Positions 1 to 38,038 of a DNA stretch of 38,038 nucleotides are shown here, one piece after another (the stretch's first letter is position 1; the number at the start of each line of letters is the position of its first letter). The stretch comes from Anaerolineae bacterium. Its GTDB lineage: Bacteria; Chloroflexota; Anaerolineae; B4-G1; SLSP01. The position numbers and the translations under genes are program-made. Where the stretch lies: the NCBI GenBank assembly GCA_016931315.1, contig JAFGFB010000245.1, forward strand, positions 1 through 38,038. The letters are read 5' to 3'. Below the pieces are notes generated by a model. That model saw nothing but the letters and a program-made list of their open reading frames with translations, was not told the DNA's origin and ran no database searches.

Positions 1-30
1 ATTTTTGCGGGCTGCGCCCGCAAAAATCAC
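1..30 (+). repeat. Palindrome family copy 1 (truncated by window edge)
   Basis: atttttGCGGGC-TGC-GCCCGCaaaaatcac. Confidence 0.85.
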
Positions 31-97
31 GCTCGCGGAGAGCGGCGCAGAGGGTTTTTTGAGTGATCTAGCCGATTTTGCCACTGTAGTTTTTTTT

Positions 98-141
98 TGT
101 GATTTTTGTGGACGGGGCTTCGCCTCACCACAAAAATCACA
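98..141 (+). repeat. Palindrome family copy 2 (imperfect inner stem)
   Basis: tgtgatttttgtggacggggCTTCGcctcaccacaaaaatcaca; T tract immediately 5'. Confidence 0.85.
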
Positions 142-367
142 CTTGCAGAAAAAAGGCGCAGAAAGTGGATCGCTGATGAGGGCCGTTTACAAGATGGCGA
201 TCTTATTTTCTCCAATAATCTGTCGTATACCCTTTGTGAGAGTATAGGACAAAGGCTGCCGCTTATTGGGAAGTTCAAGCGGTTGTACTCAACCGCGGTC
301 GGCTTGGGGAGACGCCTGCGGATAGACACTTGAGCACGCTGAAGAGATGCAGAGGGGGGGGCTTTTT

Positions 368-409
368 GTGATTTTCGTAAACAGGGCTGCGCCTCACCAC
401 GAAAATCAC
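368..409 (+). repeat. Palindrome family copy 3 (imperfect inner stem)
   Basis: gtgattttcgtaaacagggCTGCGcctcaccacgaaaatcac. Confidence 0.8.
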
Positions 410-509
410 ACCGGCAGAAAGAAGGCACAGAGTTCGCGTAAGGGTATAGGAGAGGTTTTTGGGGAAGACTGGAAGAGGTTGTGCAAACGGAGGAAGAGGA
501 TCTTTTTTT

Positions 510-546
510 GTATTTTTGGGACGCGCTTCGCGCGTCCCAAAAATAC
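510..546 (+). repeat. Palindrome family copy 4
   Basis: gtatttttGGGACGCGC-TTC-GCGCGTCCCaaaaatac; 17-bp perfect stem. Confidence 0.9.
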
Positions 547-572
547 TCCTGATCAAGGTTGAGGAGGTTACC

Positions 573-1964
573 ATGTTTAACAGAGGCAAGCGGTCAGTGT
601 TGAAAGGCGGGATGACCCTCGGCGTGTTGGTGATCATCCTCGCGGCGGTTTCGACGGGGGAAGCCGCCCCGATGCCCCTGGCGGATGCGCCTAAGTTATG
701 GGTCACTCCCCTGATATTGGACTTCGGTCCGGTGGGGCTGGGTGCGACCAGCGCAACCCAAACGGTGACGATTACGAACCTCGGCTCGGCGACGCTCACG
801 AATTTTGCGGGCGGCGGCGTGTATTCGCCATTCGGGGCGACGCAGAATTGCGCCGGCGGGGTGGCGCCCGGCGCGAGCTGCCAATACTTCTTCACGTTCG
901 CGCCCACGGCGGCGGGGGACTTTAGCGCCACGTCCAATACCTCCACCAATGCCGGTTCTTTTAGCATTCAGCTGCGCGGCAAGGGCGTGGGGGCGGGCTT
1001 GCACGTGAACCCGCTGGCGCTCGATTTCGGCTCGGTGTACGTCAACTCGACCAGCCCTACACAGAGTGTGGTCATTCGCAACACCGGCTTGAGCACCCTG
1101 ACGGATTTCGCGGGCGGCGGCGTCTATCCGCCATTTACAGCGTCGCAGAATTGCGCCGGTGGGGTGGCGCCCGGCGCGAGTTGCCGGTATTTCTTCACGT
1201 TCTCCCCCACGACGGCGGGGACGTTTGAGACATCATCGAATTCGTCCACCAACGCCGGGCCGTTCAGTATTGCCCTGGGAGGGAGAGGACGAAGCATGCT
1301 CCTTAGCTCGGGTCAGCGGGTGACGCCGCGTTCGATTGACTTTGGCCCGGTGGGCGTGGGCTACGAAAGTGGGACACAGGTGGTGACACTCACCAACCAG
1401 AGCATGTTGGTCAGCATTACCGATTTTGCGGGCGGCGGAGTCTTGCCGCCGTTTTACGCTTCGCAAAACTGTGCAGGTGGCGTAGCGCCCGGAGGGAATT
1501 GCCAGTTCTACTACACCTTTGAGCCGACGGCTACCGGCACAACTTCGACGACTTCCACTGTATCCAACAGCGCCGGATCGTTCACCATCGAGCTGCGCGG
1601 GACCGGCGCGGGGGCAGAGTTGCATGTGACGCCGCTCGCGCTCGACTTTGGACCGGCGCCGCTGTTCACGACGAGCGCAACCCAGAGGGTGACCATTCGC
1701 AACACGGGCCTGACGACGTTGACCCACTTCGCCGGAGGTGGGCTTTACCCGCCCTTCAGCGCCTCACAGAATTGTGCGGGCGGCGTACCACCGGGAGGCT
1801 CCTGCCAATACTTCTTCACGTTCACACCTACGGCGCAAGGCAGGTTTAGCGCGATATCCACTACCAGCACGAACGCCGGTTCATTTTCGATACAAGTTTA
1901 TGGCGGGGAAATGCTCCGCGTTTATCTGCCACTGGTGCTGCGGCAGGCAAGTACGGAGAAGTAA
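573..1964 (+). CDS. Secreted protein with four ASH/choice-of-anchor-D-like beta-sandwich repeats
   Basis: ORF 459..1964; preferred ATG at 573 preceded by gaggagg. Signal-peptide-like N-terminus (MFNRGKRSVLKGGMTLGVLVIILAAVSTGEA). Four repeats of 'LDFGPV...TSATQTVTITNTG...FAGGGVYPPF.ASQNCAGGVAPGASCQYFFTF'. C-terminus VYLPLVLRQASTEK. Confidence 0.85.
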   Translation: MFNRGKRSVLKGGMTLGVLVIILAAVSTGEAAPMPLADAPKLWVTPLILDFGPVGLGATSATQTVTITNLGSATLTNFAGGGVYSPFGATQNCAGGVAPGASCQYFFTFAPTAAGDFSATSNTSTNAGSFSIQLRGKGVGAGLHVNPLALDFGSVYVNSTSPTQSVVIRNTGLSTLTDFAGGGVYPPFTASQNCAGGVAPGASCRYFFTFSPTTAGTFETSSNSSTNAGPFSIALGGRGRSMLLSSGQRVTPRSIDFGPVGVGYESGTQVVTLTNQSMLVSITDFAGGGVLPPFYASQNCAGGVAPGGNCQFYYTFEPTATGTTSTTSTVSNSAGSFTIELRGTGAGAELHVTPLALDFGPAPLFTTSATQRVTIRNTGLTTLTHFAGGGLYPPFSASQNCAGGVPPGGSCQYFFTFTPTAQGRFSAISTTSTNAGSFSIQVYGGEMLRVYLPLVLRQASTEK

Positions 1965-1983
1965 GAGGGATATTGCAACTGAG

Positions 1984-2029
1984 GGTGTTTTTTTCGTTGG
2001 CGGGTGCAGCCCGCCAACGAAAAAACACC
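1984..2029. repeat. Palindrome family copy 5, between convergent genes
   Basis: ggtgtttttttCGTTGGCGGG-tgcag-CCCGCCAACGaaaaaacacc. Confidence 0.85.
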
Positions 2030-2044
2030 TGATGGACTCTTAGC

Positions 2045-4390
2045 TCAACGGGTAACGGGTTCGGGCGTCTCCAGAGTCTCCAGAGAGACGATGGCGTGGC
2101 AATTCTGGCATTGCGCCGCATCCTTGCGCACTTCGAGCAGCAGACCGCCGCAGGAGGGGCAGGGTTGCGCCAGGGGCCGTTTCCAGGAGGTGAATTCGCA
2201 TTCGGGCCAATTGGAGCAACCGTAGAAGATACGGCCCTTCTTGGTGCGCTTGACCACAACTTCGCCGGTGTGGCACTGGGGGCAGGCGACACCGATTTTC
2301 TCCAGCAAAGGTTCGGTATGGCGGCAAGTGGGGAAAGCCGAGCAGCCGATGAATTTGCCAAAACGACCCTGGCGAATGATGAGCGGCGCACCACAATCAG
2401 GGCAGTTACGCCCCACGTACTCCACAGCCGGCTCGACTTTCGCGATGGCAGCATCTGCCTTGTGCAGGGTCTGCTCAAAGGGACCGTAGAATTCGCGCAA
2501 GAGCGCGCCCCAATCCAGCTGCCCCTCGGCCACCTCATCCAGGCGTTCCTCCATGCCGGCGGTGAAATCCACGTTAATCAGGTCGGGGAAATGGGCGACC
2601 AGGAGGTCGTTGACCAGGAAACCCGTCTCGGTGGGGTACAGGCGGCGTTGCTCGCGCGCCACGTAACCCCGCTCCTGAATATTGCTGAGGATGGCGGCAT
2701 AGGTGGAGGGGCGCCCAATGCCATACTCCTCCAGTGTGCGAATCAGGCTGGCATCGGTGTAGCGTGAGGGAGGCTGCGTGAAGTGCTGCTCGGGCCACAG
2801 ACGAATCAGGTCCAATAATTCGCCCACCGTCAGGGGCGGCACGGGCTGCGAGTCTTCTTTCTGTTCGCCATTGCCGTTCTCTTCGCCAGTCTCCTCATAG
2901 ACCACCAGGAAACCGGGGAAGTTGAGGGTGGAGCCTGAGGCGCGGAACAGGTAGGGCTTATCGGCGCCGTGCCCGGCGGCAATTTCCACCGTGCGGGTAT
3001 CGTAGACCGCCGCCGCCATCTGGCTCGCCACAAAACGCCGCCAGATCAGGTCGTAGAGGCGGTACTGGTCATGTGAAAGATAAGGCTTGAGCTCGGCGGG
3101 GGTCCGCAACACGGCGGTCGGGCGGATGGCTTCGTGAGCTTCCTGCGCCCCCTTGGCCCGCGTCTTGTATTGCGGCGGCTCCGGCGGCAGGAATTGCGCA
3201 CCGTATTGCGCATTGACGTAATCGCGGGTTTCGGCCTGCGCGGTGGCGGCAACATTCGTACTATCCGTGCGCATGTAAGTAATCAAGCCCACCGGTTGGC
3301 CGTTGCCGATATCGAGACCTTCATAGAGCTGCTGGGCAATCCGCATAGTCTTGACCGCGGTGAAGTTGAGCTTGCGCGAGGCTTCCTGCTGCATGGTGCT
3401 GGTGGTATAAGGTGCGGAGGGACTGCGCCGCCGCTGGCCTTCTTTGAGCCGCAGCACCTCGTAATCGGCGCTCTCAAGATCTGCCAGCAAGGGCAAGACA
3501 TCCGCCTCGGCGCGCAGCTGCGGTTCCTCACCATTGATGCGCACCAAACGCGCGCGGAAGGTCTTGCGATGCCGCTTTTCGCGCGTGCTCTGGGGGGTCA
3601 ATTCCGCGTCGAGCGTCCAGTACTCTTCGGGGACGAAGGCTTCAATCTCGCGCTCGCGTTCCACCACCAGGCGGAGGGCGACCGATTGGACGCGACCAGC
3701 AGAGAGTCTGCCGCGGATTTTGCGCCACAGCAGCGGGCTTAGGTTATAGCCAACCAGGCGGTCCAAGACGCGGCGCGCCTGCTGCGCATTGACGAGGTCA
3801 AGGTTCAAGGAGCGGGGATGGGCGAAAGCCTCGGCGACGGCAGGCTCGGTGATTTCGTGAAAGACGACGCGATGGGTGCGTTCCGCGGGCAATTCCAAGA
3901 CCTCGCTCAGGTGCCAGGCGATGGCCTCCCCCTCGCGGTCGGGGTCAGTGGCGAGGTAGATATCCCCGGCTTTAGCCGCCGCAGTCTGAAGTTCTTTGAC
4001 CACGGCGCGTTTTTCATTGGGGACGCGGTATTTGGGTGCGAAGTTGTGCTCCACATCCACGGAGAGCTGCGAACGCAACAAATCGCGGACGTGGCCCACC
4101 GAGGCTTTGACGGTGTAGCCCTTGCCGAGGAAGCGCCCGACGGTGCGCGCCTTGGCGGGCGATTCGACGATGACGAGCTTGCCGGTGGGTTTGGGGGCTT
4201 CGACCACGGGTGGTTTCAGCGCCTCGTGCGCCGGGATGCGACCCATGCGGAACATCTTGGTGCCGCAGACCGGGCAGACCCCTTGTACGGCGGGCTTAGC
4301 CTGCGCGGTAAAGACGGCAGTCGGCTGCGCCATCTCGCGCGTCTGACGGCATTTCATACAATAAGCTTCGATTTTCAAATCCTCAACCAT
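2045..4390 (-). CDS. topA: DNA topoisomerase I (type IA) with N-terminal CxxC (DUF5679-like) domain and C-terminal zinc ribbons
   Basis: GKLVIVESPAKARTVGRFLG, TDPDREGEAIAWHL, AGRVQSVALRLVVEREREI, TYMRTDST; C-terminal CPDCG/CPQCH/CPSCG modules. Start at MVEDLKIEAYCMKC (4390), with ggaagg upstream. Confidence 0.96.
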   Translation of the reverse strand: MVEDLKIEAYCMKCRQTREMAQPTAVFTAQAKPAVQGVCPVCGTKMFRMGRIPAHEALKPPVVEAPKPTGKLVIVESPAKARTVGRFLGKGYTVKASVGHVRDLLRSQLSVDVEHNFAPKYRVPNEKRAVVKELQTAAAKAGDIYLATDPDREGEAIAWHLSEVLELPAERTHRVVFHEITEPAVAEAFAHPRSLNLDLVNAQQARRVLDRLVGYNLSPLLWRKIRGRLSAGRVQSVALRLVVEREREIEAFVPEEYWTLDAELTPQSTREKRHRKTFRARLVRINGEEPQLRAEADVLPLLADLESADYEVLRLKEGQRRRSPSAPYTTSTMQQEASRKLNFTAVKTMRIAQQLYEGLDIGNGQPVGLITYMRTDSTNVAATAQAETRDYVNAQYGAQFLPPEPPQYKTRAKGAQEAHEAIRPTAVLRTPAELKPYLSHDQYRLYDLIWRRFVASQMAAAVYDTRTVEIAAGHGADKPYLFRASGSTLNFPGFLVVYEETGEENGNGEQKEDSQPVPPLTVGELLDLIRLWPEQHFTQPPSRYTDASLIRTLEEYGIGRPSTYAAILSNIQERGYVAREQRRLYPTETGFLVNDLLVAHFPDLINVDFTAGMEERLDEVAEGQLDWGALLREFYGPFEQTLHKADAAIAKVEPAVEYVGRNCPDCGAPLIIRQGRFGKFIGCSAFPTCRHTEPLLEKIGVACPQCHTGEVVVKRTKKGRIFYGCSNWPECEFTSWKRPLAQPCPSCGGLLLEVRKDAAQCQNCHAIVSLETLETPEPVTR

Positions 4391-4510
4391 TTGCTTTCCT
4401 TCCACTCCAGGCCCATGACGCATCTGGAGACGCTTTCCGCTCCCAACAACGGGTGCATTTCACCTTTGGGGCAAAGAGAAGACGATTATCACACAAACGC
4501 CTTTCTTTTG

Positions 4511-4555
4511 ATTGATTTTTGGCGCAGGGGCTTTGCCCCCGCGCCAAAAATCAAT
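4511..4555. repeat. Palindrome family copy 6 (ATTGATTTTTG subfamily)
   Basis: attgatttttGGCGCaGGGGC-TTT-GCCCCcGCGCCaaaaatcaat; one mismatch. Confidence 0.88.
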
Positions 4556-4801
4556 TTTATTCTACGCCCCATAGGGGATGTTTAAGATCGTCGCCCCCAT
4601 TCTGAAACGCACTCCCAACAACGATGCACGAATTCGGACGGCGGCAATCATAAAGGAAAGCTGCGAAACTGTCAAGTGCGAGTTTGGGAGGGGGTATAGG
4701 ACAAAGGCTGCCGCTTATTGGGAAGTTCAAAGATCGGCTGGGTGAGACCATATGTCTAGACACTTGAGCACGCTGAAGAGGCGCAGAGGGTGGTTCTTTT
4801 T

Positions 4802-4844
4802 GTGATTTTCGTGAACGGGGCGCAGCCCCGTTCACGAAAATCAC
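4802..4844 (+). repeat. Palindrome family copy 7
   Basis: gtgattttCGTGAACGGGGC-GCA-GCCCCGTTCACGaaaatcac; 20-bp perfect stem. Confidence 0.9.
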
Positions 4845-5046
4845 TCCTGCAGAAAGAAGGCGCAGAGAGTTGAAGGCTAATGGGAGTCGTTTGCGAGATG
4901 GCGGTCTTATTTGCTCCAATAATCTGTCGTATACCCTTTGGGAGGGGGTATAGGACGAATTATTGGGAAGTTCAAAGGTCAACTGGGTGAGACCATATGT
5001 CTAGACACTTGAGCACGCCAGAGAGGCGAAGAGGGTGGTTCTTTTT

Positions 5047-5089
5047 GTGATTTTCGTGAACGGGGGCTGCGCCTCACCACGAAAATCAC
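5047..5089 (+). repeat. Palindrome family copy 8 (imperfect inner stem)
   Basis: gtgattttcgtgaacgggggCTGCGcctcaccacgaaaatcac. Confidence 0.85.
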
Positions 5090-5227
5090 TCCTGACAGTA
5101 CCCTTTGGGAGGGGAGTGTGATTCGCGGCGGAGAAAGCTCCGCCGCGAATGAGTATGGGATGGAGAAAGCCAGGCTGGAGCCTGGCGCTCCCAGAGTATG
5201 GCGCTCCCAGAGTGTGGCGGTCCCAGG

Positions 5228-6310
5228 TTAGAGCAGATCGTCGCGGTTCTGATGGTGCAGGGTTTCGACGATTTCACGCACGCGCTCAGCCTGGTCGCGG
5301 GTGGTAATCAAGGTGACGTCGGCGCTATCCAGGATGATGAGGTCGTGCAAGCCAATAGTGGCAATGAGGCGGCCGGCGCTGGAGAAGACCATCGAAGCGG
5401 TGGTGTCGAGCGTCAGGACGTCGCCCTGCAAGACATTGCCCTGGGCATCGGGCGTGTGTAATTCGCTCACGGCGGGCCAGGCGCCCACATCGGACCAGCC
5501 CAAATCCACGGGGAGCACGGCGACACGTTCGGCCTTTTCCATGATGCCGTAATCAATGCTCTTTTTGACGACGGTGGGCCAAAGGCGCGCCAGGAGGGAG
5601 GCGTAATCCGGCGTTCCGAGGACATCGCCCAAGGCTGCGAGCGTGGCTGAGAAATCGGGCATCCAGCGGGCGAATTCTTCCATGATGCGCTCGACCTGCC
5701 AGATGAACATGCCGCTATTCCAGGCATAATCCCCATCAGCCAGGAAACGCACGGCGGTCTCGGCATTCGGTTTTTCGGCGAACTGCGCCACCCGGAAAGC
5801 CGTGAAGCCGGAAAAATCTCCGAGCGGCTCGCCACGGCGGATGTAGCCGTAACCGGTGGCGGGGTAGTCAGGCTCGATGCCGAGGGTCACCAGGTAACCC
5901 TGCTCAGCGACCGCGCGCGCCGCCTGCAAGGCATCACAGAAAGCCTCGACGCGGCGGATGTAGTGGTCGGCGGTGACCACAGCCATTACTGCCTGCGGGT
6001 CACGGCGTTGCAGGTGCAACGCCGCCAGCCCGATGCAGGGGGCGGTGTTGCGGCCCATAGGTTCCACGATGAAGTTCTCCGCCGGCAGTTCTGGGACCTG
6101 CTCCGCCAGAGGGCTGACCTGTTCAGCGCCCGTAACGACCAGGATATGCTCCGGCGGCAAAAAGGAACGCAGACGGTCCACAGCCAGCTGAAACAGGCTG
6201 CGCTCACCCACCAGGGTCAGCATCTGCTTGGGGTGTTCGCGACGGCTCAGGGGCCACAAGCGTGTCCCCCCACCCCCAGCCATAATCAAGGCGTAGAAAT
6301 GCTCGTTCAA
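5228..6310 (-). CDS. manC: Mannose-1-phosphate guanylyltransferase
   Basis: ALIMAGGGGTRLWPLSRREHPKQ; VEPMGRNTAPCIGLAAL; FAEKPNAETA; DLGWSDVGAW. Probable TTG start at 6310 after ggaggcgcc; the ORF-track start is 6340. Confidence 0.9.
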   Translation of the reverse strand: MNEHFYALIMAGGGGTRLWPLSRREHPKQMLTLVGERSLFQLAVDRLRSFLPPEHILVVTGAEQVSPLAEQVPELPAENFIVEPMGRNTAPCIGLAALHLQRRDPQAVMAVVTADHYIRRVEAFCDALQAARAVAEQGYLVTLGIEPDYPATGYGYIRRGEPLGDFSGFTAFRVAQFAEKPNAETAVRFLADGDYAWNSGMFIWQVERIMEEFARWMPDFSATLAALGDVLGTPDYASLLARLWPTVVKKSIDYGIMEKAERVAVLPVDLGWSDVGAWPAVSELHTPDAQGNVLQGDVLTLDTTASMVFSSAGRLIATIGLHDLIILDSADVTLITTRDQAERVREIVETLHHQNRDDLL

Positions 6311-6361
6311 GGCGCCTCCTCGGAAATAATCAAATGCCAAGTCAGAAGTAACTGTTCAACA

Positions 6362-6404
6362 GTGTTTTTGGGTTGGCGGGCGCAGCCCGCCAACCCAAAA
6401 ACAC
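6362..6404. repeat. Palindrome family copy 9
   Basis: gtgtttttGGGTTGGCGGGC-GCA-GCCCGCCAACCCaaaaacac; 20-bp perfect stem. Confidence 0.9.
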
Positions 6405-6475
6405 ATTCCAGAAAGCGAATTTGACCACAAGCCTCAGTGAGGCGTCGCATCGTGCTGCAATTTTCGGACAGGTTC

Positions 6476-7684
6476 TTAGTTCCCGCCCGCGTTCCTGAGC
6501 ACGAGCGGCAAATAGATCTGGCATGTCCTGTTGAACCATACAGTGTTGGGTTCACTGTAAGCCCCACCATTCGCAATAAACGCATCCAGGGCGCCAGCGC
6601 CATTCAAATCGCCCAAAGCCACGCTGAGGCTGCGCTCCATACCCAAGGGCTGTGCGTGCACCGTGAAGACGCCCGCACCATTGTTGAGCCATACTGTATT
6701 AGGAGCAGGTTGGTTCTCAGAAGTGAGGTAGTTCGCCACAAACGCATCCAGATCGCCATCACCATCCAGGTCGCCCAGATCAACGCCGTAACTCGGCTCC
6801 GCCCCTAGAGCCTGCCCGCTATCGGTGAATTCCCCCTCGCCATTATTGAACCAAACGCGGTTAGCCTGCAGTCTGTTGGCTATGAAAGCATCCAGGGAGC
6901 CATCGCCGTTCAAGTCACCCAGGGCTACAGCCAGACCCTCACCGGTTCCCAAGTTCTGCCCGGTATCGGTAAACCAGCCCGTCCCATCGTTGAGATACAC
7001 TCGATTCTGAGTATTATCTACATTCACCACTACAACATCCAGGTCACCGTCGTCATCCAAGTCACCCAAAGCGATGCCGTAACTAAAGGTTGACCCGCCG
7101 AGATCTTGGGTGGTCTTAACAAAAGTCCCCTCTACACCGCCCTGAGTTCCACCCTGATTGATCCACACATGATTGGATTCCTCACGATTGCCGATGAAGG
7201 CATCCAGGTCGCCGTCGCCATCCAGGTCGCCCAGAGCCACAGCGACACTTTGTGAAGTTCCGACAGCCTGTCCGGCGCTGAAATCCGCCGTGCCGTCGTT
7301 GATCCAGATGTTATCGGGTTCACCGGTATTGGCTTCCCAGATATCCAGATGCCCATCGCCATTCAGGTCACCCAGCGCGATAGCGCGGGAGGGCGCGTCG
7401 CCCAATTCCAGCGCCAATTCAAACACGCCCGCGCCGTCGTTGATCCAGACCTCGTTCGGCTGATTCGCGTTGGCGACCACAGCATCCAGGTCTCCATCGC
7501 CATCAAGATCCCCTAATGCCACGTCGTAGCTCAGCCGATTTCCAAGGCGTTGCCCGCTATCAACGAACAAAACGGGAGCGGCTTGCGCCGACGCGGATGT
7601 CTCCCGTTCCCCGGGAAGCAGCGATAACATCAGCGCCAGAACCAGCGTCACTACTGCCATTCTCCAACCATGTTGTCCCATCAT
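6476..7684 (-). CDS. Secreted FG-GAP/VCBS-repeat protein with C-terminal IYLPLVLRN motif
   Basis: Signal-like N-terminus; repeated 'ALGDLDGDGDLDAFVAN..' blocks; C-terminus CQIYLPLVLRNAGGN. Confidence 0.88.
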   Translation of the reverse strand: MMGQHGWRMAVVTLVLALMLSLLPGERETSASAQAAPVLFVDSGQRLGNRLSYDVALGDLDGDGDLDAVVANANQPNEVWINDGAGVFELALELGDAPSRAIALGDLNGDGHLDIWEANTGEPDNIWINDGTADFSAGQAVGTSQSVAVALGDLDGDGDLDAFIGNREESNHVWINQGGTQGGVEGTFVKTTQDLGGSTFSYGIALGDLDDDGDLDVVVVNVDNTQNRVYLNDGTGWFTDTGQNLGTGEGLAVALGDLNGDGSLDAFIANRLQANRVWFNNGEGEFTDSGQALGAEPSYGVDLGDLDGDGDLDAFVANYLTSENQPAPNTVWLNNGAGVFTVHAQPLGMERSLSVALGDLNGAGALDAFIANGGAYSEPNTVWFNRTCQIYLPLVLRNAGGN

Positions 7685-7847
7685 GTACCCCCTCTTGATA
7701 ATGTTTTCAGTATCTGTCCGCGAATTCAGCTCGATGCGGGAGAAAGCAAGGCCTTGAGTACAAGGGCCTTGTAATAAGTTTTCAGGTTACTGTTCAGCGT
7801 TATCCTGCTTGCCACAACCCAGAGCGGCTAAAGCCGCGATTTTAGAG

Positions 7848-7890
7848 AGTGTTTTTGGCTGCCGCGCTACGCGCGGCAGCCAAAAACACT
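7848..7890. repeat. Palindrome family copy 10, nested in a larger inverted repeat
   Basis: agtgtttttGGCTGCCGCGC-TAC-GCGCGGCAGCCaaaaacact; 20-bp perfect stem. Confidence 0.9.
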
Positions 7891-8054
7891 TCTTATAGCG
7901 GGCTTTAGCCCGAAATTCGCGCTCTGCGATGGAAGTCTGAACAGTTACGTTTTCAGAATTTAATCCGGTAATAGAGTGTTCGCAAGCGGCACAAGCTTTA
8001 TTCAGCCGTCCCTACAGGACGGGATTTGTAATCCACACGGTTGTACAGGCACTG

Positions 8055-8350
8055 ATGAGTTTTCAGAATTTAATCTGGTATTAAGAGGATTGGCCTCTTA
8101 TTCCCCCATCCCCCCAACCCCCTTCCCCCACCGGGGGAAGGGGGAGTTTGGGCTCGGTTGCACCGTGGGGGTGGTTGTGATATCCATGGGTTTCTCGACA
8201 CCAGGGTTGTGCAACCGGGATTCGGGATTTTGGTAAATGGGATGCGATCTGTGTGCGGCGAAAGCCAGCGCCTAACGCGCATGGGCGGTGACGGGTCGTG
8301 CAAGTGAGCGAGAGCGCGAAGGTGTACCGAAGTAAATTTTGAAAGTTCAT
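8055..8350. mobile_element. MITE-like element with ~25 bp terminal inverted repeats (copy 1)
   Basis: Left atgagttttcagaatttaatctggt (8055-8079); right accgaagtaaattttgaaagttcat (8326-8350), reverse complement matching 19/25. Confidence 0.5.
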
Positions 8351-8405
8351 AAGCGCCTGCCACCTCTCAGACGTCCCTACGGGACAAAGAGAGACCACAG
8401 GGGCC

Positions 8406-8969
8406 TTATTCCGGCTCGAAGCGCGTGCGCCAGGTGTCGAAGGCATGCAGCGGGCGCTCGCCCCAGCGGGCAACGTGCTGGCGGGCTTCGGCGACCGAGC
8501 GTTCTCGCCATAGCTCGCCCCGGGATTTGCTGAAGAAGAGGTCAGCCCAGCTGATAATCTGCTCCTCGAGCGACTCGGGGAAAATATCCACCGGCGGCAA
8601 GGGCAAGCCCTGACTCAGGATTTCGTCTTTGGTCAAGCCCAGCCCTACGTGGGATTCGGCGACCCGCGCATGGCGGGGTAAGCCCTCTTGTTCCAGGATG
8701 CGACGCCCCTCAGTGATGTGCGCGATATAGGGCAGGTTGCCGGTACAACCCATGTAGGGCGCGTTGACGCAAATCACGCCGATATCGTGCAGCATGGATG
8801 CTTCCTCGATGAAGCGCCGTTGCGCGGCATCCAAACCCAGGCGGTAGGCGATGCGCAGCGCCTTGGCGGTCACTGCCGCCACGTGCGGCAGATAGTAGGT
8901 GTAGGTCAGTGAATTCGGGGCAATGTATTTGTGGATGATTTCGAAATAGGGGATAGATGGCGCAATCAT
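8406..8969 (-). CDS. HD-domain phosphohydrolase-like protein
   Basis: HVAAVTAKALRIAYR...EEASMLHDIGVICV...HITEGRRILEQEG; overlaps the upstream dprA stop by 4 nt. Confidence 0.85.
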   Translation of the reverse strand: MIAPSIPYFEIIHKYIAPNSLTYTYYLPHVAAVTAKALRIAYRLGLDAAQRRFIEEASMLHDIGVICVNAPYMGCTGNLPYIAHITEGRRILEQEGLPRHARVAESHVGLGLTKDEILSQGLPLPPVDIFPESLEEQIISWADLFFSKSRGELWRERSVAEARQHVARWGERPLHAFDTWRTRFEPE

Positions 8970-10075
8970 GTTGTTGAATAAGGCTCCTCGGCTTCGCGCG
9001 CGATGACGTATTGCAACATGCCGACCTGGCGCACCATACCTTTAAGTTCCATCATGACCAAAGCGCTGGTCACAGCTTCGACGGGCAAGCCCACAGAACG
9101 CGCGACCTCGTCCACATAACACGGTTCCGCGGATAATTCCGCCAAGAGCCGGGCTTCGGTCGGATTTGAGGGCAATACTTCACGCGCCAGCTGCTTGGAG
9201 GCAAGTTGGTCCAGGCGAAGGGCTTCAAGAACGTCACCGACCTCAGTGACCACATGCGCGCCATCGCGCAACAGGCGGTTGCAGCCCGCAGAGGCTGGCC
9301 CCAAAATGCTTCCCGGCACGGCGAAGACTTCACGCCCGTGGTCGGCAGCGAAATCCGCCGTAATCAGGGCGCCGCTGTTGAGCGCCGCCTCCACCACGAC
9401 AACGCCCAGGCTCAAGCCGCTGATGATGCGGTTGCGCGGAGGGAAATTCAGAGCTTCGGGGAGCGTCCCAAGGGGATAATCGCTGAGCAAGGCGCCGTGG
9501 GCGGCGATACGCTCAGCCAGAGCGGCATGTTCGTGAGGGTAAATGTTATCCACGCCGCTACCCAGAACAGCGAGTGTGCGCCCGCCGGCATCCAAGGCGG
9601 CTTGATGGGCAATGCCATCCACGCCGCGCGCCAAGCCACTGACGACGGTCACGCCATTGCTCGCGAGCTCTGAAGCCAAAAGGCGCGCGACCTCGCGCCC
9701 GTAGGCGGTGGGCTTGCGCGTGCCCACCACCGCCACCGCCCATTCGTCGGTGGAGATGAGGCTGCCCTTGACGTAGAGCACTGGGGGAGCATCGGCAATC
9801 TGCCGGAGCAGGTTGGGATAAGTGGCATCATCCCAGGTGAGCGCAGTGACCCCCGCAGCTTCCAACTTGCGCGGGAGCTGTTCCAGGTCCACCTGACGGC
9901 GCGCCTGAAGCAGGTTGCGCAGAGAGCGCTGGTCGAGGCCCACCAGGTGCAAGTCCGCCTCGGGAGCCTCCCAGGCGGCTTTCACGTCGCCAAAGGTCTC
10001 GAGCAAAGCGCGCAAGCGCACGGGACCAATGCCCCGCACGAGGTTAAAGCCCAACCAATAGCGCAGGTTATCCAT
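8966..10075 (-). CDS. dprA: DNA-processing protein DprA (DNA uptake, RecA loader) with winged-helix C-terminus
   Basis: VAVVGTRKPTAYGREVARLLASELASNGVTVVSGLARGVDGIAHQAAL; FPPRNRIISGLSLGVVVVEA; GREVFAVPGSI. Confidence 0.95.
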   Translation of the reverse strand: MDNLRYWLGFNLVRGIGPVRLRALLETFGDVKAAWEAPEADLHLVGLDQRSLRNLLQARRQVDLEQLPRKLEAAGVTALTWDDATYPNLLRQIADAPPVLYVKGSLISTDEWAVAVVGTRKPTAYGREVARLLASELASNGVTVVSGLARGVDGIAHQAALDAGGRTLAVLGSGVDNIYPHEHAALAERIAAHGALLSDYPLGTLPEALNFPPRNRIISGLSLGVVVVEAALNSGALITADFAADHGREVFAVPGSILGPASAGCNRLLRDGAHVVTEVGDVLEALRLDQLASKQLAREVLPSNPTEARLLAELSAEPCYVDEVARSVGLPVEAVTSALVMMELKGMVRQVGMLQYVIAREAEEPYSTT

Positions 10076-10118
10076 GAGAAAGCGACCTTTCGAGGGACAA
10101 CCCAGTTGTGGGTTGGCG

Positions 10119-10649
10119 CTACTCTTCGTCGGTTAGCAAGCCCGGCAAAGGGTGAATGACCATTTGCCGCGCTTCCATGTCAATAGAGAGAATCACCTCA
10201 CGGATGGCGGGAATCAGCACCTCGCCACGCAAGCCATGCACGACATAGACATCATTGGCCCCAGGCATATCGAGGACTTCGACAATCTCACCCAGGGCTT
10301 CGCCCGCCTCGGTGCTGACTTGCATGCCGATGAGCTGGTGCAGGTAGTACTCACCCTCTTCCAGGGGCGCGGCATCAGCCAGAGCCACCCAGACCACCTG
10401 CCCCCGCAAGGTTTCAGCAGTGTCCCGGTCGGTGATATCGGCTAAGCGCAACAGAGCCAGGTTCTGATGGAAGCGCACGGATTGCACCGCGTGGCGCCGG
10501 TATGCCGCGCCGACGTACAGGTGACGCAGCCGCACCAGGCGTTCGGGGTAATCGGTGAGAATCTGGGCCCGCAGCTCGCCGGTGATGCCGTGGGGTCGCA
10601 GGATGCGGCCGACAGCCAAATAACGAGGCTCAGGCTGCTTATCCGGCAT
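10119..10649 (-). CDS. rimM: 16S rRNA processing protein RimM
   Basis: LAVGRILRPHGITGELRAQILTDYPERL; YYLHQLIGMQV; VLIPAIREVILSID; order ffh-rpsP-khpA-rimM. Confidence 0.93.
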   Translation of the reverse strand: MPDKQPEPRYLAVGRILRPHGITGELRAQILTDYPERLVRLRHLYVGAAYRRHAVQSVRFHQNLALLRLADITDRDTAETLRGQVVWVALADAAPLEEGEYYLHQLIGMQVSTEAGEALGEIVEVLDMPGANDVYVVHGLRGEVLIPAIREVILSIDMEARQMVIHPLPGLLTDEE

Positions 10650-10694
10650 TCCTGAGCCTCCAGAATTGACGATGAATGGGCAACCAGGCCCGAA

Positions 10695-10931
10695 TCATAC
10701 AATCTCCAGCGTTACCTTCTTGCCAGTCTTGGCGCCCAAGACACGCGCGAGTGAACGCATTGAATTGATTGTTCGCCCCTCACGACCAATCATCCGCCCC
10801 ATATCGTCCGGCGCGACCCGGACCTCCAACACGACTGAGGTCTCACCCTCAATCTCAGATACTTGGACCGCATCGGGATTGTCAGCCAGTGCTATCACGA
10901 TATACTCAACGAGGTCCTTGACCTTGGACAT
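10695..10931 (-). CDS. khpA: KH-domain RNA-binding protein KhpA
   Basis: 78 aa; LVEYIVIALADNPDAV...APDDMGRMIGREGRTINSMRSLARVLGAKTGKKVTLEIV (GRxGR KH motif), next to rpsP/rimM. Confidence 0.92.
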   Translation of the reverse strand: MSKVKDLVEYIVIALADNPDAVQVSEIEGETSVVLEVRVAPDDMGRMIGREGRTINSMRSLARVLGAKTGKKVTLEIV

Positions 10932-11002
10932 TGCGGTTCCTCCTTACGGCTAGGTGAGTGAAAGAGATACGCCCAAACAGACAACTATTGCCAGCGGTCG
11001 AA

Positions 11003-11344
11003 CTACGCCTCAGGCTCAGTCAGCACGGTCGCAGCTGGAGCGGCACCGCCCGCCTCTGCCGCCAAAGCCTCAAGCGATTCACCCGCCCGCAAACGCGCCA
11101 AGCGCTCTAGCGTACCGTTGTTCTTGAGAAGACGAGCAACGGATTCGCTGGGTTGCGCCCCGACACTGAGCCAATACAGCGCGCGCTCCTCGAGGAGTTG
11201 CAGCGTCTCAGGCTCAGTCCGTGGATTGTAGAAACCTACCGTCTCGACCGACTTACCGTCGCGCGGTGAGGCTGATTCGGCTACCACGATGCGGTAGCTG
11301 GGTTGCTTCTTGCGACCAACCCGACGTAATCGTAATCTAAGCAT
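11003..11344 (-). CDS. rpsP: 30S ribosomal protein S16
   Basis: MLRLRLRRVGRKKQPSYRIVVAESASPRDGKSVETVGFYNPRTEP. Confidence 0.97.
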   Translation of the reverse strand: MLRLRLRRVGRKKQPSYRIVVAESASPRDGKSVETVGFYNPRTEPETLQLLEERALYWLSVGAQPSESVARLLKNNGTLERLARLRAGESLEALAAEAGGAAPAATVLTEPEA

Positions 11345-11542
11345 ATTTCTCCTATCCTTCTTTCAACAGTGTTCAGCTAACGGATTTCCATAATCTAAGC
11401 ATACTCAGGAATGCAAAAATTGCAACTCTGTGCCAGCAAGTCACCGCTCAAACAGCTTCAGCATACCGCAAATGGATGCGGCTTGCCCCAGAAGCTGAAC
11501 GGTGCCGGAGACCCAGACGCATTGAATGTTCCCAAGCACACT

Positions 11543-12877
11543 CTAACCAAACATGCGGGGCAGTGAAAAGCCCCGACCGCGCCCCTTTTTCAATTTGCTC
11601 AGCAAATCCTTCATCTGCCGGTGCTGCGACAGCAGCTGGTTGATTTCCTGCACGGTGGTGCCGCTGCCCCGCGCAATGCGCCGCTTGCGACTACCATTCA
11701 GGACGCGCGGACTCCGGCGCTCGAGCGGCGTCATGGAGAGGATGATGGCTTCGACGCGCTTCAGCTGGCGTTCAGCCTGTGCCTCATCCAGAGAAGCCCC
11801 GCGCAGCGCCTTGTTCATCCCCGGCACCATGCCGATCAATTCATTGAGCGGTCCCATGCTGCGGACCTGCCGCAATTGTTTGAGAAAGTCCTCGAGGTCG
11901 AAATCCCCCTCGCGGAGTTTCTGCTCCAGACGTTGGGCTTCCTGGACGTCGAAAGCCTCTTCGGCTTTCTCAATCAGGGTGAGAACATCACCCATGCCCA
12001 GAATGCGCGACGCCATCCGCTCAGGTTGGAAAGGTTCGAGCGCGCCCAGCTTTTCGCCCATACCCAGGAACTTGATGGGAACGCCGGTGACCTCGCGCAT
12101 GCTGATAGCAGCGCCGCCGCGGGCATCACCATCCACCTTGGTCAGGATCAGACCGGTCAACCCCACCCGGTCATGGAAGCCCTGCGCAATGTTCACGGCT
12201 TCCTGACCGGTCATCGCATCCGCGACGAGCAGGATTTCCACCGGATGTACGCGGTCGCGAATAGCGACCAGCTCGTCCATCATCGCGTCATCAATCTGCA
12301 AACGCCCGGCGGTATCGAGCAGGACAACATCCGCGCCCCGGCTTTTGGCCGTCTGCACGCCATGGACACAGATTTCCGGAGGCGTCACCTTGCCCCGCTC
12401 ACTGTGCACGGGGATATCGAGTTGACGTCCCAAGACTTCCAACTGCGTGATGGCTGCCGGGCGGTAAGTATCCGCGGCTACCATCACCGGGAAGCGGCCC
12501 TTCTCGCGCAGATGGCGTGCCAGTTTGGCAATGGTCGTGGTCTTGCCCGAGCCTTGCAACCCCACCAGCATGATGACGTAAGGGGCAGTGCCCTTGAATT
12601 CCAGGCGCCCAGCGGCGCCCAGGGTCGTCACCAATTCCTGATGGACGATCTTGATGACCTGCTGGGCAGGGTTGAGGGCCTTAGAGACCTGTTCACCGAC
12701 GGCCTCAGCCTGTACGCGCGCCACAAAGTCGCGCACGACCTTGTAGTTGACATCAGCTTCTAAAAGTGCAACCCGGATTTCACGGAGCACGGCTTTGACG
12801 TCTTCTTCGCGCAGGACACCACGTTTGCCCAGACGATCGAAGACGGCTTGCAGTTTTTCGCTTAAGGATTCAAACAT
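11543..12877 (-). CDS. ffh: Signal recognition particle GTPase Ffh
   Basis: MLVGLQGSGKTTTIAKLARHL; DTYRPAAITQLEVLG; DTAGRLQIDD; TKVDGDARGGAAISM; M-domain IARGSGTTVQEINQLL. Confidence 0.97.
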   Translation of the reverse strand: MFESLSEKLQAVFDRLGKRGVLREEDVKAVLREIRVALLEADVNYKVVRDFVARVQAEAVGEQVSKALNPAQQVIKIVHQELVTTLGAAGRLEFKGTAPYVIMLVGLQGSGKTTTIAKLARHLREKGRFPVMVAADTYRPAAITQLEVLGRQLDIPVHSERGKVTPPEICVHGVQTAKSRGADVVLLDTAGRLQIDDAMMDELVAIRDRVHPVEILLVADAMTGQEAVNIAQGFHDRVGLTGLILTKVDGDARGGAAISMREVTGVPIKFLGMGEKLGALEPFQPERMASRILGMGDVLTLIEKAEEAFDVQEAQRLEQKLREGDFDLEDFLKQLRQVRSMGPLNELIGMVPGMNKALRGASLDEAQAERQLKRVEAIILSMTPLERRSPRVLNGSRKRRIARGSGTTVQEINQLLSQHRQMKDLLSKLKKGRGRGFSLPRMFG

Positions 12878-12998
12878 AAGTCTCCGGCTCCACCCGGTTC
12901 GTCACATTCTAACGGAAAATGGGATTTCGTCAAGCAAAGAAACGGGGGAGAGAGAGGTTTAGGACGCAGATGAACGCTGATGAACGCGGATAGGGAAG

Positions 12999-13200
12999 AA
13001 TTTAACGCAGAGACGCTGAGGCGGGGAGAACGCAGAGGGGGAGATTTAATGCTGAGGGTGCAGAGGGGGAAGAATTTAACGCAGAGACGCTGAGGGCGCA
13101 GAGGACGCAGAGGGAAAAGCAGGTGACGGGTTGCAGGGTGGGTGAAAATTGGGGAGGGGGGAGAATTTAACGCAGAGACGTAGAGGGAAAAGCAGGTGAG
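12999..13200 (+). repeat. Degenerate 'TTTAACGCAGAGACGCTGAGG' repeat cluster
   Basis: tttaacgcagagacg at 13001, ~13076 and ~13166; agagggaaaagcaggtga twice. Confidence 0.8.
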
Positions 13201-13207
13201 ACCTCCC

Positions 13208-13235
13208 TTGTCAAACGGGGGGCTTGAGGCATAAT
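13208..13235 (+). promoter_or_regulatory. Putative sigma70-type promoter upstream of the PBP gene
   Basis: TTGTCA - 16 nt - CATAAT (13208-13213, 13230-13235), about 110 nt upstream of ATG 13344. Confidence 0.4.
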
Positions 13236-13343
13236 AGTGGCTGAACAGGTGATGGGGGGCGTTAAGCCCAAGTTGAATTGCCAATTTACGGGCAGGGATT
13301 GACCTGCAAGGGAAGCCCTGGCGCCAGTTTTGAGTTAAGGACT

Positions 13344-16300
13344 ATGAACCAGAATCACAAACGTACACCTATGTCATTGGTGCGTTCGATTATTATTGCC
13401 GACCGCGAACGCCGGCGCGTGCGCAGCAAGACCGGTATCAACCTGGTCTTCCGCATTATCGGTGTGGTTATCATGGTGTCGCTGCTCGCCTCAGTGATTT
13501 CGGTGGGGCTGGCGGTAGGGGCAGCCGCAGCCGCTTATGGTACGATCACGGAAGGGCTACCTACGCCGGATGAGGTTGCCGCTGCCAGCGTCCAAACCTT
13601 CGAGACGACCAAGATTTTTGACCGCACGGGGCAAAATCTGCTTTACGAGGTGATTGACCCCAATGCAGGCGACCGGAACTGGCTCGCTATCGGAGATATT
13701 CCCGACACTGTGACCTGTGGCACCGTCGCCATGGAGGACCGCAGTTTCTGGACGAATCCCGGCTTCAATGCCAGGGGTCTGGCGCGTGCCTTTGTCAACA
13801 ACCTGCAGGGGTTGCCAGTGCAGGGCGCGTCCTCCATCACCCAACAGGTGGTGAAGAACACGGTCATTCCGCTCGAAGAGCGTTACGTGCAGGATTATGG
13901 TCGCAAGATCAAGGAAATTCTGATCTCGATGGAACTGACGCGGCTGTATCCCAAAGAGGAAATCCTGGAATGGTATCTCAACACCAATCTCTACGGCAAC
14001 CTGGCTTATGGCATTGATGCCGCGGCGCGGGTCTATTTCGGCAAACCGGCAAGCGCGCTGACGCTTTCGGAAGCGGCGACGTTAATTGCGATTCCGCAAT
14101 CGCCACTCGTCAATCCCTTTAACGACCCCGAAGGCGCGATGAAGCGCCGCGACCTGGTGCTCGATGGCATGGTGCTTCAGGGCTGCGTTTCAAGCGCGGA
14201 AGCCGATGCTGCCCGCCAGCAAAGCTGGCAGCTGGCGCAACGCAATGAGCGCTTCGATATTCAGGCGCCGCACTTCTCGCTCTACGTGCGCCGGCAGCTG
14301 GAGGAGATGTTTGGGGTAGAGCGCGTCGCCGGCGGCGGCTTGCGGGTCTACACCACCCTGGATCTGGAGCTCAATGAACAAGCGACCTGCACCTCGCAAG
14401 CCTTCCTGCGCATTCTCAGCGGCGAAGATGCCGCCGTGGTTGTCCCGGAAGTGGTCAACGCGGGCTGTGCAGCCGCGCAGTATCTCCCCGATATGCCAGC
14501 GGTCTATGCGGGCATGGATTCCAATGTGAACAATACTGCCATGATCATGATGCGCCCCACTACCGGCGAAATCCTGGCGATGGTGGGAAGCGCCGACTAC
14601 TGGAATCAGGAGATTGACGGGAGTTTCAACGTGGCGGTGGATGGACTGCGCCAGCCCGGCTCCTCTTTTAAGCCCTTCACCTACGTGACGCTGCTTTCGC
14701 AGGGCTACAACGCCGCCCAGATGTTCCTGGATGTGCGCAAAGCCTTCGATCAAGGCGAGGGCATGCCCCCGTATGTTCCCGAGAACTACACCCGCAATTA
14801 TTACGGTGCGGTGAGCTTGCGGGATGCGTTGGCGCGTTCGCTGAACATCCCGGCGGTGGAGGCGATGTCCATCGCGGGCATTGATAACGTGATGCGCACG
14901 GCGCACCGCATGGGGATTACAACCCTGGATAAGGGCTTGCAATTCTACGGGCTGAGCCTCACACTGGGCGGCGGCGAGGTGTATCTCATTGATATGGTCT
15001 ATGCGTTCACGGTCTTCGCAAATAATGGGGTGATGTATGGCGCGCCAATAGACGCCGAGGACCTTCGTCCGGGCTTCCGCGAGCTGGACCCAGTGGCGAT
15101 TCTACGGGTCGAGGATCGCAATGGCAATGTGCTCTACACGTATGAGAGGCCCGAGGCGCAGCAAATTCTCGAGCCGCGGTTGGCTTATCTCATCACCGAT
15201 ATCATCTCAGACCGGCGGGCACGCATTCCAGCCTTTGGCACCCCTAACCCGCTGGAGTTGGACAACAACCGCCCGGCAGCGGCCAAGACGGGCACGACCA
15301 ACGACTTCACCGATAACTGGATTATCGGCTATACACCGCAACTGGCAGCAGGCGTCTGGATGGGAAACACGGATGCCAGCCAAAAGATGACGGACCTGCC
15401 CGGGGCGCGCGGCGCCTCCTTTATCTGGCACGCGATGATGGAATATAGCTTGAAGGATGAGCCCGTCGTCCCCTTCACACGACCCGACGGGCTGGTTGAG
15501 GTGGCGGTGTGTACCAAGTCGGGCATGTTACCGCATTCCAACTGTCCCACGCGAACGGAGATCATGATTCCCGGCACGGAACCTACGGAAGTGGACACGC
15601 TCTACCAGGTCTTCCGGGTGAACCGCGAAACCGGACGCCTGGCGGTTGATGGCTTTACGCCGCCGGAGCTGATTGAGGAGCGGGTTTACGAGGTCTATCC
15701 CTCTGAGGCGATGGACTGGATCGCGAGCCTACCTGAGGATAAGCGTCCTCCGATTCCGCCGACGGAGTATGATACCATCTACGGGCTTGCCAATGTCAAT
15801 CCGGAGGTGTCCATCATCAGCCCCACGACATATTCCTTTGTGCGTGGGGTGGTCCCGATCACCGGCAATGCGCGCGGCGGGGATTTCGCCTTCTACCGGT
15901 TGGTCTTTGGTACGGGCATGAGCCCTAATGAATGGGCGCAGATTGGGCCGGATCATCCCGGGCAAGTGGAGAACAACGTGCTGGAGTTCTTCGATGTGTC
16001 GGGGTTGACGGATGGGCTGTACACGCTACAGCTGCAAGTGGTGGGCGGGGCGCAGGGCGTCAGGCTGAGCACGATCCAGCTGACGGTGGACAACACTCCG
16101 CCGAAAGTTGACCTGACGTATCCAGAAGATGGCGCGGAGTACGAATACCGCGCGGGCGACTGGGTGAATATCAATGCCGAGGTGAACGATAATCACGCCA
16201 TCCAGCGTGTGGAGTTCTACAAGGTGGAAGCTGTACCGCCAGACCAACAGTTGCAACCCTTTGCCGTGCGCACGGCGGCGCCCTACAATGTCAACTGGAT

Positions 16301-16412
16301 GTTGAAGGGAGCGGGCGAGGCCACATTTTACGTCAAGGTGATTGATGCCGCCGGCAATGAGACGGTGACGGAGCAGGTCACGATCAGGATTGTGCCGCGG
16401 GCGACGCCGTAG
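13344..16412 (+). CDS. Class A penicillin-binding protein (glycosyltransferase + transpeptidase) with C-terminal Ig-like domains
   Basis: GT51: VAMEDRSFWTNPGFNARGLARAFVNNL...GASSITQQVVKN; transpeptidase: RQPGSSFKPFTY, KTGTTNDFTDNWIIGYTPQLAAGVWMGN; C-terminal bacterial Ig-like repeats (TVDNTPPKVDLTYPEDG). ATG at 13344. Confidence 0.95.
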   Translation: MNQNHKRTPMSLVRSIIIADRERRRVRSKTGINLVFRIIGVVIMVSLLASVISVGLAVGAAAAAYGTITEGLPTPDEVAAASVQTFETTKIFDRTGQNLLYEVIDPNAGDRNWLAIGDIPDTVTCGTVAMEDRSFWTNPGFNARGLARAFVNNLQGLPVQGASSITQQVVKNTVIPLEERYVQDYGRKIKEILISMELTRLYPKEEILEWYLNTNLYGNLAYGIDAAARVYFGKPASALTLSEAATLIAIPQSPLVNPFNDPEGAMKRRDLVLDGMVLQGCVSSAEADAARQQSWQLAQRNERFDIQAPHFSLYVRRQLEEMFGVERVAGGGLRVYTTLDLELNEQATCTSQAFLRILSGEDAAVVVPEVVNAGCAAAQYLPDMPAVYAGMDSNVNNTAMIMMRPTTGEILAMVGSADYWNQEIDGSFNVAVDGLRQPGSSFKPFTYVTLLSQGYNAAQMFLDVRKAFDQGEGMPPYVPENYTRNYYGAVSLRDALARSLNIPAVEAMSIAGIDNVMRTAHRMGITTLDKGLQFYGLSLTLGGGEVYLIDMVYAFTVFANNGVMYGAPIDAEDLRPGFRELDPVAILRVEDRNGNVLYTYERPEAQQILEPRLAYLITDIISDRRARIPAFGTPNPLELDNNRPAAAKTGTTNDFTDNWIIGYTPQLAAGVWMGNTDASQKMTDLPGARGASFIWHAMMEYSLKDEPVVPFTRPDGLVEVAVCTKSGMLPHSNCPTRTEIMIPGTEPTEVDTLYQVFRVNRETGRLAVDGFTPPELIEERVYEVYPSEAMDWIASLPEDKRPPIPPTEYDTIYGLANVNPEVSIISPTTYSFVRGVVPITGNARGGDFAFYRLVFGTGMSPNEWAQIGPDHPGQVENNVLEFFDVSGLTDGLYTLQLQVVGGAQGVRLSTIQLTVDNTPPKVDLTYPEDGAEYEYRAGDWVNINAEVNDNHAIQRVEFYKVEAVPPDQQLQPFAVRTAAPYNVNWMLKGAGEATFYVKVIDAAGNETVTEQVTIRIVPRATP

Positions 16413-16455
16413 CCCAAGCCGAGCAGGTAGCATCTCCCCCACCCTGGGGGACAAA

Positions 16456-16938
16456 TCAGGCAGGGTCAGCCCCGTAGACCACCTCGAAGGTTTCACAGAC
16501 CACGGGCATGGTTTCTGCGGGGCGCCTGCCATAAGCCGCCAGGCTGCGCGTAAAGACTCCCCAATGGACCTGGCGCCAGGATTCCAGAGAGCGATCCCCT
16601 TCGCCCTCAGTCCACGCGAAAGCGGCGGTGACCTGATTGAAGGGAACGATTTCAACTGCCGTGGTGCGGATAATGGCCTGCGCCTGACCCTCCCAGTTGG
16701 TGATGACGCTATACTCCCCGACCGCGGGAAGAGCTTCTTGAGCCGCCTCATATTCCCACAGGGCGCTCGTGGTGCCGCGCTTACGCCCGGTTTTGACCAG
16801 AGCCGCAAGGGCATCGGCGCAGGGCGCGTTATCACAGAAGTGCCAGACGCTGAAGGTTCGCTCTGTGGTGGCGGGGTCGTCACCGAGGGAGCGCAGGTAG
16901 GCGTTCCACATTTCCTGAACCGAGGTTGGTTGTTGCAT
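16456..16938 (-). CDS. ASCH-domain protein
   Basis: WHFCDNAPCADALAALVKTGRKRGTTSALWEYEAAQEALPAVGEYSVITNWEGQAQAIIRTTAVEIVPFNQV; start MQQPTSVQEMW at 16938 with aaggag upstream. The ORF track extends N-terminally into repeat DNA. Confidence 0.85.
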   Translation of the reverse strand: MQQPTSVQEMWNAYLRSLGDDPATTERTFSVWHFCDNAPCADALAALVKTGRKRGTTSALWEYEAAQEALPAVGEYSVITNWEGQAQAIIRTTAVEIVPFNQVTAAFAWTEGEGDRSLESWRQVHWGVFTRSLAAYGRRPAETMPVVCETFEVVYGADPA

Positions 16939-17094
16939 GGGGTCTCCTTGAGAGTTTATGGATAGGTTGTGAAGGCGGTTGCCCAACGTCAGATTGTAAT
17001 GGAGAGTGTACACGGATTGTGAGAGAATGCCAGTCGCTGCAACTGGGGTGCATTCAAAAAAGCTTGAGCGGCAATAGTGGCTAGACTGACGATC

Positions 17095-17227
17095 ATGTGG
17101 GCGATGCAAGAACACAAAGAGGTAGCTTTTTTTTGTGATTTTTGCGGGCTGCGCCCGCAAAAATCACGCTTGCGGAGAGAGGCGCAGAGGGGTTTTTTTG
17201 AGTGATCTAGTCGATTTTGCCACTGTG
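17095..17227 (+). repeat. Repeat sharing flanks with 28110-28275 and 1-90
   Basis: gggcgatgcaagaacacaaagaggtag...hairpin...gcttgcggagagaggcgcagagggg...gagtgatctagtcgattttgccactgtgg. Confidence 0.7.
17135..17167 (+). repeat. Palindrome family copy 11
   Basis: gtgatttttGCGGGC-TGC-GCCCGCaaaaatcac. Confidence 0.9.
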
Positions 17228-17373
17228 GAAAAAACACTTTTTTATGATACAATCCAGTGGTGATGGGTTTGGGCCAAGAGGGGATACCACATTCCTGATT
17301 TTTGCCAGCGCGGCGCAAGATGTGGATGAGGTGGCGGCGCTCCTGGCGACGAGGTAGAAACGGATAGGCGCGG

Positions 17374-18090
17374 ATGAAAGCACTGTACATTCTTAAGACG
17401 GGCAGCACGCTGCCCGAACCGGCAGCTCGGAAGGGCGATTTCGAGGATTGGATTATCGCCGGGCTGGGCCTGCCACGCGAGGCGCTGTGCGTTCTGGATG
17501 TGCGCGAGGGACCCCCACCCGCGTATGAAGCGCTGAGCGCCGCGGTCATCACCGGTTCACACGCAATGGTGACCGAACATGCCGCCTGGAGCGAGCGGTT
17601 GGCGGATTGGCTGCCCGGGTTGGTCGCACGGCGCATTCCGGTGCTGGGCATCTGCTACGGGCACCAGTTGCTCGCTTATGCGCTGGGGGGTGTGGTGGGC
17701 GCCGCTCCCGCGGGACCGGAGTATGGGACGACGCCACTACTGTTAAAAGCCGCAGCGCATGCCGACCCGTTGCTGAGCGCTGTGCCACAGCCGTTTTATG
17801 TGCATGTCAGCCACTTTCAATCCGTGCTGACGTTGCCCAAAGGCGCCACACGCCTCGCAAGCAGCATACAGGAGCTGCACCAGGCTTTCGTAGTCGCCGG
17901 GTGCGCCTGGGGGGTGCAATTCCACCCGGAGTTCGATGAGGATATCGTGGCGACGTATATTCAGGCGTATGCAGCTGAGCTGCGCGAGCGGGGCGTAGAC
18001 CCCGAAGCACGGCTGAAGACCTGCCGCAGCGCGCCCCATGCCGCACAAATCCTGAGGCGTTTTGGTGTGCTGGGGCAATCGGGAAAGTAG
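17374..18090 (+). CDS. Class I glutamine amidotransferase-like protein
   Basis: RRIPVLGICYGHQLLAYALGG; VITGSHAMVTEH; VAGCAWGVQFHPEFDEDI. Confidence 0.9.
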   Translation: MKALYILKTGSTLPEPAARKGDFEDWIIAGLGLPREALCVLDVREGPPPAYEALSAAVITGSHAMVTEHAAWSERLADWLPGLVARRIPVLGICYGHQLLAYALGGVVGAAPAGPEYGTTPLLLKAAAHADPLLSAVPQPFYVHVSHFQSVLTLPKGATRLASSIQELHQAFVVAGCAWGVQFHPEFDEDIVATYIQAYAAELRERGVDPEARLKTCRSAPHAAQILRRFGVLGQSGK

Positions 18091-18111
18091 CCACATGAAT
18101 GCCCGGTATCG

Positions 18112-18141
18112 AGCCGCTAGAGCACACTCTAGCGGCTTTTT
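18112..18141 (+). terminator. Rho-independent terminator after the glutamine amidotransferase gene
   Basis: agccgctagag-caca-ctctagcggct followed by a T tract (TTTTT), 21 nt after stop at 18090. Confidence 0.85.
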
Positions 18142-18232
18142 GTACGTGTTCAGATTTCCGTTATGAGGCGCAAATCTCGGGCCCATGAGTTTCCGAAATT
18201 TGATCTGATAATAAAGACTGTCCGCACAGGCA

Positions 18233-18289
18233 CAGGTGCTATTCAAGCGTCCCTACGGGACGCCCCTGGTTTCCCGCGTTATTGCAGGC
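18233..18289. repeat. 57-bp direct repeat, copy 1
   Basis: caggtgctattcaagcgtccctacgggacgcccctggtttcccgcgttattgcaggc; identical at 18496-18552. Confidence 0.85.
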
Positions 18290-18447
18290 ACTAAAGTGCC
18301 TGCCTACTTTCAGACGTCCCTACGGGACGCGGGAGGCGGGACATTGCCGGGCGGCGAGGCTGCGGGGGACAAGGGTGGTTGCTCAACAGGGCGCCCGGGG
18401 CTAAAGCCGGGCGTTTGCGCCTTGGGCCAAACACACGAAGCCCCCTC

Positions 18448-18759
18448 ATGAGTTTTCAGAATTTAATCCGGTAATAAGGGACGTCCGCGCAGGCGCAGGT
18501 GCTATTCAAGCGTCCCTACGGGACGCCCCTGGTTTCCCGCGTTATTGCAGGCGTTGAAGCGCTGAGTACAGCGACGCCTGCCTACTCTCAGGCGTCCCTA
18601 CGGGACGAAGAACGCATCGTGATGCGCCTCTACCGCCCGGGACAGGTTGCTGGACGGAGGTAAGAGACCTTTCGACTTCGCTCCACTTCGCTCAGGGTGA
18701 CGAGTAGTGTAAGGTGAGCAGGAACGCGAAGTATACCGAAGTAAAATTTGAAAACTCAT
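18448..18759. mobile_element. MITE-like element with ~25 bp terminal inverted repeats (copy 2)
   Basis: Left atgagttttcagaatttaatccggt (18448-18472); right accgaagtaaaatttgaaaactcat (18735-18759), reverse complement matching 21/25. Confidence 0.55.
18496..18552. repeat. 57-bp direct repeat, copy 2
   Basis: Identical to 18233-18289; contains palindrome CGTCCCTACGGGACG. Confidence 0.85.
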
Positions 18760-19092
18760 AAGGGGGCTGGGAGCAGCATATTTGTGGCGGCGCCGCTGCG
18801 CAGCAGAGGAGGTCGCAGGGAGCAATGGGACGCCACTGCGTGGCGGTACGAACTAAAGTTCGCGGTACATTGGCGGCAGCTAGGGTTGAGGTAGGGTGAG
18901 AAGGTTGTGGAATGAAATGAGGCCGCCACTGCGTGGCGGTACGAACTAAAGTTCGCGGTACGTTCGCGGCGGGCGAGGGTTGCGGGGGACAAGGGTGGTT
19001 GCTCAACGAGGCGCCCAGGGCTAAAGCCACAGGGCTACGAAACAACGCCCGGTGAACCGGGCTCAGATGCGCTATTACTGCTCCAATAACAG

Positions 19093-19128
19093 ACCACGGC
19101 AACCCCCCAAGGAGGTTGCCGTGGTTTT
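19093..19128. terminator. Stem-loop, possible terminator
   Basis: accacggcaacc...ggttgccgtggt followed by ttt; lies just past the end of the P-type ATPase gene (stop 19148 on -). The T tract is on the + side, so orientation is uncertain. Confidence 0.5.
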
Positions 19129-19147
19129 GCGTTAAGCACGAAAATGT

Positions 19148-21964
19148 CTAGCCGCGGTAGCGCTCTGTACGAGACGAGAGCAACAGCTTCTGCAACTCCG
19201 CCACGATTGAGGGGATCAGGACCAACGGCAGAATCAAGAACCACTCTTCAGGATCATCCAGCGGCACGGTGCCAAAGATGGGCTGGAAGAAGGGCACAAA
19301 GACGACCATCAGCAGCAAGATGACAGAGAAGCCGATGGCGTATTGCATCCACTTGTTGGTGAAGATCCCCAGCTTGAGCAGGGGATAGCGCTCCGAGCGC
19401 GCGGTGTAAGCGCGGAAGAGTTCGGAAAGCACCAGCGTCACGAAAGCCATCGTCTGCGCCATCAGAGTGGCATCCTGCCCGGTTTTGGCGGCGTAGTAGC
19501 CGCCGCGGTGATAAGCCCACAGGACGGTGCCCGCGATGGCGATGGTCTGGACTGCCACGCCCGCAATCATCTCACGGTTAATCACAGGCTCTTTAGGAGG
19601 CCGGGGCGGGCGGGACATGATGTCGGGATCGCCCTTTTCCAAGCCCAGAGCCAGCGCCGGCGCGCCATCGCTGAGCAGGTTGAGCCACAAGAGCTGAATT
19701 GCGGTCAGTGGCACGGGCCAACCCAACAGTGTGGCGACAAAGATGATGGCGATTTCCGCCATGTTGCAGGAGAGCAGGAAATAGACGAATTTGCGAATAT
19801 TGGAGTAGATAATGCGTCCCTGCTCAATGGCGCTGACGATGGAGACGTAGTTGTCGTCGGTGAGCACCATGTCGGCGGTCTGTTTGGAGACATCCGTGCC
19901 GGTGATGCCCATGGCGATACCGATATCCGCGCGCTTGAGGGCGGGCGCATCGTTGACGCCGTCACCGGTCATGGCAGCAACATGCCCACGGTTTCGCAGC
20001 GCCTGGACAATGCGCACCTTGTGGTTGGGAGCAACGCGAGCAAAGACATCCACATGCTCGATGGCTTCTTCGAGCTCGGCATCGCTCATCGCCTCGATCT
20101 CGCGCCCGGAAATCACCCGTCCGCCAGGTCGCAGGATTCCAATCTGATTGGCGATGGCCTGCGCGGTAGCGGCATAGTCGCCCGTGACCATGACCGTGCG
20201 CAGCCCTGCGCCCCGCGCCTTCTGAATGGCGGGAATCACCTCGGGGCGGGCGGGGTCAATCATGCCGACCAGTCCGATAAAGACCAGGTTAATCTCGACG
20301 GTAGCCGGGGTCAACTCCGCAGGAATACTCTTCAAGGGGCGATAAGCCACCCCCAAGACGCGCAAAGCCTGCGAAGCCATGCCGGCATTGCTCTTGAGGA
20401 TGCGCTCACGCAGCTCCTCGGTCAGCACGATGGGACCATCGGGACCTTGCGCGTGCGTGCAGTGGTCCAGAACGATGTCGGGAGCGCCCTTGACCACTGC
20501 GACGTAGCCGGAGTCACCGACATTGAAGGGACTGGCGTCCTCATCCGCGACTCTCTCCAACGCATGAATGGTGGTCATGCGCTTACGGTCGGAGTCAAAG
20601 GGCAATTCTGCCACACGGGGATAGCGCCCTTCCTGCCCCTCGCGCCAATAGCCAGCCTTGGCAGCAGCCACAACCAGCGACCCCTCGGTGGGGTCGCCCA
20701 CCATGCGGTATTCGGCATCACCGTCGCTTTTTTCCAGCACGGCATCGGTGCAGAGCAAGCCAGCCCAAAGCGCCTGCCGCAACACGGGATGCTGTTCTAG
20801 GGGAATCACCTGCCCATCGGACTTAAAATCCCCGTTCGTATCGTAGCCGGTGCCCGTAATCACATACTCGTGGTCCAGCACCGACATCTGCGTCACCGTC
20901 ATCTGGTTCTGGGTCAACGTGCCGGTCTTATCGGAGCAAATCACTGTAGCAGAACCGAGAGTCTCAACAGCGGGCAGACGGCGAATCAAGGCATGGCGCT
21001 TGACCATCTCCTGCATACCGAGCGCCAGACAAATCGTGACGACGGCGGGCAAGCCCTCAGGCACGGCGGCAATCGCCAGACTAACGGCAATCATGAAGAA
21101 CTCGGTAACCATCTGAATCGTCAGTTCTTGCCCGGTGAAAAGCGGACGCAGAATGCCGATCAGGAAGACCAAACCACAGATGACGAGCGAGGCAATGCCC
21201 AGCATCCGCCCCACCTCATCCAGTTTGCGCTGTAAGGGGGTCTCTTCTTCCTCAACCGACTGAATCATCTCGGCGATGTGGCCGATTTCCGTCTGCATGC
21301 CAGTGGCGATGACCACCGCCACACCGCGGCCGTAGGTGACCATGGTGCTCATATAGGCGGAATTACGACGGTCGCCGATACCGGCTTCCGCATCGAGGAC
21401 CTGAGCGGCTTCTTTGCCCACAGGCAATGATTCGCCCGTGAGGGAAGCCTCCTCGATCTTGAGGTTCACGGATTCGGTGAGCCTGACATCGGCGGGAATG
21501 ACGTTGCCAGCTTCGAGCAGCACAATATCACCGGGGACCAAAGCGTGTGCCGCCACCACTACGCGATGTCCATCGCGCATCACGTGCGCTTCGGGCGCTG
21601 CCATCTTTTTGAGGGCCGCGAGCGCCTCCTCGGCTTTGCTCTCCTGGATGACGCCGATGGCGGCATTCAGAATCACAATCGCCATGATCACGCCCGCTTC
21701 GACCAGGCCGCCTTCATCTATGCCAAAGATATCTAACGAGGCCGAAATAACCGCAGCAGCAATCAGGATCAAGACCACGAAGCCGCGCAACTGATCCAAC
21801 AGGCGTTTCCAGAATGATACAGGGGGGCGTTCTTGTAGCTGGTTGGGGCCATAGGTTGCCAGCCGTTTTTGGGCCTCAGCAGTCGTGAGACCCTGGTCGG
21901 GGCGGACCTCCAATGTAGCCAGCGCATCCGCTACGCTCAGCGCATGCCACTTCTTTGTATCCAT
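19148..21964 (-). CDS. P-type cation (Ca2+-type) ATPase
   Basis: [73 protein letters not shown]-like motif; start [10 protein letters not shown] at 21964 after aggagg. The ORF-track start at 22306 runs into repeat DNA. Confidence 0.95.
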
Positions 21965-22084
21965 GAAGTTGTCCTCCTCAAGACAGTTTCGAGAAAGGCT
22001 ATGCCTTTCAGGCATAAAACAAATGAGGCGCGGTCGAGGCGTCTTTGTCTGCGGAAGGCAGGCGCAGGCGCTTTGATCAAAAGC

Positions 22085-22112
22085 ATTGTAACATAGACCA
22101 GGCATTAGGCAA
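22085..22112 (-). promoter_or_regulatory. Putative promoter of the P-type ATPase gene
   Basis: On -: TTGCCT - 16 nt - TACAAT. Confidence 0.4.
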
Positions 22113-22186
22113 GATTTGGAGGGGTGACAGATTTTGGGTGGAAGTTGGAGGAGGTTGGGCAAAGAGGAAAAGAGGTTTCTCTTTTT

Positions 22187-22223
22187 GTGTTTTTTGGTCG
22201 CGCTACGCGCGACCAAAAAACAC
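22187..22223 (+). repeat. Palindrome family copy 12
   Basis: gtgttttttGGTCGCGC-TAC-GCGCGACCaaaaaacac, followed by tttttta. Confidence 0.9.
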
Positions 22224-22414
22224 TTTTTTAGGAAGATGAATAGGGAGGACAGTTGGCCGCGTTGTGCGCGGTTAAAACACTTTTGAGGAAGGCAGATGGG
22301 GAGCACAGTTGGCCGCGTTGTGCGCGGTTAAAACACTTTTGAGGAAGGCGGATGGGGAGGACAGGCGGGTTGTTGGGGGAAGTTGTGCAAAGAGAGGAAG
22401 AGGTTTCTCTTTTT

Positions 22415-22451
22415 GTGTTTTTGGGTCGCGCTACGCGCGACCCAAAAACAC
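22415..22451 (+). repeat. Palindrome family copy 13
   Basis: gtgtttttGGGTCGCGC-TAC-GCGCGACCCaaaaacac, followed by tttttta. Confidence 0.9.
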
Positions 22452-22709
22452 TTTTTTAGGAAGATGAATAGGGAGGACAGTTGGCCGCGTTGTGCGCGGG
22501 CGAAACACTTTTGAGGAAAGCGGATGGGGAGCACAGTTGGCCGCGTTGTGCGCGGTCAAAACACTTTTGAGGAAGGCAAATGAGGACAGTTGTAGTTTTG
22601 AACTGCGCTATGCGCGACCAAAGCCACTTTTTAGGAGGGCGGATGGGGCATTGCAGGCGTCAAGGATTTAGCCGATAGCGGGCGTTTCGGTGATGCCGGC
22701 AAGTTGGGT

Positions 22710-22726
22710 TATAATACGGCTCTATG
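22710..22726 (+). promoter_or_regulatory. TATAAT -10 element abutting the ABC ATPase start codon (candidate leaderless promoter)
   Basis: TATAAT at 22710-22715, ATG at 22724; no Shine-Dalgarno between them; weak -35. Confidence 0.4.
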
Positions 22727-23467
22727 AGAGTGGTATTGCGCAACCTTAGCAAAACCTTCAACGAGCGCAGGTCTGCGCTGGAAGCGCTGGCGCCGATTTC
22801 GCTCGACATTGCGCCGGGCGAGTTTGTAGCCTTCGTGGGACCGAGCGGGTGCGGCAAGTCCACGCTGCTCCGTCTGATTGCAGACCAGCTGGTTCCCAGC
22901 ACCGGGGAGATATGGCTGGACAGTCAATCGCCCACGGTGCAACGGGCGCACAAAGCCATCGGCTGGATGGCGCAGAATCCGGCGCTGCTGCCGTGGGCGA
23001 CAGTGCTCGACAATGTCAGGCTACCGCTGCACGTGAATCGCCAGCACAACCGCGCCGCTCCCACACCGGAAGCCCTCCTGGCCCTGACGGGGCTAACGGA
23101 ATTCGCGACTACCTACCCCGGAACGCTCTCGGGAGGCATGCAACAGCGCGTGGCGCTGGCTCGCACGCTGGCTACGGGCGCGAGGCTGTGGTTGATGGAC
23201 GAGCCTTTCGCCGCGTTGGATGAGCTGACCCGCGAGGCGTTGACGGATGAGGTGTTGCGGTTGTGGCAGGAGGTAGGCGCTACCGTCCTCTGGGTAACCC
23301 ATAATATCACCGAGGCGATACGCCTGGCAAACCGGCTCGTGGTGATGAGCTCCCGTCCCGGCGAGATTCGCGCGGTTTTCCCGGTGCCGTTGCCCTATGC
23401 CCGCGATGCCACCTCACCAGAAGTCATCGCACTGGTGCGCGATGTGCGCAAGGCGCTTGCCGCATGA
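22724..23467 (+). CDS. ABC transporter ATP-binding protein (nitrate/sulfonate/pyrimidine-precursor type)
   Basis: FVGPSGCGKSTLLRLIADQL; LSGGMQQRVALARTLATGARLWLMDEPFAALD; TLWVTHNITEAIRLA-like. Confidence 0.93.
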   Translation: MRVVLRNLSKTFNERRSALEALAPISLDIAPGEFVAFVGPSGCGKSTLLRLIADQLVPSTGEIWLDSQSPTVQRAHKAIGWMAQNPALLPWATVLDNVRLPLHVNRQHNRAAPTPEALLALTGLTEFATTYPGTLSGGMQQRVALARTLATGARLWLMDEPFAALDELTREALTDEVLRLWQEVGATVLWVTHNITEAIRLANRLVVMSSRPGEIRAVFPVPLPYARDATSPEVIALVRDVRKALAA

Positions 23468-24276
23468 GCACCGACGAACTGCCGCAAAAATCTGCTCCCA
23501 GCGCGCCTTTCGCCTGGGACCTCGTCTCGGTCGCGCTCATTTTGGGGGCGGCATTAGGCCTCTGGGAGATTGTGGTACGGGCACGCGGGATTCCGGTCTA
23601 CCTGCTGCCGGCGCCATCGCTCGTGATGACGACGCTGGCGGCGCGCGCGGGCGACTACGGACACGCCGCCCTGGTCACCTTTGCACAAGCGATGGGCGGG
23701 CTTATTGCGGGGCTTGCAGCAGGGATTCTCATCGCCGTGCTGATTACGTACTGGAAACGCGTCGAACGGGGCGTGCTGGCGCTGGCAATCCTGGTGAAAG
23801 CCACACCGATGGTGGCCATCGCGCCACTGCTCACCATCTGGTTCGGCTTTGGGGCGCTGCCCAAGGTCATTCTGACCGCGCTCATCACCTTCTTCCCGGT
23901 GCTCATCAATGTTCACACCGGGCTACTCGCCGCAGATGAGGCCATTCTGGCGCTGCTCCACTCGCTGAACGCGAGCCGCTGGGAGGTGTTTCGCTATGCC
24001 CGCTGGCCTTCTGCCTGGCCGTTTTTGTTTGCCGCGCTGAAGGTCGTCGCGCCGCTGTCGCTAGTGGGAGCGGTCGTGGCGGAATGGGCGGGCGCCTCCG
24101 CGGGACTGGGACGCATGATGTGGCTGGCTTACAGTAACCTCAACATGCCGGCGCTCTTCGCCGCCATTTTCTGTTTGGCGCTGATGGGCGTGGGGCTATA
24201 CGGGGTGGTGATGGTGGCGGAAAAGCGCACCCTGTTCTGGCGCCAACTCCATGAAAGAAAGGAAGGCGGCTCATGA
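23464..24276 (+). CDS. ABC transporter permease (SsuC/ThiX-like)
   Basis: Multiple hydrophobic segments; ATPMVAIAPLLTIWFGFGALPKVILTALITFFPVLINVHTGL; start overlaps upstream gene. Confidence 0.92.
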   Translation: MSTDELPQKSAPSAPFAWDLVSVALILGAALGLWEIVVRARGIPVYLLPAPSLVMTTLAARAGDYGHAALVTFAQAMGGLIAGLAAGILIAVLITYWKRVERGVLALAILVKATPMVAIAPLLTIWFGFGALPKVILTALITFFPVLINVHTGLLAADEAILALLHSLNASRWEVFRYARWPSAWPFLFAALKVVAPLSLVGAVVAEWAGASAGLGRMMWLAYSNLNMPALFAAIFCLALMGVGLYGVVMVAEKRTLFWRQLHERKEGGS

Positions 24277-25334
24277 AATCCTTGAAAAGATTCGCCGTAT
24301 GGCAGCGTGAGACACGTTGCAGCACCGGGACCTGTTGGCGCGTCAGCCACATCCTGCTGGCGTATCTCATTCTCGCCCTGGCGCTCACGGTAAGCGGGTG
24401 CCAGAAGTCGCCCACGACGACGACGCAAGCGGATACGCTGGTCTTTATGGCGGGTTATAAACCGCAGGCGAACCTGCCCTTTGTGGGGGTCTATGTGGCG
24501 CAGGAAAAGGGCTACTTTGCCGACGAAGCCCTCACCGTCACGATTCAACACTCGGCGGGCAGGGGGGAACACCTGCAACTGCTCGCCGCCGGCAAGGTGG
24601 ATGTGACGACGCAGGATGCCGCCATTCTGCTGCAACGGCGCGCCGACCCTGGGCTGCCGTTGCTCTCCATTGCGCTGGTCGGGCAACATGGGCAACAAGC
24701 CTACGTCGCGCTAGCCGATTCCGGCATCGTCAGCCTGCAGGATTGGCGCGGGCGCAGCATCGGCTACAAAGGCACCCCACCCCCCGATTTACCGGCATTG
24801 CTGGATATAGCGGGATTGAGCGCCGAAGATGTATCGCTCATCAATGTAGGTTTTGACCCGCGGGTGCTGGTCGAGGGACTGGTGGAGATTTACCCGGTCT
24901 ACAATTCCAATGAGCCGTATCTCCTGCGCAGCTGGGGGTATGAACTGCAAGAATGGCAGGTGAGCGATTATGGGGTGCCGACGCTGGGGCTGGCGTATGT
25001 GAGCACGCCGGAGATCGTCGAGCGGGACCCCGAGCGCATGGAGCGCTTCGTCCGCGCCGCGCTGCGCGGCATCACGTACGCGGCAGCCCATCTCGACGAG
25101 GCGGTGGAGATTGTGATGCTCTATGCCGGCGAAGAAGCGGACCCCGAACACATGCGCTTCATGCTGGATACGGAGCTGCGGGACGCGCAAGTCGAGGGGC
25201 AGGCTATCGGTTGGCAAACGGCGGAGCAATGGCAAGCGTTAGCGGATAGCTTGTTGCAGTATCAAGCCCTTTCGGCGCCGGTAGATGTGAGCGCGGCTTT
25301 CACCAATCGCTTTGTGGAGGCGGCGGGGGAATGA
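24273..25334 (+). CDS. ABC transporter substrate-binding lipoprotein (NMT1/THI5-like)
   Basis: Lipobox-like LALALTVSGCQKS; FVGVYVAQEKGYFADEALTVTIQHSAGRGEHLQLLAAGKVDVTTQDAA. Confidence 0.9.
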   Translation: MKSLKRFAVWQRETRCSTGTCWRVSHILLAYLILALALTVSGCQKSPTTTTQADTLVFMAGYKPQANLPFVGVYVAQEKGYFADEALTVTIQHSAGRGEHLQLLAAGKVDVTTQDAAILLQRRADPGLPLLSIALVGQHGQQAYVALADSGIVSLQDWRGRSIGYKGTPPPDLPALLDIAGLSAEDVSLINVGFDPRVLVEGLVEIYPVYNSNEPYLLRSWGYELQEWQVSDYGVPTLGLAYVSTPEIVERDPERMERFVRAALRGITYAAAHLDEAVEIVMLYAGEEADPEHMRFMLDTELRDAQVEGQAIGWQTAEQWQALADSLLQYQALSAPVDVSAAFTNRFVEAAGE

Positions 25335-25374
25335 GAGGGGGAGTGGGAGAGTGGGTGAGGGGGTGAAATCCAGT

Positions 25375-26409
25375 ATGCCTGCCGTCACAGCGATGGCGCA
25401 TCCGAATCTGGCGCTGGTGAAATACTGGGGGCAGCGGGATACGGTGCGGCAGCTGCCGTTGAACGATTCGATTTCGGTCAATCTCAGTGGGGCAACGACA
25501 ACGACGACCGTGCAGTTCGATGTGGCGCTGGAGAAGGATGAATTTGAACTCGATGGCGCCCGCCCCTCAGCGGCAGCTGTGGCGCGCGTCAGCGCGCACA
25601 TGCAGCGCATTCGAGCGCTGGCGGGTATACCCACCTATGCCAGGGTGCAATCGCGCAATTCCTTTCCCGCCGGCATTGGCATCGCCTCATCGGCATCAGG
25701 GTTTGCCGCGCTGACGTTGGCGGGCACACGCGCCGCCGGGCTGGCGCTGGATGCAAAGGCGCTCTCCTCGCTGGCGCGTCTGGGGTCAGGCTCCGCCTGC
25801 CGCTCGATCCCCGACGGTTTTGCGGAATGGCTCGCCGGAACGGGTGAGGATTCCTATGCGGTGCAACTGGCGCCGCCGGAGCACTGGGATTTGGCGATTG
25901 TGACGGTGTATTTCGACCCGCAGCCAAAGGCGATTTCGTCATTAGAAGGGCATCGCGCCGCGCCAAGCAGCCCGTTCTTCGAGGCGCGCTTGCGGCAACT
26001 GGGGGAGACGTTGCGCACGGTGCGCTGGGCAGTGCTCGAGCGGGATTTCAGCACCCTGGGCATGGCGGTGGAGCGGGAAGCGCTCTCGCTGCATGTCATC
26101 GCGATGAGCTCAAGGGTGGCGGGGCAGCCACACTTGAGTGGCATCTATTACTGGCAACCGCAGACGCTGGCGCTGATGCACGCCGTGCAGCGCTGGCGCG
26201 CCGAGGGGCTGGCGGTGGCTTTTACGCTGGACGCGGGTCCGGCGGTGCATCTGCTGGTCGAGGCGGAGAATCGCGGGGCGCTGCTGGAAGCGGTGGGAGG
26301 CGTGCTACCCGCTCTCGGCGGGCAGGTGCTGGTGAGCGCTCCGGGAATGGGGGCGCGCGTGGTAGATGAGGAGAAGGGGAAGTTTAACGCAGAGAGCAGA
26401 GTGTTTTAA
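25375..26409 (+). CDS. Diphosphomevalonate/phosphomevalonate decarboxylase family (GHMP superfamily)
   Basis: HPNLALVKYWGQRD; FPAGIGIASSASGFAALTLAG; LARLGSGSACRSIPDGFAEW; FTLDAGPAVHLLVE. Confidence 0.88.
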   Translation: MPAVTAMAHPNLALVKYWGQRDTVRQLPLNDSISVNLSGATTTTTVQFDVALEKDEFELDGARPSAAAVARVSAHMQRIRALAGIPTYARVQSRNSFPAGIGIASSASGFAALTLAGTRAAGLALDAKALSSLARLGSGSACRSIPDGFAEWLAGTGEDSYAVQLAPPEHWDLAIVTVYFDPQPKAISSLEGHRAAPSSPFFEARLRQLGETLRTVRWAVLERDFSTLGMAVEREALSLHVIAMSSRVAGQPHLSGIYYWQPQTLALMHAVQRWRAEGLAVAFTLDAGPAVHLLVEAENRGALLEAVGGVLPALGGQVLVSAPGMGARVVDEEKGKFNAESRVF

Positions 26410-26476
26410 CGCAGAGACGCAGAGGCGCTAAGGAAAGACAGGGTATGGGTGGCGCGGGTGATGTGGATAGGATATA

Positions 26477-26506
26477 ACAGCGCGCAACCGTGGGGTTGCG
26501 CGCTGT
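26477..26506. terminator. Stem-loop between convergent genes, probable bidirectional terminator
   Basis: acagcgcgcaacc-gtgg-ggttgcgcgctgt followed by tgtgtt; lies between 26409 (+ stop) and 26525 (- stop). Confidence 0.65.
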
Positions 26507-26524
26507 TGTGTTACGGCTCAGGGA

Positions 26525-27787
26525 TTAGATAATCGTGCCGTCGGGAATGACCATGTCTTTAGGGATGACGACGATACCATCGCGGATGACGTAGCTCTTG
26601 GTCTCTGAATCCGGTTCACCGACGTGATTGCGGATGACGACGTTGCGCCCGATGCGCACGTTCTTATCGAGGATGACGCCCTCAATGACACTGCCCTCGC
26701 CCACCCCGATATCGGGAATGCCCAGGCGACGGTTATCATCTTTCTCTGCATCGGTCTCGAAGTAATCCGAGCCCATCATCACCACCCGGTGCAAGTGCGA
26801 GCCGGGGCGCAGGACGCTGCGCAAGCCGATGACGCTCGAGCGAATGGTGGATTGCTGAACCATACACCCCGGCGCGATGAAGACCTGCTGCATGTCGGAA
26901 TCCATGATGCGGCTGCCGGGTAAAAAGCGCGGGCGGGTATAGATAGGCCATTCGGCATCGAAGAAGTCGAAGGGCGGGTGGGAGGAAGTGAGAGCCAGGT
27001 TGACGTTGTAGAATGCCGCAATCGTCCCGATGTCCTCCCAATAGCCATCAAAGCGATAGGCGCGCACTTTCAGCCCCTGCTCAATCGCTGCCGGAATCAG
27101 GTGCTTGCCAAAGTCGGAGCCGGTCTGCTCGCGCAACATGTCGAAGAGCAGCCGCGAGCGGAAGACGTAGATGCCCATCGAGGCGGTGTAGGGGCGGTCC
27201 CCGGAAAGGCTCTCCAATCCAGCAAGGTTCTCGAAGGGGGGTTTCTCGACAAAGCGGATGATGTTAGAATCCGCATCAGCCTGCAGAATGCCAAAATCGG
27301 ACGCTTCCTCCGGCAACACGGGGTGCACGCCGATGGTGATATCGGCATCATTATCCCGGTGCGCCGCCACAAAATCGGAGTAATCCATGCGGTAGAGGTG
27401 GTCGCCTGAAAGGATCAGGGTCTCCCTGGACTTAGCGCCCTGGAGCTGGAAGAGTTGCTTGCGCAGCGCGTCCGCGGTGCCCTGATACCAGGAGGTGCTC
27501 GAAGGAGTCTGCTCCGCGGCCAAAATGCGCACCGAGCCACGGGAGAAGTTGTCAAAGACGTAGGTGCGGGAGATGTGACGGTGCAGGGATTCGGAGTTGA
27601 ATTGGGTCAAGACGTAGATGCGGTCAATTCCGGAATGGATGCAGTTGCTGATGGGAATATCAATCAACCGGTAGTGCCCCGCAAGTGGCACGGCGGGTTT
27701 TGCTCGCACCTTGGTGAGGGGATACAGACGCGTTCCGGCGCCGCCGCCCAGAATGACACTGACCACGTCGTGCATTGAGAAACGCAT
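26525..27787 (-). CDS. glgC: Glucose-1-phosphate adenylyltransferase
   Basis: VILGGGAGTRLYPLTKVRAKPAVPLAGHYRLIDIPISNCIHSG; YQGTADALRKQLF; LSGDHLYRMDY; SMGIYVF; start at 27787 after ggagacctccc. Confidence 0.95.
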   Translation of the reverse strand: MRFSMHDVVSVILGGGAGTRLYPLTKVRAKPAVPLAGHYRLIDIPISNCIHSGIDRIYVLTQFNSESLHRHISRTYVFDNFSRGSVRILAAEQTPSSTSWYQGTADALRKQLFQLQGAKSRETLILSGDHLYRMDYSDFVAAHRDNDADITIGVHPVLPEEASDFGILQADADSNIIRFVEKPPFENLAGLESLSGDRPYTASMGIYVFRSRLLFDMLREQTGSDFGKHLIPAAIEQGLKVRAYRFDGYWEDIGTIAAFYNVNLALTSSHPPFDFFDAEWPIYTRPRFLPGSRIMDSDMQQVFIAPGCMVQQSTIRSSVIGLRSVLRPGSHLHRVVMMGSDYFETDAEKDDNRRLGIPDIGVGEGSVIEGVILDKNVRIGRNVVIRNHVGEPDSETKSYVIRDGIVVIPKDMVIPDGTII

Positions 27788-27846
27788 GGGAGGTCTCCTT
27801 TCTATGGATAGCAATGAGCCAGCTTCGATTGTGTGAATCTGTTCTA

Positions 27847-27875
27847 ATTATAGTCAATAGAGGCAAATAAGGCAA
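27847..27875 (-). promoter_or_regulatory. Putative promoter of glgC
   Basis: On -: TTGCCT - 17 nt - TATAAT. Confidence 0.5.
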
Positions 27876-28012
27876 TCAGGGGGGGGGTATAGGGCAAAGG
27901 CTGCCGCTTATTGGGAAGTTCAAGCGGTTGTACTCAACCGCGGTCGGCTGGGGGCGATACCTACGGATAGACGCTTTGGCACGCTGAAGAGATGCAGAGG
28001 TAGTTTTTTTTT

Positions 28013-28045
28013 GTGATTTTTGCGGGCTGCGCCCGCAAAAATCAC
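28013..28045 (+). repeat. Palindrome family copy 14
   Basis: gtgatttttGCGGGC-TGC-GCCCGCaaaaatcac. Confidence 0.9.
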
Positions 28046-28146
28046 GCTTGCGGAGAGAGGCGCAAAGGGGGGTTTTTCTACGATGGCAAACCTGGCTAGA
28101 CGAACGGGCCTGTGGGCGATGCAAGAACACAGAGGGGTAGTTTTTT

Positions 28147-28179
28147 GTGATTTTTGCGGGCTGCGCCCGCAAAAATCAC
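28147..28179 (+). repeat. Palindrome family copy 15
   Basis: gtgatttttGCGGGC-TGC-GCCCGCaaaaatcac. Confidence 0.9.
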
Positions 28180-28282
28180 GCTTGCGGAGAGAGGCGCAGA
28201 GGGTTTTTTGAGTGATCTAGCCGATCTTGCCACTGTAGTTTTTTTTGAGTGATCTAGCCGATTTTGCCACTGTGGTTTTTTT

Positions 28283-28325
28283 GTGATTTTCGTGAACGGG
28301 GCGCAGCCCCGTTCACGAAAATCAC
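28283..28325 (+). repeat. Palindrome family copy 16
   Basis: gtgattttCGTGAACGGGGC-GCA-GCCCCGTTCACGaaaatcac, identical to copy 7. Confidence 0.9.
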
Positions 28326-28364
28326 ACTTGCAGAAAGAAGGTGCAGAGAGTTAGCGGCTAAAGT

Positions 28365-30203
28365 TCAATAGTTGCGGGCGACCAGGGGGAGGAAGACGGT
28401 TGTACCGGGCGGCGTGCCCGCACCATTGGCGGACAGGTCGAAGGCGCCGACGGCGTCATCCTTCTTCCAGACCAGCAAACCATACCAGCCCTCATTATCC
28501 GGGAGGTATTGCAAGACCTCAACCTGCCCGCCACCGCCGCTATCGGCCACGATTAGAGCCTGATTCAAAGCCTGCTGGGGACCGTTGCGGGGGTCGAAGA
28601 GCGCGAGCGCCAAATCCGGGACATCGGGCGCAACCTGGATATCAAGCAGTTGCCCGGGCAGAGCATAGATGTCGAACATGCGCGCTACCGATTCCGCCAC
28701 CAGGTTTTCCTGGGGGATGGTGGGCCGTTGCTCCGTGATGCGGCTGGCGCTTGGAGCGTATTCGATAGCATAGTAGGTATCGCCAGCGAAATGACTCACG
28801 TAGGGAAAATAGGCTGCAGGACCGGATTGGTAGCCATCCATGACCACGATGTCGGCAAGACCGGTCCCGTAGATCGAACTGGCAAGCACGTTGTTGTAGT
28901 CGGGGCTATCAGCCAGGTGCAGGTCGAGGTCGCCTACAGGTCCAGGACGGATGCCCATAGCCATCCACTGGTTGATCTGGGCCGGCGCCTGGTAATAGCT
29001 TGACGCCCCATTGTCGGGAAGCTCGTTAGAGAGCGGTCCCCCCTTGCCAAGAACCGGTTCAAGCTCGAGCCATTGGGCGTAGATATCGCCTTCGGTCGCA
29101 CCAGCACGCAAATCGGTCCAGACGACCAGATGTTGTCCCCCCACCCCCGGCGAGATGCGCGGGGCGTATTGCTCACCGGGAGCGGTCGTGATGGCATAGG
29201 ATACGCCTACCGGTAAGCCATCATAGCCTATCCGATGGACATGGATATTATCCCCCTGCACGTAGACGACAACGGTTTCGTCGCGCTCCTCGTTATCTGC
29301 CAGTCTGGGGTAATCGCTACCGGGAGGAGCAATGGAAACAGGAACGCCTCGCGCATTGCCATTCTGATCATAAACCTGCATGAATATACCGAGATCGGGA
29401 CTCAGAGTATCAAAAGCGAGGACCACCTTTTCATCTATACCATCCGAATAGGCGATAACCGAGGGAGAAGACTCATAGGTATCAGGCATCACAGGGGTAC
29501 GCCACCATCGATAAGACAAGTCGATGATACTCCTCGCCTCCAAATGCACCATATCAAAGCACTCGTACGCGATACTATAGATATCAGAACCGTACCTGGT
29601 CGCAACCTGGACATTGCGACCCTGTGTGCAACCTGCAGGAAGCTGTACATAGACAATATTGTTGAGGGGTCCATTATTCTTATCAACATGCCGCATGGCG
29701 ATACGACCGTCATCCATCTCCCAGACGACCAGGTAGTATTGTAGCCCGCGGGTCACGACGCTGCGCAGCGCCGGCTGGCCCGTATCTACGCGCCAGATGG
29801 GGCCCATGCTGCCGTTGGAGTGCACGAGGCGGGCGAAGACCTGTTCGGCGCTGATCCATGTGGTGAGACAGTAGTCCGGATCGTCACAGCTGATATCTGG
29901 TATGGAGCTGCTGTGGGTCGTGGAGGCGGCGACGCGGTAAGTCGCGATGGTGGTGGCGCCCGATTCAAGCCATCCCACGTACGGCTCAGCGTAGTAACCC
30001 AGCTGCGACTGCTCTGCCCAGGCGATGATGTATTTGTCGGTGAACCAGTCGGACCCAACGTTGCCCGCCCAGGCTTCATGGAAGTCATATCTCACGACTG
30101 AGAATTCGTTACCCACGAGGCGCGCCAAGGCACCTAACGGCGTGAGGAACATTCCGCCCAGCACGACCAGCGACAAGATTCTCTGTAGGATTTTGAAACG
30201 CAT
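28365..30203 (-). CDS. Secreted protein, probably with beta-propeller-like repeats, and C-terminal VFLPLVARNY motif
   Basis: Signal-like N-terminus MRFKILQRILSLVVLGGMFLTPLGALA; repeated 'PRISPGVGGQHLVVWTDLRAG', 'YYLVVWEMDDGRIAMRHVD' blades; C-terminus TTVFLPLVARNY. Confidence 0.8.
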   Translation of the reverse strand: MRFKILQRILSLVVLGGMFLTPLGALARLVGNEFSVVRYDFHEAWAGNVGSDWFTDKYIIAWAEQSQLGYYAEPYVGWLESGATTIATYRVAASTTHSSSIPDISCDDPDYCLTTWISAEQVFARLVHSNGSMGPIWRVDTGQPALRSVVTRGLQYYLVVWEMDDGRIAMRHVDKNNGPLNNIVYVQLPAGCTQGRNVQVATRYGSDIYSIAYECFDMVHLEARSIIDLSYRWWRTPVMPDTYESSPSVIAYSDGIDEKVVLAFDTLSPDLGIFMQVYDQNGNARGVPVSIAPPGSDYPRLADNEERDETVVVYVQGDNIHVHRIGYDGLPVGVSYAITTAPGEQYAPRISPGVGGQHLVVWTDLRAGATEGDIYAQWLELEPVLGKGGPLSNELPDNGASSYYQAPAQINQWMAMGIRPGPVGDLDLHLADSPDYNNVLASSIYGTGLADIVVMDGYQSGPAAYFPYVSHFAGDTYYAIEYAPSASRITEQRPTIPQENLVAESVARMFDIYALPGQLLDIQVAPDVPDLALALFDPRNGPQQALNQALIVADSGGGGQVEVLQYLPDNEGWYGLLVWKKDDAVGAFDLSANGAGTPPGTTVFLPLVARNY

Positions 30204-30222
30204 TGTTGACCTTCACCTGATT

Positions 30223-30531
30223 TTAGTTGCGCATGACCAACGGTAGGAAGACCGTGTGCCGTGTGATTACCGCTGCCCCAGGCCAGAAACCGCTGCTGAG
30301 TTCAAAGCCACCGCCGGAAAGTGCGTTTCCCGCCTCCGGTTGCCCCGCTGTGCCCAGCAAAACGAAGTCGCCGCCAGCGAGCTGGTTACCGCCGCCATCC
30401 ACAGTCCACCAGCTGAGCTCATAGCCAGCGCCGACCTGGGCTGGCGCCAACGCCTGAGCCTGGGAATTTCTCAGAGCCAGGAAACCGATGAGCAGAGAAA
30501 GCAACGCCAAAGTAAATAGTAATGGTTTCAT
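30223..30531 (-). CDS. Small secreted protein with C-terminal VFLPLVMRN motif
   Basis: 102 aa: MKPLLFTLALLSLLIGFLALRNSQAQA...YELSWWTVDGGGNQLAGGDFVLLGTAGQPEAGNALSGGGFELSSGFWPG...HTVFLPLVMRN. Confidence 0.75.
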   Translation of the reverse strand: MKPLLFTLALLSLLIGFLALRNSQAQALAPAQVGAGYELSWWTVDGGGNQLAGGDFVLLGTAGQPEAGNALSGGGFELSSGFWPGAAVITRHTVFLPLVMRN

Positions 30532-30546
30532 CTGATTACCGCCTTT

Positions 30547-32070
30547 CTACGGGCAAACCCCGATACCGCCAAGGTTTTGGAAGGATTCATCATAACAACC
30601 GTAACAGCGCGCCGAACCACCGGCGCTGGTATCCACGGGACCACCTCCCAACTGCGAGGCACCCACATAGAAGACAAAGTTGTCATCAGTGCGAATGGTG
30701 GGTTGCGTAGGATCTGCAACCCGAATCTCCGATTGCTCAATCTTGACAATATACACCCCACTGCCACCATCCCACTCGTTGTAAATACCAGATTGGGTAA
30801 CTCCAGTATTGGCACTGATGATGCTTTCACGAATCTTCACGCCGGCGTCAACATTGTACACACCAAAGGTGTATTCGGCCGATGAGCCTGTGCTCGTTAC
30901 AGCAGTTAGCAATGGGTTAGCGTCTGCCGTGTTATAGATACCGGCACTGATGTAGCCACCGGTAGCAGAAACCTCAACCTGGTTCAATGTGGGGAAAGCA
31001 TAGCTATTTTCGATGCCAACGTTATATGTGGTGCCACTGCCGGAGGCAGTGACCCTGACATGGTTCATCCAAGGGGAAGCGTGATCCCGGTTGAGGATAC
31101 CGATGTTCTTTAAGGAAGCATTCGTTGCCAAAACCGTGACATCGAGCAATTCGGGGGAGTCATCAATGTTAACAATAGCGACGGCGTAATCCGCGCCACC
31201 GGTATTGATCACCGTAAGCGAACGCAACGCAGCCGCATCAGACCCGATCACGGTACCCACAGTGTCTGTCGTGCTCCCCGTGTACTGGATAGTGGTCGTC
31301 CACTCCCCGGCGCCCTCGATATCCACGAACGGTTTCATGGTCACCCGTTCCACGTAGCGTCCCGGCGCTACCCAGATCAGATAATAATTATCAAAATCCC
31401 CATCGGTGACGCTGTCCACCGCAGCCTGAATCGAGGTGAATTGACCGCCTTCTTTGGCTACGACAATAACATTGGCATACGCACCGCCGCTTGCAGGCGG
31501 CAGCGGAAACCAGGTGCCGCCATTCCACGTCAGCACGTCACCCTCAGAGGGGAGGTTGTCGGAGACAGGATTCCCGTGCAGCGCGCCGGTAGAGACAGCG
31601 TGAAGGGCATAGGGCGCGGCGGTCAATCTCACACGAGGGCTCAGGGCAGTGTAGACGCCAGCGCCACAATCTACCTCAACTTTCATGTAGCGCCCTTCAC
31701 CGGTGAAGACATCTACGCCAAAATCAAGCCCCACCGAGAAATAGCCTTCATCGAGGATGATGTTGGATGCCGACTGGACGTTGCCTACGGGGTCATCCCC
31801 TATGGAGGATTGATAGAGGCTGAAACGAAAGTCACAAGGACCGGCGATAGGGGCGCCAGCGTCATCCGTGAGCCGCCCTTGATAGGTAAACTCATTGGTG
31901 AGGGGGTCGCCCAGCGGCAGCGCTTGCGCCTGATGAACTTCCAGGGGGTCAGAGACCTGCGGAGAAGCCAAGCCCTGCGCCTGACCATGGCGGGTAGAAA
32001 AAACTCCACTGCCAAGAATTAGCGCTACAATCAACACGACTGATAGATTAAACAAGCTATTACGTTTCAT
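30547..32070 (-). CDS. Secreted protein: 'TYQGRL' N-terminal module plus pectinesterase-like right-handed beta-helix
   Basis: Start MKRNSLFNLSVVLIVALILG at 32070 with aagaaggtg upstream; FTYQGRLTDDAGAPIAGPCDFRFSLYQSS; VIVVAKEGGQFTSIQAAVDSVTD..YLIWVAPGRYVERVTMKPFVDIEG. Confidence 0.8.
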   Translation of the reverse strand: MKRNSLFNLSVVLIVALILGSGVFSTRHGQAQGLASPQVSDPLEVHQAQALPLGDPLTNEFTYQGRLTDDAGAPIAGPCDFRFSLYQSSIGDDPVGNVQSASNIILDEGYFSVGLDFGVDVFTGEGRYMKVEVDCGAGVYTALSPRVRLTAAPYALHAVSTGALHGNPVSDNLPSEGDVLTWNGGTWFPLPPASGGAYANVIVVAKEGGQFTSIQAAVDSVTDGDFDNYYLIWVAPGRYVERVTMKPFVDIEGAGEWTTTIQYTGSTTDTVGTVIGSDAAALRSLTVINTGGADYAVAIVNIDDSPELLDVTVLATNASLKNIGILNRDHASPWMNHVRVTASGSGTTYNVGIENSYAFPTLNQVEVSATGGYISAGIYNTADANPLLTAVTSTGSSAEYTFGVYNVDAGVKIRESIISANTGVTQSGIYNEWDGGSGVYIVKIEQSEIRVADPTQPTIRTDDNFVFYVGASQLGGGPVDTSAGGSARCYGCYDESFQNLGGIGVCP

Positions 32071-32099
32071 GCTGCACCTTCTTTGAGCATTGAATTCTG

Positions 32100-33314
32100 C
32101 TAATAGGGAGCGTTGATCGTGTACTCGATGACAATAAAGCGTAGATCCACCCATTGCATCGTCACCAACGTCGCCTCGAGGAAGTAGGTGTGATTCTGAT
32201 TATCCACGAGGGCGTAATTGATTGTCGTGGTGCTGTTGCTGCCGAAACCGTCATCACCGGTAGACGTGACCGTCGCCAACAGTTCATCAGAATCGCGCCA
32301 TAGATTGACAGTAGCGTCCCTGTCCGTATCCCGGTCATAGTAGTGGAAGGTCAGTGACGTCACCGTGGCGCCGTGAGGGAGGTTGACCGGCGCCTCAAAC
32401 TGTGACACAGTGCAAGGGGAGTCGTAAACGGTAAGTCGGTCTCCGATGTTGATGTAGTAAGGGGTGAGGCATACCGGGTTATTGGTCGAAGCATAGGGTA
32501 TGAAGGCAGCTGCCGGCACCGAGATGTAGCTAGTTTTGGGCTGCCAGGTCAGTTCGCCCTGTACGTGAGCATTACCGGCAGAGTAGACGCCGTAACCATC
32601 CGGCGAGGCATTCTCACCGTAGACGCCGTAGCCCCAGTGAGAGTTGCTTTGACCCCAAACACCGTAGCCGAAACTGTAGTCGCCGGCGTCGTTATCGCCG
32701 CCGAAGACGCCAACACCGCCGCGAGATCTGGAGGTGAATCTGCCACCGAAAGCCTGGTAGTCGAATGCCGTAGCCAGGGAGGTCGCCTCACCGTGAACCG
32801 CAACGCCGTTCTCAGCCGAGTTTCTGACGTGAAGCGTGGCGCCTTCTGTACCAAAGACCTGCGCTCCGGGACGCAGGCTGTGGGCATAGGGCACAGCGGT
32901 GAGCTCCACACGTCCACTCAGGAGTGTGTAGGAGCCCACAGTGCTGGGACAACGCACGTAGACTTGCATCCAGCGGGCATCGCCCGTGAAAGCCGCGCCA
33001 CCGAAGTCGAGGAGAGCCGTGAACTTGCCCTCGGTGACCGGGACGGTCACTGCGGCATCACCGACGGATTCACCGCCGCCGACGGCATCGAAAAGGGCAA
33101 AGGCGAAATCGCAGGTCGCCGTGACGGGGCTGCCATTCTGGACCAGATATCCCTGGTAGGTGATGGCGTTTCCAACAGGAGCCTCCACGCCGGACGCAGT
33201 TGAGGGGGCATCCTCCCCGGTTGACGCTTGAGATAGGGCGAAGATTGCAGAGTTGCCGGTTGCCATGATGAGCATCAGGCATAACAGTAAACCAACAAAG
33301 ATTCGGTATTTCAT
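32100..33314 (-). CDS. Secreted protein with the same 'TYQGYL' N-terminal module
   Basis: Signal-like MKYRIFVGLLLCLMLIMATGNSAIFA; ITYQGYLVQNGSPVTATCDFAFALFDAVGGGESVGD...LDFGGAAFTGDARWMQVYVRCPSTVGSYTLLSGRVELTAVPYAHSL. Confidence 0.8.
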   Translation of the reverse strand: MKYRIFVGLLLCLMLIMATGNSAIFALSQASTGEDAPSTASGVEAPVGNAITYQGYLVQNGSPVTATCDFAFALFDAVGGGESVGDAAVTVPVTEGKFTALLDFGGAAFTGDARWMQVYVRCPSTVGSYTLLSGRVELTAVPYAHSLRPGAQVFGTEGATLHVRNSAENGVAVHGEATSLATAFDYQAFGGRFTSRSRGGVGVFGGDNDAGDYSFGYGVWGQSNSHWGYGVYGENASPDGYGVYSAGNAHVQGELTWQPKTSYISVPAAAFIPYASTNNPVCLTPYYINIGDRLTVYDSPCTVSQFEAPVNLPHGATVTSLTFHYYDRDTDRDATVNLWRDSDELLATVTSTGDDGFGSNSTTTINYALVDNQNHTYFLEATLVTMQWVDLRFIVIEYTINAPY

Positions 33315-33412
33315 GTCAGCGTTCCTTTCGCACTAGATTATTCGGAATTCCCGGTGACTACAGCGATAAAGCGGAGATGCGAAGTCGGGTCTTGAGCTAA
33401 GCGCTGCCGGTG

Positions 33413-33622
33413 TTATCGCAAGCCCTGTGGTTCTATCAGGTCAACGGCAGCGGCGCGCAATTCGATAAAAACCAACAGCTCATCCAGGCTGCGAAAACCG
33501 ACCGATTCGCCGCTGCTGGTGTGTTGAATCCAGCCCTGCCAGGAGGGCGCGCCTCCTTCGCGCCAGATACGCACGATGAAGACATCTCTGTGGGCCGGTT
33601 GAAATTGCTGTTTAGATTCCAT
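33413..33622 (-). CDS. Small conserved-looking hypothetical protein
   Basis: MESKQQFQPAHRDVFIVRIWREGGAPSWQGWIQHTSSGESVGFRSLDELLVFIELR...; ATG 33622, or the longer TTG-start version at 33661. Confidence 0.6.
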   Translation of the reverse strand: MESKQQFQPAHRDVFIVRIWREGGAPSWQGWIQHTSSGESVGFRSLDELLVFIELRAAAVDLIEPQGLR

Positions 33623-33628
33623 AGAAAA

Positions 33629-33654
33629 ACTGCCACCTTGTTCTAGGTGGCAGT
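33629..33654 (-). terminator. Terminator-like hairpin + TTTTT immediately upstream of the small ORF start
   Basis: On -: actgccacc-tagaacaa-ggtggcagt then TTTTC TATGG. Confidence 0.6.
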
Positions 33655-33764
33655 TTAGCAAAAAGGTCTCTCGGGTTTATCTCGCGGCGGGTGAATCCCG
33701 CACGAACCAGGTTGCCAATTAGCGCCGGGGGCGTTTCAAAATGGGGGTAAAAATCTCGGAGAAA

Positions 33765-33807
33765 ATTGATTTTTGTGATGGGGCAAAGCCCCATCACAAA
33801 AATCAAT
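33765..33807 (-). repeat. Palindrome family copy 17 (ATTGATTTTTG subfamily, flanks match copy 6 on the opposite strand)
   Basis: attgatttttGTGATGGGGC-AAA-GCCCCATCACaaaaatcaat; 20-bp perfect stem. Confidence 0.9.
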
Positions 33808-33874
33808 CAAAGAGAAGGTATTTGCATGCCAGTCAGCTTGCTTTTGCCCCAAAACTAAAAGGCACCCTTAACGG

Positions 33875-36800
33875 TTAGCGCCCCCGCGTGTGGATTTCGT
33901 GGCCCTCCGCGCGCAGGGCGGCAATATCGCGACGGAGCGTGCGCAAGCCCACACCTAGCGCCGCGGCAAGATCTTCGTCACGGGGGCTTGCGCCCTGCGC
34001 GGTCGCCTCAGCGAGCAACCTGAGAAGGCAACGCTGGCGGCGGGAGGTCTTATTGGCAATAGTCTGGTCATCTGGATGCTCCACCGTCCAGGTGACGGAC
34101 ACAGTTTCCTCCGGACGCAGGGCGCGCCCGGTAGGCGCCGCAGCGCGAGGGAGACGAAGCGTGAGGCGACGCGGTTGGAAGGCTTTCCAGGCGGTCATGA
34201 GCTGCCGGTGCAAGGGCACGTCCTCCACAAAGGCGCGTTGCCAGGAAGGGTCGGACAGGGCAGCGCAACTCTGCTGGAGCTCGGCACAGGCGCGTTCCAG
34301 CGCTGCCCGCGCCAGCTCAGGCTTTCGGGCAGCATCGAGGATTCGATAGTAGTAAAAGCATACATCGAGCATAGGCGGCGTATCGGGACGCGATTCCATC
34401 TCGGCGAAAGCCTGGACAATCAGAGTCTGCGCGACATTCACTTCGCCCAGGTGGAAATGGGCGATGGCTAAAGCTGCGCGGGACGTGGTCTGGTAGTAGG
34501 GATAACCGCTGCGCTCATACGCGTGCAGTGCCTCCTCGAAACGCATGAGTGCGCCAGCATAGTCGCCCCGCGCCAGGTATAATTCCCCAAAGCGGTAGTG
34601 GACGGTCGCCTGCATCAAGGCAGCATCCAATTCACGCACGATGGTTTCAGCCTGGCAAAGCGCCCGTTCAGCGCCTTCAAAGTCGCCAGTGTTGGTCAAC
34701 AATTCGGCGAGGCTGGAGAGGATGCGCGCCTCATCATCGGCAAGGGCAAGCTGGCGCGCGAGCGGCAAGACCGTGTTGAGCGCCTGCCGCGCCAAGGCGA
34801 GTTGCCCGGTGTTCTTGTAGCGGGAGCTGAGGTTGAGAAGGGTGATGACCTGTCCGTGTTGGTGGCCAATCTGCCGAAAAATCTCCAGGGCTTGCCGGGT
34901 GGTTTCGATGGCGGGACCATGCTCACCGAGGGCGTTATAAGCCAGGCCCAGGTTGTTGAGCGCCACGCCCTCGTAATAGCGATGGCCAATGGCGCGCATT
35001 TGGGTGAGCATTTCCCGGCAATGCGCCGCCTCGGCGCGATGGTCGCCGCGCGCGCGGGTAATCCAGGCGAGGGCGTTGTGAACGCGGGCCGTGGATAAGG
35101 GGTCGGCGCCGGTCGGGGCTTTTGCGAGCGCCGTTTGCGCCGTCTCCTGCGCCCGTTCGAGGTCTCCGAGGTCGCGGTAGGTCATCACAAGCGAGACGTA
35201 GATGGCGATTTCACTGCTGCCAGCCGCGGGCGAGTTCTGAAATTCAGCCAGAGCGTGTTGATAGGCTTCGAGGGCGGGGGCGTTATGCCCGATTTGCTTC
35301 CAGGCAGTCCCAATCGCCAGCCAGGCGCGAGAAATCTGGTGACGGAACCCATGCTCCTGCGCCAGGGCAAGAGCAGCTGCCGCCGCCTCGCGCGCAGCTT
35401 CGTATTCGCTGGTAGATTCACTCAGGTATTCTGCCCGTTGTAGCAGGGCCTCGACCTGGTGTTCTGGGGTAGCCAGGGTCTCCGCCAGGGATAGCAGCGT
35501 CTCGATATCGGTGCGGTAGCTTTCGCGCTCGCCCCGGAGACGCCAAAGAGGGCACCGAGCCACACGCAGCTCGAAGCCCAACGCGGTCTCCGCCGGAGCG
35601 GGCAAGGGGTGCGCCTGCTCCAAAATGGCAAGAGCGCGCGCATAAGCCTGCAAAGCCGCCTCATTGGCGTAGACTGCTGCGGCTCTTTTGCCCGCGGCGA
35701 AGTAGATGTCTACAGCCCGCTCCCATAATTCGCCACGGTCGAGATGCAACGCCAATGCAGTCAGGTTCTCGGGATGGACTTCGGCAATAGCCCGCGCGAC
35801 ACGCTGATGCGTTGCCCGCTGCGCCTCGTGGCTGAGCGTCCGGTACGTCACCTGTCGCACCTGGTCGTGGCTGAATTCGTAGGCAGATGGGCGTTCGATC
35901 AGGAAATGGCGGCGCACCAGAGCGCGCAATGTTGGGAGCAGCTGCGGTGCGTTTTGCTCGCATGCGACCTGGAGCAGGCGGAGATCGAAATCGTTGCCGA
36001 TGACGGCGGCAGTTTCCAAAACCGCCCGCTCGGCAGGTTCCAATTGCGCCAGACGCCGGGCAATGACCTGTTCCACGGCAGGTGGCAGCGGCAACTCGGC
36101 ATAAGCCGCAGTGGTTTGATCCCAGGGGGTGCTCCACTGACCTGCGGAGTCTCGCAGCAGCAGCCCCTCATCGGCAAGTGCGCGCAGGATTTCCAGCATG
36201 AAGAGCGGATTGCCGCCCGTCTCTTGATAGACCCGGCTTTCAAAGAGAGGCGCCGCGTGGCTGATAGCCAGACTGCGACGGATCAATTCACCGGAGGCAG
36301 CGGCATCGAGCGAGGACAGCTGCACCCACTCATGCTGCCCCGGGCGGTGCAGGGCTTGCAGCCGTTCCCAAACGTAAGGGCGCGCTTCGGCCTCATCCCG
36401 GCGATAGGAGCCGATGATGGCCACACGGTGCGCCGTGAGGCGCCGGTCGAGCGCCGCCAACACTTCCAGGCTATCACCGCCAGCCCAGTGAAGGCCCTCA
36501 AGAATCAGGACGAGCGGGCGGGTCGCACTCCAGGCACCGAGCAACTCGGCGAAAGCGTTGATCAGCCGTTCGCGCTCACGTTCCGGTTCCAGAGCGGGGG
36601 CACTCTCCGGAGCCACGGCAGCAAGTTCCGGCAACAAAGGGCGGAGCACCTGGAGCCAGATCGGGGCGACGAGCTGCGACCACTGTTCGACGCGCAACGG
36701 CGAAAGCTCATGGCGCAACGCCGTCACCCAAATATCGAAAGGCGCCAGGCCAACGTCTTCGCGGGCCCGCCCCCAGAGGACGGCGATATCGCGCCAAGCG

Positions 36801-37744
36801 GCATCGCGAGCTACTTCTTGTAGCAGGCGTGTTTTGCCCACGCCGGCTTCGCCTTCAACCCAGATCAAAGTGCCCGCGCCGCCGATAGCAGCTTCCAGAT
36901 GCGCCAGCAGCGCAGCGCGCTCTTCGCGACGCCCGATGAGGGGCATCTGCGACGGCAGAGCAGCGCCGCCTGCGGTGCGGATGGGCGGGCGCAGGGTCTG
37001 GGGAAGGTAGGGCTCAGCCGGGGCGCCCATCCGCCGGGCGATTTCACGCGCCAGCGCGAGGGTCTCGGCTTCGGGTTGAACGTGAAGCTCGGTCTCCAGA
37101 ATGTGGCAACAGAGCTCGGCTTGCCTGAGCGCCTCGGCGTCGCGGTTGAGGAGGTGCAGGAGGCGCATCACCTCGCGGTGCGCCGCTTCGCGCCAGGAAT
37201 CCTCCGCCACCAGGCGCCGGGCGATGGTGAGGGCACGCTCGTAATCACCGCGCGCTTTCAGCGCGTTGGTCAGCTGCCCAAGCAGCTCGAGTAGACGTTC
37301 GCGCAGACGCTCGCGCTCGAAAAGCACCCAATCCTCGTAATAGCCCGCCAGAAAGTCGCCGCGGCAAAGCCCCACAGCCGCAAGCCAGGCGGCTAAGGCG
37401 TTCTCGTTCGTCGCGGGACATGCCGCGAGTCTTTCGAAATCGGCGATATCCAAGGCAAGCGGCATATCGGGGGCAAGCCGCACGCCGGCGCTCTCTGTAT
37501 CCAATTGAAAGTGAGGTCCCAAAGATTTGCGGATCAACCAGAGAGCCTGGCTCAGGCGCCGGCGCGCCAGGTCATCGGGCAGGTCGGGCCAGAAGGTGCC
37601 GGCGAGCAGATCACGGGTATGGGAACGATCACGGTAGGTGAGGAGATAAGCCAGGAGCGAGCGGACGGTGGCGTTGGAAATGGGCGGCGGCGGGATGCCG
37701 TCGCAGGTCAAATGCAAGCCGCCGAAAAGCCGGGCAGATAACAT
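33875..37744 (-). CDS. Giant transcriptional regulator: N-terminal OmpR/BTAD (SARP-like), AAA ATPase, TPR repeats, C-terminal HTH
   Basis: MLSARLFGGLHLTCDGIPPPPISNATVRSLLAYLL; ALDIADFERL..YYEDWVLFERERLRERLLELLGQL; LIWVEGEAGVGKTRLLQEVAR; TPR series; C-terminal RRQRCLLRLLAEATAQGASPRDEDLAAALGVGLRTLRRDIAALRAEGHEIHTRGR. Confidence 0.92.
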   Translation of the reverse strand: MLSARLFGGLHLTCDGIPPPPISNATVRSLLAYLLTYRDRSHTRDLLAGTFWPDLPDDLARRRLSQALWLIRKSLGPHFQLDTESAGVRLAPDMPLALDIADFERLAACPATNENALAAWLAAVGLCRGDFLAGYYEDWVLFERERLRERLLELLGQLTNALKARGDYERALTIARRLVAEDSWREAAHREVMRLLHLLNRDAEALRQAELCCHILETELHVQPEAETLALAREIARRMGAPAEPYLPQTLRPPIRTAGGAALPSQMPLIGRREERAALLAHLEAAIGGAGTLIWVEGEAGVGKTRLLQEVARDAAWRDIAVLWGRAREDVGLAPFDIWVTALRHELSPLRVEQWSQLVAPIWLQVLRPLLPELAAVAPESAPALEPERERERLINAFAELLGAWSATRPLVLILEGLHWAGGDSLEVLAALDRRLTAHRVAIIGSYRRDEAEARPYVWERLQALHRPGQHEWVQLSSLDAAASGELIRRSLAISHAAPLFESRVYQETGGNPLFMLEILRALADEGLLLRDSAGQWSTPWDQTTAAYAELPLPPAVEQVIARRLAQLEPAERAVLETAAVIGNDFDLRLLQVACEQNAPQLLPTLRALVRRHFLIERPSAYEFSHDQVRQVTYRTLSHEAQRATHQRVARAIAEVHPENLTALALHLDRGELWERAVDIYFAAGKRAAAVYANEAALQAYARALAILEQAHPLPAPAETALGFELRVARCPLWRLRGERESYRTDIETLLSLAETLATPEHQVEALLQRAEYLSESTSEYEAAREAAAAALALAQEHGFRHQISRAWLAIGTAWKQIGHNAPALEAYQHALAEFQNSPAAGSSEIAIYVSLVMTYRDLGDLERAQETAQTALAKAPTGADPLSTARVHNALAWITRARGDHRAEAAHCREMLTQMRAIGHRYYEGVALNNLGLAYNALGEHGPAIETTRQALEIFRQIGHQHGQVITLLNLSSRYKNTGQLALARQALNTVLPLARQLALADDEARILSSLAELLTNTGDFEGAERALCQAETIVRELDAALMQATVHYRFGELYLARGDYAGALMRFEEALHAYERSGYPYYQTTSRAALAIAHFHLGEVNVAQTLIVQAFAEMESRPDTPPMLDVCFYYYRILDAARKPELARAALERACAELQQSCAALSDPSWQRAFVEDVPLHRQLMTAWKAFQPRRLTLRLPRAAAPTGRALRPEETVSVTWTVEHPDDQTIANKTSRRQRCLLRLLAEATAQGASPRDEDLAAALGVGLRTLRRDIAALRAEGHEIHTRGR

Positions 37745-37769
37745 TGCTTCTCCCCCTCACATTGCTCCT

Positions 37770-37798
37770 ATTATAGCGGCAGATTGGATAGGGCGCAA
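37770..37798 (-). promoter_or_regulatory. Putative promoter of the BTAD-ATPase-TPR regulator
   Basis: On -: TTGCGC - 17 nt - TATAAT, about 30 nt upstream of ATG. Confidence 0.45.
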
Positions 37799-37815
37799 AC
37801 CTCATTTTTCGGGGG

Positions 37816-38038
37816 TCGAGGACAAAGGCTGCCGCTTATTGGGGAGTTCAAAGATTACCTTGGGGAGACACCTGCGGATAGACACTTTGGCACGCGGAAG
37901 AGATGCAGAGGTAGTTTTTTTTGTGATTTTTGTGGACGGGGCTTCGCCTCACCACAAAAATCACACTTGCAGAAAAAAGACGCAGAGAGTTAACGCCTGA
38001 TGTGGGTCGTTTGCAAGATGGCGGTCTTATTTTCTCCA
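37816..38038 (+). repeat. Composite intergenic repeat, copy d (runs off window)
   Basis: gacaaaggctgccgcttattggggagttcaa (37821-37851), palindrome, tgcaagatggcggtcttattttctcca. Confidence 0.75.
37923..37964 (+). repeat. Palindrome family copy 18 (imperfect inner stem)
   Basis: gtgatttttgtggacggggCTTCGcctcaccacaaaaatcac, same as copy 2. Confidence 0.85.

Follow-up and report, generated by a model that had tools for sequence, protein, structure and literature searches.

Bacterial MITEs such as Correia/NEMIS, Chunjie and QMITE2 are short, non-coding, intergenic elements with inverted repeats at their ends, 6-9 bp duplications and hundreds of copies, and their transcripts are expected to form stem-loops (PMC10969869). 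All of these properties are shared by the elements described here, which were found in a 38,038-nucleotide contig of an Anaerolineae bacterium (the window, i.e. the whole stretch of DNA that was analysed). Their kind is therefore known, whereas what is new is a concertedly evolving palindromic core that is common to unrelated families. Unlike the described MITEs, families with different ends share a T-left GC palindrome with a variable, self-complementary stem, and no parent insertion sequence was identified here. Integron attC sites are comparable in that structure is conserved more than sequence, but the cores lack the GTTRRRY/RYYYAAC core sites and their arms are fully paired, without extrahelical bases. 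With respect to how such pairing can arise, polymerase template switching between inverted repeats is reported to homogenise the arms and invert the spacers in yeast (PMC8604942), and it has been put forward as the process by which perfect RNA stems arise and are kept (PMC8794818). Arm homogenisation, spacer inversion and imperfect intermediates are all seen here as well, but the published cases are single-copy loci or RNA genes, whereas here hundreds of dispersed copies are involved and half-cores are exchanged between element families.

The window is part of a draft genome of 4.35 Mb in 330 contigs that is 88.8% complete (G000) and that has two sister genomes, also draft assemblies, in the same genus (G002 and G003). 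An earlier note on the window had described 18 palindromes of one architecture, and the structure is indeed present at all 18 sites, at the positions given there except that the copy placed at 98 starts at 99 (Table 1). The note's statement that most of them are perfectly paired also holds, with 14 of the 18 being perfect or near-perfect palindromes. The four exceptions (at 99, 368, 5047 and 37923) are informative, as they combine a left arm GTGGACGGGGC or GTGAACGGGGGC with a right arm GCCTCACCAC. A scan of the window for hairpins (stem of at least 11 bp, at most one mismatch) gave 22, versus 1-4 in three Markov-1 shuffles.

Table 1. Palindromic cores and their carrier elements in the window (TSD, target duplication)
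Feature	Position	Strand	Details
A-family core GCGGGC-TGC-GCCCGC	1-30	.	cut by contig end
B-family core, mixed arms GTGGACGGGGC / GCCTCACCAC	99-140	+	
B-family core, mixed arms GTAAACAGGGC / GCCTCACCAC	368-409	+	
E-family left half	442-546	+	end repeat GGGTATAGGAGA; conserved GAGGTTGTGCAAAC..GAAGAGG region; palindrome 510-546
Palindrome core, F-type stem CGTTGGCGGG	1985-2028	+	
D-family MITE (element 4451-4614)	4443-4622	-	palindrome 4511-4555; ends GGGTGCATTTCA / TGAAACGCAC; 8-bp TSD CCAACAAC at 4443-4450 and 4615-4622
B-family MITE (element 4692-4936)	4683-4945	+	palindrome 4802-4844; ends GGGTATAGGACA / TGTCGTATACCC; 9-bp TSD TTTGGGAGG on both sides
Shortened second B copy	4946-5112	+	mixed-arm core 5047-5089; further TTTGGGAGG at 5104
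F-family palindrome GGGTTGGCGGGC	6359-6407	-	
C-family MITE (element 7786-7948)	7778-7956	+	palindrome 7848-7890; ends GTTACTGTTCAG / CTGAACAGTTAC; 8-bp TSD GTTTTCAG at 7778-7785 and 7949-7956
A-family MITE (element 17062-17228)	17056-17234	+	palindrome 17135-17167; AAAAAA on both sides (6 bp)
Two E-type cores (22187-22223, 22415-22451)	22120-22451	+	degenerate half-palindromes between
Composite	28013-28326	+	A-type-stem cores 28013-28045 and 28147-28179; one B core 28282-28326
D-family copy	33729-33867	+	palindrome 33765-33807
B-family core, mixed arms	37923-37964	+	

The palindromes are dispersed, as the earlier note had it, but that note missed the enclosing elements with their terminal repeats and target duplications. 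Most palindromes are not free-standing repeats: they form the centres of at least five MITE families (A-E here), and the flanks of the cores are repeated as well. The elements are non-coding and measure ~110-400 bp (mostly 160-255 bp). They end in GGGTATA[GC]GACA (B and E), GGGTGC[AG]TTTCA (D) or GTTACTGTTCAG (C), while the ends of A resemble each other, and the target duplications amount to 9 bp in many copies of B, 8 bp in D, 8 bp in C, 6 bp in A and 9 bp in E. Paired B-type end repeats occur at 28 places, about half of them with 8-9 bp duplications, most of which are exact; G000 holds 82 + 87 ends of the B/E type. Family E has its ends in common with B, and one complete copy carries ACGGCAAAT on both sides; the right half of the E copy at 442-546 was not recognised. 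Relative to G002, the A copy and the D copy at 33765 are insertion polymorphisms: the A site is present there in uninterrupted (empty) form, CACTCAAAAAACACTTTTTTGTGATACAATCC (L065), and the D copy is missing at the corresponding site. The B element at 4692-4936 is also missing from the corresponding gap in G002. Given the terminal repeats, the target duplications and the empty site, it is close to certain that the carriers are MITEs, the families of which are spread through the intergenic DNA of one Anaerolineae genus.

An autonomous partner was sought by means of paired ends 0.65-3.5 kb apart in 2.1 Mb (an incomplete genome), which yielded chance pairs only, without duplications. An IS1-like partner, hinted at by the end sequence and the 9-bp duplications, was rejected, as PF03400 is absent in five congeners. 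The elements also invite comparison with REP/BIME/REPIN sequences and their TnpA-REP (PMC3733652), which are likewise high-copy intergenic palindromes (20-45 bp) whose stems differ between families. Although short, high-copy intergenic palindromes with hairpin DNA are what a RAYT (Y1/HUH) transposase would spread, the palindromes here are embedded in longer elements with end repeats, the 6-9 bp target duplications contradict such an origin, the stem flanks carry no conserved GTAG/CGTC tag, and no Y1_Tnp domain (PF01797) was found in the 88.8% complete G000, all of which makes REP elements a most improbable identification.

Beyond the window, G000 has 103 places that match GTGATTTTYG..CRAAAATCAC and none that match the reversed control. 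A wider pattern gave 262/210 matches in G000, 214/172 in G002 and 111/98 in G003 (controls at most 5), and far fewer in two further congeners. The same architecture is found, in lower numbers, in genomes from other genera of this family, such as G012 and G013. Besides these pattern counts, copy numbers refer to a 2.1 Mb sample from G000, G002 and G003 that was selected for palindrome content, so that its densities do not stand for genome averages. This sample contains 258 T-left palindromes with 119 different inner stems. A mere handful of recent duplications, the outcome that the earlier note had considered as counting against it, is thus not what was found. The same note knew of no named family with this exact layout, and none emerged: the Rfam scan of the window returned no matching RNA family, neither Rfam nor the literature searched contained an exactly matching element, and the literature on palindromes and MITEs in Chloroflexi consisted of a general REP survey only.

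In each core, the 5' arm carries T-runs and the GC stem is capped by a C-NNN-G triloop. Across the 2.1 Mb from three genomes, 264 hairpins have four consecutive Ts on the 5' arm versus 19 with As, and at high stem scores the ratio of T-left to A-left is 145 to 3. The closure of the triloop by C-G, noticed earlier in the window, extends to 204 of 209 triloops in the sample, with GNA/TNC making up 58% of triloops, versus 17% in other (control) hairpins. Short d(GC-GNA-GC) DNA hairpins are unusually stable, and d(GCGAAGC) is used for this stability. The predicted DNA hairpin folds of the cores are stable as well (z of -7 to -12). That GC hairpins adjoin T-runs in intergenic DNA could suggest bidirectional intrinsic transcription terminators, but the T-run lies 5' of the stem on both strands, whereas a terminator requires a U-tract 3' of it. 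In addition, cores occupy gaps of every gene orientation at a density that is lowest in convergent gaps (0.55/kb, compared to 0.69 in tandem and 0.90 in divergent ones), whereas it is the terminator-like A-left hairpins that concentrate in convergent gaps. It is therefore very hard to regard the cores as terminators. A start codon following a purine-rich SD-like motif and a T-run was also considered, but was rejected from the E and B sequences, since core length varies modulo 3 and neither GTG nor ATG is kept.

The earlier note's central claim, that pairing rather than sequence is conserved, is borne out by 108 distinct 33-nt cores, in which 98.0% of positions are Watson-Crick paired versus 59.6% (maximum 62.0%) when the 3' letters are shuffled. 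Because choosing copies by their pairing had to be avoided, the copies for the arm-pairing test were collected by flank similarity only. The arms were nevertheless found to be unpaired at only 0.4% of positions in A (30 copies), 8.1% in B (67), 5.0% in C (27) and 4.1% in D (103), compared to the ~23%, ~38%, ~32% and ~41%, respectively, that are expected from flank divergence if both arms drift independently at the flank rate. Relative to the commonest stems, 50 changes affect both arms with pairing kept, 14 are confined to the left arm, 17 to the right arm, and 3 affect both arms without pairing, i.e. a ratio of compensated to one-arm changes of 50:31. The compensated changes comprise 30 distinct ones, of which 18 are private to a single copy. 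Hypervariability of the stems was ruled out, as stem divergence between copies is similar to flank divergence within each family (and lower in A).

The two arms do not only match each other, but the sequence between them also occurs in both directions. When oriented by the flanks, the loops read AAA in 25 and TTT in 21 copies of D, TGC in 16 and GCA in 8 copies of A, and TAC in 6 and GTA in 5 copies of C, with few intermediates between the two orientations. Longer interiors are exactly inverted as well, namely 29 nt in B (L262 versus L252) and 24 nt in C (L233 versus L210), with identical flank orientation in both pairs. Furthermore, in mixed-arm cores half of one common stem is joined to half of another, and such joins occur in either polarity in B (window 99 versus L079:1865) as well as in D (L194:13450 versus L231:8989), while at L079:11750 a D half and a B half are joined at the core. 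With draft assemblies, in which the palindromes are frequently at contig ends, mixed cores could partly be assembly joins, although they are present in more than one genome.

Following these results, it seems that the arms of the MITE cores evolve in concert by fold-back or template-switch copying, to which we assign a probability of roughly 0.7. During replication of such a core, the nascent strand would continue, by folding back or by a switch, on the other arm or the other strand, or in some cases on the core of a different element. One arm would thereby be copied onto the other, giving perfect pairing whatever the sequence, while the loop or interior may be inverted and half of one core may occasionally be joined to half of another; mixed cores could later regain perfect pairing by the same copying. 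Which cores remain in this cycle probably depends on how stable the hairpin is (GC stem, C-GNA-G loop). Judging from the sequence patterns, the perfect pairing most likely results from copying of one arm onto the other.

Compensatory change in a stem is usually taken as evidence of selection on structure, and the earlier note had left the choice between selection on a folded form and a copying process that regenerates palindromes. Of these, copying is favoured, because loops and long interiors are inverted, mixed arms of either polarity occur and many of the compensated changes are confined to a single copy. Selection of a folded form, be it a DNA cruciform or hairpin or an RNA hairpin (with a role in transposition, RNase processing or regulation), would favour compensatory mutations and would agree with the very high pairing, the many compensated changes, the excess of GNA/TNC triloops, the consistent T-run on the 5' arm and the stable predicted folds. 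It cannot, however, by itself invert loops or interiors of 24-29 nt, and what is seen are MITE cores scattered over gaps of every orientation, with no Rfam match in the window. Moreover, copies that have lost the palindrome exist, of which the core-less D copies look like deletions leaving AAAATCAAT. Since the literature describes arm homogenisation combined with spacer inversion as the signature of template switching, fold selection is not required for the pairing and is an unlikely explanation of it, although a stable DNA or RNA hairpin may be under selection as well.

Many of the patterns expected of template switching could also result from ectopic exchange between copies. As the sole cause, such exchange is disfavoured by the private compensated changes; nothing else argues against it. 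It also contributes, as the D insertion common to L247 and L248 is more diverged than its surroundings over the entire element and not in the core alone. Nor is the correction of arms universal: an imperfect 51-nt palindrome (AGAGCGTGTTTTTCGGCGCCGTGC..) at L066:15578 and L085:13822 is identical in G002 and G003, at the same site and with differing flanks, and is possibly a conserved functional element.

Template switching alone does not account for one core layout across unrelated MITE families. The palindrome could be mobile or homing in its own right, inserting into, and moving between, different MITE families, given that one architecture is found inside families with different ends, that stems are common to several families (e.g. 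a C-type GGCTGCCGCGC-like stem beside E flanks at L208) and that 29 of 268 cores have no recognised family flank. This is nevertheless doubtful, with no family copy having an intact pre-insertion site, the core-less D copies resembling deletions and no duplication being seen around the core itself, while the sharing of stems is explained by half-exchanges. Somewhat less improbable, yet still tentative, is that the core is a hairpin module living in unrelated MITE families, which is copied whole or by halves via template switching and persists since the exchanges restore the palindrome.

Near-complete compensation together with loop inversion, in hundreds of dispersed and probably non-functional copies, means that this genus lends itself to asking how often template switching alone produces 'covariation', and calls for caution when RNAs are sought by covariation in intergenic repeats. 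The analysis also adds several undocumented MITE families in Anaerolineae, with half-element exchange at a palindromic joint, and a core common to unrelated families makes arm copying easy to study.

A number of further observations concern gaps and repeats of other kinds. The gap corresponding to window 22120-22451 holds E-type cores with other stems in G002 and G003; that the same gaps are filled in more than one species is probably a matter of gap size, given that ~30-40% of gaps of 300-500 bp are occupied in general. At 22224-22650 in the window, degenerating half-palindromes TTGGCCGCGTTGTGCGCGGTTAAAACAC are arranged in tandem with a period of ~80 bp, both in the space separating the two E cores and behind the second one. 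Purine-rich intergenic repeats of the AACGCAGAGACGCAGAGG type (window 12940-13210 and 26370-26480) form a separate dispersed family without palindromes, and words related to them occur in the A and B flanks.

A second, micro-palindrome always has GAGTAC at its centre, between complementary stems that vary (GCGGTTGAGTACAACCGC, CGCCGAGTACGGCG, CGCTGAGTACAGCG, GCATTGAGTACAATGC). With a stem of at least 4, it occurs at 60 places, versus a mean of 2.3 for permuted centres, among others at 279-296, 7752-7765, 18560-18573 and 27924-27941 in the window and at L102:7290-7370, L096:910-1040 and L099:12269-12310 elsewhere. These palindromes are often inserted in the flanks of MITE B and are sometimes in tandem, and sometimes their stems resemble adjacent sequence.

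Palindromes were also seen in other bacteria. In the actinobacterial Pseudonocardiaceae Dino_bin31 (L151:7436, L169:5492, L170:7670), GTGATTTTTGG-type palindromes lie inside GGTGA..TCACC and differ in their stems (GGTGC-CATA-GCACC, GGGGT-TATA-ACCCC and one mixed form). Syntrophomonadaceae AS06 (Firmicutes) has recurrent GTGATTTTCGGGGACAGTCCCC..AAATCAC palindromes (L131:4386, L131:6364, L166:5391, L178:6161). In Crocosphaera MAGs, a 33-nt palindrome GTGATTTTCGAGGTTCGATGCCTCGAAAATCAC with arms as in the Anaerolineae cores is present on several contigs, often near their ends (L106, L140, L143, L147, L156, L161, L168).
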